The notes beneath the pieces are model-generated. The model was not told the origin of the DNA. It saw only the letters and a list, made by a program, of their open reading frames with translations, and made no database searches. Shown here piece after piece: positions 1-64,000 of a DNA stretch of 64,000 nt; position 1 is the stretch's first letter, and the number at the start of each line of letters is the position of its first letter. Source of the DNA: Terfezia claveryi (lineage: Eukaryota > Ascomycota > Pezizomycetes > Pezizales > Pezizaceae); NCBI GenBank assembly GCA_015179025.1, contig WHUX01000071.1, forward strand, positions 186,001 through 250,000, written 5' to 3'. A program made the translations under genes and the position numbers.

Positions 1-299
1 GACTATCAAAAAATGTAGCATATGCAACCAAGATGGCCACTGGTCTCATCTATACCCAGGACTCCCAAAAGTCACTACCACAGAAGGAAAGGAGATACCA
101 AGATGCAACTATTGTCTTGGTTACCATAACCTGAACAAAAACTTTGTCAGCTCCTGTAACACTAGAAAAAATAATCTGAAGGCCCTCAATAAGCCCTTCC
201 ATAACAGTGACCACCTGAAAAAGACACTAGAAGTTTAAGATGATAATGAAAAGAGTATGGAACCAGATTTGGTAATTACTAAGTAGATAAGAGATCATG

Positions 300-2608
300 A
301 GTTAGAATGGCACTATGGGAAAGAGATGGAAAAAGATATAGTGTTTGGGCCACTATACTTAAGAGTCAAAAAGGGTGAACAGGTACCTACAGCAAAGGTA
401 CAGGATAGGTTCATGTACCTGCTGAAGAATTTTGCATAGAGGATGGTTATTCCTAAAGGACTACAAGTTAAAGGTAACACTGCCTCTGAAGCCCTTATCT
501 AACAAGCATATATCACTACTGGATATAGAGGCCTTGCAAAAACAATACATGAGCTTACCAATAAGTACATCTTTCAGGATTTTTATAAGCAGGTTGAAGA
601 ATTTGTGAAGAGTTGTAAAACCTGCCAAATCACCAAAGGATCTATACAGAAACCCCCTGGATTCTTTACTCCCCTTAATATACCTACTAGGCTATGGGGT
701 AGTATAGCTATGGATTTTCTTAGTATGGAACTTGTTATAATTTCATGTACTGAATTTACTCTTAGTTACAGAACTTCTGTTGATGATAAGCCTCATATGT
801 TGATATTTCATAAGTTATTGGTCATGACTGACAGGCATTCTGATTTTATATTTTTACTATCTGTAAGGAAGTGGCTTACTCATACCCTATGACTAACCCT
901 CTCCCTCCCAAATATATTTCTAATATATTTTCTTACTCAGCAAGCATCTCAAAACACACAACATTCTATGTGCTGTCTGACTTGCTAATATTTTATATGC
1001 TTTCACATGCTTTCACATGTTATCACATGCTTTCACATGTATAAGTCTAGGAAAGACTTAACCTATTTTGTACTAGATAGTATTTGGAAGTACTATCTAG
1101 AGGATCAGATGATGCTGATCTTTATCACATGTAAGGGTCAGATGATAGTGTACTGCCTCAGCACTGCCCCAGCACTGCCCCGTTGGAAACACATATAGTC
1201 CCCTGAAATTCCCTTCAGTTGGACAAATAGTTAGAACTCAGAACATAGTTAGAGTACAATTAATATAGAAGTTCCACTGGTTAATCTTCTAAGTGCCTTT
1301 GGCACTCCTATACTACTTTACCTATTACAGTAATTTTATGCTACTGATAATAACTTTAATAGTGAGAATAAATAATACACTATTAGTAATCTACTTTGTA
1401 GTATACATTACTAGCCTGAGATTATCTGATTAGATTAGATCCTTATCTAATCTAATCTAATCTTCCAGTCCCCTTAACAATACTTTACACTACCTGTTGT
1501 AGATAATATTAACATATTAAGAGTTATTGATATCTTTGAAAGATTCATTAAGCCTAATGTGGGATTTCCTTATGAAATTGTTTCTGACCAAGACCCCTTG
1601 TTTATGTCTACTATATTTCAAGATTGGATGCAGAAAAATGGAATTATGTATAAAGCATCTTCCTTATATCATCCCCAAACTAATGGGATAAGTGAAAGGA
1701 AGAATAGAATAATTATTCCTATATTTGCAGCTAAGAAGCTGGAACAAGGGATGAATTAGGTAAAAGCTACACCTTTTGTTTAAACAGAGATGAATGCAAG
1801 AGTTAGTTCTATAAGAGGACACTCTCCTTTCTTTACTAAGCTAGTATACCAGCCTAATTTGTCTGCACCTATCCTACCTCACCCTATACCTACCTACTCA
1901 AACCCTATAACCAGATTTTACCAAGTTGCTGAAAACCTTACTAAAGCAAAAAAGAACCAAATTCAGTAAGCCAACAAATACAGAAGAGCCTCTCCTAATT
2001 ACCAAGTCAATGATCAGGTGATGCTATCAACAAAAAACCTACAAGCAAGGTACTACTCCTCCAAACTATCCCTTAAATGGATAGGCCCCTTCACCATTAC
2101 CAAATATTCACTATGGAGTCAAAATACTAAACTTGACTTCACTGACTTCCCTGACCTCAATAATATTAACAATTCCTTCCACACCTCACTTTTGAAACTC
2201 TTCTTCCCTAATCTAATACAACTGTTCCTTTTCAGGACTCTGGAACAACCAGGACTAGTTAAAGAAGATAGGTATGAGGTAGAAAGAGTGTTGGAATTCA
2301 GGTCACAGCCTGGAACAGGGAAGTTGCAGTACAAGGTGAAATGGAAGGGATGGCCTCATAAGTATGATGAGTAGGTGTATACTAATGGTGTTGATGAGTC
2401 ATTGAAAAAACAGTTCTGGTTGACTAGGAGTAAGCAAGCAACTTACAAAAAGAGAAAGGTTGGTGAGAATAAGCTTGGAAAAAATAAGATAAGAAAAGAG
2501 ACTTTGGAGATAATTAATGATGAAACAAAGAAAGTCCTTACTCCCTTTGTCTCATTTAATGCAGTCAAAATTGACAAAGGCAAAGGTAAAGAGATGAACC
2601 CACCCTAA
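300..2608 (+). pseudogene. gypsy pol remnant: integrase and chromodomain
   Basis: The left piece (about 300-861) contains the HHCC zinc-binding region (TGYRGLAKTIHEL, then CKTCQ) and the first integrase Asp region (AMDFLSM). After the inserted LTR the core resumes at about 1500 with IVSDQDPLF (second Asp) and YHPQTNGISERKN (Glu), so all three catalytic positions are still recognisable. A chromodomain follows at about 2270-2375 (YEVERVLEFRS, then LQYKVKWKGW), ending in a TAG where a conserved Trp is expected. The basic tail runs to 2608. The protein would recognise chromatin during integration. There are several stops, so it is not functional. Confidence 0.8.
862..1489 (+). repeat. Solo LTR (628 bp) inside gypsy integrase
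   Basis: It begins TGTAAGGAAG and ends CTTTACA. It matches the 3' LTR at 2822-3428 over its full length. It is bounded by 5-bp direct repeats, CTATC at 857-861 and CTACC at 1490-1494, which differ by one T/C transition. An internal near-palindrome (GATTAGATTAGATC / CTTATCTAATC) lies near its 3' end. It is an LTR left after recombination between the two LTRs of an element that had inserted into a relative's integrase. Confidence 0.85.
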
Positions 2609-2821
2609 TTAATACTTGAATATTTTTTTAAAGAAAGGTCAGTTGAAAAGGATTTAAAGAAGGGGTATGATAATGTGAGGTATGATACAAGACTAAGTGG
2701 TAGTAGTACCTATATAGATAGGAACAATAGGTATTATGGGTTAAATGTTAACTACTAATGTACATAACCTATACCCTGTTTACTTTCTTAGAATAGAAGT
2801 TTTTATTTAAATAGGGAAGCA

Positions 2822-3428
2822 TGTAAGGAAGTGGCTTACTCATACTCTATGACTAACTCTCTCTCTCACAAATGTATTTCTTATGTATTTTCTTACTCAG
2901 TAAGCATCTTAAAACACACAACATTCTATGTGCTGTCTGCCTTGCTAATATTTCATAGGCTTTTACATATTATCATATACTTTCACATGTATAAGTCAAA
3001 GTTAAGACTTAACCTATTTTGTACTAGTTAGTATTAGGAAGTACTATCTAGAAGTTTCTATGATATTGATTTCAAATCATGTAAAGGTCAGATAATAGTG
3101 CACTGCCTCAGCACTGCCCCGTTGGAAACATATATAGTCCCCTAAATTTCCCTTCAGTTGGACAAAGAGTTAGAACTAAGAAGATAGTTAGAGTACAATC
3201 AATATAGAAGTTCCACTGGTTAATCTTCTAAGTGCCTTTGGCACTTCTATACTACTTTACCTATTACAGTAATCTTATGCTACTGGTAATAACTTTAATA
3301 GTAAGACTGAACAATACACTATTAGTAATTTACTTTGTAGTATACATTACTAGCCTGAGATTATTTGATTAGATTAGATCCTTATCTAATCTAATCTGAT
3401 TGTCCTGTCCTTCTAACAACACTTTATA
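2822..3428 (+). repeat. 3' LTR of the gypsy element (607 bp)
   Basis: It begins TGTAAGGAAG directly after the purine-rich stretch TAGGGAAGCA (a plausible polypurine tract) and ends CTTTATA, where CTTTACA is expected. It is highly similar to 862-1489. The 5 bases on either side do not match each other, as expected for the inner edge of a 3' LTR. Confidence 0.8.
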
Positions 3429-3429
3429 T

Positions 3430-5976
3430 TTACCTACAATAGATGCACAGCAAAACCAATATATACTCATTATGGTAGATGACTTCTCTTGCTTTCTCAT
3501 AACAAGGGCAATCAAGAGAAAGGCAGATATAGTGAATGTATTATAAGAAATGATACTAGCCTTCGAAGGGCTAGCCAAACACTGGATTAGTGTACTAAGA
3601 ACAGACTGAGGAGGAGAGTTCAACTCTAGGGAGTTTCTCCAATAGTTTAAGACTCAAGGAATCTATCTCAAGCCAATAGTACCTTACTATAGCAAAACTA
3701 ATACAGTAGCTAAACAAGCCAATCAAACTATCATGACAATGGTGAGAGCAAATCTCAGGCACTTACTTCAAAGTCTATAGTCCTTAGCTATGGATTATAG
3801 TGCTTTTATAAAGAACCGACTACTAGTACTAGCTCTTGATAGAAAAGCACTACTACAAATCCTGATTCCCTCAAGTGATATTAAGAATGAGAGATCGAGG
3901 TTTTGTCCCTTTGGACAGCCAGTCTATATTCATACTTATTTCGATGGGAAACTTGAAAGTAGAGCAACTAAAGTATAGATAATGGGTTTCACTCCATTTT
4001 AGGGTATTTATAAGGTTATGATCATCAAATCTAAGTGGATTACTACTGCGAAAAATCCAATTCCTGTCCAAGAGAAGATTCAACTAACACTTGTCTAGCC
4101 TTTCAAGCAAAGAGAACCAGCTTCCGAGCCAACAGCTTCTGAGCTAATAGCTTCCAAGATAACAGCTTCCAAGCTAACAGCTTCTAAGCCAACAACTTCT
4201 GAGCAAACAGTACCAATAAGTCTACTAGAGTAACCCATCTACCTTTCAGCACCAACGATGACACTGCCAGCTTGCAGCTCACCAGAAGATCAGATGGCTT
4301 CAGCCACAGTATTAGGACTCAAAAGAAGTCAAAGATCTACAGCTAGTAAAGTAGCATTAAGGCTTTCAGAAGATCTAGTTTGGCTTGGAACACAAGCGAT
4401 CAGCTACACTCTAGAAGAAACTCATCTAACTATAACAGAAGCACTATCTACCCCCTACGCACTAGAGTAGGAAGAAGCAAAAAAGCGTGAACTAGACCAG
4501 CTAGAGGGGTATGGAGTATATGAATGGGTAGATCATGTCCTAGAAGGAAAGTGAGTAGTAGATACAAAGTGGGTACTAAAGGAAAAAGAAGAAAGAGCGA
4601 AAGATGATCCCAAATGATTTAAGGCAAGACTTACAGCTAGAGGGTTTACACAGCAGCTAGGAGTTGATTTCTACCAGATATATGCTCCAGTCTGTAGAGA
4701 GGAAAGTTGGCGAATACTCATTGTCATTACTCTAACTTGAGATCTTATTATGAAGTAGTACAATATTAAGAGAGCCTTCCTAAATGGACCTTTTCAAGAA
4801 GAACTATATATGCAGGACTGCCACGCTATAGGCACTTAAGCCTGGTGACTTCAAAAATCTCTATATGGTATAAAACAGGCAACTCATAACTGGTATCGAG
4901 TACTAGATAATCTACTAAAAGGACTTGGTTTCCAGCAATGCCCTAATGATCTAGGCCTCTACTACTGATTTAGTGATAGAAGCCTTATAGTAGTGCATGT
5001 CGATGACCTCTTATGCAGATTCAGAACTCTGGAGATCAAAAGAATATAGAAAGTGGAGATAAATAAGTATATTATACTAGAGGAAAGAGGCAGACTAGAA
5101 AGGTTCTTGGGAATGGATATTAGTTAGGAGGATAAGCAGGTCACTATAACTACGTCATCTGCTATAGAAAAGCTTGCTCGAGACCTATAGATTGTAACTG
5201 GAGTAATCAGTCCCTTTACACTTGACCTTAAGAAACTCGATTAGAAGAAGCTTGATCAGACACCTAGTGATATGAAGGCATTCCAAGCAATTACTAGTCA
5301 GTTGCTGTTTATTACTAGTATATGGTGGCCAGATATTTGATATGCAATACAGTGGCTATATATCAAGATAAAGTGCGCAACTCAGCAAGACATGAGAAGA
5401 GCCAATAGGATAGTTGTCTACCTCCTGCATACTAGAAATGAGAGTATAAGGTTAACTTCTATTACAGCAGCTCCAATAGATATATACTACGATATAGGGG
5501 AGGAAAAGATAGAGGAAAAGGCTACTTCCAACATCCTAACAAAACTCGGGGTTTTACCAATATCCTAGGCATCTAAAAAACAAGAAGTCACAACCCTCTC
5601 ATCGATAGAGGCCGAGTATATTACCTTAAGTATAAGAGTGCAGGATAGAATGTGGTTGCAGAAAGTCATAGAGTTTCTGAAGGAAGACAGGGTCCTAAGG
5701 ATCTGGACCGACAATATGGAGGTGGTAACCTTAACAGAGAATTTGGATTTTCACTGCAGGACCAAGCATATCCGGAGACGGCACTATTTCATTCGAGAGT
5801 GCACAGAGGAGGGCAGTGTGATGGTGCATTGGGTGCCAAGAGATAAAAACCCAGCTAATATGCTGACGAAAGTGGTGACAGGACCAAGGCTAGCCAAGCT
5901 GAAGGAACAAGTGGGAATGATGAGCTTTGAGGGCGTTATTATATTAGAAGGGTATGTTGAAACTGGGATAATATGA
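3430..5976 (+). pseudogene. copia polyprotein remnant (INT-RT-RNase H)
   Basis: Integrase core remnants are at 3470-3800 (LIMVDDFS-like start; SKPIVPYYSKTN-like later). The GAG-like KNR region is at 3808-3975. Reverse transcriptase is at about 4480-5060, with the LTARGFTQQ, APVCREESWRI and KSLYGIKQATHNW motifs and an intact VDDL catalytic motif near 5000. RNase H at 5600-5960 contains IEAEYITL, WTDN and TKHIRRRHYF. Numerous in-frame TAG, TGA and TAA codons occur, many at conserved Trp, Arg or Gln positions, so the polyprotein cannot be made. The last open stretch (5638-5976) runs into the LTR. Confidence 0.8.
4120..4209 (+). repeat. 15-bp tandem repeat, six units, in copia linker
   Basis: Six head-to-tail units of the type GCTTCCGAGCCAACA encode a five-residue repeat (ASEPT-like) between integrase and reverse transcriptase. 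A repeat of the same unit length lies at the same place in the copia element at 40816-45557. Confidence 0.8.
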
Positions 5977-6172
5977 TAGTACTAGACAATGGGTTAATAG
6001 GGAGTCGGGTGAGAAAGATAGGTTGATAGGGAATACGGGCCAATAGAGAATCGGGTGTTCAGAGCAGTAAAGATTTTCTTAACTTGATTTGTATATAAAG
6101 CAGGCCACTCATCTCGTCTTTGAGAGTCATTGAAATACATTCATCTTTCAAGGAAACATAATTAATATCACA
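5954..6172 (+). repeat. Putative copia 3' LTR
   Basis: It begins TGTTGAAACTGGG after the purine-rich AGAAGGGTA and ends AATATCACA. It contains a TATA-like TATATAAAGC at about 6093. The other copia LTR in the window also begins TGTTGAA when read in its own direction. No second copy is in the window, so the borders are inferred from TG/CA ends and the polypurine tract. Confidence 0.55.
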
Positions 6173-8003
6173 CTAATTCATTAAGGGTGTGCCTAATTTG
6201 TATTTGATGATCATCTTAAATTCCTACAGAGCGCAGAATCAAAAGGCATGAATATAAAGTATCATGCTGAATCAGTATAAACTTTCAGTGGAGTTGTAGC
6301 CTCAATTCCTGAAAGTTCAATTCAGCTATAGTAGAAGTAGTCTGGCTCACCTGGCACAATTCACTTTGGGATAGGGCTTATAGATCTATGACTGATTAAA
6401 TAGGGCCCATGTTACATAATTGCCTATCTACGATACAAGTACATGATACAGTAATGGATTTGTTAGCTTACTACATAAGAATCAGAAGGATTCAATGGAG
6501 ATATAGCATGCTAATATTGAATATACTGAGATTGAAGATGAGAGTAGTAATATACTCAAGCTCATAATTAAGATTGTGTACCCCTAATTGGCCCTGTGCA
6601 ATGGCAGCAAACAAGACATCACCTTTAGCTGGAGATCGCTACTGTACATTTTGCTAGGGCAGCCGGATACCACGATCCCAGCACGGAACCACGTGGTCCC
6701 GAGATTCTGGGTCATCATGTGAAGATTAGATACTTTGTTATCAGATTCTATTGCTCACAGTTAGCACGAATGAGATGGCTGGATGGCACGGATACCACAG
6801 GAACAGCTTGTACCACAAAGTGTTATACATACATATTTCTTTCTATTGAAGTAGAGGGGATTTGGGGCCCGCGGTTTGTGCTGAGATTCCAGAATCCTTA
6901 ATGAACGCACGTGGTAGGACGTCCCGCCAGGCCTGTTCCACTACCCCAGATGTCAATTGGCTGGACTGTGAGATAATTCTTGCAGCAACTTTCTGCAAAA
7001 CTCTAGTCGATGGCCAGAGTGGTGCTGCATCCAATGCCAGTATTATGACAAAATCAAGGAGTTAACACTCATTTTCGCCAGGACTCAGTCTTCGGACTTG
7101 ATTATCTGCCTTTTGTAGTGTACCCTTGATAAATATTAGGTACCGTATTCAGGTTCTCGCAAAACTACCATCTATGAGCTACAGTCGCTCATCTGCATGT
7201 GAGAGCTACCTGAGTCCGACAATTACTGTTACCAGGACCCTAGAAATGTGTATGTAGTACAATTTAGTCTTGCCTCAATTCTCCAGGAATGCAGCAACAT
7301 CTCTCAATTTATTCTGGCTAAAACTTTAGCAAACTTGCGCCAGCCTTACTAATACATTTTCGTTTTGGAAAATGTCACATGCCAACCCCAGATTTCTCGA
7401 CGTCGTGATAATACCAGAGAGCTCGAGGTCAAGGCATTAGGCATATTCAGTGAGATTCCTCCGCCGGGTTTGGAGATAAGGGACTCAGGAGCAAATTGCA
7501 ATTGCTCTGTCGCTGGCGGTGAGGAGGAAATGCACGCATACTAGCGCCTATTGTGGCAAATACCTAGGTTTCTATGGGGACAGGGTGGATAATAGAGCTC
7601 TTTGCTTCCGAAATTACAAGAGAAATAAGCAAGGCACACGTTAGCTCCTTTGGAATTACTCCAGATGGCAATCCTGACGACATCCCAAGATACTGGCTAT
7701 TTGGAGCTTCAGCTGCCCCTTATAGGAGGACATTGCTCCATAACCATGTAGACTTAGTCTCGGGAATATCTCCCCTGGTATCTGGGACATGTACAGTAGT
7801 ACAGGCAATATTGGATGTTGGCTAAGCCGGAAATCTTGGGAAACTTAACGAATCTATATAAGAAGCTTCTTCAGTGATTTCCTTCCTCACATCCAGATGG
7901 ATCCACCTCCTTATATATGTATACCACTCTCTTTGCAAGTAAAACCCTCGCTCATTTATATATAATCGTTCTCTATATTTGAGTTATGCCAATAATTGCA
8001 AAC
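6173..8003. other. No recognisable gene
   Basis: Mixed-composition DNA with only short ORFs (the longest is 83 codons at 7574-7825) that match no family I recognise. I see no repeat shared with the rest of the window. Confidence 0.5.
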
Positions 8004-9005
8004 ATGAAGTTCTCTGCTCTTACCTCGCCATTATCACCTTGGGCTGTAACCTCTGTCAAGTGTACCATCAAGGGCCTGGATAGGCTCGCGAAGAAGAGTG
8101 GAAGATATGTTGGAACTGCCACTGGCAAGTGTCAACATTGGTCTTACAGCCGTTATTACCCTCGCAATTTAAACGTGATCGGTATCTGATACGTGTGGGT
8201 GTATAGAAATCCAGAATCTGGACCAGGATGCTCCATATGCCGCTATCGCTATCTCTAAGGAGTTCTCTCAAATCACCCACGAGAACAGTATCAAGTGGGA
8301 GGTTACTGAGCCCCAGCTTGGTGTCTTCAATTTCGCCCCCGCCGATGTCTTGGTAGATTGGCCGACTCCGAGAATCCACGGACACACTCTCATCTGGCAC
8401 TCTCAGCTCGCCCTCTGGGTCACCGCAAACAACAACACTTGCGACGCAGTTGAAGGCCATCCTTGAGAGGCACATAACAACCGTTGTTACTCAATTCAAG
8501 CGCAAGATGTTCCAATGGGATGTTGTCAATGATGTTGAGTGTGATGTGAAACGATCTCTGGAAATATAATCTGCGATTGACAGTTTTCTTTCTTCAGCTT
8601 ACAATGAGGATGGTACTTTCCATAGACCATCGGGTACACGACCTTCGGTATGGATTACATTGAGTAGGCCTTCAGGTGGGCTAGGGCGGCCGACCCTTAG
8701 GCCAAGTTGTTCATCCATGATATAACCCTTCAACTGCGAGATTGAATTCAGCACAAATTAATTCTATAGATCTAACTGGGTAGATTCTAATACAACTTCA
8801 AGGGTGTCAGTGCTGAAATACCACCGTCACCAACCTTGTGCGCATGTTGAGGCTGTAAGGGAATCCCCATCATGGTATGGGTGTCCAGTCCCACTTGAAT
8901 GAGGGAGTCTCTCGGACTCTATTGAAGAGATCTGGCATACCTGGTCCGAAAATCTCAATGTTGAAGTCGCCATATACCCAGTTATTACGGTGTTATTGGA
9001 ACCAA
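8004..9005 (+). pseudogene. GH10 endo-1,4-beta-xylanase pseudogene, N-terminal and central part
   Basis: GH10 enzymes are secreted and cut xylan backbones. Piecewise reading in changing frames gives the GH10 motif order: an ATG at 8004 with MKFSAL signal-peptide-like start, GLDRLAKKSG, FSQITHENSIKWE, GVFNFAPADVLVDW, the IHGHTLIWHSQL signature, WDVVND, then AYNEDGT, FGMDYIE, GVQSHLN and NLNVEVAI. The acid/base Glu expected after WDVVN is Asp (GAT). Frameshifts and stops interrupt the gene throughout, for example after about 8465. The C-terminal part does not follow here; a matching piece lies on the other strand at 10045-10375. Ascertained from motifs only; I consider the family call firm. Confidence 0.75.
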
Positions 9006-10040
9006 TCAGGCTGATGGTAACGAACAGATATTGGAACAGCAATAAACTAAAGTGTACGCCTCACCAGGATGCTTTAGTTTGATACCGAAGTTGTTTACAA
9101 GTGGGCATGTCACGAAGGAGATATAGATACGCCCGCCGAAAAGCAAAAAAAATCGAAGGAGGTGCAATCAACGCAGATGCAGTATAAAAGCACAGGAGCA
9201 CCTGAAGAATTTACGAATTCAGATTATTTTTATTTGGGACGGCGATGGCGCTTTTACACGTTAGTCGTATGACTTTGATTTGTGTGCCAAAATGTCACGA
9301 AACATGAAATAATTGTAGAAGATGTTAGATATCGCATAGAAGTTATTTACCTAACGTTATATTTAATCTATTTGTCAGGTGGTGAATATTTTCCAGTACT
9401 TTTATTTATGAATATTTGGCGAATCACAGGCGGCTTGCGTGCAATTGGCTGCTTGTTGCATCTGAATTCTAAGTAGTCTGGTGAAATAGCAATACAGAGT
9501 AAATAGCCCAATAACAAATTTCGCTACAAGTAGTAATACCAAGTTATACGTACTTAATGATGATCAATTCCCAACGAAACAAAAAATTCTATATATCGCC
9601 TGATCTCATACTTATAAGCCTATTTATTAATCAACTGCCTTTGTTTTACTAAAGGTACGGATATCTACAAGCTTCTCGATCGAAGATATTGCTCCCCAAG
9701 CGACTCACCGGATGGTGTAGACCATGTTTCGGTTGCAAGAGCGGCATATGGTGATTAGACCACTGTTGTAAGCAGGCCTTATCGTTACTACACAATAATC
9801 AGCTATCAGTTTCTTATTTACAGACTCGAAGCAAATATACAATAGACCACCAAGTCCTGCCGATTAATTGTCCCCGAGTATCTCAAACTCTTCCTCCATT
9901 AGGTGAGCAAGCCCTTGCTAGAAACTGGCCAGAATTTAGTTGACAAAAGAAATCTTATTGCTTAGAAGTAAGTACAATTATTATATTAGGAATGTACATG
10001 TTCCTCCAGAGTTTAGGTAAACATTACTATGAAATGACAC
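9006..10040. other. No recognisable gene
   Basis: AT-rich sequence between the two xylanase fragments. Only short ORFs occur (64 codons at 9282-9476) and none has a recognisable motif. Confidence 0.5.
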
Positions 10041-10044
10041 GTAA

Positions 10045-10375
10045 ATATGCAACGCCCCACCCTACTTCTGGAGGGCCTTCGACATGGCGTGTTAAGTAGG
10101 TTTTTTGTTCAAGGTCTCATCCCATGGAGTGCCAGCTCCCTGTCCCACGAAAACACCAGGAACCTGACTTCCACGCGGTTTCTGTAGGGGATTTAAGTAG
10201 AAGTGCTTGTTGGTGTACTCTCAGAAGGTGTTTCCAACACGTTAATGCATGCCTTAAGAACAGAGGTATAGTCGCCGGCCTGTTGTTGGAGATTCTCAGA
10301 GGTCTCAGGGAGATTCAAATGGATATCCAACTCAGTGACTACGGCGAATATTCCCCCAGTTACAACAACCTCTAA
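10045..10375 (-). pseudogene. GH10 xylanase pseudogene, C-terminal part
   Basis: Read on the minus strand this gives FAVVTELDIHLNLPETSE and then NLQQQAGDYTSVLKACINV. This is the GH10 nucleophile region (the TELD Glu is kept) and the following helix. Further on, TPWDETLNKKPT then HAMSKALQK resembles the GH10 C-terminal end (LNKKPAY...ALQ type). A TAA sits where a Tyr or Gln is expected. It starts almost exactly where the plus-strand fragment (8004-9005) stops, so the two may be halves of one gene separated by an inversion, or two copies. Confidence 0.65.
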
Positions 10376-10879
10376 CAACGTGTGCAGGTGGATGTTCTAA
10401 TAACTGTGAAGCCCCTCTGGTAATCTTGGTAAAGTGCTTGTTGGAGTCAGTATATCTAGGAACCGATAGAGGATCGAGTTGACGCTCAAGCTCTGTTCGT
10501 CCAAGAATAAGAAAAGGCCGGCGAGGACGGATATGGCAGGACTTTCATGAGTTGCAGGGACGCAAAGCCAGGATGCCAATTACGTGAAAAGGTGACTCTA
10601 CCGCTGCTTGTGAACAGTTCGAATGACGTGACATCCACGGTCCTATCTTCAAGTTCTATGTTCTTATTGGGAGTAAGGAGTCCGCGACTAAAGTTCTGCG
10701 CGAAGCGTAAAAAACAATGGAATATAAGTCTTCTGCTGGCTTCTCAGGTACGCATGAGAGTCATCGACATCACTACTAGTACTCGTTCCAACTTTGAAAT
10801 CCTTTGCTGCAAAGCCTTTAATCTGGTCTCTACTTCTATCACTGGAAGAGTAACCCCAAAGGTGCCTTCTGAATCATAG

Positions 10880-11225
10880 CTTCCTTATCTTTGCAAAATT
10901 GTGACATGCAGGACCAACAACTTGGGTTGACGTAATTCGCCGGTCTCCAACTGACCAGACAAGACCAGGGTTCTCTCGCTTCTTGTTGTCAATGTAAAAC
11001 CTCTGTGTAATCTCGGAGATACTGCTTATGATTGATTGTAGTATTGAGTGGCTGGATTAATCCAGTACATCCGCCGGGAATAAAAGAAGATGTAATATTT
11101 GCTGACTGTAGGCTCTGTAAGACATCGGCAGTGGTATGAAATGCTGCTGCATCAGCGCTGGTATAATTCCTCTGTAAGAGATTTAAGAAACAGACTCTCA
11201 TTATTGTAGGCTGTTGTATTAAATT
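10880..11225 (-). pseudogene. Pogo/Fot-type DDE transposase fragment
   Basis: The minus strand encodes ADAAAFHTTADVLQSLQS followed by NITSSFIPGGCTGLIQPLN and TINHKQYLRDYTEVLH. In the pogo branch of Tc1/mariner transposases, the IPGGCTS-LQPLD-INKPFK block follows the second catalytic Asp. Here the usual LQPLD is LQPLN-like and the DAASFH-like block is kept. Upstream on the minus strand, EFNTTAYNNESLFLKSL may belong to the same protein in another frame. No inverted repeats were found around it. Confidence 0.6.
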
Positions 11226-12145
11226 CTAGTGTAACTGACCCCAATGCCTACATTTCCATCTCAGACGTTCACATAACAATGAGCACGGGCATGTCTCGTA
11301 AAATCCTCAAACTCCGATATGAGGCTCATATCGAAATTACGCTACTGAATAAATTGAATCTCTCCGGTATACATACATCTCTGAAATTATGTTGATCCCG
11401 AAAAGCAGTGTAACAAGAAATGGAAAATCTCGAGAGCAAAGTGTGTGGCTCAACACTCAGGCTGGAGAAGGCAATGATCCTCGCGATGCTTCGGAATGCC
11501 TACCTAAGTCGTTGTGGACTGGGGCACACTACCAGCGGTACTTACTCCATGGATGCCAGAACTTGAGCCCGAGATCCTGAAAATAAACTTCTACCACTGA
11601 TCTTTTTAAAGCCCGTGCCAGTATCACTTTCTTGCTATATGAAAAATAGTCAATATATACACTGCCATATGTCAGGAGTCGAGAGTAGTTCTGTTCAATA
11701 GCATTGTACTACGTGAATTGTCACTTCTTGTATGAAACGAAATCGACTCAAAATTGAGTACGCCTCAATGGCACCATGGCTTCCATTGGATCTGAGTCAT
11801 GCCTTGGGGCTCCGTACAATTCACTCGACTGCGGTCCAACATTATTGGACGTTTATACGCCCAACAAGACGTTTTCATCCCTCTTGACGACCATGAAATG
11901 ACAACAGCCTTACAATATTAACATTGCTGTATGTTTACACACTATTATATTTTTGTATTTGATTTCCTAGAAAAGTTTCAAATCAAGATATATTTACATA
12001 AATGGAACTCCACTTGATTTGGGGAATATCCTAATTGTTGCCCTTAAAATCCCTAGAAACTTGCAAATATGAATGAGAATGATAACCCACCTCACATACA
12101 AACGGTCCTATTTTTACTGAGATTATACCTTTTTGTTGGTTATGG
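11226..12145. other. No recognisable gene
   Basis: Non-coding by eye. The longest ORF (63 codons at 11389-11580) has no recognisable motif. Confidence 0.45.
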
Positions 12146-12149
12146 CCTC

Positions 12150-13245
12150 CTGAGCATAGCATTCAGTGGGGACGGCTTATCCTGTCTGACTCACAGGCGG
12201 CGGTTGCAGTATCAGGAAGGCAGGGAGAAGGGGGAAGGCGAGGACAGCAGAGCTAGCCGGCATACTCCGACAAATCAGGGAAAGAGAGGCAAGGCTGGGG
12301 CTGGGGCAGTTAGGTTCGGATGGGTAAAGGCACATGTGAGGATCCCTGGGAATGAACAAGCAGACCTGCTAGCAAAGGCAGGCGCTGAGGAGATGGATCC
12401 ATCAGACCCTATCATTACGGAGTGGGGCCTGAATCAGGAATGGAGGAGGAGGAGGGAGGAGGAAAGGAAGGTGATGGGGGCAGGAATAGGTAGGGTAGTG
12501 AGGTGGGGTAGGAAGGCAAGGGTCAACTATGTCCACTGCAGGACAGGATGTAAGATTACGAGGTTATGCAGCGGAGGAATCGTGAAGATAATTGATCGTG
12601 TATATTCAGAGAGGAGATATCTAGATATCGCTATAGACTTGTTGCTATGGTTCTAGTGCTCTACTTCCAAAGAGATGTTTCCTGCGTACTTTCCGGCTCT
12701 TTTATCCTTCGCAGAATGTGCCCGTTTTGCCATATTCGGTTTCCCTGTATCTTTACCCTGTTCCGCCCAATTTGCCATTTACGGACTCGTGCATTTCCCG
12801 TGATCAACCCACGTGAGAGTATTCCTTACACAGGAAAGGGGAATCTCCAATCCTGGCGTGCTAAGCTAGTTGGACGACTCGGTTGACCCCAGAAGCACCT
12901 GGAAGGAGGTGGATGATAGAAGGAGGTGGGCAATGAAGGTAGAAGACGGGGGGAAGAAAGCCATGGTTGACATGGCTGAGACCTTCTTCGCCAATTTAGA
13001 CCTTATGTGAGTGACAGGCAGGGGTGTAGGGGCGGGCCGGGAGTGGGCGTGGCGGCGGAAGACGTAAATACTGGGGATGGGCCTGATGGGGGCGTGGTGG
13101 GGGAGGAAGGGGTGTTTTCGGCTCTGTTTCTTTGGTTTGGGAGGTTGGGCGTTTATGCAATCCGTTGTCCCGTGGATGTACCAATTCTTTTAAGATGAGG
13201 GAACGGGGCCGTCTCATAGCCTTAGGCTCCATAGACGTACAGACT

Positions 13246-13276
<31 letters not shown>
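12150..13276 (+). mobile_element. 5'-truncated Tad1-like LINE with poly(A) tail
   Basis: This is the 3' end of a non-LTR retrotransposon. A reverse-transcriptase-linked RNase H domain is readable (LILSDSQAAVA at about 12175, then VRFGWVKAHVRIPGNEQADLLAKAGAEE at 12310-12395, written here as two motifs: VRFGWVKAHV and GNEQADLLAKAG). The C-terminal RKARVNYVHC region follows. The 3' UTR has the block CTCATAGCCTTAGGCTCCAT, also present in the copies at 26989-28095 and 49075-51234. It ends in a run of about 30 A at 13247-13276. Frameshifts and stops make it non-functional. 5' truncation is typical of LINE insertion. Confidence 0.8.
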
Positions 13277-13279
<3 letters not shown>

Positions 13280-14188
13280 GGGACGGCTATGTGTTGGAAC
13301 ATGTATGGGTTTTTTTCTGAAAGTCATCTGCTATATACCACGTTAGCTATACTGTCAGAATGGGCACTATTGGGGCCTTGTATTTGCTGCACGTTTATGG
13401 CAGGGAATGAGCATTTAGCTTGTCTGTATTTTGGATCCGAGTCATCACCCCTACCGCTAATAAGCGTTGAGATTTCGGTAAACGTTAGGACGTTTGACGG
13501 CAGAGTGAAGACAGCCCTACTTAGTACCATCTGTACCTATAGTTGCTAAATTCTAAAAAATACTATACATACCTTACATTAGATATGGGTTTGGTGTTAG
13601 TCTCCATATTCATATAAAACACCTATTTACTGATATTATACGTACAGAGCTTACAGTCTCATTTGCTCCCGCACGTTTATAGCACCAGAAATGATTATTT
13701 AGGAAGTCATGTATTTTGGATACCCTGATATTGATGTATATGACAACTCTGGGTTTCAACGCACAAAAACGTACCTAGTTCCTAGATACATACATTGCTA
13801 TGGAGATATTGGTAGATTCCTATAGGTATAGGGTTCCTTACCTATAGTGGCTCAATCGTGATACATAACCATGTATTGAGTTTGACGGCATGAGGTCTCC
13901 TGTAGGAACTACTCCGTATGCCGATCTGATTCAGCAAGCTCAAGTTTCGTAGCTACGAACCGTAAGTTCTACCGTACACGTCAAGAAATCATACCGGCAT
14001 TGAGAGTTAAGATTGATATGCAGAGTGGAAGGTCAAGTGGGAGGTAGGTACGTACTGTATACGCTTATGCTTATACCATGAGTAATGCTCGCCTACATGA
14101 AATTGCTGTGTAATCATGACCACTCAAGAGAAAGCCGAATTCGAAGTAGACTGTATTGTACCTACTGTACACAACCTACTGTACATAT
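13277..14188. other. No recognisable gene
   Basis: AT-rich intergenic DNA after the LINE tail. No ORF with a recognisable motif. Confidence 0.45.
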
Positions 14189-14575
14189 ATGTTCTGGGCC
14201 GCTCGCGGGCATCGGCCGCCCTTGGGCGGCATCCCCACTGTGCCGCTCACGGGCAAATCAAATAATTACTCAATTTGGTGTATAATGCACTTGCATTAAT
14301 AAAGGTTTACGAGTATTGATTTACCCCCCAAAAAAAGAATTGATAACAGTATACCTAGCTGGAGCTATCTCAGCGACTGCAATAGATTCATGTATTTCCC
14401 AGTCGAGTAGACCGCCATCTAACACTCCAATTTGGTTCAGCTAGAGCTGAGAAATTAATCTGTTAACACTTTCGTATGTCAATAAATTGAGAATTCAGAT
14501 TATTTTTAAAGTATCGGCAATAACAATTAGAGAAGAACTTTTTGCAAACACCTGAAACGAAAACACCAGTATTTA
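14189..14575 (+). repeat. Dispersed repeat, copy 1 (left part)
   Basis: About 390 bp closely match 24757-25125. Both begin TTCTGGGCCGC and share the stretch CTAGCTGGAGCTATC and CAATAGATTCATGTATTTCC. Similarity resumes at about 15750 (TTAGCAATCCGCATATAAAT), so copy 1 holds about 1.2 kb of extra DNA, including the TA-flanked element at 14783-15591. Confidence 0.7.
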
Positions 14576-15002
14576 TAGATGCCTGGTGAACTGTGGTTTA
14601 CCGAGTTAGAGTATCTGAAGTATCATTCTCTAAGCCCATAAGGTCACTAGCTGGTTAGAGGTTTTAGTTAGGTAAAGTGTTATCAGATACGCCATCCTTA
14701 ACACAATTGATAGGATTCAGGCTGTGATTTTGTGATAGCTTTGCATATAGCCCTTTATTATTATCAGGTTTGCATGGACATACCGTATTAATTCGCAAGT
14801 AAGACAGTATCACTCGGCAGGACAGTATTAGTTAGATAAGACAGGGGTAAAACAGCCTAATTTTGGCCGAGATATCCAAATCGTGCATCAGACAGCAAAA
14901 TTTTGTTATAGGACAGTAGTATAGTATAATGTCGGTGCAGCAGGTGTCTTCCAGTCATTACGTTACCATCACTTGTTCCAATGTCAATTCCGTTAGCACC
15001 TC

Positions 15003-15361
15003 GTGCTGAACCCAATGCGCAAACAACAAGCCAAAAACCCCCGAGCAACCTCTGGTTTACAACTGCAAAACTCTGGCAAGCGGAAACAGATTCCACTAAT
15101 ATCAAAGGCGGCTTCCGAAAGACCTGATGTGGCACAAGATATTGTACACCTCAATGCCTTGCGTGAGGCTGGAAACGATGCAACAACCCCTCCTCATGGC
15201 CAAACGGGACCGCATAGGAGTAACGAGTATTTTTTTTTTTAAAAAAAAAACGAGGACTGCCAACAGACACAGAAGATGAAGGTTCCGACCTTGAGATTTT
15301 AGCTGATGAGGAGGAGGCGGATGGAAGTGACGATGAGCAGGGAGAGTATATTACTGAATAA
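15003..15361 (+). pseudogene. Fragment within the TA-flanked element, acidic C-terminus
   Basis: An ORF from 15003 to 15242 (start of an 79-codon frame) is basic and ends in a poly-T/poly-A stretch at 15231-15250. After it, in another frame, comes an acidic stretch (EDEGSDLEILADEEE, then DDEQGEYITE) ending at TAA 15359-15361. Acidic tails are common at the C-terminus of pogo-like transposases, but no catalytic motif is present. The link to a transposase is inferred only from its position between the inverted repeats. Confidence 0.35.
15150..15240 (+). repeat. SINE-like 3' fragment, copy 1
   Basis: CTCCTCATGGCC, then ACGGGACCGCATAGGAGTAA and CGAGTAT, followed by a T run, matches the 3' part of the SINE-like repeats at 30952-31066 and 48950-49072. 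About 45-50 bp are shared. Confidence 0.45.
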
Positions 15362-15744
15362 GGGGCTGTTCAATATGCTACGATTACGCTTGGGGAGGAG
15401 ATCGTGTAACTAGATCTCAATTATGCCACCGTCTGCATCGTTCCGGATTTTTTCTGTTTTTTCCCGGAATTCTTTTATAAGACAGTATCTCGTGTTTAAG
15501 CTAGTATCGTATATAAGACAGTAAATTTAAGGCCCCTCCGACCGCCCGTTTGTAAATAAGACAGCATTCTTACCTGCGCGAATTAATACGGTATCACAAC
15601 TGCAAAAATATAATGTTTGTTGTACATACAGTAGCATCGTGCAATTTGAGATCTCCCATAACTCTGTAAAACAGCATCTACCTGTTGTACATATACTTCT
15701 AGGTAGAACCTGCTTCGTTTTGGTTTAAAATCGAGGAATTGAAG

Positions 15745-16649
15745 TACCTTAGCAATCCGCATATAAATACTTAAGTATTACTTGGACCCGAACCCCATGT
15801 ATGCTGCCCGCGGTTTCACTACGGACTGCATGCGGTGCATAGGCATTGCATATGCAATACTACCAACGGAAGGAGGAAATGATTGGTGGCCTCTAGTCTG
15901 GTTGGCACGGTGGCCTCTGTAAAGTACAACATATTCTGCTCTGTGCTGGCTGTGAAGAACATTATGACGACTAATTATCACTGAAATCGCAAAGCTGTGG
16001 CCATAGAACCTTCCACAGAACAATGGGGCAGCCACGGCGCGAACGTACGTAACCCTTGCAGGGGAAAATCATGACGCGACTGGGCCATGGGGCGGATGCC
16101 ACTGCGATTTATGTTATTATTGGGCGGTGGGATGGCAGAGGCTGAGCTGGGCTATCAGCTGCAACGAGACGGCAGCTGCGGCTTATAAGCTGCATCCACC
16201 TCTGCAATTCCCTCGACTCTTGAGGGACGGGTTCGGACTCATCACCATCGACAGTGCAGTCGATAGAGCAAAGACGCTTCCCTCGACACTGTGCACCATC
16301 CCCGCACGACTCCACGCGTTTTGCTCATTTGGAATAAGCTGTGATTCGAGTTCGAGAACGCCGAAGGACCTAAACAGCGCCCCCGCGGCTATTAATAGCC
16401 AGATCGATTAGATTTGGCGTACGGCACGCTGGCGCTGGCTGACGGTACCGGAGCGATTGTCGCTCTCGCAACTCGCAACTACACACGCGACACGACGTAA
16501 TAAGGCTGGAAGGCATCAGGACACAGCGGTATTGAAGCTAGGAAGGGCGTCGATACGACAAACACAGAGGGCGACCGGCTACTCAGTAGCAGGAGCCCGA
16601 GGTGCAGCCACAGACTAAACAGGCTGAACGGACGGAGCAGAGAGATATA
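15745..16649. other. Upstream region of the gene at 16650
   Basis: Composition rises in GC towards the gene. No coding motif is seen. ORFs at 15778-16035 and 16109-16411 on both strands lack recognisable domains. The 5' UTR and promoter of the next gene should be here, but I cannot place a TATA box with confidence. Confidence 0.4.
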
Positions 16650-18595
16650 ATGTCGATCCTCGACTCAAACCTCCCCAGTACGCCCCCCCCCCCCCCCTCT
16701 TCCAGACTCGACTTCCGTTGACTGAACTGACTCCACTCACAGTATTCCACCTCCTTCCCTCCCGTGCCTCCCCCACAACCGAAACCACCATTTCCCTATC
16801 CCAGCACGACTCCATCGCCTCCCCAAAATATCTCAAACGCCGCGACCCCTCCCTCACCGACACATACAGCATCACTCTCCTCGATGCCCACTACCCTGAC
16901 ATCATCTACGCCTCCCTGTCTGCCCCTGCAATCTACCCCCCCACCAACACCCCCCCCAAGCCCCGAAAAGGGCCCTCCTCCCAACCCGGTGCGCCACCAC
17001 CTCCCCCGGACCCACCAAAGGTCCCAGCACAGCTCACTATAGGCCTGTATAACCCCGACTCGAAGGTGATATTAACACAGAAACCGTCCTCGTGGGGATC
17101 TGGTCCATATTGGGAATTTAGCCTGCCAAAAACGAGTTTTCTTCAGCCGACAGGGAGTAGGCTTGACCATGAGCTTGATGCAGCTGGGAGGTTACTTGCC
17201 GTAACGCCGGTGGCGACGTTTCGATGGAGGAAGGAAGGCGGGATGTTGACGAGGGGGAGCTTGCGGTGTAGCTTGATATATGAGAGTAACGTCCTCCACG
17301 ATGACGGCGGTGGTGGTCCTGCAGTTCCTATCGAGCCCAACACCAACGGGAAAAGGAAAGCTTCCGGTCCTTCAGAGCCAGATATGACTGTAGCGATCTT
17401 CACCAACGGCCTCGCTGGGGGTAAAGGAGCGGGAAAGGGGGAAGTAACAGTCTTCGAGCCGAATTTGAAACGGGTTGAGGTGGAGGATTTGAAGGGGTTG
17501 GAGGTCACGCTGGTGATGACGGCGATTGCGATTGCGGATGTGTATTTTGGGGATATGAGGACTGGGTTTAATCTTGGACCGAGGGCGCCGGCGGGGTTTT
17601 CGGGGCCGGGGAGAACGGCGACGATTGGCAAGGGGCATCAGGTAGATATGGGGATTGGTAATCCAGGGTTGATGGTTCCTGGAAGTGCTGCCCCTGCTGC
17701 TACAGATACGAAGAGGGGGTCTGCGGTGGATGCTTCTAGGATTGGGACTGGTAGCGGTAGTGGTAGTGAGAGTAGTGCAGCCCCACCACCACCCTACGCG
17801 GGAGGTCCACCCCCGGGGTTTACAGGGGACACAAAAGTCCGCCCCACACAAGAGCAACTATTCAACCCCGCATACCAGCAACAACTTCGCGACGAGGAGC
17901 GCCGGAAGAAAGAAGCAGCCGAGCGAGCAGAGCGGGAAGCCCGTGAAGCCGCAGCGCGCCGGAGAAGGGAAATGGTTGAACAAGCCCGGTTAGCAGAGCA
18001 GGAAGCCGAGGCCCGGAGGTTACAGCGGCAGTTTGAGATCGAGGCGGCGAGGGAGGCAGCAAGGATTGAGGCTGAGACGAGGAGGTTGAGGGAGGAGTGG
18101 GAGAAAGAACGGGCGGAAATGGAGAGGAAGCAGGGCAGGAGGTTCGGGGGGGTAAGTGGAAACAGTCGACCGCAGTCGCAGCCAGCTGCGTCCGGGAGAC
18201 ACCACCAGCAGCAATTCTTCCACCCCCAACACCAGCAGCAGCAACCAATGCATAGGCCCCCTCTAGTAACGGTTAACGGTGTCCCTCCGAGGGGTGGTGG
18301 ACAGGCACACAATACGACTACGAGCGGGGCGAATTCTGCTCCTGTGTATCCATCTCGACCACAGAGTGGGAAACATTTAGCCCCGCAGGAGCAAAGTAAG
18401 AAATTGGGGTGGTTCGGGGGAGGAGGGGGGAAGACTCTAGATCAGACGAAGGATCGGAGGAGGAGTTTTATGGGGTTGAGGATATTTGGGGAGAGTCGTG
18501 CTGGGAGTGGGAGTGCTAGTCCACCGAAGCAGAAGGAGAAGGAGAAGGACAAGGGGAAAGGGAAACTGGCGAAGAAGAAGAGTGGGATGTGGTGA
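16650..18595 (+). CDS. Conserved fungal coiled-coil protein, function unknown
   Basis: A 1.9-kb gene without visible introns. The open frame covers 16718-18595 (about 625 codons), but its first stretch has no ATG. An ATG at 16650 opens a frame (MSILDSNLPSTPPPPP) that meets the long frame if the C run at 16683-16697 (15 C) is one base longer or two shorter, so I place the start at 16650. Residues about 30-300 form a globular region with YWEFSLPKTSF, RGSLRCSLIYESN and the block FEPNLKRVEVEDLKGLEV, which I associate with a conserved Pezizomycotina family without a known function. A Pro/Gly linker and a Glu/Arg-rich coiled coil (about 17870-18150) follow, then a Gln/His/Pro-rich tail that ends basic (KEKDKGKGKLAKKKSGMW). 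Several ORFs on the other strand are shadows of the repetitive codons. Likely a functional host gene. Confidence 0.75.
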
Positions 18596-20285
18596 TGGCT
18601 GGGTGCCTGTGGCGGCGGTGAAGAGTGTGTTTCTGATTGTGTTGTGACCTGCCGTTGGGGATGTATTATTGATGGTAGCAGCTGGGGGCAAGCACTCTCA
18701 GATTGGTGTATGCTTATTGGCCATCCGGCCACTTATTGGCATTCCCATATTGGTACTACGGAAACTTTTGGAATAGGGGGGTCCTGAGTGGGGATTATAA
18801 CGTATAGGCAAAAGAATTATCAAGTACCATGCATATCATTCTTTTTCCTTATCTCATCATCTTGTTTATTTCCTCTTTTTTCTTTTTTTCTGCGAGTTTG
18901 TGATCTTGGGGTTCTTTGGGATTACTTAGTAGTATTTCTCTTTTCGATACCTATACTGGATATGCACATTTGGTGTTTTTTTTCCTCGTATATCTTGTTT
19001 GTTTCTTTGCACAAACACAATTTCTTAGATGAGCCAGTGGGGCGTGAGATATTTTAAAAGTATACATACCCATGGAATGGGAAATGGGAAATGAGAAATG
19101 GAAATGGTGGGTTTATATTATATACCTGGCAAGAGTAGGTAGTAGCAAATTCGCAACGATTTTTTTTTTTTTTGCAGAAGTTTGGCCTTGGGTCATAGAT
19201 GGTTGGATGGATGCGTTTGACCATTTTCGAAAACTGGGTCTTTCCTAGAATTACTTCTCTGGGCATTTGGAGATCATCCAAAATTTCCATCTTACAAGTT
19301 ATGATACATTCAGCTTAACGAGTGTAGTAGTCCGTACATAGGCTCACAAGAGGTCAGAAACATCACGGTGCCAGACAAATTTGTATGGGAAGGCACATGG
19401 CAAGCAACTATATGATCGAAATATTGATCCCTCTGCCAGATGTCACAGTATGTGGAGGTGAAAAGAATTCCATAGGTAGAGCTTCTGTCTTGCTGGCTTG
19501 ATTATTGACGCCCTGGACAATGACCTATGCATAGAACTATATAAGGGAGATGTTGGGGAAAAGGGCTGCGAAAACGACTGATGCAAAGAAAATCCGTCCT
19601 CCTCCTTCCTGGGAAATTGCCAGCAATCCCTTCGTGAGATCTCAAGTTCCTATATCTGCTATGGTTCCTGGGAAGTTAACGCTGGTATATTTGTTCTGGT
19701 ACATTGCGGAATTCAGTCCATTCCGGAATAGACCAGTCATATAATGTAATGGGATCTACTAGCGTGCAGACTCAGTAGTGTCTCTTGCGGGGTGCAATCA
19801 AACGTATAAACTAGAGCTACTAGAAAAGCACAGGGCATAGAGTGTACTCAAAAACAGAGATCATAGATCGGTAAATTCGGTTGTTGTAATACCTAGTGAG
19901 GGTCTATTGTGGTGGAATCATATATAAGATTAGTCTCATGCCAAAACCCTACTGCTAGGTTACGAGGTTATTAAGCGGAGGGTATATTACTAAGTAAGTA
20001 ACTTTGATCTAACGGGCTAAGGAATTGACTTATAAGTCGACCAACATTTGAATTCAACCCTCCCTAGGAGCGGTCGGGTTCGAGACTAGAATTCAACAGA
20101 TGTTCAAGGCATCAATATATATTGTAGAAAATACACCTAATTCCTTTGCGTCATAAATATTATACACAGTATAGGTATTGCCTAACTCCTCTGCTACAAT
20201 ATCATACATATTACTTGTCAGCGATGGGAAACTCCTTCCCGCTTGTTGACTTGTATGTGCCTCGGATGACTGGTCATTATACATG
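18596..20285. other. Intergenic, no recognisable gene
   Basis: T-rich sequence follows the gene (18830-19060), then non-coding DNA. ORFs of up to 89 codons show no motif. The 3' UTRs of the two converging genes should lie here. Confidence 0.45.
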
Positions 20286-20641
20286 TTAGGCGGAATACAG
20301 ATTACTTGGATATGAACTGAGCATACAATCCGAGATCCTTTCGTCCTTCGCTTGCTCAAGAGCGCTTTCGTTGTCTTGTGGTCCTTGACCTAGGACGTGC
20401 TGCTGGAATGCATCGACACCTGAAAATGTGGGTCATTAGCCATCAGAATGAACATTGGGCGTATATGTAGCGCACCCTTGTCGAGATAATCCTCCTTGGC
20501 CTCGCTGGACCTTCCACCACCGAGAGCGGTGTTTAGTTTATCGCCCCAACCACCGGAAGAAGTTTTTTGGGGTTTGGTGTTTGTTTCCGTGGGTCTGCTG
20601 GAGTTGGAGGAGCCGGAAATAGCGTTCTTGATAGCGTCCAT
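20286..20641 (-). CDS. Small conserved fungal protein, two exons
   Basis: Exon 1 is 20641-20476 (starts MDAIKNAISGSSNSS), a 56-bp intron is 20475-20420 (GTGCGC donor, GGCTAAT branch site, TTTTCAG acceptor), and exon 2 is 20419-20286 ending TAA. The joined frame gives 99 residues with no stop. The blocks GGWGDKLNTALGGG, EDYLDKG, HVLGQGPQDNESALEQAKDE and RISD match a small hydrophilic protein family common in filamentous fungi, sometimes annotated as DNA-damage- or stress-responsive. The function is not established and I use no gene symbol. Canonical splice sites and phase (1/1) agreement support an intact gene. Confidence 0.8.
20420..20475 (-). other. Intron of the small conserved gene
   Basis: 56 bp, phase 1. 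Donor GTGCGC, branch-like CTAAT, acceptor TTTTCAG. Removing it joins the DKG and VDAFQQH blocks in one frame. Confidence 0.75.
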
Positions 20642-20699
20642 AGTGAATGAGGCACTACTATACTATAGCTATGGGGTTTCGGAGTTCTGGTACTGTTGA

Positions 20700-21991
20700 C
20701 TTTGGTTATATGGAGATGTAATCATGTGGTGTATATTATTTTCATGAAGCTCGAGCTTTGGCCGAACTTTTATCCAGCTCATAATAAACCGGTTTTAGGT
20801 TTTCTGCCAACCAGACTATCATGCCTCCGTGCGTGACGTTACCGTAGCTTAGTGTAACGTTGTAAGTGACATCATGTTTGGGCCTACCTAGTTTAACGCC
20901 GGAATATTATTGTTCCGTGTTAAAATAACTTACGCTCCATGTACAACAGATACATATATGCCTAAATCTGAATGTACTGAAATCAATAGTGAAATCTATA
21001 GTGAAATCAATAGTGAAATCAATAGATATAATTATATTTTGGGTAACCGGTATGCGCAATGCATGAGGTAAAATCTATGTATGCCGGAGGAGAAGTCTAA
21101 CCTGTATTGCATTGTTGTGGAGCCAAGGTCGACGTCACAGTACTCTTCATGCATGAATCTTCATGCGTTATATCCTTGGTAAGTCAGATACCCAGCGAAA
21201 TTGCAAACACATGCACAAGGTATACAAGGTTAAAGGCATGGAGGCATCAGTACACCCGCAATTTGCGGACATACAGTACACATCACTATCGGCGCTATAG
21301 TTTGACTTTGTATCTTCCCAGACTTTGCGGTATACAGAGGCCAACTCGATCTCAATAGTCTGATAACTAAGGTACCCGAAGAAGCAAAGAGACGTTTCTT
21401 AAGTGGTATCCATGTTCTTCGAATTCGAGCCTGACGCCAGGGGTCTCCCTCTTTTCCAACTTTTGTGCCTACATCAATGCAGGGGTGAATCGGAAAATCA
21501 TCTTAACAAGGGATGTGTATAAAATGATTTGCATGATCATCATGTATGCAGCCACAGGCACACACAAAGACTCCGAGACTGCATCAATATCCAACAATCA
21601 ACTTCGCTAGTACAAGTAGGGCATCCCATTCCGTTCCGCCTGGTTTAAGACAACGGGCCGCTCGCACCATACGCCCTTGTCACATGTACCTAGTTTCCAT
21701 TCGAGTGAGCTCGGGCCGCTAAAGGGCCCAACCAGCGTGATGGTACTGGTATCGAACGGGCACGTGGGTGGTTGGGTTTGAGAGATGAGAGTCCATGGTA
21801 GTTTAAGGGGCCTTGTTAGCTTCATGGAGTCTAAGCATCGTAAGGGACACGTCTCGCCATAAAAACAGAGTTATAAATCTTTAGGGGGTTACTCTGGGTA
21901 TATCTGAGAGACGCTGGCGATGTCGGGGGTGTGTTGATGATAATTTTCTACGGAGCATTAATATTGTGTCTAATATATACGAGTTTTATCG
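20700..21991. other. Intergenic region with a short tandem repeat
   Basis: No recognisable gene. It contains the tandem repeat listed at 20979-21024. Probably holds the promoters of the divergent genes at 20641 (minus) and 21992 (plus). Confidence 0.45.
20979..21024. repeat. 14-bp tandem repeat, about 3.3 units
   Basis: GAAATCAATAGTGAAATC-type units repeat head to tail; the second differs by one base. Confidence 0.75.
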
Positions 21992-23492
21992 ATGGGGCCT
22001 TTCTCCGGGGCACGATGGACGAGGAGTCAATCGGCGCCTCCTTGTCCAGGGGCTTGGTCATATCGGATACTGGGGAGGTTTCCACTCCCGGCAGCGAGTG
22101 TGGAGAGGCAACAGCAGCAACAAGAGCAGCAAGTGGCAGTTCCGCAGGCGGGATGGCCGAGGCCTGATGGTGGTATTGTACAGCCTCATCCTCCAGGTTG
22201 TTGTGTCCACTCTCAATATGAACACTTGAATGCTCCACCTCAAGATGGAGACTTGAATGGTCCGGCAGCAATCCCCCCAGTCCCTGTCGACCTCGTCCAC
22301 AATAACCAAATCTGTCCCCACCGTCTTCCAGCTGATACTAATCATGCAGCTCAAAGTACATGCCATCAACCTGGATATCCCCCGCAACATCCCATTCGGG
22401 ACCATGCCCACGTGCATCCCACCGCACATGGTACACACCACCAGCCACAAGTCCATTCGCATTGCGTTTATCCCCCCCCACCACCGGGTGAGCAATTTTC
22501 AGCCCCGCAAACAAATCTTGCTGGGTTGTCCCTAAAATCAGGTTATGTGCACCCCCACCCCTATTCCGGGTGCCAATACTCTCATCCTCAGAATGATCTA
22601 CAATATCAGAATCTTCATGGCCCTAGGCCTCATCCCACTCAACAACAGCATTACCGTCACCCACAGGGAGTACCGTCCCCACCCCAAGGGCCTACATGGA
22701 ACGCCGTAAATTCCCAGCAAGCTGGGTCTGGATCCGGAGCTCCACCCCATACACAACTCACAATAAATGCTCCCTTGGAAGGGCAAGGGACACTTGAGCG
22801 ATCTTTCATCATCCACACTCCGGCAAACTTGATTGGCACTGCTCCAGGACGTCTGCAAACGCATGAAACACAAATCCTGCCACCATCTTCCTCGAATTCC
22901 AGTTTAGTGCTCAAACCGCAACCTGCACCTCACTTGAACATCAATACCGGTACCAATGCCTTTAGTACGACTAGGAACCCAAGCTCAGCCCCCAAGCGTA
23001 CTCGCAAATCATACACCCGTGAGTATAAGCTAAAAGCCCTGAATTTGCTCAATGGCGAGAGACCTGACGGAAAAGGGGGGATGGTGCCTGCGTCGGATAC
23101 CTGTAAGTTAGACCTTCCTACATAGGCTTGCCATGGCTATATGCTTATATTACGCCCCGCAAATTGTTCTATTGTACGGTATTCTAATTTCATTTCTGAT
23201 CACAGGGGTATCGAGACAAGTGGGAGTGACGAGAAAGGTACTTCGGGGATGGAAGGCGCAAGAGGAAAGGCTCCGCGCCTCACGAAAAGGATCCCGCAGG
23301 GTACGGGTTGGCAGGAATCGGGAGAGGCGGCCAGCAGGAAGTGGCAAGGAGCGGACCGATAAGGGCAAGGGTAGGGAAATCGAGGCACATGGGGCTTCCG
23401 TCATACCAGTTGATAGCCGTGGTACGCCGGAAGGGCCACAAGATATTGAGACAAGTAGTGAAGATGAAGAAGGTATGGAATCAAGCATGTGA
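21992..23492 (+). CDS. HTH protein with Pro/Gln/His-rich N-terminus, two exons
   Basis: Exon 1 is 21992-23102 (ATG), a 103-bp intron is 23103-23205 (GTAAGT donor, TTCTAAT branch-like, CACAG acceptor, phase 1) and exon 2 is 23206-23492. The product is about 465 residues. Residues 1-320 are low-complexity (Pro, His, Gln) with repeated HPQ-type motifs. A helix-turn-helix resembling Brinker/Pipsqueak or the N-terminal HTH of pogo-type transposases follows: KSYTREYKLKALNLL before the intron and SRQVGVTRKVLRGW after it. A basic stretch (RKGSRRVRVGRNRERRP) and an acidic Ser-rich end (DIETSSEDEEGMESSM) complete it. The intron splits the HTH, and only the spliced frame rebuilds it, which supports the model. 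It may be a DNA-binding regulator or a domesticated transposase N-terminus; no DDE domain follows. Confidence 0.7.
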
Positions 23493-24756
23493 AAGGGGGA
23501 ATCAAAAAGGGCAGAAGGAACAGGATACTGACTTTGCATTGATGTCGATCGCAGATACAGAGATACACCCCCCTGGTGGGCTACAGTCAACGGAGGATGA
23601 GGACGAGGGAGGAAACGACGATCCACACGAGTCCCGAACGGCACGAACCGAGCGACAAGTGAGTGTAAGCTAGTGTGCTTAGGGAGCACAAGTCTCCAGG
23701 CCAAACTCAGCTTGACATCGTCGTCGCATGCACATGCAATCTCAGCTGACAAGGCAACAAACATGCCGTGAAGGAAACGACTGATGGGGCGGAGGTAAGG
23801 GATCTAGGGGAGGACAGAGTTATATTCATCAGTGGATGCTAGCATCCCTGCAATAACCTACATAATTTCATGAACGCAATACGCATTGTCTTGACAATAC
23901 AACTGTAAATAGCTTCCTATGAATTCTCCGCCAACAACACCCTGCCAGAAGGAATAAAAATATCTACTGCCGTTATTCCCTTTACTCAAGCCAGTAATAT
24001 AAATTGCGTGGAGTTGAGGCGATATATACATCCCTAAGGTCAGTGTAACCCACGTAAAATTTCAATCTAAATCTATTCACAGTCCTAAAACAATGACCTT
24101 GCCCTATGAAATGAAACAACAGGTTCAGAGTTCATAGCAACGTTAACTACTTACCAGAATATACATGCTGTTGCTGATTATATATCGTTATTAAATATGG
24201 ACGAGATATTCAGCCTCGTTAACAGGAATAGGGTACTACTGTTATGGAAGTAGGCTGGTTAAGCAACATGCTAGCATTCTCTGGTAGTCCGTACATTGTT
24301 GCACATCCTGTAGGTCGACTTAGAGTGACATGAGATATTTCCCCCACGAAAGAGAGGAGAAGATATATCTTTTCCACGATCTGCATTAACAGATCCCACA
24401 TAAGATTGTTCATTTAGTAAAACATGACAGTAATGGGAAGGCTCTATATGTTACAGGCATCGCAGATTATCTATCGTTGAGGGAGGAGGTGAGGGAGTCA
24501 TTTTTGTTTTTATAAACTCAATACTCGTATGTTGCCCGTTCATGACAGCATGGGACTTCGTCTCCGATAGTTTAGTACCTGTATTCTTAGCGCCCTTGGT
24601 GTTTATCGTAACATTGCTACCAGTATACAGGGAGAAAGGGACGAATTTTGGTTGTCCGGTATAGCAAGGTCTACTTGCAGACTTGAATAAAAAGAGTCAA
24701 GGGTTATAACCACGAACGCGGTTTATAGCCTATTATTATTTGTGAGGGTGGATATG
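23493..24756. other. Intergenic, no recognisable gene
   Basis: No ORF with a recognisable motif. AT content rises toward 24000-24700. Confidence 0.4.
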
Positions 24757-25729
24757 TTCTGGGCCGCCCGCGGGCGGCATACCCAATGTGACGCTCACGG
24801 GCAATTTAAATAATTACTGAATTTTGTGTATAATGCACTTGTATTGATACAGGTTTACGAGTACTGATTTAACCCAAAAATAAAGAATTGATAACGGTAT
24901 ACCTAGCTGGAGCTATCCCAGCGACTGCAATAGATTCATGTATTTCCCAGTCGATCAGAGCTCCATCTAATATTCCAAGTTGGTTCAGCTAGAGCTGAGA
25001 GGTTAATATAGTCATGATCTGTTAACACTTTCGTATGTCAATAAATTGAGAATTTCAGATTATTCTTAGAGTATCGGCAATAACAATTAGAGTAGAAGTC
25101 CTGAAACGAAAACACCAGTAGCTATACTTAGCAATCTGCGTATAAATAAGTACCTGCGATTAAGAAAGTACTGTTTTGCACCTTACCCGGATCCTATAAG
25201 TAAGAAATAGCTGGGATTTTTCTTACGTATAGGATAAATTGTGCAACAAGATATAAACAAAAAATATTATAATGATGATTATTCCGAACTTCACTGAATC
25301 CACATAGTGCATCGATATTCAGTACAAGATGGTTCTATATAGCCTGACCATAAGGCCCCATATACTAAAAACTCCATAGATAAGAACCCGTAGATAAGAA
25401 ACTAATTTTCAAATTCCTATTGCATAGGAAACCTTGTAGATTTCTATGGTACTGTAGCAACAAACTCAGTATCCTCCTCTCCATTCCATTCATCATCGAA
25501 GATGAAGGTGATGAGTTGTTAACTACACAAGCATGTACTTCATCATTTGAAGGGCTTGAGGTAATTTTTCCGGAATTCTCCCCTTGTTCAATGTCTGCCG
25601 TCTCCCTGTGATGTGGAAGGTGGTCAAGAATGACTTCATACGGTGTTTTTTGAGTGTAGCGGAATGTTTTATTCGATTCACAGTTACCAAATTGAGGAAT
25701 TATATTAATTGCCCGCGAGCGGCCCAGAA
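24757..25729. mobile_element. 973-bp inverted-repeat element, non-autonomous
   Basis: Starts TTCTGGGCCGCCCGCGGGC and ends with the inverse GCCCGCGAGCGGCCCAGAA at 25711-25729 (18 of 19 positions pair). The left 370 bp match the repeat at 14189-14575. No transposase frame is present. A target duplication is not obvious, so the class is open. Confidence 0.6.
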
Positions 25730-25983
25730 GTGACTAAGGAAGGATTAGTGGGACTAGCAGGGGGAAGGATAAAACGAAACGGGATAACGATAGATAATAA
25801 TATAACCTCACAAAATTTGAAGACACCAGAGTTTATAGGGTTTTGGCCTAGAAAAGTATTTGGACCTCGCGGGACGCCTGCCTGAGGTGGCACGAGAAAC
25901 TCACGCTGAGAATGAAACCGAGTCGGCGGATAACTAGAATGTTACGTTCGCAAAAAATGCTTACAATTTGAAATGCTGAATCG

Positions 25984-26592
25984 ATGACTTTAGGTCATAT
26001 CGATCACCTTCAAGTTGAAGTTTATACTGTACGAGTGCGTGGATATCTAGGCTTATTTGCAGGCGGATTTCTACTGTTATTTCCACCCTGCTCTACAACC
26101 ACTACCGGACTTGTGAAGACCTACTCCAACGTGTTCAAAATAATACCACTAAAGCTCGTGGTGAACACTATGAACATAAAAATGAGGTCTTTGCTTATTG
26201 GCAATATTGTTAGTGTATATATGTCACTCGACCAGTCAGACATGGTACTAATGACCGACATCTCTAGTGTCTCATTGTGCGCAAACTTCATTTTAAAAAC
26301 TACATACGGCTTATTAGATCGGTATTATCTAGCTCGAGAGCTGCTACGTATTCTAGACTTATTAGATGTACCCAATATTCAAATTCTAAAGGGATACAAT
26401 ATTTTTATTTCTGAGCGTGCCTGGCCTGATATTGCACTACACTTCAAAAAAGCTCCTCGCCATACTGCTCCCAGTTTATATCCCGAAGTCTGTTTTCTAC
26501 ATTCTCTATTTAACTTCTATATAGACTTACTTACGTTTATGATAGAATTCCTGCAAGTGCAAGGAGAAATGCTAACCCGACAATGCAGCTGA
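25984..26592 (+). CDS. Hypothetical ORF, 202 codons
   Basis: An uninterrupted frame from ATG 25984 to TGA 26592. There are hydrophobic stretches at residues 19-33 (YLGLFAGGFLLLFPP) and near the C-terminus. Phrases such as NIQILKGYNIFISE and ISSVSLCANFIL look protein-like, but I recognise no family. It could be a fragment of a larger dead transposon protein. No splice evidence and no neighbour link was found. Confidence 0.3.
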   Translation: MTLGHIDHLQVEVYTVRVRGYLGLFAGGFLLLFPPCSTTTTGLVKTYSNVFKIIPLKLVVNTMNIKMRSLLIGNIVSVYMSLDQSDMVLMTDISSVSLCANFILKTTYGLLDRYYLARELLRILDLLDVPNIQILKGYNIFISERAWPDIALHFKKAPRHTAPSLYPEVCFLHSLFNFYIDLLTFMIEFLQVQGEMLTRQCS

Positions 26593-26988
26593 AGTAAATC
26601 CGATTTGCATTATCGCAGCCACTGCCACTCCTCACATAGCTACCTGAATACTCCTATGGACCAAGAGGCACAGTCACAATCGGACTCCGAATCGGAAGTA
26701 CTCCGAAGCGGAACTGGAGGAGCATGGTGATATTTCATTATTGAGTACAATTCATGTTCGTCAGAGCTGATGTATTTTCATCTTCCATGTACCCTCACTA
26801 AATTACTTCATTTGGTAATCACCGGGGGGGCCAACCAATGATCTGGCCTCCAGAGGAATTTCATTTGAGCATTCCCGGGCAGGGCGTAGGCCAGCCCTCC
26901 CAAGAATCGTGTGGCTTCCCGGGCAGGCCGGAACACCTTTACTCGCAGCCACATGCCAATGTATAGGCACTGTCAAACCCGTCGCTGA

Positions 26989-28095
26989 TTTTTTGTTTTT
27001 TTTGGAGTCTATACGTCTGTGGAGCCCACCTAAGGCTATGAGACGGACCCGATCCTCATCTTGGAAGACCCGGTACACCCTCGGGACAACGGGCTACATA
27101 AACGTCCAGCCTTCCGAACCTAAGAAATGTCATAACAGAAATAACCCCGTCCTCCTCCGCCACGCCCACTTTCCGGCTGACAGCCCCACATAAGTATAAC
27201 CTCCGCCATCACGCCCCTACCGGCCCTCCCCTTAACAAATGAAATTCGTGACCCTTCCCGTCTCACCCTCCGCTCAGGCTAGATCAAGGTTGGAAAAAAA
27301 CGTCTCCACCAGGTCTACCGTATGTTCATCCCCTCCGTCCTTTATCTTCTTCAGCCACCTCCTCCGGTCATCCATATCTTCCCAGCTCCCCCACCTTCTG
27401 CCGATTTCCTCTCCCCGTGGACACACCAAGGCTACGTGCTTGCCTGTTTCCACTTATCGGCCACATGTTCTGCACTAAATTGCTCTTCCCTGTCCTGCAG
27501 TGGACGTTTTTGACCCGTGCTTTCCGCTCCCACCTGACTACCCTGCCGCCACCTGACCCGACCACTCTTTTTTCTGCCTCTCTTCTCCGCTTCCACTGCT
27601 GCTTAAGACCCTCCTCTGTAATTAGAGGTTCGGATGGGTAAGGGTCTTCTGCTCCTGCCTTTGCCAGAATGTCCGCTCCTCATTCCCAGGGATACCTACA
27701 TGTGCCTTGACCCAGCCAAACCTGACTGCCCCTGGTCCTAGTGTATCCTGTCTTTTCCTAACCTCAACCACTGTAGACCGGCCTAAGTCTGCAGTTCTCG
27801 CCTTTCCTCTTTTCCCTGCCTTTCTGATTGCTGCGACAGCTGCTTGCGAATCTGTGAGAAGTAGAAGCTTCTAGTCCAATGGAATTTCCGATAAAGCTTT
27901 TCTTAGGCTTGCTACTTCTCCGTCCCATACTGTGCACAACTTCCCCAATCCAACGCTTCCTTTAGATCTTCCCCCTCTGAGCACCATCCTCCTCCAACCC
28001 TTCCCTCTTCACTCATACTGCTGTCTGAGTAAACTGCTACTGCGTCCTCTCTAACCTCCTCAATCCTTCTTAGCCACCAGTCTGGTTTTGCCTTC
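26989..28095 (-). mobile_element. 5'-truncated Tad1-like LINE
   Basis: Minus-strand copy of the same LINE as at 12150-13276. Read on the minus strand it contains VAVYSDSSM (start of RNase H), LLLTDSQAAVAAIRKAG, GAVRFGWVKAHVGIPGN and CRTCGR then HVALVC at the Cys-rich C-terminus. The 3' UTR with CTCATAGCCTTAGG follows, and the A-rich tail is at 26989-27006. Frameshifts and stops interrupt it. Sequence from 28096 to 28573 is antisense to a partly open frame (28258-28491) that I do not recognise; it may be further LINE sequence. Confidence 0.7.
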
Positions 28096-28573
28096 CTAGT
28101 AGTCCCAAGTTGATGACCGGATATCAGTAATTGGAACCTTTCCTTCCAGACTCAAGACTTGATTGCTTTCCTCTTTCAAGCAACTTGTCTTACTTAAGAT
28201 GGCTGTGATCACCGATGTGAATTTGTCAACTTGTAGGTATGGTTTGCTGAAATCATCCTATGACCTGCCTGCCTCCTCATTCTTCCCTTTACTTGTTTTC
28301 CAGAGATCTCCAAGTGCGGTGGAATCCCTCATCATCTTGCCAGCAAGTCTTGCTAACCCCTCGCTCATTAAATGTATGCAGTGAGCCAGGAATGCACTAC
28401 CCAATGTCATCCTACAAATATCAAATGCATAAACAAGTCTTGTTCCAGTCCGTCCTCCTCCATCTCTCCTTCTCAAGAAGTCACAATTCACGTTGTAAGC
28501 CCTTCCGCTTAGCCGGTCTATCCATTTTGTGCAACTTCAATTCATCCGGTACCTCACTTCTTTTATATCTAGA

Positions 28574-28581
28574 TTTTACTC
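28574..28581 (+). repeat. 8-bp target-site duplication, left (TTTTACTC)
   Basis: Lies directly before the left terminal inverted repeat and is identical to 48411-48418, directly after the right one. Confidence 0.9.
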
Positions 28582-28833
28582 CACCTCTAGCATGCAGCTC
28601 GAACATTACTTAAGAATGGGGCAATTCTAAAATGCCCCCATTGTTAAGTAATGTACACGGCAGGGCAATCCCACCCGCGCTAAAATAACTTCTTGGCACA
28701 CATTATATCTTTAGGCTGGGTGGCGAAGACTGTTCGTGTGCGCAAACTTTAGTCTTCCGTGCTGATAATAAAGACTACTACGTGCCGTGCAATATTTGTC
28801 TTCCGTGTTGATAATGAAGACTGCTACGTGCCG
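28582..28833 (+). repeat. Left terminal inverted repeat (252 bp)
   Basis: Reverse complement of 48159-48410 with about ten mismatches, nearly all C/T or G/A. It starts CACCTCTAGC. It contains a near-palindrome ACATTACTTAAGAATGGGGC / CCCCATTGTTAAGTAATGT at 28603-28655, then GTCTTC-based repeats at the inner side. Confidence 0.9.
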
Positions 28834-28889
28834 TGCAATATTTGTCTTCCGTCTTGATAATGAAGACTACTACGTGCCGTGCAATATTT
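28752..28889 (+). repeat. Subterminal 46-bp tandem repeats, three units
   Basis: Units start at 28752, 28798 and 28844, with a fourth start at 28890. Each holds an inverted pair, GTCTTCC and GAAGAC, and the phrase CTACGTGCCGTGCAATATTT. The right end has about two units in inverse orientation. Likely transposase binding sites. Confidence 0.8.
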
Positions 28890-29602
28890 GTCTTCAAGCT
28901 GGAAATGTAGACTACCTGGCTCATTTAATAACATCATGATTATTTCACCTTCCACTCCGTGCTTGAAGATTTCACGTCACGTGCTCGATTTGAGCACTGC
29001 TGTCACCATGACATGATGGCTTCAACTCTACAATTGCGATTGAAGATGCTGACCGCCATCTTCTTCTCTATGGTCAATACTGCCTCCATTGCGTTTTCTA
29101 CTCCAATTGCGAAATTAAGACTAGGTGATTAAGACAATCTGTATTGTTCTCCCACCGCCCTGGGCTAGGTGCCCTTGACAAGTCAAGTAACTACCGTATA
29201 CATCTCGGCCTGTTGACTCCATATGAATTGATATGACTGTCAATGAATGTGTAATGTAATGTAATTTCAAGGGGCAGAATAAATCTACTCGAAAGATATT
29301 GAGTGATGTTATATGCACTGATATGTATGACCTGAATTATTGGTAGGGTATGATATGATGCTATATGTGTTCATATGACGGCATATTCCTACCTGGTTTT
29401 TTAGTGAACTATACATAGCATAGTTGCATATGTGTGCGAATTATTTTGCTTAGGTGGGTTGCTGACTGTTTATTTCTTTCTTCTCCTTCACCCAAACTTG
29501 GTATCCACATAGTATACACATATCCCTACACCACCCTGCCCTATATATCTCTATCACCGTGATCTTTTATACAACGCAACGATCGAATACCAATCACTAA
29601 AT
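28890..29602. other. Left subterminal non-coding region
   Basis: AT-rich, with several CATATGA/ATATGATATG motifs at 29220-29390. A TATA-like CCTATATATC at about 29541 lies about 60 bp before the first cargo gene. Confidence 0.5.
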
Positions 29603-30830
29603 ATGGAATGCCCAGTGCCTGGCTATACCAAATCCTATAAAGGGAAGTCGGCAAATAGCAGCTTACAGCAACACCTGAAGGCATCACACAAAGACTATGT
29701 ACTTCAGAGTAATGAACAACAGCCTGTACGAGACCCCAGGACCGTACGTAAAGAAATCAATGCTCGGTATAAAGCCAAATACCCTCGCCGTGGACTCGCC
29801 TTGACCAGGATGAAGCAAATCAAAGGTTTGGCTAAGAAGCTTTTAGAGAAGGAAAACCTAGCTCGGAAGCCTCAAAGATTGCTTCCACTAGTACTGAACG
29901 CAATAGTTGATGAAAGAAATATATATTGGATCTTAAAAGAGAGATATGGTCTGTTTGTGGGCAGGTTAAAAAGGATATATGATTGGAACCGGGTGGCGAA
30001 AGTATATATAGAGCGCAATTGGCATATATCATTCTGGATTGTTAACAGAAGCTATGTAGAAAGTTGCCCGATTCTCAAAGCAACCCATATTCGATGAGGA
30101 GGTTGGAGATGAATGGGAAGCATATTTGAGCTACAGCCTGCAGATCCTTGAATACCGAAGTCAAATGAAGGACTACCAGGCTTCAGAGGAAGCATTTGAT
30201 TATAGACTTCAACTTTGGAAAGAAGACTACACGGCCACCAGGACAACGCGAATTCAGGAGGAAGCCGAGATACTGTATAGACAGAAGTATGAGTCACAAT
30301 ACCAGGATGATTATGACTATGAAGCTGGGGATAATAGTACTACCGGTCCCAAGCATAGACCAAGCCTAGGCAAGAGCAACTATCCAGAACCTGACATTCT
30401 CCAGAGGTTTTAGCTTGGTGGGTACAAGGTATTTTGCCAGAGTTGGGCCGGTTGATAGTATCTGATGAATCTACACTTCTGCGTACTGCAACTAGACTTG
30501 GGATTCTTAGAGCGAATGAGGGGGCAGAAGCTGCTTTTACGAGTGAATGGTTAGGCCCAGGGTATTATGGTCATGAAGGTTTGTCTTACCTATGTTAACA
30601 CAGGTATATTAACTATTGCTAACAGTTTAAAAGCCGAGGATACACTTCTAGAACTAGCCTTCCAGGTCCAGGAAAGGATCCCGAAGGCTCTAATAGAAAC
30701 TACACCAGTAAGGTGGTTCCAATTTGTTGTAGTTCTGGAGTTACTGAATTTGTTGATTATGGAAGATCTCGAGATTGCATATGAGGAGGCAAATGAAGTG
30801 AGATTACAAAGTACAGTCGAAGAGTTGTAA
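29603..30830 (+). pseudogene. Cargo gene A: zinc-finger-like protein of unknown function
   Basis: ATG at 29603. The N-terminus (ECPVPGYTKSY, then LQQHLKASH) looks like a C2H2 finger in which the second Cys is Tyr (TAT; one transition from Cys). A basic region follows. Exon 1 is 29603-30001; an intron at 30002-30059 (58 bp, phase 0, GTATAT donor, GTTAAC branch, TGTAG acceptor) joins KRIYDWNRVAK to KVARFSKQPIFDEEV in one frame. Exon 2 runs to a TAG at 30411. Open protein-like sequence continues in a shifted frame (EVLAWWVQGILPELGRLIV) to about 30593, and again at 30600-30830 (AEDTLLELAFQVQE). I could not find clean splice sites there, so a frameshift or further introns are possible. The family is not recognised. 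Confidence 0.55.
30002..30059 (+). other. Intron of cargo gene A
   Basis: 58 bp, phase 0. Donor GTATAT, branch-like GTTAACA, acceptor TGTAG. Splicing removes frame-2 stops and joins two open frames. Confidence 0.65.
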
Positions 30831-30951
30831 GGAACCTGAGCAGGAGAGCGATTGTAGTTAGTATGCACTGCAATGGTTGTATATGGGTGGGAAGTTCTTG
30901 TAGTGGTAGCTCTCCTCCTACCTTAGTTAATAGTTATATATACCTAGTTGC

Positions 30952-31066
30952 GTACGGGTTTGGCAGATTAAGTTGCCTCACCATTGAATCCACCCGGGTT
31001 TCCGGGTGGCTCCTCATGGCCCCCCTGATAGGGCCGCATTGGAGTAACAAGTATATAAATAAAAAA
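30952..31066 (+). repeat. SINE-like repeat, copy 2
   Basis: A-box-like TGGCAGATTAAGTTG and B-box-like TTGAATCC are spaced as in tRNA-derived SINEs, followed by CCCGGGTTTCCGGGTGGCTC and an A-rich end. Matches 48950-49072 over about 115 bp and 15150-15240 over its 3' half. Confidence 0.55.
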
Positions 31067-31327
31067 AAGATTGCAGTGGTACCTAGCTCGAGAAATGTAA
31101 ATCGCTTATCGTGTTGCTACTATAAGGTTGTTTGTTAATGATAGGAGCCAAGCATTCATTAAATCTTGATTGTGTACTTATATTTGTGTATGTCCTCCTA
31201 TGTAGTTTGGTTATGTTTAATAATCACTGCTGCCTTTTCAACATTCTATAACAACCACATATTCCATCAGGCGAGGCCCTCGATAACTCACCAATACCCA
31301 TAGACACCCATCAGTAAATCAATTAGA

Positions 31328-32456
31328 ATGTCTAATGTTGAAGAAGTGGAAGGTGATGAGTTTGAAATCAAAAGCAAAGAGATTGTGGAAACCTTCGTTC
31401 AAGGAATTCGGGGTTTATGTGCTGAACAAGGAAAGGACTTCAGATATACAATGAATAATATCGTAAAGGGCCTACCTACTATAGCTATGAGAACCTGGAC
31501 ATATAAGCCAAATGCCTGGAACATGAGCCTGCGAGTGGCCGCAAAGGAGATGCTGGCCGAATTGAAGAAAGGTGGTAAAGAGCTACGAGGCCAACTGGCC
31601 AGGTATGCTAAGGAGCATGGATACACTGCGGAAAGAAAAGAGGAACTCGATACATGGTTGAAGCGGAGAAGCAAGATCTTGTTTATGGGGTTAAAATTAT
31701 CACAGACCCAGTAGTGAAGGCACGGAAAAAGGCCTTGAAAGCATTGTCCAACTTGGTAAGTAACTAGCCAATCGCAAAGCCAATCCGAAAGGGTACTGGT
31801 AGATAGAGCACTCTTAACTAACCTATACCTTACAGTGTAATTATGCTCAGGAGTTAGGGATTCATATAATCTTAATGGCAGCTTCTTCAGAAGATAAACT
31901 GCATATTGCAACTGAGGGGCTTGCGGAGAAGTTTGCTGTCCTCCAGGACATCAAAAAGGTTGGTATTCCGCAGTTTGAGCTGCTCATTCGTGGTGGAATG
32001 ATTGAAGAGGAAGCCAGGGAGGCTGTAGCTCAAAAAGTAGTTAAAAGTAGAGACCAAGCAAGGAAAGAATGTACTAATGCTTTACTGAAGGCAATAAGTG
32101 AGTTAGTCCTGTAATTCTCCCGGTCTCTAATACCTTTAACTTATACTACTTCAATCAAGACGAACAGATAAAACGCCCAAATAAACCGATGAAGTCAGTT
32201 CCACGCCAGTCAGGTATGTTTCTGGAGAGCCTAAAGAATGCTGGGCTGAGAGTGTCATGGCCAAGGAATGGGGGATCAACAAAGATGGAGAAGGTTGTTC
32301 AATCACAGGATGCTGGAATATCCGAGCAATCTTGAAGGCTTTGGCAGAGAAGCAGCTATAATTCAGTGAAGGCGAGAGTGATGATGTCAATATGGAAGAG
32401 CAGGATGTGGACAGTTGGGATGTGGAAGGCCAGGAAGGTGAGGAATAGGCCAATAG
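31328..32456 (+). pseudogene. Cargo gene B: unknown helical protein
   Basis: ATG 31328 opens an acidic, helix-rich protein (VEEVEGDEFEIKSKE, MLAELKKGGKELRGQL). At about 31655 the frame breaks; restoring it needs a one-base indel, after which VYGVKIITDPVVKARKKAL continues to a donor at 31756. Intron 31756-31835 (80 bp, GTAAGT, CTAAC, TTACAG, phase 0) joins SNL to CNYAQELGIHII. Exon 2 continues to about 32103 (AVAQKVVKSRDQARKEC). A further exon at about 32160-32456 reads VSGEPKECWAESVMAKEWG and AILKALAEKQL, broken by TAA codons at likely Gln codons, and ends acidic (DDVNMEEQDVDSWDVEGQ). No family recognised. Confidence 0.6.
31756..31835 (+). other. Intron of cargo gene B
   Basis: 80 bp with GTAAGT donor, TTAACTAAC branch region and CTTACAG acceptor. 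A near-ideal fungal intron. Confidence 0.8.
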
Positions 32457-32549
32457 CTTGTTGTGAGCTAATAGATTGTCGTTGTGTGGTTCATATATGA
32501 GTTTGATACTTAATATGTGCCAAGAAACAATTATTCTTTCTTACATAAC

Positions 32550-32805
32550 TGTCAAAAACAAAAAAAAAAAAGCCACCCTATACGGGTATTAAAAGAAATC
32601 AAACAAACCCTATGCAATCGAAAAAAAAAAAAAAAAATAAACAAAGCTACCCATTGCAACTACCTATTTAAAAGAAATAAAACAAAACAAGAAAAGAAAA
32701 AAGAATAAAAAAGAATAACAAAATAAAACAAAGACACCCCACGTCTCACTCATGAAAAAGAAAAAAAAGAATAACAAAACACCCCACGTATTACCATGAA
32801 AGAAA
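32550..32805 (+). repeat. A-rich, purine-rich low-complexity tract
   Basis: Runs of A with AAAGAAATAAAACAAAAC and AAAGAATAAC units, repeated in two blocks. The first two blocks contain TACGGGTATT and ACCCATTGCAACTACCTATT followed by AAAGAAAT, suggesting a diverged tandem repeat. Confidence 0.7.
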
Positions 32806-32818
32806 AGCAAATACAGAG

Positions 32819-33632
32819 CTAGAACTTCATTTGATCTAGTTGTGATTGAAGGTCCTGAACCTCCCTCTCAGAAATGTGCCCATATCTACGCTTTTTGGTC
32901 TGGGAATTCTTTGATGGTTTCTGAGATTTATTATGCGATTCACCCAATTCTGCAACATTTCCAGGGTGAAAGACTTCGGTCAATTTGGAATTTTGCACGG
33001 GGCTTTGGCTTCATTAGCTTAGTGATCTATGAAGGATTAGCTAGGGAATCTCTGATAGATCCAACGAGGGCAGAGACCATGCATGGAAGACTTCTTCGGG
33101 CATCTCGTCAATAAACATGCCAATCTCATGCCAGGCCCTAATTGCACCGGGCCTAGCTCTGGGACCACCGGGCCTAGATCTGGAAGAGCTTGGCCATGGT
33201 GTAGTTGGTCAAACAAGAGGAGTTGCGACCCCAATGGTTCTGAGTCTGAGATGCTGGTATTACTGCCTCAGGCTCATTTGGTATATTGAGTTCTTTTCGG
33301 CAATCATATCGAGAATTCCCTGTTGCAGTTCTTGTCGAGGGGCAGGTATGCGGCTATCAATCGCATCCTAAAATAAGTACTATTATATTAGTCTTTCTAT
33401 CCAAAAGTATAGATTTACTCGAGAGAGATCATACACAAAACCTTTATAGTTGATCACTCCAAGGCCTGAGTCGGCTTCTTAGATGATCAAATTCTTCTTT
33501 AGTTAGACTGGTCAGACTACCATCGCGTTCCTGGATGGTATCTGCAGCCTCCTGCACAATCTTGCTCCGAATGAGGTTCATAGGAACCCCCATTAAGTTT
33601 CGAGCCATTGTGCTAGAACCAGAATATGACAT
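32819..33632 (-). pseudogene. Cargo gene C: unknown protein, minus strand
   Basis: ATG at 33632 (MSYSGSSTMARNLMGVPMN). Exon 1 ends at 33435 and a 67-bp intron (33434-33368: GTATGA donor, ACTAAT branch, TTTTAG acceptor, phase 0) leads to exon 2, which keeps one frame to TAG 32819. Exon 2 contains DSRIPAPRQELQQGILDM, an Arg/Pro/Gly stretch, AWHEIGMFIDEMPEEVFHAW and a basic C-terminus (KKRRYGHISEREVQDLQSQL). In-frame stops occur in exon 1 (33444) and several times in exon 2 (including TAG at 33041), mostly at likely Gln or Arg codons; no indels are needed. Divergently placed from gene D with 437 bp between the starts. No family recognised. Confidence 0.6.
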
Positions 33633-34069
33633 TATTGTAATGTTGGCTAGTAGAGTGTAAGTGAGTGTGTCGGTGAAGTGACTGTGATGAGGTTGGTTTG
33701 AGTAGAGTAGAGTGGAGGCGTTACGGCATGATGTGTTTGGTAACTTACTATGGGATTTGGAGTCATATGAATATGAATGACAACACATGGAATTTCCACA
33801 AGGTTCTTGCAAGTCTGGCTTGCACTAGCCCCTCAGTAGGTGCTGATAAGAACCCGATATCAAACTTCTGGCTTTGGCGGTTTGTTTTCACCATACCACA
33901 CCCACAACCCTACAACCAGAGCCCAACCCACAACCAGAACAGACTCACCCCAACCTACTGGTACCAGTGCTTCATCTCCAATTTGTCCCACTACCGTGCA
34001 TCAACCCCGCATTCACCCACCACATCTACAATGATCCCCCCAATCTCTCAGTCACTGACAAAGAAGAAC
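33633..34069. promoter_or_regulatory. Divergent intergenic region between cargo genes C and D
   Basis: 437 bp between two head-to-head starts. Probably carries both promoters. The ORF 33698-34147 is the upstream extension of gene D's frame and is not needed. Confidence 0.4.
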
Positions 34070-34297
34070 ATGTCTAAAGTAGGTGCTAATACAACGAAAA
34101 GTAAATTTGACTGTGAAACTAATAAGGGAGGTTGTACTTTCTGTTGAAAACGAAAGTGCAAGGCTAAAGGCGAGACAAAGAAAATACAAAAGAGGCTACG
34201 CATGCAAATTGCAAATGAGCAAGACACTCCTGGAGCAACAGAGCCAACGGAGGAAGAAATGGGGAAGTGGATTCTAGCTCAAGAGCTTGGACGTGAG

Positions 34298-34346
34298 GTA
34301 AGGCATGAACCTAAGTTTAACATAATATGTCCTGACCTAGGAGCAG
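34298..34346 (+). other. Intron 1 of cargo gene D
   Basis: 49 bp, GTAAGG donor and GAGCAG acceptor, phase 0. Confidence 0.7.
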
Positions 34347-34505
34347 GTTTTTGCATTAGGGGATGATGAAGAAGCTATCCTGCGTGCGTATGTCTATGAC
34401 AATGGTTTGCGAGGAAGTAGGCCCAAAGAGCTATTTTTGGAACTCTTAAGCAAACTCAATGTCGAGGATATGCCACAGTTTGAAGGTCGTATTCAGAAAA
34501 TCAAG

Positions 34506-34589
34506 GTAAGTTACCGTGTTTCTATGCAGCATTGCCGTATCGTAGTAGGAAGCCTGCATAAAGTATTAACGGTGGAAGCTCGATAATAG
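34506..34589 (+). other. Intron 2 of cargo gene D
   Basis: 84 bp, GTAAGT donor, TATTAAC branch and AATAG acceptor, phase 0. Confidence 0.7.
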
Positions 34590-35012
34590 AACCGAATCCA
34601 GAATGAAGCTCGAATTGCAAATCAGATGGAGAAAATGGTCAAAGTTGAGGCTCTACAGGACATGACAATCCGGATGAGGGCATGGCTTTCCTCAATGAAA
34701 AAGAGGAAGGGAGGCGCAAATGCCCTGATGAGCCAAGGTCTATTTTGTTGGGATTCTGTATCGGTTGATGAAGGCATTGATATGCTAAACTCATTGAAGC
34801 AACAGATAGCCTCTTTGGATGGTGGTGAAGAGGCCCTTGTGGAGGCAGGGTTTCCTTAGTAGATATATAGGGCTTTTTTGCTTATAGTAGTTTCTTTTGT
34901 TTTTTGCAAAGCTAGTAATAGGGTATTAGCACTACAAGCACGAGGGCATGAGGGATTACCACTACACATGGGTATTAAGGAATCATATGTCTGTTCAATA
35001 AAAGCATATGGG

Positions 35013-35095
35013 AAAAAAAATTGCAGCGTCTTACAGAATCGAACTTGGGTACTAACAATTTACAAGTTAACAACTACCAACTAGGCCAAGTCACA
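35013..35095 (-). ncRNA. tRNA-like Pol III unit (tRNA-derived)
   Basis: On the minus strand there is a perfect A-box consensus, TGGCCTAGTTGG (35088-35077), a B-box-like AGTTCGATTCTG (35045-35034) 31 bp further on, and then a T8 run (35020-35013) that would end Pol III transcription. Spacing is as in a tRNA. The acceptor and T stems do not pair well, so this is a decayed tRNA or a tRNA-derived SINE head, not a normal tRNA. Confidence 0.45.
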
Positions 35096-35099
35096 CTAA

Positions 35100-35720
35100 A
35101 CAATTAATTTGTATTTAACTATTCTATATATATATTATAATAAAGATATATACTATATACCTACCATATACATCTCTAATACTTGAAACAACAACAAGCA
35201 AGAGAATTGTTTACAATAAGAAGTCTATAGCAGGCATTACTTAGATCTGATCCTGAAGTCTAAAAGATATAAACAATAGTAAGGTTGCTTTCTAAAGTTC
35301 AACTAACTTGAAGGTAAAAGTTATTTACTTAAAAACTATGAATACTAGCTAAAATATCTACATACTATGCAATTTACCATCATTAGTTTAAGGAATAGCA
35401 AATCAATTGTAAAACGAAAATTCTATTACTTAACCAGACTACTATTACTTCAAGAACTGAGACTGCCCAGGCAAATCGTACAATTGGATATTAAAAATTA
35501 CCATATTGGGACATGCCAAGACCGCACCTACGTACAAGACCTAAACCCTTGATGCGGCCTCGGCATTCACCCACATGCATGCACCCTCCAAGCCACCACC
35601 ACCCGTGACACCCCCATTCACTCACAACTTTTATCTAGTCTATGACCGATATATATAGTAAGGAGTGAGAGGGCCCTATTCCATCAACCATCTTGAGTAT
35701 CGTTGATATACTAATAGGAC
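35100..35720. other. AT-rich spacer inside the KDZ element
   Basis: Non-coding by eye. ORF 35367-35552 has no motif. A C-rich patch at 35570-35630 precedes the minisatellite. Confidence 0.4.
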
Positions 35721-37426
35721 GATACAGCCTGTTTTTTTCTATCGCACACGTAGGATGGGTTACGTGTGTGATACAGCTGTGTTTTTCTATCACACATAGG
35801 ACGGGTTACGTGTTGATACAGTCTGTGTTTTTCTATCACACACTAGGACGGGTTACGTGTGTGATACAGCTGTGTTTTTCTATCACACACGTAGGAGGGT
35901 TAGTGTGTGATACAGCCTGTGTTTTTCTATCACACACGTAGGACGGGTTACGTGTGTATATAGTCTGTGTTTTTCTATCACACACGTAGGACGGGTTACG
36001 TGTGTGATACAGCCTGTGTTTTTCTATCACACGTAGGAGGGTTACGTGTGTGATACAGTCTGTGTTTTTCTATCACACACGTAGGATGGGTTACGTATGT
36101 GATACAGCCTTGTTTTTTCTATGCACACTAGGACGGGTTACGTGTGTGATACAGTCTGTGTTTTTCTATCACACAGTAGGACGGGTTACTGTGTGATACA
36201 GCCTGTGTTTTTTCTATGACACACGTAGGACGGGTTACGTGTGTGATACAGTCTGTGTTTTTCTATCACACACGTAGGACGGGTTACGTATGTGATACAG
36301 CCTGTGTTTTTCTATCACACATAGGACGGGTTACGTGTGTGATACAGCCTGTGTTTTTCTATCACACAGTAGGACGGGTTATGTGTGTGATACAGTCTGT
36401 GTTTTTCTATCACACACGTAGGACGGGTTACGTATGTGATACAGTCTGTATTTTTCTATCACACACATAGGACGGGTTATGTGTGTGATACAGCCTATGT
36501 TTTTTCTATCACACACATAGGACGGGTTACGTGTGTGATACAGTCTGTGTTTTTCTATCACACACGTAGGACGGGTTACGTATGTGATACAGTCTGTATT
36601 TTTCTATCACACACATAGGACGGGTTATGTGTGTGATACAGCCTGTGTTTTTCTATCACACACATAGGACGGGTTACGTGTGTGATACAGTCTGTGTTTT
36701 TCTATCACACATGTAGGACGGGTTACGTGTGTGATACAGCCTGTGTTTTTTCTATCACATACGTAGGATGGGTTACGTTGTGATACAGCCTGTGTTTTTT
36801 CTATCGCACACATAGGACGGGTTACGTGTGTGATACAGCCTGTGTTTTTCTATCACACAGTAGGACGGGTTATGTGTGTGATACAGTCTGTGTTTTTCTA
36901 TCACACACGTAGGACGGGTTACGTGTGTGATACAGTCTGTTTTTTCTATCACACACGTAGGACGGGTTATGTGTGTGATACAGCCTGTGTTTTTTCTATC
37001 ACACACGTAGGACGGGTTACGTGTGTGATACAGTCTGTGTTTTTCTATCACACACGTAGGACGGGTTACGTATGTGATACAGTCTGTGTTTTTCTATCAC
37101 ACACATAGGACGGGTTAGTGTGTGATACAGCCTGTGTTTTTTCTATCACACACATAGGACGGGTTACGTGTGTGATACAGTCTGTGTTTTTCTATCACAC
37201 ACGTAGGACGGGTTACGTGTGTGATACAGCCTGTGTTTTTTCTATCACATACGTAGGATGGGTTACGTGTGTGATACAGTCTGTATTTTTCTATCGCACA
37301 CGTAGGACGGGTTACGTGTGTGATACAGCCTGTGTTTTTTCTATCACAACGTAGGACGGGTTATGTGTGTGATATAGTCTGTGTTTTTCTATCACACACG
37401 TAGGACGGGTTACGTGTGCGATACGA
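35721..37426. repeat. Hairpin minisatellite, about 34 units of about 49 bp
   Basis: Head-to-tail units with start GATACAG(C/T)CTGTG and the spacer GGACGGGT. Each unit contains TACGTGTGTGATA and, after a 15-base loop (CAG...TTTTTC), its exact reverse complement TATCACACACGTA. Units differ by C/T, A/G and 1-2-base indels. The array has no gaps over 1.7 kb. Short ORFs across it on both strands are repeats of the 49-bp unit and are not genes. Confidence 0.9.
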
Positions 37427-37865
37427 AGTGTCTTTTGTTTTTGAAGAGGCAAAAAGGTTCTTCTGGCCAAGGCGTTTAAATCAAAAAGAATTGGGGTAAT
37501 TCTCGCGGAACCTTTCTAGAAATGTATGGAACGTCTCAACTAAAAAGCAGGCTGAGGGGACGCATCGAAAAGAAAAGACCATGAAAGGAAGGTGTTGGAA
37601 ATAGTCAAGGACAGAAAGAAGTTCAGGGTAAGTGATAGAATGGAACTCGATTGTTTGTAGAATGTTCCTACAAGCAACCAGAACGTCGCGAACAACATGG
37701 AACATAAAAGGCAGAGTCACTCGGGCCCTCTAGAACCAAATGGGAGCTAGAAAGAATGAAGTGGACGATGCTAACCCACTCAAATTCGCCACACCCTTCA
37801 GTATAAATACCCCCGATCCCCTCCATCTTCCTTACAACATTCAAACACTATTTCTCCACACAACA
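37427..37865 (+). promoter_or_regulatory. Upstream region of cargo gene E with TATA box
   Basis: GTATAAATACCCC at 37801-37813 contains a consensus TATA box 57 bp before the ATG at 37866. No other TATA box in the element is so clear. Confidence 0.55.
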
Positions 37866-39122
37866 ATGTCCACCGAAATCATCAACATCGTAGGGAAGTT
37901 AGTGAAGAGGAGCCAAGGGCTCCGCGAAAGATATAGAAACAAGCTTGCTAAGCTCGATGGACCCGAAAGGTGGGAGTTAGCCTTGGAAGTTGCTAGGCTA
38001 ACTCAAGAACAGACGGAACAGATCTCATTTGCAGCACAGGTCCAGAAGGAGGTCATCGAGGCCTGGACAGACGAAGACTATGCAGCAATGCAAGTAGATA
38101 GGGTGACTGCTGACGCTAAGCTCGGCTTCACCTCAATCATCCTCCCCTTAGCGGACATCCATTCAGAGTCGGAGCGAAGGAAAGGTAAGGCAAAGGACAG
38201 GCTGGAAGCAACCTGAGGCACGCAGTGGGAAGACCAGGTAGGGGACCTCATGCCGCCATGGCTGGCCGAGGAGTTTCTAAGGGAGCTTGTGGTGTTCTTG
38301 GAGAAACAAGTGGATTGGGCAGCAGTAAAGCTTATTTTGGAGGCTAGGGTTAAAGAGCGGCTGGCCGCTAAGAAGACAAAGAAAGTTGCTTGGCTAACCT
38401 CGCGTAATATAGCTGATAGAGCTATATCAGAAAGACGCAAAGCGAGAGGGAAGAAGGCTGTGGCTGGTTCACAGCCGGAAACTGATATTGGGGAAAATTC
38501 CGCTGGTCGGATAACCCCGGTTAGGGAAAATTCCGCTGGTAGGATAACCCTGGTTGGGGAAAATTCCGCTGGTCGGATACAAAGCCCCGCTGGCTGGGCA
38601 CCTATAGATACCCAGACCTTACTTTCTCCTTCTCAACTTTCTTCTTCTTCTGTTAGTGAAGCTGCTGCCCAAGATCCAAACGTGGATCTTGAGAACATTG
38701 ACAAGGAACTTCCTGGATCTGAGCCGGTTGTGGAAACGAAGAGGTCGATCCCCCACGGATCTTTTATATCACCCCCGAAGGAAGCTGAAGCTGAATCTGG
38801 AGCCGAGCCTAGACTGAGCGAAGAGGTGAGAATGGATAAAGGTAAGGGTAGGGCAGTTGATGCAGGAGAAGTGAAGGAAGCAGAGGCTGCCCCTAAGACT
38901 CGCAAACGTAAGAGAGCTGCAAATGAGGTCGAAAAGAGCACCGTGGAAAAGAGGAGGAAATATGGGTTAGAAATCCCCATTATTAACTTAGACGTAGAGG
39001 AGGGGGTGGAAGAACTAAAGCGTGAGGTGCTTGATGAGGAAGAGAAGGACGAAGCTTTGGCTGTAGAGGAAGCTGTTAAAGTGTTATTTGGGGGAAGGGA
39101 CGGCCGGATAAGGAAACGGTAA
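37866..39122 (+). pseudogene. Cargo gene E: Glu/Lys-rich unknown protein
   Basis: ATG 37866 (MSTEIINIVGKLVKRSQGLR) opens a frame that reaches 39122 with a single TGA at 38214-38216. The N-terminal 115 residues are helical (DGPERWELALEVARLTQEQ). The middle part has MPPWLAEEFLRELVVFLEKQ and a Lys/Arg-rich patch. Three copies of a 14-15-residue repeat containing ENSAGRI occur at 38493-38580. The rest is highly charged with KTRKRKRAANEVEKSTVEKR as a likely nuclear localisation signal. A 41-bp GT...AG segment over the TGA shifts the frame, so an intron does not explain the stop. Family not recognised. Confidence 0.6.
38490..38580 (+). repeat. In-frame tandem repeat in cargo gene E, three units
   Basis: GGGAAAATTCCGCTGGT plus CGGATAACCC-like spacer, repeated three times with about 39-42 bp between starts. 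Confidence 0.75.
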
Positions 39123-39185
39123 GGAGGATGTTGAGGAAGATGATGAAGGTGATGAAGGCGGAAGTGGTAGAGGTGGATGATGATT

Positions 39186-39222
39186 GATCACACACGTAGT
39201 AGGATTACATGTGCGATGGGAA
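39186..39222. repeat. Isolated diverged unit of the hairpin minisatellite
   Basis: ATCACACACGTAGTAGGATT and then ACATGTGCGATGGG keep the arms and spacer of the 35721-37426 unit. It lies 3' of gene E, so this gene is bracketed by the repeat. Confidence 0.55.
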
Positions 39223-39868
39223 AAGTGATGAGAAAGGAGTTGATTACGGTTTCCTTTGTTTTATTTGTATAGTTATAATATACTTTATCATCAATATACG
39301 CATCGTTCTTCTTCGCAGTATTCGACCAGGTCTTGGCATGAGACTCGTGCACTCGTATATATTTGTAACATTCATAGCCACCTATCACCCACACACCTAC
39401 ACACACTTTAGAGATCTCTCATCATGAGAGATACCACAACAGTTATTGTCCTCCGGAAAGGGGTAAGACCCAAACCAAAGAAGCTAATAGGGAAACAATT
39501 AAAGAAGTATTTTGATTCTCAGCTTGATGATGCATATGAAATAATGAATTCCTTAAGGATTCAACTAATACCAAACCTCCAGTTAAGGTCTGCCAACCAG
39601 GAGAGGGAATGGGTCAACTTAGAAGCCAATGATCTTGGCAATACTCTTGATGAAAACAATGAAGAGGATCCAATATTGATGGCTCGGTGCCTACTTCAGA
39701 CCGATTCTAATTCTATAAAGAGGAGGAATGCCAAAAATAGAGAACAGTTGGCACAGAACTGGAGCAAAGTCAGGCCAATGATGGTTCAGTATGCCACCGG
39801 AAGAGCTTTACCAGAGTGTGACTGCCAGGAAAGAAAGGAGAAGGTGATAACCATAATATCATTGACTG

Positions 39869-39929
39869 GTAAGTAGACAAGATACTACAGATATCCTAGT
39901 AGTTTAAAGCTAACTAGTTTCCAACGCAG
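39869..39929 (+). other. Intron 1 of the KDZ transposase gene
   Basis: 61 bp, phase 1. GTAAGT donor, GCTAAC branch, ACGCAG acceptor. Confidence 0.75.
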
Positions 39930-40810
39930 AGATAAAGAAGATATCCTATAGTTTTTGTAACTATAGGCAGCGTAGTGCTAAACTATTCTATGACAACAAA
40001 TTCCCTTCCAAACCTCTTCGTGCCTCTATAGTTTTCGATATATGGCTTCTGCAACTATTACATGAACAGCTGTATCAGGAAGAATATTTTTTTGCTTCCT
40101 GTCAGCTTCATATTAGCTTTATGGAGGTTATTTAAAGCTTCAGAAGCTTAATGAGTAAATTTTTGTACAAAATAACTCAGGAAGCTATCTTTTGCAAAAC
40201 TTCTTCTCAGTAAGCTCCAGAAGCTAAATTGCAAAACTTTTTCTTCCCTGATGTGATTCATAGAATTGGCCGAATTCATGCATGGAGTAGAGGATTACAG
40301 AGCTGCTTAGAAGCCAATTCGCCAGAGGTAGTGCCTGATTTCTATAGATCAGTAGGCTTCAATTTTTACCTATGCCCAACTCACACTTTAGAATTGAAAC
40401 TTACTTTAATGTACTCATAGCTCCTAGATGCATATCATAACTGGAGGGCTGTGAGTTCGGAGTGCAAGAAGTTTGTAGCAACGACTCTGGCTCAAACAGC
40501 CGCAGAACATTGCTGGGATGCCGGTGCTTTTGAAAACTTATGTCCTGCATGTTTCAACTTCTCTCCGGATGACAGAAATGGCCTGCAGGTATATAGAGGT
40601 GAAGATCAAGGCCCCTTGAATGACCAGACTAGCTCTCCAGAAGGAAAGGTTGAATATAATATTGTATTCGTTTCAATAGATGGGGACATGCAACTTACCC
40701 GGTTTAAGGATGTCACCAGTCATAAAACCCATTTCCAAGAGTGGGAAGTTCTTCTAAGCAAACTTTTTGTTAATATCGATAGGCGATTTTATGGTACATC
40801 TAGCCAACCA

Positions 40811-40815
40811 GACCC
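40811..40815 (+). repeat. 5-bp target duplication of the copia element, left (GACCC)
   Basis: Identical to 45558-45562. Confidence 0.95.
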
Positions 40816-41089
40816 TGTAGAAACTGAGCAGTGGTCACACTGCAATGTATACGGAGGAGAAGAGATATATATTTGCAATAATACTTCACATACAGAAGGG
40901 CAGACAACATCAGCTTAAATACATGAACAATAGTACCAAGCATACTGATCACAAGAAATGGTAACATTAATGAAAACTTTTGTTCTTCAGCATTCTTGCC
41001 TGATCTGGTCTTGCCCTTCACTCTTGATCCGGATCCGGCCTTGTCCTTGATATCCCGCTTCCTACTTAGCCGGCAATTATTCTTCAACA
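40816..41089 (-). repeat. 3' LTR of the copia element (274 bp)
   Basis: In element direction starts TGTTGAAGAATAATTGCC and ends TTTCTACA. Just upstream in element direction is the polypurine tract TTAGAGGGGGG. Confidence 0.95.
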
Positions 41090-41096
41090 CCCCCCT

Positions 41097-44000
41097 CTAA
41101 TTGCTAGCTGCCTTCACACCTGCATTTACAGCAAGACACATCAATCGTTCTCCTGTTACACACTTTGTCAGCATATCTGTCGGATTCTCTTCACCAGGCA
41201 CCCAATGCACCCTTAGCAATCCTTCTTCCACGCATTCCCATACAAAGTGATGTCGTCGCCGAATATGTTTCGTTCATTTGTGAAAGTCTGGATTATATGA
41301 GAGATTTGCCCCTCCTCTACTGTCTGTCCACAGCCAAATTTTAGACTTAACACCGCAATGATCCAGCAACTTTCCAATCCATAGTGCATCTTGTGCCCCT
41401 GCCCCCATGGCAATATATTCCGCCTCTGTGGATGACAACGTAGTCACATCCTGCTTTCTGGAGGTCTATCCTATTGGTGACTTCCCAGCCATGATCAAAA
41501 TTCCACTTGTTGCCTTCTGCTCTAATGCTTCTTCTTCCGCATCAGTATAGATATCGATATGTCTCATGTCTTCTCCTTTGAAACTTATTTCTAGGTCTCT
41601 TGTTCCCAGCAAATATGCAATAACCTTGAGTGCCTTTCGCCGGTCATGAGCTGAAGGCTTGGATACCACAATGGATAGTCTTTGGACTGCATAGCGAATA
41701 TTAGGTCGCCACATTCGAGCAATGTATAGGAGCCACCCTGTTATTGCCTGGAATTCCTGAATATCGCACTTGTCTCGTATCTCCTGCAGTCCATCCTCCA
41801 AGTAGGGGCTTTTTGCCATATGACCTATCTTGACTTCTCTTGCCAGCTCCTCAATCTGATCTGCCCCTGTTATGACCACCTCGTCTTTGTGCCATGTAAA
41901 TGTCATCCCCAAATAGCGCTGTGGCAGGCCTCGTTCTTCTAGTGTAAAGAATTTTCTCATAGCTTCTTCCCAATCACTTGCTGTCTTATAGGTTGAAAAG
42001 CCACATAGAAGATCATTGACATGGATTACTATCAGTTCTCCATTTGATAGTCAATAATATAGCCCTAAGTCGTCTTTGCATTGGACAAATCCCAAGCCCT
42101 TTAGAATATCATCAATCACCTTATTCCAATTATGTGCTGCTTGCTTTGTTCCATAAAGCGACTTCTTGAGCAACCATGCCTTGTTTCCTGTAGCTTGCCG
42201 ATCAACTACATATAGGACTTCTTCAAGAGGCCAATTAAGGAAAGCACCTTCAATATCATATTGCCGCATGATTAGCTTGTTTTTAATACTGATATAGAGC
42301 AAGATTCGCCAGGTCTCCTCACGACAAACTGGGGCATAGGTTCCATGGAGGTCATAGTCTATACCTGCCTTCTGCGAAAAACCTCTAGCTGTCAGACGAG
42401 CTTTGAAACGCTTTGGATCATTGAGCGCTTTATCGGTTTTTTCTCTCAGCACCCACTTGGTGATTATCTTAGCTCCTTCAGGTACCTTATCCACCCACTC
42501 ATAAACCTCATATTTAGTGACAAGCTCGAGTTCTCTTTTAATAGCTTGCTCCCATTTACTCTTATCTGATAAGCTAAGGGCTTCGCTCATTGTCAGATAG
42601 CTTTCGGAAATATGCCCATAAGCTGGGTCTTGGTCTAGCCGTTTGGGAGGAACACCAGCTGTACTTCTAGCAGTACGTCGTGGCATGGATGAAGTTGGTG
42701 CAGCGGCTTCTGTAGCTTCTGAGGACATTGATCCAGGAGCGAGCTGTATTTCCTGCAAGAGCTGTTCGTTCGCTTCTCGGTCATTTCGCATGGTTTCGAG
42801 TACTACTGGCCATGTGTCGGCATATTTCCTCCACTGCAGGGGCGAATCATTTGGTAGCTGAATTGAGGCTGACGAGCTGGCTAGTGAATTAGCTGGCAAA
42901 TTGACTGGCAAATTGGCTGGTGAAGTAGCTGGCGAGTTGATCGGTAAATTAACTAGCGAATTATCTGGCCAATTGCCTGGCAAATTGGCCAACAAGTTGG
43001 CTGGTGAATTGGCTGGCAAACTGGCTGGCGAATCATTTGGTAGCTGAATTGAGGCTGACGAGCTGGCTAGTGAATTTGCTGGCAAACTGGCTGGCGAATT
43101 AGCTGGCGATGTAGTAATGATTCTCATATCAGATGAGTGCTTTGTCTTGGATATAGGGTTTTTTGCTATAGTGACTCGTTTTGATGGCAAAATAACCTTG
43201 TAGACGCCATATGTAGAAGTATATCCCACTATCTTTGCTTCTATTGCTCTATCAGTGAGTTTACTATCTGTGTAAACATGGCAGTAGACAATTTCCCCAA
43301 AAGGCCTGAAACGCCCTCGCTCTTTCTGGATGTCTATTTCTGGCTTGATCTTCTGCAGCGGAGCATCTCCGTTTAGTGATGCATGTGGAATTCGATTTTT
43401 AATAAAGGTAGCATACTCCATTGCTAGAGACCAAGTGGAGTTTGGCATTCCTTTCAAATTGGTGCGGACCATTGTCATGATGGTTCAATTAGTCCTCTCT
43501 GTGACTGCATTTGTCTCACTATGGTGGGGTACTGTAGGTTTTTCACTAATTCCTTGTGTTGCAAGCCATTGCTGAAACTTGATAGATTTGAACTCTCCTC
43601 CGAAGTCAGTCTATAGTGATTGGATTTTTGTGCCAGTGAGATTGGCAAAGTATGACATTATATGTTGGAGGGCTTCAGCTGCATCAGATTTTGAGGCAAT
43701 GGCTTGAGTGATTGTAAATCGTAAGAAATCGTCTATGAGTGTAATCATATATCTTCGATAGCAGAGATCTTCTACAGGCATAGGCCCGCAAAGGTCGGAA
43801 TGAACGAGCTGGCCTGGTCTAGATGTCCTTATATTGTGTGCCATGGACTGGGGGCGAGTCATTTTGGTTGTAATACATGTTTCGCATTATTAGGTGCAAT
43901 GGCTGAGGTGCTTGGGTGCCTCGGATATTTTTCTGAATGCAGAGAAGGGAAGGTGCCCATACCTGATATGCCATCCCATGGCTTCTTGCTCTGTCAAGTG

Positions 44001-45233
44001 AATTTGAGGAACCTCTAACCGATATATATCATTTACTGTGGTGAGTAGGATAACTTGATCTTGAAATATCAGGGTATTCTGAGTGCCTAGAGCAAGTGTT
44101 GCTCCTTGCTGGCAGATCTTTGCTATACTTATAAGGTTTCGAGGGAAACCTGGCACATAGAGAACATTGTCAAGAGTCATTTTTCCAATTTTTACTGACC
44201 CCTTATGAGTAGAGTAAATGCTTCCTCCCCCAGTTCGAACTAACTGATGATGTTGGTGAGGGTCAATGAGCTCGGTCTTGTTATTAGTAATATGGACGGA
44301 TGCGCATGTATCTGCTAACCAAGTATTGGTTGATGTTGCTGTCAAATCGGTGGTTGTCATATCGCAGAAAGTATCCCAAATTTCACTGGACTGAGTGATA
44401 TGGGCTGCTAGAGGAGTACCATTCCTTAAGGCATCTCGCCTCTTAGTTCTGCAATCCTTCTCTTCATGAGATGTTCCAGGCCATCCTTTGCTTTTGCAAT
44501 ATTGACACTTTACTGGTAGGTTAGTAATTGCGAAAGCTGAGGCAGGCTCTTGAGGTGTATCTCTTCTTGGGCGAGCTTTAAGGTGATCTGATAGCTCACA
44601 AAGTCGGAGTGCGACATCGGCATAAGAGGGAGTAGCGGTTCCTCCTGTCAAATTCATGATGAGATTCTGATATACTGAGATATAAGGGAGTGTAGACAAT
44701 AGCATGGTTGCTTTCCATCCATCATAGCTAATAAAGCTCTTGATGGTGCTAGCAAGACTGGAGGTATCAGAAGGAACTGTAGCCACGTTGGCTAACAGGA
44801 GGTTCCATTTATTTTCGAACTTCATAATGTGTTGAGTCAAAGTGTCCTTTCTATCATCGAAATGAAGATTAGTGATTGCAAGAAGCAGCGCGGACATGTG
44901 TGTGCAAGTGCATCCTTCATAGTGTGATTTCAGGGTCCCCCAAGCATTGAGTGCATTAGGGGAGATACGAATGAGTGACAATGGTTCTGAATCGCAATTC
45001 GCCATAATGGTAGCTAGAGCTTTGTCGGAGAGCTGTTGATATATCTTCGTTGGTGGTTCGGGGGCTACACCCTCGACAGGGTCTATAGCCTTATCGAGAT
45101 CAGTGAGTCAGAGAAGCATTATTACTTCCATGGACCATGAGCTATAATTGTTCTCATCTTTGAAGTTCTCGGTAGCCTTCGGTGGCTTGAATGGGGTATG
45201 CGAGGTAGTGGCCGGTGCCATTTCGGATGTCAT
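41097..45233 (-). pseudogene. copia gag-pol polyprotein, one frame with stops
   Basis: From ATG 45233 to TAG 41097 one frame (about 1379 codons) encodes gag (UBN2-like, LNAWGTLKSHYEG), a zinc knuckle (CQYCKSKG...HEEKDC), protease (WLADTCASVHI), integrase HHCC and core (LIDDFLRFT), a linker of SPANL repeats, reverse transcriptase (KARLTARGFSQK, APVCREETWRI, SLYGTKQAAHNWNK) and RNase H (LSSTEAEYIAMGAGAQ, WTDS). Stops include a TGA near 45108, TAATAA at about 43887-43892, TAG 43611, TGA 42051, TAG 41466 and one TGA in RNase H. The protease triad DTG is DTC, and the reverse transcriptase VDDL motif is VNDL, so even read-through protein would be inactive. No indels are needed. Confidence 0.9.
42862..43110 (-). 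repeat. 15-bp repeats (SPANL type) in copia linker
   Basis: Many degenerate 15-bp units encode SPANL/SPASL between integrase and reverse transcriptase. A longer block containing ASSSASIQLPND occurs twice. Confidence 0.8.
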
Positions 45234-45271
45234 GCTGAACTTATGAATAGTATTGATTGATTAAGAAAGAT

Positions 45272-45283
45272 GTGTTGCTACCA
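45272..45283 (-). promoter_or_regulatory. Primer-binding site of the copia element
   Basis: TGGTAGCAACAC directly after the 5' LTR. The first seven bases match the complement of the initiator methionine tRNA 3' end (S. cerevisiae: TGGTAGCGCC), the usual copia-class primer. Confidence 0.7.
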
Positions 45284-45557
45284 TGTAGAAACCGAGCAGT
45301 GGTCGCACTGCAATGTATACGGAGGAGAAGAGATATATATTTGCAATAATACTTCATATACAGAAGGGCAGACAACATCAGCTTAAATACATGAACAACA
45401 GCACCAAGCATACTGATCACGAGAAATGGTAACATTAATGAAAACTTTTGTTCTTCTGCGTTCTTGCCTGATCTGGTCTTGCCCTTCACTCTTGATCCGG
45501 ATCTGGCCTTGTCCTTGATATCCCGCTTCCTACTTAGCCGGCAATTATTCTTCAACA
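45284..45557 (-). repeat. 5' LTR of the copia element (274 bp)
   Basis: Same borders as 40816-41089. The next bases in element direction (45283 downward) read TGGTAGCAACAC. Confidence 0.95.
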
Positions 45558-45562
45558 GACCC
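45558..45562 (+). repeat. 5-bp target duplication of the copia element, right (GACCC)
   Basis: Identical to 40811-40815. Confidence 0.95.
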
Positions 45563-45869
45563 TAGTGATGAAGGACAACCAATTGAAGCTGAAGTGGAAG
45601 AGCCTGACCAGTGTGCAAGCCAGTTTAAAGCCTCCAGGGGATGGGAAAGTAGTACATCTACAAAGGAGTTAGCATCACTGAAGAGTTTTGATGAGACAGG
45701 GTTAATGGGTATGGTTTGTCGCCATGGCTGTCTACTCTGGTACCTGAATATATATACTAGAGAGCGGGCAAGACATGGTATTGCCCTGCTGCAAAGCCTG
45801 CTCAAGGATCTACCCAGCGGCACAAAAATACGTAGTTGCTATGATATCTCATGTATATTTGCTACTACG

Positions 45870-45944
45870 GTCAAGGCAGGTTACCACCGTCTCTTTGTTA
45901 TCCCCGCTATTCACACTGAATTTATACTGAAGATGTTTTCTTAG
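45870..45944 (+). other. Intron of the KDZ transposase gene
   Basis: 75 bp; donor GTCAAG (weak), acceptor TTCTTAG. Joining in phase 0 gives SCIFATT then RLALKLAS and leads in frame to GRFHMYAHEYKCHV. Confidence 0.5.
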
Positions 45945-46372
45945 AGGCTAGCACTAAAACTGGCCTCAGTTTTGACCTACCCAGTTGGGAGATTTCATAT
46001 GTATGCACATGAATACAAATGTCATGTGTTGTACAATACTCAATGCTTGATGGGTTGGGGAAACATGATAGGTGAAGAGTGCGAATCTGATTGGTTGCTA
46101 AAAGGCCATCTTGTCGCCTCAACACGCGTTTCCTCAGCTCCTAGAAGGCGGTAACGAATTGATGATCATGCTTGCTTTGTGGTTAACATGACTCATGAGA
46201 GATTAGGCTATAGGCTAGGTCACCGGCTTACTAAGGCCCAGGTAGATCTAAAAGCCTCATTAGCCATTTTGGAACGCCTTTACACGCAAAATAACAGGAA
46301 GGGAACTAAGTTCACCGAAGAGTATTTTGACATCCAAGTAGGGCTGCAAGAGGTATACTATCGGGAAAACAG

Positions 46373-46439
46373 GTAAATAGCAGGAGCTCAGGGGCCAGCT
46401 TACATGGATATTTGGTTAAATAACTAATGTAAATTTTAG
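46373..46439 (+). other. Intron of the KDZ transposase gene
   Basis: 67 bp, phase 2. GTAAAT donor, AACTAATG branch, TTTTAG acceptor. Confidence 0.7.
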
Positions 46440-47300
46440 AAACAAAGCTGAGCCTGTACTAGATCCTAATGATGCAATTTTTACTGCTATTCTGAATGAA
46501 GAGGAGATTCTCAGGGACTTAGAAGAGGATAGACAGGCTGGTATTTCTACTCGTCGAAAGCTCCCTCCACCGAATCAAAAGCTTGACCGGAGAGACCTCG
46601 AACAAGTATCAAAAGGGCATGCTGCAGTCCGCAGAACAACACAGCTTCTTACTTAACAACACTAGACCATTGATGACTGGGTGGATCGGCAAGCACCTGA
46701 TAGTAAATACAAGATATACGAAAACAGGAAGATCATGCGAGAACTACACAATATTCAGCGAGGGTTAATACAAAACACAATCGCACGGAAAAAGGAGCTT
46801 GAAGCAATCAGGAGTAGAGTTGGCCATAAGAACTCTAAGAAGTTCATGACTTGCCTTAATTAACGTTGGAAGGCAGTTAATATTGGCATAGCTGAATTCA
46901 ACGAGCTTATAGAAAAATTACCTATTGAGCAACGCCCTAAAGAGCTAGATATACGAAAAATAAAGAAGGAAGGGTTGACTTTAGATACGTTCTGGGATGT
47001 AAATTGTGTAAGGATTACAGATGACTGGGCATGCCAGGAAGTAGTTTGTGAGGGCATTGCAGCACTTTTTCGTCAAACGAGCTCAGGAAGAGATCATCCG
47101 CATAGGCATTGAGATAGCCAAAGTTTTTGATTGGATTGGTAAGGAGACATATGGAGCTACACATTCTGATACCAATGGTTGGCTGCGCCCATGGACAGTC
47201 CAGCGTCTCCGGCATCTACAGAATATTGTGACAGGCTTTCTCAAAGCTCAAGCAAGATATAGGCTTGAAATAAGCAAAACACAACGAACAATGATTATGG

Positions 47301-47373
47301 GTGAGTGGAGTGGAGTGGAGTGGTGGCACGACCTGCTAAGCTACAAAGTGACTAACCTAATATTCTAATATAG
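47301..47373 (+). other. Last intron of the KDZ transposase gene
   Basis: 73 bp, phase 1. GTGAGT donor, GACTAAC branch, AATATAG acceptor. Followed by an acidic last exon. Confidence 0.75.
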
Positions 47374-47594
47374 AACTTCAGAACAGAATCTACACTATGC
47401 TTACCAGTATATGGAGTGCGGGTATAGAGGTCAAGGAATGTATAGAAGAGGAAGATTTTGGTGATAATGATGAGGTCATTGGAGAACTGTTGGCATGAGA
47501 AGCTGTCAGGGACTTTGATTGAATTGTGAAGTTTTTACGTTTTATTTTTTAAGACATGGCTATAGATTTGAGTTCATAATAATTATGTAGCTGA

Positions 47595-47960
47595 AGCTAC
47601 GAAACCATCATATAAAGGTATATTGTCCCGTAAAAGCATATACATATGAGACCTGCACTTGCCCGGCAAGACCGAATAAGCCGGCAAGACCAAATAAGCC
47701 GGCAAGACCGAATAAGCCATTATATGAAGGCATATCGTCCCATATAAGACTTGCACTTGCCGGCAAGACCAAATTAAGCCATCATATGAAGGCATATCGT
47801 CCCATATAAGACTTACACTTGCCGGCAAGACCGAATTAAGCCATCATATGAAGGCATATCATCCCATATAAGTATATATATATAAGACCTGTACTTGCAT
47901 TGGCCTAGCAACACCGTATAAGCCACCATATGAAGCCGTATAGTCTGGTACAAGCGTATA
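47595..47960. repeat. Right subterminal tandem repeats, about five units
   Basis: Units of about 55-65 bp with CATCATATGAAGGCATATCG, CCCATATAAGACTTGCACTT and GCCGGCAAGACC. One unit has an internal expansion of CCGGCAAGACCGAATAAG three times. Confidence 0.8.
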
Positions 47961-48158
47961 TATAATGGTATCATGTGGAAAAGAATATTGCCGTGGCTGA
48001 TGAAAATCTCAAAAACTATGAAGAGAATCAGATAATATATTAGGTTTAGATCATGGGAAGTGAATAGCACGCATATCTCACGTGGTGAGGATAAGCTCAA
48101 CTTAATCAGATTCTTTTGCTAGTGTGTGCATTTCATAAGGGGTGGACTAATCTGAAGA

Positions 48159-48410
48159 CGGCACGTAGCAGTCTTCATTATCAACACGGAAGACAAATAT
48201 TGCACAGCACGTAGTAGTCTTTATTATCAGCATGGAAGACTAAAGTTTGCGCGCACGAACAGTCTTCGCCACCCAGCCTGAAGACATAATGTGTGCCAAG
48301 AAGTTATTTTAGCACGGGGGGGATTGCCCTGCCATGTACATTACTTAACAATGGGGACATTTTAGAATTGCCCCATTCTTAAGTAATGTTCGAGCTGCAT
48401 GCTAGAGGTG
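48159..48410 (-). repeat. Right terminal inverted repeat (252 bp)
   Basis: Reverse complement of 28582-28833. Ends GCTAGAGGTG at 48410. Confidence 0.9.
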
Positions 48411-48418
48411 TTTTACTC
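48411..48418 (+). repeat. 8-bp target-site duplication, right (TTTTACTC)
   Basis: Identical to 28574-28581. Confidence 0.9.
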
Positions 48419-48949
48419 AGTTAGGCAATTATGAGCTCCGAATTTTCCTGGCTAGTCTGGGCCAGCTGCCAGACAATTAACAGCTCTCGCAATGGGCCCG
48501 AGCCATCCGCCAGCAAGGCCACTCTCGAATATAAGTAATCTCCCAGGTGGCCTGGAACATTCATACAACACCACCAGCTTTACTAATAATTACTCACATA
48601 TTCTGATGTAGGTACAATATAATAGAGAAGCATGAACAATAAGGCATCATATCCATTCAGATCTATCAATACTATAATACCTATAATTTCATATAGCCCA
48701 GTATTCCATTATCACACTCATTGCTCCACATAGGCTAAAAATTCTTCCGTACCACAGCATACTGCTGGAAGAGAGGAGGGAGGAGTTTTTCCACCGGCTG
48801 GTGTGTTTGGACGAGGGTTTTGTATTTTCTACCAGCGCTTGACTTTTTGCACCTGCGGGTAGTTTTGGCTTTCCTTTTTTGGGGGGGTCAAGGTCCTCTT
48901 TGGGTCATCGGGCGCAATGATTGCATGTGACCCTGATACTTGAGTTCGT
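48419..48949. other. Right flank of the KDZ element, no recognisable gene
   Basis: Non-coding. It continues the pre-insertion target that is split from 28573. A G run (GGGGGGG) at 48881-48887 is the only notable tract. Confidence 0.45.
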
Positions 48950-49072
48950 TATATTTAGCGCCGGACCTGGCAGATTAACTTGCCTTGTCCTTGAATCCAT
49001 CCGGGTTTCCGGGTAGCTCGTCATGGTCCCTCTAACGGGACTACATATGAGTAGTGAAGATTTTCTGAAAAA
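48950..49072 (+). repeat. SINE-like repeat, copy 3
   Basis: TGGCAGATTAACTTGCCTTG and then TTGAATCCATCCGGGTTTCC match 30952-31066, with CGTCATGGTCCC and an A-rich end (GAAAAAAAGTG). Pol III A- and B-box-like motifs are in the same order. Confidence 0.55.
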
Positions 49073-49074
49073 AA

Positions 49075-51234
49075 GTGTCCCACTCATCCAAAATATCTGC
49101 CCGTTACAATAACAAGATATTCAAGTGGGTAATGTGGGTCGGGATTATTATGGATGGGAGCTTGACATTCAAAGAATATTGGAGGACTAGGTTAGAAAAC
49201 GCGAGGAAAATTTTGGGGAGTCTGAATGGGCTAGGAAACTCTAACTGGGGGATTTTTTTTCTTTGAAGTCTATACGTCTATGGAGCCTAAGGCTATGAGA
49301 CGGTCCCGTTCCCTTATCTTAAAAGACTCGGTACACCCACGGGCTGCATAAACGCCCAACCTCCCGAACCAAGGAAAAACCGAGATATCCCCCCTCTCCC
49401 ACCACGCCCACTAACCGGCCTCATCCCCGTGATAAAGCCCTCCGCGCCGCCACGCCCTCTGCCGGCCCTTCCTCAAAACACTCTAACTGGGGTATGAGCG
49501 CCAACAGTTGGAGGTCAGAATATACGGGGGGTCAGAGCAGTACCGGTAGCTCTATTGGGCGCTGAGTTGGGATTGGAGAGGGAAAAAGGATTGGGAGGAA
49601 GAATTTGAAAAACTTTAGTATCAAGCCTTGAAAAGGTGTGTCAACGCCACACATGGGTCCAGAAGAGAGTTAGTAAGCCAGATTGCAAGTGTCGAGTCAC
49701 TGAGAATGGCGGTTGATGCAGCTCCAGTCTGCAAGATAATGAGTGACCCCCACTGCACTCGAGGACCTTTGGAAGAGTGATACGTAGAACCAAGAGGAGG
49801 GAGAGTCATGGGACGACTTCAGTAGGCCATTGCACAACGAGGGTCTGGGCACGAGACTAAGAAAGGTTTACCTCGGTCATGACCACGATTCTTAGCAAGG
49901 CAGGACGCTTGAAGGGGGAAGGGAATGAGGTGTTGATGGTAGGAGGGAATTTTCCGGTCACATACATTTCCCTAATCAACTTAGGCTAACCAGAGATGCA
50001 AAGCCAGACCATTGGGTGAGGAAGATAGAGGAGGTAAAAGAGGATGCCGTGGTGGATATACGAATGAGTTAATTGGTGGAGGATGGTGTTCAGAAGGTGG
50101 AAAGTCGAAGAAGTGTGGGGCTTGGCGGGATGTGCACGGTATGGGATGGGAAGTTGCTGGCCTTAGGAAGGCATTACTGAGAGTCCCCGGGTTGAAAGGT
50201 TCTCATTCTGAAGGATTCTCAGGTAGCAATGGCAGCAGTGAGAAAGTTAGGTAGACGGGGAAAGGCGAGGACAGCAGACCTAGAAAGTGCTATTGTGGAA
50301 GTAAGAAAGAGACAAGAGGCTCTTGCGGCTGGATCTGTTAGGTTTGGTTGGGTTAAGGCTCATGTTGGCCTACCCGACAATGAACCAGCAGACGCGCAGA
50401 AGACATATACCCAGCGGAACCTCTAATAGCAGAGGGAGGGCTTTAGCAGGAGTGGAGGAGAAGGCGAGAGATGGAGGGGAGGGTTGTCGGAGCAGGGGGA
50501 GGCAGAGTAGTGAGATGGAAGCGAAAGGCACGGGTGAACTACGTCCACTGCATGACCGGAAAGGGCAACCCCCAATCCTGGCGCAACAAGTTGGATGATT
50601 CTGTTGACCCTATGCGCATGATATGTGGCCGATATGTGAAGACAGGCAGGAACGTAGCCCTGGTGTGTTTACGTAGAGTAGAGATCGGCAGAAGATCGAG
50701 CAATTGGGAGGAGATGGACGAGCGGGGCAGGTGGTTGAAGAGAGTGAAGGACGGAAGGAACTCCGAGTAGGCCTTGGCACGAGCCGGCTCGAGCCCAGCC
50801 TGGGGGTAGGCTCAAGCTTTTACCATATATTTTGGGGCTCGAGCGTTTTTCCCTACCGAGAACGAGCCGCCCAGGCCTAGAGGGGAGAAACATATGGTGG
50901 ATCTGGTCGAGATGTTTTTCTTGCAACTGAATTTAGTCTAAAGGGGGCGGAGGCCGTTTCCTTTTGTCTGTAAGGGGAGGGCGGGAATGGGATGTGGCAG
51001 CGGAAGTTATATTTATGGCGGGGATTGGAGGCCGGCAAATGGGCGTGGCGGAGGAGGAAGGAGTTTATTTCTGTTATTTCTTTGGCTTAGGAGGCAGGAC
51101 GCTTATGTAGCCCGTTGTTCTGAGGGTGTACCGAGTCTTTTAAGATGAGGGATCGGGCTGTCTCATAGCCTTAGGCTCCACATAGTCTGGTTGCACGACC
51201 CTGGCTCCACACACGTATAGACGTCCAAAAAAAA
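49075..51234 (+). mobile_element. 5'-truncated Tad1-like LINE, interrupted
   Basis: Frame-broken pieces of a LINE: reverse transcriptase C-terminal region (WRTRLENARKILGSLNGLG before the insertion at 49251), MAVDAAPVCKIMSDP, RNase H (MAAVRKLGRRGKARTADLES, then RFGWVKAHVGL) and the C-terminal CHC-type region (ICGRYVKTG, ALVCLRR). The 3' UTR block CTCATAGCCTTAGGCTCCA and an A-rich tail (CCAAAAAAAAG) end it. It has the same 3' part as 12150-13276 and 26989-28095. Dead by many stops and frameshifts. Confidence 0.75.
49251..49479 (-). mobile_element. LINE 3'-end fragment inserted in the LINE, antisense
   Basis: 229 bp of the same LINE 3' UTR in reverse, starting with the tail complement GATTTTTTTTCTTTG and containing CCTAAGGCTATGAG. 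It is flanked by 13-bp direct repeats ACTCTAACTGGGG (49238-49250 and 49480-49492). Confidence 0.85.
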
Positions 51235-52619
51235 GAAATGCTAGCTCTATACTGTGCCAACTACGTGCCCCTAATCTTTTAGCCTTATGAACTACTATCT
51301 CAGAACTGGACTTATTACCAGTTGTCGAAAGAGTGTGTTTAGACGATGTATGTTTATAGACCAAGGCAGACAAGTATGAGGCTTTTGCGGTCATGAGGAA
51401 GCTCGGAATTCGGATTCTCAAAGTCTAGATATTTTTACTCACTGAGTAATGCCCGATTTCGATTTTTGTTACTTATGTCCAAGCTAGGAAGGCCACCCGC
51501 TATGTGTGTGGGATTGGGTCACTTTCTGACATACCAGAAGCTAGTGTGTATTATAATGTAGCAAATCATTCCGTTCATACCTAGCTATACCGTCATAACT
51601 GACTACATATGTGAGTTCCCACACACATGTGATCTGATCCTGATACTGTCACTCACACACTTGTACTTATGTCATGTATATACATTATATATCTGCTGTA
51701 TCTACTTTACATTAATATAAAATAACTAAAGTAGTTCAAGCAATTCAAGCAATTCAATACATTTTAAGAAGTATATTAAATATATATACAAATGTCTATT
51801 TCTCTTGTTCTTTATTTATTGTAAAGTTTTCTTTATTAAGCCTAACTACTTTATACCTTTCAACCTTCTCTTTTTTTTTTTTTTTTTTTTTTAAATTCTA
51901 TATTACTCCTATTTGATTCCAGTAAAGGAGACCATAAAGAGCCAACTGGAAACCTTTTTCAACTTTAAATAGTATATACTAGAAAAATATTATATAAGTA
52001 AAACTAGTTACTATAGTATAAAAAAAGGGAGTAAGAAAAATACTTACCTCAATATTAACTTCAATATATATATAATATATGAATAGTATAGGAGATAAAA
52101 AGGTGACCTATAAAGTATATTGAATAGTAAATTCTAAAGTGAATAAGCATATAATTATTTTAACTTATATATAGTATATATTTTATATAAATATTACTTA
52201 CTAAAAACTTATACTATGTGAAAAGATTTTTATATATAGTAAATACAATTGAAAGCTAAAGTAAGCATGTCAGTCTAACTATAAGTGAGCTACTATTTAA
52301 TACTTTTCTTATAAATATAGATATAAGCAACTAAAATATTATTATATATAGACTTCGTTTAAATATAAACTATATTATATATATATATCATATTTTATAT
52401 AATTGCACATAATATATATATTGCTTTCGAGTTATATTATTGTATATACATTTTAATTTATATTTGTTAATTATATATATATTACTTTATATTATTTTGT
52501 ATATATCTTACTTCATATTATTACATATATATTACTTCATATTATTGTATATACTAATACTCATATAGGAGCTAATAAGTATAGAAGTATTTAGTCTAGT
52601 TAAAATATTATAGAATTAA
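51235..52619. other. AT-rich non-coding region
   Basis: Long TATA-like tracts (52040-52560) and a T20-type run at about 51870-51892. No coding signal. Confidence 0.6.
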
Positions 52620-52929
52620 TATAAGGAAGTAGCTTACTCATACCTAATAACTAACTCTCTCCCTCACAAATGTATTTCTTATATATTTTTTTACTTAGCA
52701 AGTATCTCAAAACATACAATATTCTGTATGCTATTTGCCTTGCTAATCTTTCAAATATTATCATATACTTTCACATATTATCACATGCTTTCATATATTA
52801 TCATATACTTTTATATGTATAAGTCAGAGAGAAGACTTAACCTATTTTGTACTAGATAGTATTTGGAAGTACTATCTAGAAGTTTCTATTATATTGATGT
52901 CAAATTATGTAAAAGTCAGATAATGGTGC
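52620..52929 (+). repeat. Truncated gypsy LTR (family of 862-1489)
   Basis: Starts TATAAGGAAG where TGTAAGGAAG is expected and is about 310 bp of the same LTR. It ends abruptly in GGTGC at the start of the gypsy element at 52930. The remainder would lie beyond that element, outside the window. Confidence 0.75.
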
Positions 52930-53750
52930 TATAATAGAGAACGTTATTTTATTGCTTATATAATTGATTAAATACTTTTGTATTTCCTATATTACTACTA
53001 GTTTATATAACTAAGCCTCTGGATTGAAGGACTAGCCTTCTACTACCTCCTACTACTATATAAGCATCTATAGTATGTGGAATTTGCCATGGGAAGTTCC
53101 ATGGCACTTGCTATATAAAGACACCTTTATTATGGCTGCATAACCTCTGTTTGAAGGCATGTGACTCATTACTATGGCCATATGACCATTATTTAAGGTG
53201 TGTAACTCATTACTATAGCCACATGACTATTGTTTAAGACATGTAACTCATTACTATGGCCACATAACCCCTTTTGTACAGTGTACTATCTTCTGGTGTG
53301 CTACCCTTTATTATATTTATTTCCTTAGTCATCATATCTTAGAGGAGTATAAATAGGCCACTGGATTCCCTCTGGAATCCACAGAAAGAAAGCAAGCAAC
53401 AAGAAGATCACAGCAGCAAGCAAGCCTATATTCTGATCAGATCAAGATCATATAGCTTAGATAGCATAAATCATATAAGATAGATTATACCAGTTAATTA
53501 CTGTTCCTTTCAGGAATGTCCTATATAGTAATCTCCCTACCTTTCTGAGGTTTTACCTTAGCAGAACTAAAATATACAAATGTCCGTGCCAATAGATATA
53601 GATTGTATAAATGGTACTAAATGAATACTGCCTAGTACTATTCATTACATTTTTTTTAACTTACTTATCTAATCTTTACTCTTAAATCTGAGGCTTGATT
53701 AACCTTCGGATACCTTTAATTACATACACCCAAGTATATACAATTCAACA
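52930..53750 (+). repeat. Putative 5' LTR of the second gypsy family
   Basis: Starts TATAATAGAG (TG expected) and ends CAATTCAACA. Contains GAGTATAAATAGGCC (TATA box at about 53350) followed by a GAAAGCAAGCAACAAGAAGA leader. Borders are inferred because the 3' LTR is not in the window. Confidence 0.5.
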
Positions 53751-54466
53751 CACAAGTGAACATATAAAATCGATATTGTTATTCAACTAGCTAGCCAACA
53801 AAAAAAATCCAACAAATGAGACATCAGGCTCTCAACTACAGTACATCAATAAAAGACTTAGAAGTAAGCTAAGCAGAGCTCTAATGGGCAGTGGTATCCT
53901 ACATTAAACAATTCCACCCTCATTCACAATACTTTTCCCAATAAGATTAACAACTCATCTTGCACTCCTGGCAACTGCCATTATATCTGTACCTATAAAT
54001 CTAGTACAACATTGAAAAACCAGCCCCCTAGGTCCCAGGAATAATTGGTCTAAACAACCAAACATTACAATCCTAAGACTCAAATCTCGCTGCCTCCACT
54101 GTAGCTATTTCCTTCAGAAAAGAATTACCTCCATTAGAACCTTCCTTAGGCTCAGACATCTCTCCCAATACCTCTTTACCCCTAACGTCTACCTCAACAC
54201 ACTAATCAGAAAAAGTAACAGTCTTGCCAGAAGAACTAGAACTAGATTTTAGACTAGTAGACAAAGAAAAACCAGGACCATAATAAATATTAGGATCCTA
54301 ACATCTATCCTTACCAGCTGCGTAAGCCACCGAGCCAACAGAACTATTAGTCGAATAGAGATCATAAGGATCATCAGACACCACACCATCAGTATAGTAA
54401 GGTGCCAAAGAAGAAAAGTAACTCGATGATTGTATCGCATAACCAGCTGCATTTAGTTACAGATAG

Positions 54467-56340
54467 ATGATGAAATCAGATATAATAGCATCTAAACTTA
54501 ATAAAAAGACTAAGAGGTTGAGACGGTTAACTATGTTACCCAAAGATATTAAGAAATTAGTAGAAGAAACTTCCAGAAAGACCAGATTTGTAGTTCCTAA
54601 TACAGAAGAGGAAATAAATCTGCCCATAGATATAGAAATAGGAGAACTAGGTAGAGCAGGAACCAAACTATATTTTAGTACAGCCTTGCCTCTCGCACTA
54701 GAAGAATTTTGGGACAAACATCTTCCAACAATTGAGGAGATTTTGAAATATACTCACTCAATAGGACATGTCCAACAGTATTATCCTGAAGATACTTGAC
54801 TCTTAATAGAAGCCGTAGTAAAACCCTATTTATGGCTAACACCTTACCTATTTAAAGAAATGAACTTAGAAATGAACGCATTTTTAAGTAAGGAATTAAA
54901 GAAACCTATTGTTCCACTTTTAAGGAAACCGAATTGGGTAATAAATAACTGGGAAGAAATAATAGCATTCATAATGAGGAGTACTTATCTAGAAGAATTA
55001 ACATATACTGTAGAGGATTTTTTCAATCCTAGTAAAGAACTTCCAGGAGCGTTCCTGAGAACACCGAAAGATCAATCGAAAGGCAAAGGTCGAGCACCTA
55101 AGATACCAGAAAGAAGGACTAGGTCAGCCAAAGAACCAGACGACAAAGACCAACTACCAGAAGATATAGAATTACCTGAAGATGATAATGATCTAGATAC
55201 AGGACTAGACCAGCAGAAGCAGAAAACGCAAGGAGAAGGATGAGACCCCAATGATAGTGGATATGATAGCTTGGACTCTGATAAGGTATCGTTAGTTGCA
55301 AGTCAAACTCTTAAAAGAAAATCCAAACAAGGAAAATCAGCTGAACACCAGTAATAGGAATCTATAACAGGAATGGTTACAATGAGTAACCATAAAGCAA
55401 TGAATGCTTTAAAAGGAATAAAGATTGATCTATCAAAAAAAATAAGAGGAGAAGACAAAAAATGGCAAGACTCAAAATATTTTGACCCTTGTATCACAGT
55501 AATACAATGTTGGTTTATTATCAAAGGAATAGATTTAGAAGGTGCTTCAGCTTTAGAAATTCTTGGATTAAGAATATAAGGGAGCATGCTCACTATTTAT
55601 AATTAAATCTTAAGAGAAAAAGAAAGGAATGTGACATTCCTTAGATTTATACTAGTGCTAAAGGATTTTCTGATACCTTCCACTAGTAAGAACATTTTGT
55701 GGTAACGATAGGAAACAGCTATACTATACAAGGACAGATGTCATATGGGAACTAAATAGTTTACCCACTGGCTTACTTAAATGCAAATCAAATTGATTGA
55801 CAAGGATGACAAACAATCAATATCAAACGAAGTATAAAGAAGAAAGTTTCTTAATCACCTGCCACCATATATGTCAGCTACATTAATTCCTTTAATTAAA
55901 GAAGAATAGTCATATAATCAGCTCGTGCATTAAGTGGAGTCATATGAAGCTTCCAAGAAAGATATTGCCCTACTACTCATACTAAATACATCCCGACGAC
56001 AATAACCTTGGAATGAAAATCGGAGTCATAGTGTATGCAGGGACCAGAATCAACAACCAAAAACAGGATTTAATCCTAGCAGCAATCCCAACACCAAACC
56101 CAATACAGAAAAATGGAAGAACTCAAATTAGGACACCATCACCAAAAAATTGGATCAAAAGATGAAGATGCAATTAATTAGAGATAAGAAATGTCTATGT
56201 TGTTGAAACCCTGGACACTCCTATAAGGACTATAAGAAATGACAAAATAAGGTACCTATGTATACAGCCACACAGGATTTAGCTATATTGATAGCTATTA
56301 AGGATAAAAACAACAAGGATAAAATCAAAGAATAACCCTT
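54467..56340 (+). pseudogene. gag-like region of the second gypsy family
   Basis: Two long open pieces (54467-54799 and 54860-55243) are joined in one frame through a TGA, with TTRKTRFVVPNTEEEI-like and acidic ELPEDDNDLDTG text, then a third (55373-55579) with MSNHKAMNALKGIKIDLSKK. A nucleocapsid zinc knuckle is near 56195 (CLCC, a stop, then NPGHSYKDYKK), in which the last Cys is Tyr. Numerous stops follow from 55240 on. Homology to gag is by position; the family is unfamiliar to me. Confidence 0.55.
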
Positions 56341-56343
56341 GTC

Positions 56344-57990
56344 AAGACAGGTACCGGATTTTAGCAAGGTATTCATTAGAGCAAGTGAACACCCCACCCT
56401 AGCTTTAATTGATCTCCAAACAAAGGGAGGAGACTTAATTAATTCTCAATTTGTACAACTATAGAAAATACTGACTAGAAGTATTGAGAAGAAATCATTA
56501 AGTACTACAATTAAAGGCTCAAAAGGAATGATAGATAAAGCTTGTACTATCAAACTTGATTGGATAGATTATGTAGAAGAACAAACGTTCTATATAGCTT
56601 ATTTAACTGGATAGGATATGATACTAGCAGAACGTGCCCTCAGCAAAGTGCAAGCAATAATTCTTGCCTATTAGGAACCAGTTACTATTTAATTAGAAAA
56701 CATTCCATGATTCCAATAAAGTGTATAGAAGGGATCTAGAACCATGGCGAATGGTATAAGATCAGTGTATATACAGGTCAGCTGTGAATTAGTTACAGAT
56801 TATAGTGAACCAGATAATTGGAAAAATATTAGTAATGTAGAAGAAACCAATTCAGAAAGAGAACTCGTGACAGCTGTTTCTATGATACAGAAACAATTCA
56901 ACCCTATAACGAAGTTACCCTTATTATTTTCCAAGACAATTCCATGGGAATTACCCCCACTAAAAAAAACTAATAACTCTATTAAACCAAAAGCAAGAGC
57001 TACTTGGATACCAAAATGGCGACCCTCAGGACATCGATTTAGACAACAAATCCATAACAAATTAGTCAAAGAAGAAGCATCAGGTCGCATATATAGAGTA
57101 GAAAATGACACAAATACTATAGTCATGTTCACTATTCCTAAATGAGATAAACAGAAAGAAGCCAGATATGTCAATGACTGTCAAGACTGCAATTTAGCTG
57201 TCAAACTAGAGTACACTCCATTGCCAGATATTAATGAAGCAATTGAACTTTTAGTGGAGAATCCCATTAGGACTAAGCTGGACTTAGCTGATGGATTTTT
57301 CAATATTAGGAATAATAAAGAATCTGAGCAATACTCTACCTTTTTAAGTCATATAGGATATTTCAAAAGTAGAGTTATGCAATAAGGGGATCGTAACATA
57401 CCAGCTACCATGGTTCGCATTATATATGATATTTTTAAGGACATGGTCTATAAAAATTTAATCATCTATATTGATGATATTATTATATTCTCTAAAACGT
57501 ATGAAGAACACATTGAATTATTGAAAAAAGTACTTCAATATCTATAGGACGAGAAATTCTATTTCAAAGAAAGCAAATGCTAGTTCTTTACTCCAAGATT
57601 GGAAATCTTAGGACATGTTTTGATATTAGATAGATTACATATAGACCCGAAGAAGAGGACTACTATATTAACATTTACAACTCCTACAAGAAAAAAGGAT
57701 CTTAGAGGATTTCTTGGAATTGTTAATTATCTCAGCAGATTTATTCCTGACTTGGTATTGTATACAAGTACCCTATTAAAACTGCAAGTAGAAACAAAGA
57801 AATAGGAATGGACAGATACTCATAATGCAGTATTTGAAAAACTTAAGGAACTTGTGAATTTCCCACATGTTTTAAAACCCTGCAATAATGATTCTACTGA
57901 ACCCAAATATTTAGTATGTGATGCTAGTGATATAAGACTAGGATCTTGGATAGGTCAAGGACTGTTGATGCATATCAGACTATCATACTT
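56344..57990 (+). pseudogene. pol remnant: protease, reverse transcriptase, RNase H start
   Basis: A protease-like stretch is at about 56395-56480 (ALIDLQTKGGDLINSQF). Reverse transcriptase covers 56920-57800 with TKLDLADGFFNIR, an intact YIDD catalytic motif (IIYIDDIIIFS at about 57466) and FLGIVNYLSRFIPDL. RNase H begins at about 57905 (YLVCDASDIRLGSWIGQG) and is cut at 57992. The in-frame stops often stand at conserved Trp or Gln positions. The protein would copy the element RNA. Confidence 0.75.
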
Positions 57991-57992
57991 CC
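57988..57992 (+). repeat. Presumed target duplication of the chromovirus (CTTCC)
   Basis: The 5 bases next to the LTR. The partner lies beyond the window's right edge. Confidence 0.4.
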
Positions 57993-58478
57993 TGTAACGA
58001 CGGCTCTGGGGGCAAGGCGACCAAGGGGTACGCCGGGGCAAGAGCAAGAGGCAAGAGGGGGCAGAGGGCAAGGGGCACGAGACACGCGGAAGCCGTTGCC
58101 GCGTGTGTCAAGGGAGGCAGCTGGGCTGCAAACACAAGGCGAGGCAAGGCAGGGACAGGAGGTTCGCGGGGTGGGCAGCAGGGCTGCAGAGTCGAGGCGA
58201 GACAAGGAGGTGCACAAGGGAGATACACCAACGTGGAGAGAAGCAAGGCCCTGTATTGGATATACAAGACATTGGATGGGGATCCAACGAGAGGGCGGAG
58301 AGAGCAAGCTATATATACAGGATTCCTTCCTGGCTGGCCAAGGCCACCGGAAGGAATAAGGTTCCCGAGACCCCTTATCTCAGGAACAGAGATAACAACG
58401 ATATCAATCAACAATAACGAGAGTCGGACGGAATCCTGTCTGACTCTCAAACCCGGCTAGGAAAGGACGGTTGTGACA
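57993..58478 (-). repeat. 3' LTR of the chromovirus (486 bp)
   Basis: In element direction starts TGTCACAACCGTCC and ends GCCGTCGTTACA. The polypurine tract AAAGGGGGCATAG (58491-58479) precedes it. About nine differences from the 332 bp of the other LTR in the window, all but one transitions. Confidence 0.95.
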
Positions 58479-58491
58479 CTATGCCCCCTTT
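58479..58491 (-). promoter_or_regulatory. Polypurine tract of the chromovirus
   Basis: AAAGGGGGCATAG directly upstream of the 3' LTR, the primer for plus-strand DNA synthesis. Confidence 0.8.
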
Positions 58492-58686
58492 AGGCTCGGA
58501 GCCCCAGCGACGAAAGACAAGGCGAAAGGCAAGACAAAAACAAACAAACAAAGCAGGCGACTAAAACCAATAACCTATAACACAACCCCAACGCCGGAAG
58601 TACGTACCAACAATAATCCCAACAACAACGACAATAACAGCAGCGACAGAACAACCCTAATAACCAATTCCAGGATGACAAGAATA
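58492..58686. other. 3' untranslated part of the chromovirus
   Basis: Lies between the pol end (TAA 58687-58689) and the polypurine tract. A/C-rich on the plus strand. The minus-strand ORF 58490-58681 is probably chance. Confidence 0.5.
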
Positions 58687-61600
58687 TTATTGGGCGGGGC
58701 GAGGCTTCCGAGGGTAATGCTAGTGGAATAGGGTGACCAAGTCCTGTGCGTTTTCCAGGTCCTCCGCTGGTTGCTAGGTCGTCTCCTCATCTCCCAGCCA
58801 TTTGACCTTATATTGCAGGTACCCATACCTTCTTCGGGAGTCCAGCACTTCCTCTACCTCCCATTCCTCCTCACCTTGGATAACTACGAGGGGAGGTGGA
58901 GGGTGTTTCTGGCCGGGGAGAGGGTCGCTAGCAGCAGGTTCGATCTCGGAGACATGGGCGACTGGATGTCGTTTGATGTCTTTGGGGAACCTCAATCGAT
59001 AGGCATGAGTGCCCACAGCGGCCACCACCTCGAATGGACCCAGGAACTTATGGTCGAGCTTGCGAGATGGCCCTTCCGTCCGGAAGTGCCTGCTGGAGAG
59101 CCACACCTTATCTCCTGGCTGATACCTGGGGGCTGGCAACCGTGATCCGTTAGTATGCTCCGCTTGCCTAGCTTGAGCATATACCAGTTCTGCTCTTAGG
59201 GTGGAGTGCAACTCAGCAATCTCCGTGGCGAACTCCTTAGCTGGAGTGTTCTCCCTAGCCTTGTGCAGATGTGCTAGAGAGTCCACGAAACGAGGGTGCT
59301 AGCCATAATTGGCCAGGAACGGGGAGGTTTTTAGAGACTCCGAGAAATGGTTGTTAGTGGCGAACTCACAGGTTGCCAGCAGCGAAACCCAGTTGTTTTG
59401 CTGGTAATTGATGTATGCTCTCAGGTACTGCTCCATGATTGCATTTATTTGCTCGGACTGACCATCTGTTTGGGGGTGATACGCCGTGGAGAGGTGTACG
59501 TTGATTCCCAGAAGCTCGCAGAATACCTTCCAGATGTCAGAGACGAATTGGGGGCTGCGGTCCGAGACGACAGACTTGGGGAGACCATGGTAGCTGAATA
59601 CATGGTTAAGGTAGAGGCCGGCGAGGTCCCGGGCAGAACAGGTATCATGGCAAGGTATAACATGCCTCATTTTGGTCAATCGGTCTACTACCATAAGAAT
59701 AGCGTTAAACCCCGAATCTTCCGGCAACCCAGTCACAAAGTCCATGGTTAGGTGTTGCCAAGGCTGGTCTGGGATCTCCAGGGGCTTCAGGGTCCCATAA
59801 GGAGCGTGGCGGACAGGCTTAGCACGCTTGCAAACGTGGCAGTTCCGTACGTACCGCTCTACATCCTTCCGTTAGTCAATCCATATGTATTCCCTGGCCA
59901 GAAGCTCTAACGTTTTGGCCACTCCAGGGTGACCTGCAGCTAGGCTGTCATGGTGTTCCTTGATCAATCTAAGGCGCAGCTCTCCTTCCGGCACATACAG
60001 CCGTTCGAGGTGGTAGAGGAGGCCTTCCTGGACGGTACACTCGGCTAGGGAGATCTTGGGGTGGCGGTGCTGGCCAGAATCCACTGCAGTGATAATTTCC
60101 TTGGCTAGGGGGTCGTCCATATATGCCTGTCTCACTAGTTGTCGGAGGTCAGCCTCAGCTTCCGCATCAGCCTCAGCCTCAGCAGGGACATTGGCCGCCA
60201 GATCAAGGTTTTCGGGCTTCAATACCACCTGATTTTGGTATTTTTGCCTTTCATCCCCCCCCTTAGGGAGATCTCCTGATCTCCGGGTTAACGCATCAGG
60301 CTTGCCACCAGCTTTTCCGGGTCGGTACTTGATCTTAAAGTTGAACCGAGAGAGGAATTCCGACCACCTAGCCTGCCGTCGGTTGAGCAGCTTGGTAGTT
60401 GTGAAATACTCAAGGTTTTTGTGATCAGATAATACCTCGATAATCCCCTTGGCTGACTCCAGATGTGGCCTCCACTCCTCGAACGCCCTTACGATGGCCA
60501 TCAGCTCCTTGTCGTAGATCTCGTAGTTGCACTCAGCCGGGGAGTGCTTTTTCGAGAAGTAGGCCACTGGGTGGAGGATGCCGTTAACATACTGAGAGAG
60601 GATTCCCGCGGAGACATAGTCGGAGTCATTGGTTTCGACGACACATTCCTGGTCAGGGTCGAAATGTGCCAGGATCGGTGCTGAGCAGAAGGCTTCCTTG
60701 AGGTTCTGGAAGGCAGATTGGGCTTCTGGATTCCAGTCGAAGCGCCGGTCTTTTTTGGTCAGTGCGGTGAGGGGGGCTACAATCTTCGAATACCCTAGAA
60801 TGAACCGTCGGTAGAAGTTAGCAAATCCCAGGAAGGCTTGGACGTCCTTGAGATTTGCTGGGATTTGCCATTCTTGGACAGCGGTAACCTTGGCAGGGTC
60901 CATCCTGATGCCCTCCGTAGTGATGATCAGTCCCAGATACTTAACCTCCTGCACATGAAACTCGCATTTCTCGGGCTTGAGGTACAATCCGGCTTGTTCC
61001 AGCTTTCCCAACACCTGCCGGACATGAATCTTGTGTTCTGCTAGAGTATCCGAATAAATCAAGATATCGTCGAGGTAAGCCATGCAGAACACATCCAGGA
61101 AGTCTCGCAGGGTGTCATTAATGAAGTGTTGGAAAGAGGCCGGGGCGTTGGTTAGGCCGAAGGGCATGACATTGTACTCGAAATGACCGTAGCGTGTCCG
61201 GAAAGCAGTTTTCTACTCCTCTCCTTCCGCGATCCGTACTAGGTTATAAGCCCCTCTTAGATCCAATTTGGTGAACCATTTTGCTTTGGAGAGCCTGGCC
61301 AGCGTCTCCTGGATCAGGGGTAAGGGGTACCTGTTCTTCACCGTTATTTCATTCAAGCCACGATAGTCCACGCACAATCGAAGGGAGCCATCTGATTTCT
61401 TGACAAACAGCATAGGGGCACCTGCTGGGGAAGAGCTGTGCCGGATGAAGCTCTTATTCAAATTCTCCTCCAAGTACTTCTTCAGGGCCTCCAATTCCAC
61501 TCAGGACATTCCATAGAGAGGGCCGTAAGGGGGAGTTTTTCCTTCGATCAATGGGATTGTGTGGTCGTATGGTCGATGGGGGGCAAGCTTTTCTGCGGCT

Positions 61601-62445
61601 TTTTCCGAGAAGAGGTCGATAAAATCATGGTATTCATCTGGGACCATTGATTTCCACTCCTCCTTAGGTCTCATCTTATTAATCTCTAGGTTAATTTCGC
61701 AGATTCACAGGGTATGGGCCATTAGTTTGTGTCGTTTGGTAAGGTAAGCAAAGGCCCCAGCTCCAATGAAGCTAACATTCAGGGGTTTAGTAGAAGCTGG
61801 GGGGACTAGTGGATCAGGGAGAACAGGGGGAACAGGAGTAGGAGCAGGGGGTTTGCCAATGTTGACATATGCGGTCTGGTGTACTACCTGGGCGGGGTCC
61901 TCTATCATGGGAGGTAAAGCACATAACCCCCTAATGGCGGCCTGCGGGGCACCACAGTGTCTCTTGCAATACCCACTATTGAAATTCAAGGTATAGGAGC
62001 CAAAATTGACGGAGATATCATGTATCCGGAGCTATGGGATCCCCAAAACAATGGGGTATTTTAGCTTAGTCACGAACATCGGGAGACTCTCCGAATGATC
62101 TCCAATGGCACTGGGTAAACAAGCAAGGTCGGTGATAGCCCCGGAGGAGATAGGACGGGCAACAATAATGTCGAGGAGGCGGGGGGTGTTGAGCTTGGAG
62201 GTTGGGATGGAATTCTTACTGACGAAGGCCTGATCAATGAAGGCAATTCCTGAAGCACTACAATCTATGAGAGCTGATGTGACCACTGTTTTACGATTGA
62301 ATTTGACAGTTATAGGTACAACGAAGTGCTTGCCAAACAGGCGAGACTCATCAACAGACATAGATGTAGGCAAAGAAAACGCAGACAAAGATAAATGACC
62401 TAGGGCAGGTCCCTTGCTAGTGTCAGTAACTAGGCAAGGGACTCC
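58687..62445 (-). pseudogene. Chromovirus pol polyprotein, one frame with stops
   Basis: Minus-strand frame from about 62445 to TAA 58687, shifted by -1 relative to gag. Protease (ALIDCSASG, expected DSG or DTG), reverse transcriptase ([28 protein letters not shown] at 61077-61051), RNase H (VETNDSDY; the first Asp of the usual TDASD reads Asn), integrase HHCC ([16 protein letters not shown]), DDE core (MDFVTGLP, VSDRSPQF, YHPQTDGQSEQ) and a chromodomain (WEVEEVLDSRR, LQYKVKWLG). In-frame stops: 62032, 61705, 61501, 61213, 59872, 59299, 58774 and 58720. Conserved Trp is expected at most of these and Arg at 61705 and 61501. No frameshift is needed. The enzyme set for copying and chromatin-guided integration is therefore complete but cannot be translated. 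Confidence 0.9.
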
Positions 62446-63491
62446 CGTTTTCCCGACTCTTCACCAACTTCTTCGATCCGTGATTCGGATATGGCGTGGG
62501 TGGCCAGGGAGCGGTTCTTGCGGAGGGGACATGCCGCAATGAAGTGGTCTCCCTTGCCACAGGCGATGCATAGCCCATTGTTGCGGCGGCGATCCCTTTC
62601 CCCCTGAGTGAGCCGAGGTCTTCCCGAGGATAGGTCTATTGGGGTGGTTCCCCCAGCTACCATGGAAGGGTGTGCTGCCTTAACTGGGTCAGGTTGATTC
62701 TGGGGGCGGGGTTGCGATGGGTTCTGGGGGTGCTGATCCTGGAGGCGGGGTTGCGATGGGTTCTGGGGGGGATGGATCCGGGCCTATTGCATCCCCAACA
62801 TGGCCGTCCTTTGTTCCACCTGCGAGGCCAGGTCGATGAGCTCCTCAAGAGTTTTGGCTGGAGACAGAATAAGGTGCTTTTTGATCTCGACACTAAGGCC
62901 CTCTTCGAACTGTTCCAGTTTTACCTGGTCGTTCCATGGTACCTTTGCCGCTAGCCTCGAGAATTCGGCTACATATGTCAAGAGGTCATTGCCTCGTTGT
63001 CTTAGGGCCTGAAGGGCTCTGGTTGCTGTTCCTGCCGGGTCTGGATCTCCAAACGCCCGATCGAGGATAGCAAATAGTGCAGGAACGTCTGCTAGTTTGA
63101 TACCCGAGTCTTGGACGTATGGTTGGACTTGATCCAAGGCTTTATCCTCCAATAGGCCGTACACGTAGGCCAAGCAGTGTTGGACGGTGGGGAACTTTGC
63201 AGCGTCCCCATTTAGCTTGATATTGATTGAATTTTTCCAAGGTTTGAGGCAGGACCTTTCGCCCTTGAATTTCGGTGGAGTGGGGAGGTCCTGTGTTTTG
63301 GGGGCCTGAGGTGCCTGATTCCCAGGGTTTATGGTATCCAGGGCCCTGGTCAGGGTTTGTACAGTCCTTTTTTCATTGGCCAAGTCCTTCTGGCAGGATG
63401 TAAGGTCCTCTGTAAGTATTGTGATTTCGTCTTCGGCTCTGGCCAGTTTCTGTTGGGCTTCACGCATGGCTGCTTCTAGTTGCAAACCCAT
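62430..63491 (-). pseudogene. Chromovirus gag with an internal amber codon
   Basis: Start ATG 63491 (MGLQLEAAMREAQQ). A coiled-coil N-terminus, then the capsid region (PPKFKGERSCLKPWKNS; LEEFEEGLSVEIKKHL-type), ends at TAG 62784-62786. The same frame continues without another stop through a Pro/Gln/Asn-rich linker to a CCHC zinc knuckle (CIACGKGDHFIAAC at about 62580) and stop 62430. So the nucleocapsid is separated from the capsid only by one TAG that follows CAA. The frame is open upstream into the LTR, so translation could also start further up. A RIP-type CAG-to-TAG change is the simplest reading; read-through is possible. Confidence 0.85.
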
Positions 63492-63668
63492 GGTGTCCGC
63501 AGTGAGGTAAATGTCGATGATGGTGTTGTGATAGTTGTCGAAGTCGGTCTGATTTTTTGGGATTAGCAGTACTTGCCAGGCTTGGAACCTAGCTCCTAGG
63601 AGCGTAGGAGTGGTTTCTTGAGTTGCTATAATGTGGACGTACCAGTTGGTCAGGGCGATCCAACGTAG

Positions 63669-64000
63669 TGTAACGACGGCTCTGGGGGCAAGGCGACTAA
63701 GGGGTACGCCGGAGCAAGGGCAAGAGGCAAGAGGGGGCAGAGGGCAAGGGGCACGAGACACGCGGAAGCCGTTGCCACGTGTGTCAAGGGAGGCAGCTGG
63801 GCTGCAAACACAAGGCGAGGCAAGGCAGGTATAGAAGGTTCGCGGGGTGGGCAGCAGGGCTGCAGAGTCGAGGCGAGACAAGGAGGTGCACAAGGGAGAT
63901 GCACCAACGTGGAGAGAAGCAAGGCCCTGTATTGGATATACAAGACGTTGGATGGGGATCCAACGAGAGGGCGGAGAGAGCAAGCTATATATACAGGATT
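63669..64000 (-). repeat. 5' LTR of the chromovirus (partial)
   Basis: 332 bp match 57993-58324 and the rest lies beyond the window. A TATATATA motif near 63987 suits the promoter. Just inside the LTR (63668 downward) the sequence reads CTACGTTGGATCGCC, whose TGGATCGCC may be the primer-binding site; I could not name the tRNA. Confidence 0.9.

Follow-up and report, generated by a model that had tools for sequence, protein, structure and literature searches.

A KDZ-superfamily transposon of the desert truffle Terfezia claveryi carries a gene and palindrome array that also adjoin an unrelated transposase

Published work already covers KDZ transposons whose ends have been mapped, together with their 8-bp duplications and cargo, in Cryptococcus KDZ1-3 and in TET/JBP-bearing KDZ elements. 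In the available text on the former, KDZ1 is about 11 kb long with 241-bp inverted repeats and 8-bp duplications (PMC12810828). The available text on the latter describes fungal KDZ elements with a TET/JBP dioxygenase as cargo that has passed between transposon superfamilies, gives 8-bp duplications for Dileera, and reports that, in its best case, the shared segment is bordered by neither inverted nor direct repeats and by no palindromes (PMC12730594). The initial annotation of the locus described here, which suggested that a cargo-bearing KDZ element with mapped ends would be new, is anticipated by these two reports. The VANDAL transposons of Arabidopsis offer a further comparison, although they are Mutator-like, not KDZ. 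For VANC21, the available text gives a 9-base motif, YAGTATTAY (PMC5735166).

The window analyzed here, a stretch of 64,000 nucleotides, comes from Terfezia claveryi, so that the ascomycete origin guessed from the letters was right. It contains a KDZ-superfamily DNA transposon, 14.4-15.1 kb in size, that makes 8-bp target duplications on insertion (Table 1). Its inverted repeats, annotated as 252 bp, measure 253 bp each and are identical at 244 of 253 positions, and the exact 8-bp duplication claimed on both sides is indeed there, as TTTTACTC. In a search of the whole window, this 8-mer occurred elsewhere once on the same strand, at 51433, and not at all on the opposite strand. The KDZ end recurs across the genome (88 match rows, many partial or overlapping). 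Duplications of KDZ copies read TTTTACTC and GATTTCGG; direct 8-bp pairs, in keeping with the 7 or 8 bp of the superfamily, lie at C679 and C38, C43 pairs with C676, and the pair GATCACTC / TAATATAT is swapped between two C257 copies. Uninterrupted sites were recovered for the C38 insertion at all 8 loci cut (the 8-mer is exact at 4 and has one substitution at the other 4) and for the C43/C676 insertion at all 4 sites fetched, with one substitution in each. For the window insertion, a single exact TTTTACTC is present at 3 of 5 paralogous sites, with one substitution at another and a diverged sequence at the last. Insertion is thus precise, as judged from empty sites that are all paralogous and within one genome. 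Because the ends recur genome-wide, other copies have duplications of their own, and target sites are found uninterrupted, the ends are not a product of chance. They also recur with this interior, contrary to the refuting outcome named in the initial annotation: four placed elements, the window copy included, share both ends and the interior, two of which (C257) may be recombinant or misjoined. Three complete sister copies, without the Copia element described below, are 14.4 kb long; the window element minus Copia is 15.1 kb. A further contig, C546, duplicates the window locus with a changed interior and then diverges from it at the Copia LTR.

Table 1. Coordinates of features of the KDZ element within the window
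Feature	Position	Strand	Remarks
Left target site duplication, 8 bp	28574..28581	.	TTTTACTC, exact repeat
Left terminal inverted repeat	28582..28834	+	begins CACCTCTAGC
Accessory gene 1	29603..30827	+	RTC4-like domain and weak C2H2-like finger (E 0.34); exon limits modelled
Accessory gene 2	31328..32500	+	prediction only; end uncertain
Accessory gene 3	33040..33632	-	prediction only; limits uncertain
Accessory gene 4	34148..34859	+	prediction only; limits uncertain
Relic of element X transposase 3' coding end	35650..35712	+	found on copy C38; window coordinates by alignment
49-bp tandem array	35721..37424	+	35.1 units; palindrome TATCACACACGTA-N8-TACGTGTGTGATA
Gene D	37866..39187	+	end set by alignment to C38
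Single, somewhat degenerate palindrome	39186..39219	.	at gene D stop codon; ~205 bp upstream of transposase ATG
KDZ transposase exon 1	39424..39868	+	splice sites picked by eye, copy C38
KDZ transposase exon 2	39930..40351	+	contains 183-bp insertion about 40071-40253
KDZ transposase exon 3, pre-Copia part	40421..40815	+	CPACF, DGDMQLTRF; includes Copia duplication GACCC
Copia target duplication GACCC, first copy	40811..40815	.	
Nested Copia LTR retrotransposon	40816..45557	-	RVT_2, gag_2, Pol_BBD; paired LTRs
Copia target duplication GACCC, second copy	45558..45562	.	
KDZ transposase exon 3, post-Copia part	45558..45875	+	YDISC
KDZ transposase exon 4	45945..46372	+	YAHEYKC
KDZ transposase exon 5	46440..47300	+	stop codons and frame loss in window copy
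KDZ transposase exon 6	47374..47508	+	
Right terminal inverted repeat	48158..48410	-	finishes GCTAGAGGTG
Right target site duplication, 8 bp	48411..48418	.	TTTTACTC, exact repeat

Profile searches bear out the KDZ identity. The transposase of copy C38 matches Pfam KDZ (PF18758, 1.9e-34, above cut-off) and CxC1 (PF18802, 2.8e-7, 31.0 bits versus a cut-off of 26.9), the latter domain straddling the exon 1/2 junction, and the window exon at 45558..45875 gives Pfam KDZ at 1.8e-14. The five sequence blocks named in the initial annotation are all found in the reading frames assigned to them: CPACF at 40541, DGDMQLTRF at 40679, YDISC at 45840, YAHEYKC at 46002, and CRHG within the frame 45519-45944. 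DGD and YDISC are the blocks seen toward the acidic catalytic triad of a KDZ transposase.

The five extra genes proposed earlier agree with five candidate accessory genes in our analysis, only two of which find support from outside the element. The RTC4-like domain of accessory gene 1 (PF14474, 1.1e-9, C38 model) belongs to a gene with genome matches on 17 contigs, 15 of which also have KDZ ends; a PADLOC search gave nothing informative, and no paper combining an RTC4-like domain with transposition was found. No domain was found in the scanned part of accessory gene 2 or in accessory gene 3, and the three pieces of accessory gene 4 gave only sub-threshold Pfam matches. The scanned cargo has no Pfam match to TET/JBP, a result to be read with the caveat that Pfam may miss the diverged PE type and that genes 2-4 are only partly modelled. 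One accessory gene, which we call gene D, is of more interest than had been stated because it is common to an unrelated transposon.

Gene D belongs to a module upstream of the transposase that consists of a 49-bp palindrome array, gene D itself, and a palindrome at its stop codon. In copy C38 gene D encodes 440 aa; in the window the match stops at residue 420 and is interrupted by one TGA and one TAA, and the array there has only 4 units in which both 13-bp arms are intact. Palindromes of this ACA type number 293 with ≤3 mismatches, against 0 in the reversed control. Homologs of gene D amount to 38 proteins, those of Terfezia boudieri and Tirmania nivea among them. No Pfam family is matched above cut-off, no DNA-binding domain is recognized, and the Pfam profiles reveal no VANC-related domain. 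An NCBIfam search was uninformative, and PDB sequence searches returned no solved relative (one match at E 0.23 in one, zero in the other). The predicted structure is poor (pLDDT 51, pTM 0.25), and its comparison with PDB folds gave nothing below E 7 and no known fold. Between the KDZ and X copies, dN is 0.076 and dS 0.206, values that come from one pair and are blurred by C-to-T decay.

The same module adjoins an unrelated transposase, that of element X, and lies downstream of it. Of seven loci that keep the C-terminal end of this transposase, six carry gene D on that strand too, 673-2,495 bp downstream; one end is without gene D, and the match at C79 is decayed, at 31%. In the KDZ element, the module is preceded by 63 bp resembling the coding end of the X transposase gene. 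On copy C38 this relic aligns with a score of 85, whereas the best of 500 plain shuffles reached 31 and other segments of the KDZ element reached at most 28. Homology between KDZ and C96 stops near the palindrome at the gene D stop codon, and one single palindrome precedes each transposase, KDZ and X alike. The module beside transposase X, taken with the X relic before the KDZ array, points to X as the most likely donor and KDZ as the recipient; the module would have been copied out of an X-type element through recombination.

Element X was also considered as a Plavaka. By eye, CRGC and HNPLH in P0042 recall the C(2)C and H(3-4)H pattern that the available text describes for Plavaka / EnSpm (CMCT) transposases (PMC12730594). 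However, neither P0042 nor the C96 frame has a Pfam Plavaka match, and this assignment was rejected. Nor do these loci appear in the genome-wide list of 127 Plavaka matches, for which 123 of 598 candidates were scored.

More distant paralogs of gene D, 41-51% identical, have the same layout with a different palindrome (TT type). Exact TT-type palindromes occupy 23 sites at 13 loci in 72.6 Mb (control, 1). Twelve of the 13 have a gene D 640-1,040 bp downstream in the correct orientation; at C144:62826 the closest listed gene D is 34 kb off. Counted from the gene, an exact TT-type palindrome stands upstream in only 11 of 39 match rows, plus C445, where the rows are gene D matches that reach the N-terminus outside KDZ and X loci and exact sites alone are scored; most distant gene D paralogs are without an exact site. 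The palindrome type tracks the gene, ACA accompanying the KDZ and X copies and TT the more distant paralogs. Plavaka as the carrier of TT-type copies is not supported, the nearest Plavaka among the matches listed being 8.2 kb (C138) and 14.6 kb (C679) from a TT-type gene D (123 of 598 candidates scored).

Taken as a whole, the locus is probably best explained as a KDZ transposon with an X-derived module in which gene D serves as a palindrome-binding regulator or anti-silencer. By analogy with VANC/VANDAL, the array and gene D would form a self-targeting regulatory or anti-silencing module. Gene D would encode a palindrome-binding nuclear protein that, once bound, activates both its own gene and the transposase next to it; alternatively, it may shield both genes from methylation-based silencing. 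Tandem arrays could raise binding specificity, and the protein and its site would change together. Judging from its family, the KDZ transposase would cleave the DNA at the 253-bp repeats and insert the element at a site cut with an 8-bp stagger. We suggest, tentatively, a wider pattern: fungal DNA transposons may share a mobile self-targeting module in which a putative DNA-binding protein with a regulatory or anti-silencing role is paired with a palindromic array of its own; the two would co-diverge and be passed together between unrelated superfamilies, here from X to KDZ.

The module might instead be a passive passenger, with gene D an ordinary accessory gene that does not bind the palindromes, these being host factor sites that happen to drive it. 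We regard this as possible but somewhat doubtful. The absence of a DNA-binding domain or solved relative fits it, as does the ACGT core in the palindrome arms, which is the kind of site that host factors bind. Against it, the palindrome type changes with gene D, and since a shared host factor would be expected to favor one site, we infer that this disfavors the idea; the palindrome preceding both transposases speaks in the same direction. It is unlikely that the palindromes around gene D act chiefly in recombination that spreads the module, with regulation secondary. The KDZ array before gene D, the palindrome at the stop codon, and the nearby end of C96 homology would suit such a role, but the left edge of the shared DNA falls outside the array, inside the X transposase gene, and therefore not at a palindrome, and distant paralogs, too, keep the spacing to gene D within 640-1,040 bp. 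That KDZ/X sharing is an assembly artefact fusing unrelated repeats is very improbable: several KDZ copies do extend to contig ends, and C546 copies the locus with an altered interior and departs at the Copia LTR, but the order of transposase X and gene D is found at six loci, and gene D recurs with KDZ ends or transposase in several copies. Finally, the reading of the entire 19.8 kb as one very large KDZ element, put forward in the initial annotation and encouraged by the one inverted-repeat pair and one 8-bp duplication that enclose it, has practically no standing and is ruled out by four sister copies (C38, C257a, C257b, C14) in which Copia was not found at the same transposase site.

This Copia element, 4.74 kb long, sits inside the transposase gene and fills the gap between the two transposase segments annotated earlier; the 19.8-kb span is therefore a nest of two elements. 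It has gag and RT domains, paired LTRs (40816-41089 and 45284-45557, identical at 265 of 274 positions), and a 5-bp duplication of the kind usual for Copia, and shows 57 differences from C546. The window KDZ copy was broken after insertion by Copia, the 183-bp insertion, and C-to-T decay.

Among the matches listed, titles and the starts of abstracts contained no report of a palindromic 49-bp array with gene D, subscription papers being outside the scope of this search. If correct, our reading would add another exchangeable cargo next to TET/JBP, a fungal counterpart to plant transposon anti-silencing, and a case in which a sequence relic suggests which way cargo passed between unrelated transposons, and it may show how transposons swap tools. 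Two naturally diverged gene/site pairs are present within one genome, and the binding idea is therefore directly testable.

Among known systems, the element resembles Cryptococcus KDZ1-3, for which the available text describes a transposase with KDZ and CxC1 domains, inverted repeats that are likewise long (241, 139, and 169 bp), 8-bp duplications (4-8 bp for KDZ2/3), and sizes of about 9-11 kb; that text makes no mention of a palindrome array or gene D, and the Cryptococcus elements have a basidiomycete host and demonstrated movement (PMC12810828). With the TET/JBP-bearing elements it has in common, as far as their available text goes, a cargo-carrying KDZ whose cargo crosses superfamilies (PMC12730594). 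In Terfezia claveryi, however, the shared cargo is gene D, the scanned proteins gave no Pfam match to TET/JBP, and a relic suggests which way the transfer went. From VANC/VANDAL it differs in that Pfam searches of gene D found no VANC-related domain and in that binding, measured for VANC, is a proposed property of gene D; in the available text on that system, as at this locus, a transposon accessory protein goes with short motifs repeated in tandem within the element's own non-coding DNA, and protein and motif diverge together (PMC5735166).

In the window element, a KDZ-superfamily DNA transposon on contig C679 of the 72.56-Mb, 794-contig genome, the inverted repeats and the flanking 8-bp duplication lie where the initial annotation had placed them. 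The repeats are 253 bp long and 244/253 identical, with transitions accounting for eight of the nine differences, and TTTTACTC flanks the element on both sides. The 19.8-kb span, taken at first for a single element, is nearly certainly a nest, with a Copia element inside the KDZ transposon. The gap separating the two transposase segments holds minus-strand reading frames with matches to Copia-type reverse transcriptase, gag, and Pol_BBD, and the Copia is absent at the same point in the sister copies C38, C257a, C257b, and C14, where the sequence is continuous. Minus the Copia and one duplication copy, the window element measures 15,082 bp, and the three complete sister copies measure 14,377, 14,384, and 14,422 bp. 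The remaining difference from the C257 copies is mostly tandem-array length, beside a 183-bp insertion that is missing from three aligned sister copies. The C38 left end is longer than that of the window element. A 535-bp inverted repeat is found at C38:2394-2928 because the left end of this copy carries right-end sequence, and the same left-end structure is seen in C43, C211, C240, C552, and C736.

Coordinates of the features (window positions unless a contig is named)
Feature	Position	Remarks
Copia LTRs, 274 bp, 265 identical	40816-41089 and 45284-45557	GACCC on both flanks
183-bp insertion, transposase exon 2	40071-40253	MITE-like ends TATCAGGAAGAA / TTCTTCCCTGATG by eye
Gene D	37866-39187	
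Two inverted KDZ copies	C257:167485-181868 and 295902-310323	exchanged 8-bp duplications
Transposase X loci with gene D downstream	C96, C117, C784, C645, C44, C79	

The assignment of the element to KDZ, proposed from motifs, is nearly certain after a profile check. The C38 transposase, modeled as six exons spliced by eye (938 codons, one a stop), has matches to Pfam KDZ (1.9e-34) and CxC1 (2.8e-7) over its first 777 residues. A KDZ-domain search gave at least nine match rows in this genome and none in 14 control genomes, and the transposase protein finds its best match in a protein of the desert truffle Terfezia claveryi, which is taken to be the host and which one source describes as haploid (PMC13152902). 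C/T differences among four aligned copies number 207 at CpA, 198 at CpG, 41 at CpC, and 27 at CpT (10, 21, 3, and 1% of the respective sites), and the private bases of the window copy are T/A in 188 cases vs C/G in 4. Such a bias resembles the effect of RIP or methylation. Several stop codons and a frame loss interrupt the window transposase, so that this copy should not yield a functional enzyme. On an 18-kb contig, C546:1-9748 repeats window 40815-50609 with 2198/2199 identical positions in the flank, 76 differences in the KDZ part (65 transitions), and 57 in the Copia part (52 transitions), and diverges from the window beyond the Copia LTR; it represents either a second nucleus in which mutation was confined to repeats or an artefact of the assembly.

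Flanking sequences record the insertion events. C38 has GATTTCGG on both sides, and its insertion site lies, by eye, within a Copia-type integrase gene. The C257 copies, in opposite orientation, have GATCACTC and TAATATAT exchanged between the two, which suggests that the two recombined and inverted 114 kb, or that the assembly is mis-joined here. The left flank of C43 pairs with the right flank of C676. Uninterrupted target sites, which are paralogous repeats and not other individuals, were recovered for C38 at all eight loci cut (exact 8-mer in four, one substitution in four) and for C43/C676 at all four loci fetched of nine full-length rows (one substitution each). The window insertion lies in a repeat ∼80% identical among paralogous loci, and the proposed search for empty sites with a single TTTTACTC found it exact in three of the best five such loci, with one substitution in another and diverged in the last. 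Elsewhere in the window, 59302-63998 (minus strand) encodes Ty3/Gypsy-type domains (integrase, RNase H, reverse transcriptase, and gag), and two long open frames, one of 655 codons at 16628-18592 (+) and one of 383 codons at 21974-23122 (+), have no Pfam match at 0.001. The genome also has at least 127 Plavaka-domain (PF18759) match rows, a large family in T. claveryi.

The five extra genes of the initial annotation stand as five candidate accessory genes besides the transposase, with genes 2-4 being predictions only. Gene 1 combines a weak C2H2-like finger with an RTC4-like domain (1.1e-9); its matches are spread over 17 contigs, and KDZ ends occur on 15 of these. Gene D, a 440-aa accessory gene upstream of the transposase, has at least 38 relatives and at least 123 match rows in the genome, far above the KDZ-domain count. 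Its structural model, which is of low confidence (pLDDT 51, pTM 0.25), suggests helices in the N-terminal half and in the tail, with disorder between them.

Gene D and the tandem array that precedes it form a module that is, nearly certainly, common to the KDZ element and an unrelated transposon, element X. At C96, an 843-codon open frame (transposase X) that has no KDZ match is followed downstream by DNA 88-95% identical to the array and gene D of the KDZ element; a protein search found one relative, P0042 (1,115 aa). At six of the seven loci keeping the transposase X C-terminal end, gene D follows on the same strand at a distance of 673-2,495 bp, C79 being a decayed 31% match; the seventh end, C645:115416, has no gene D among the matches listed. 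Between the gene D of the KDZ element and that of element X, compared over 412 codons, dN is 0.076 and dS 0.206 by NG86, or 0.082 and 0.163 by YN00.

A relic bears on the direction of transfer. The 63 bp (64 alignment columns) directly before the KDZ array, read on C38, match C96:83038-83101, within the transposase X coding end (SGPIPPTILNIVDVLPGRY in X vs EGPIPSTILSIVDILIGRY in KDZ). The alignment score is 85; the maximum was 31 in 500 plain shuffles and 28 for other element windows. Since the full-length protein P0042 retains the equivalent stretch, the alignment is most simply explained, and likely so, by passage of the module from an X-type element to the KDZ element. The strongest KDZ-domain hit listed for the genome, C257:397275-397940, has no gene D nearby among the matches listed, as expected if one KDZ lineage acquired the module.

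The 49-bp array units are built on TATCACACACGTA-N8-TACGTGTGTGATA (ACA type), which occurs 293 times in the genome at up to three mismatches (reversed control, 0). One such palindrome, at C96:79006, precedes transposase X; in the KDZ element, a degenerate palindrome coincides with the stop codon of gene D, and the transposase ATG follows ∼205 bp later. On C747, a gene D paralog that is more distant (46% identical over 394 codons) is adjoined by a second kind of palindrome, present three times and alike in layout, ATCACTTACGT-N11-ACGTAAGTGAT (TT type). With the ACA type excluded, a search for the TT-type layout gave 20 sites at 12 loci (control, 0), and a relaxed version of it gave 23 sites at 13 loci (control, 1). 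Twelve of these 13 loci are correctly oriented and sit upstream of a gene D at a distance of 640-1,040 bp, a placement with a binomial chance of ∼1e-36 assuming 60 kb of upstream space, a value fixed before the distances were measured. The exception is C144:62826 and 62898, where the nearest gene D among the matches listed is 34 kb off. Counting exact palindrome sites, a TT-type site is found at only 11/39 gene D rows that reach the N-terminus outside KDZ/X loci, plus C445.

Cargo-bearing KDZ elements whose ends have been mapped, initially thought to be new, are already known; our literature search found no report of the module, its palindromes, or the relic. By analogy, gene D and the palindromes may constitute a putative self-targeting regulatory or anti-silencing module, which we judge the most likely reading and hold tentatively, placing the full claim somewhat short of an even chance. 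The layout, an accessory protein gene with a tandem motif array, resembles that of VANC/VANDAL in Arabidopsis, where the accessory protein is described as binding tandem short-motif arrays in non-coding DNA of the transposon itself and as evolving together with the motif (PMC5735166).
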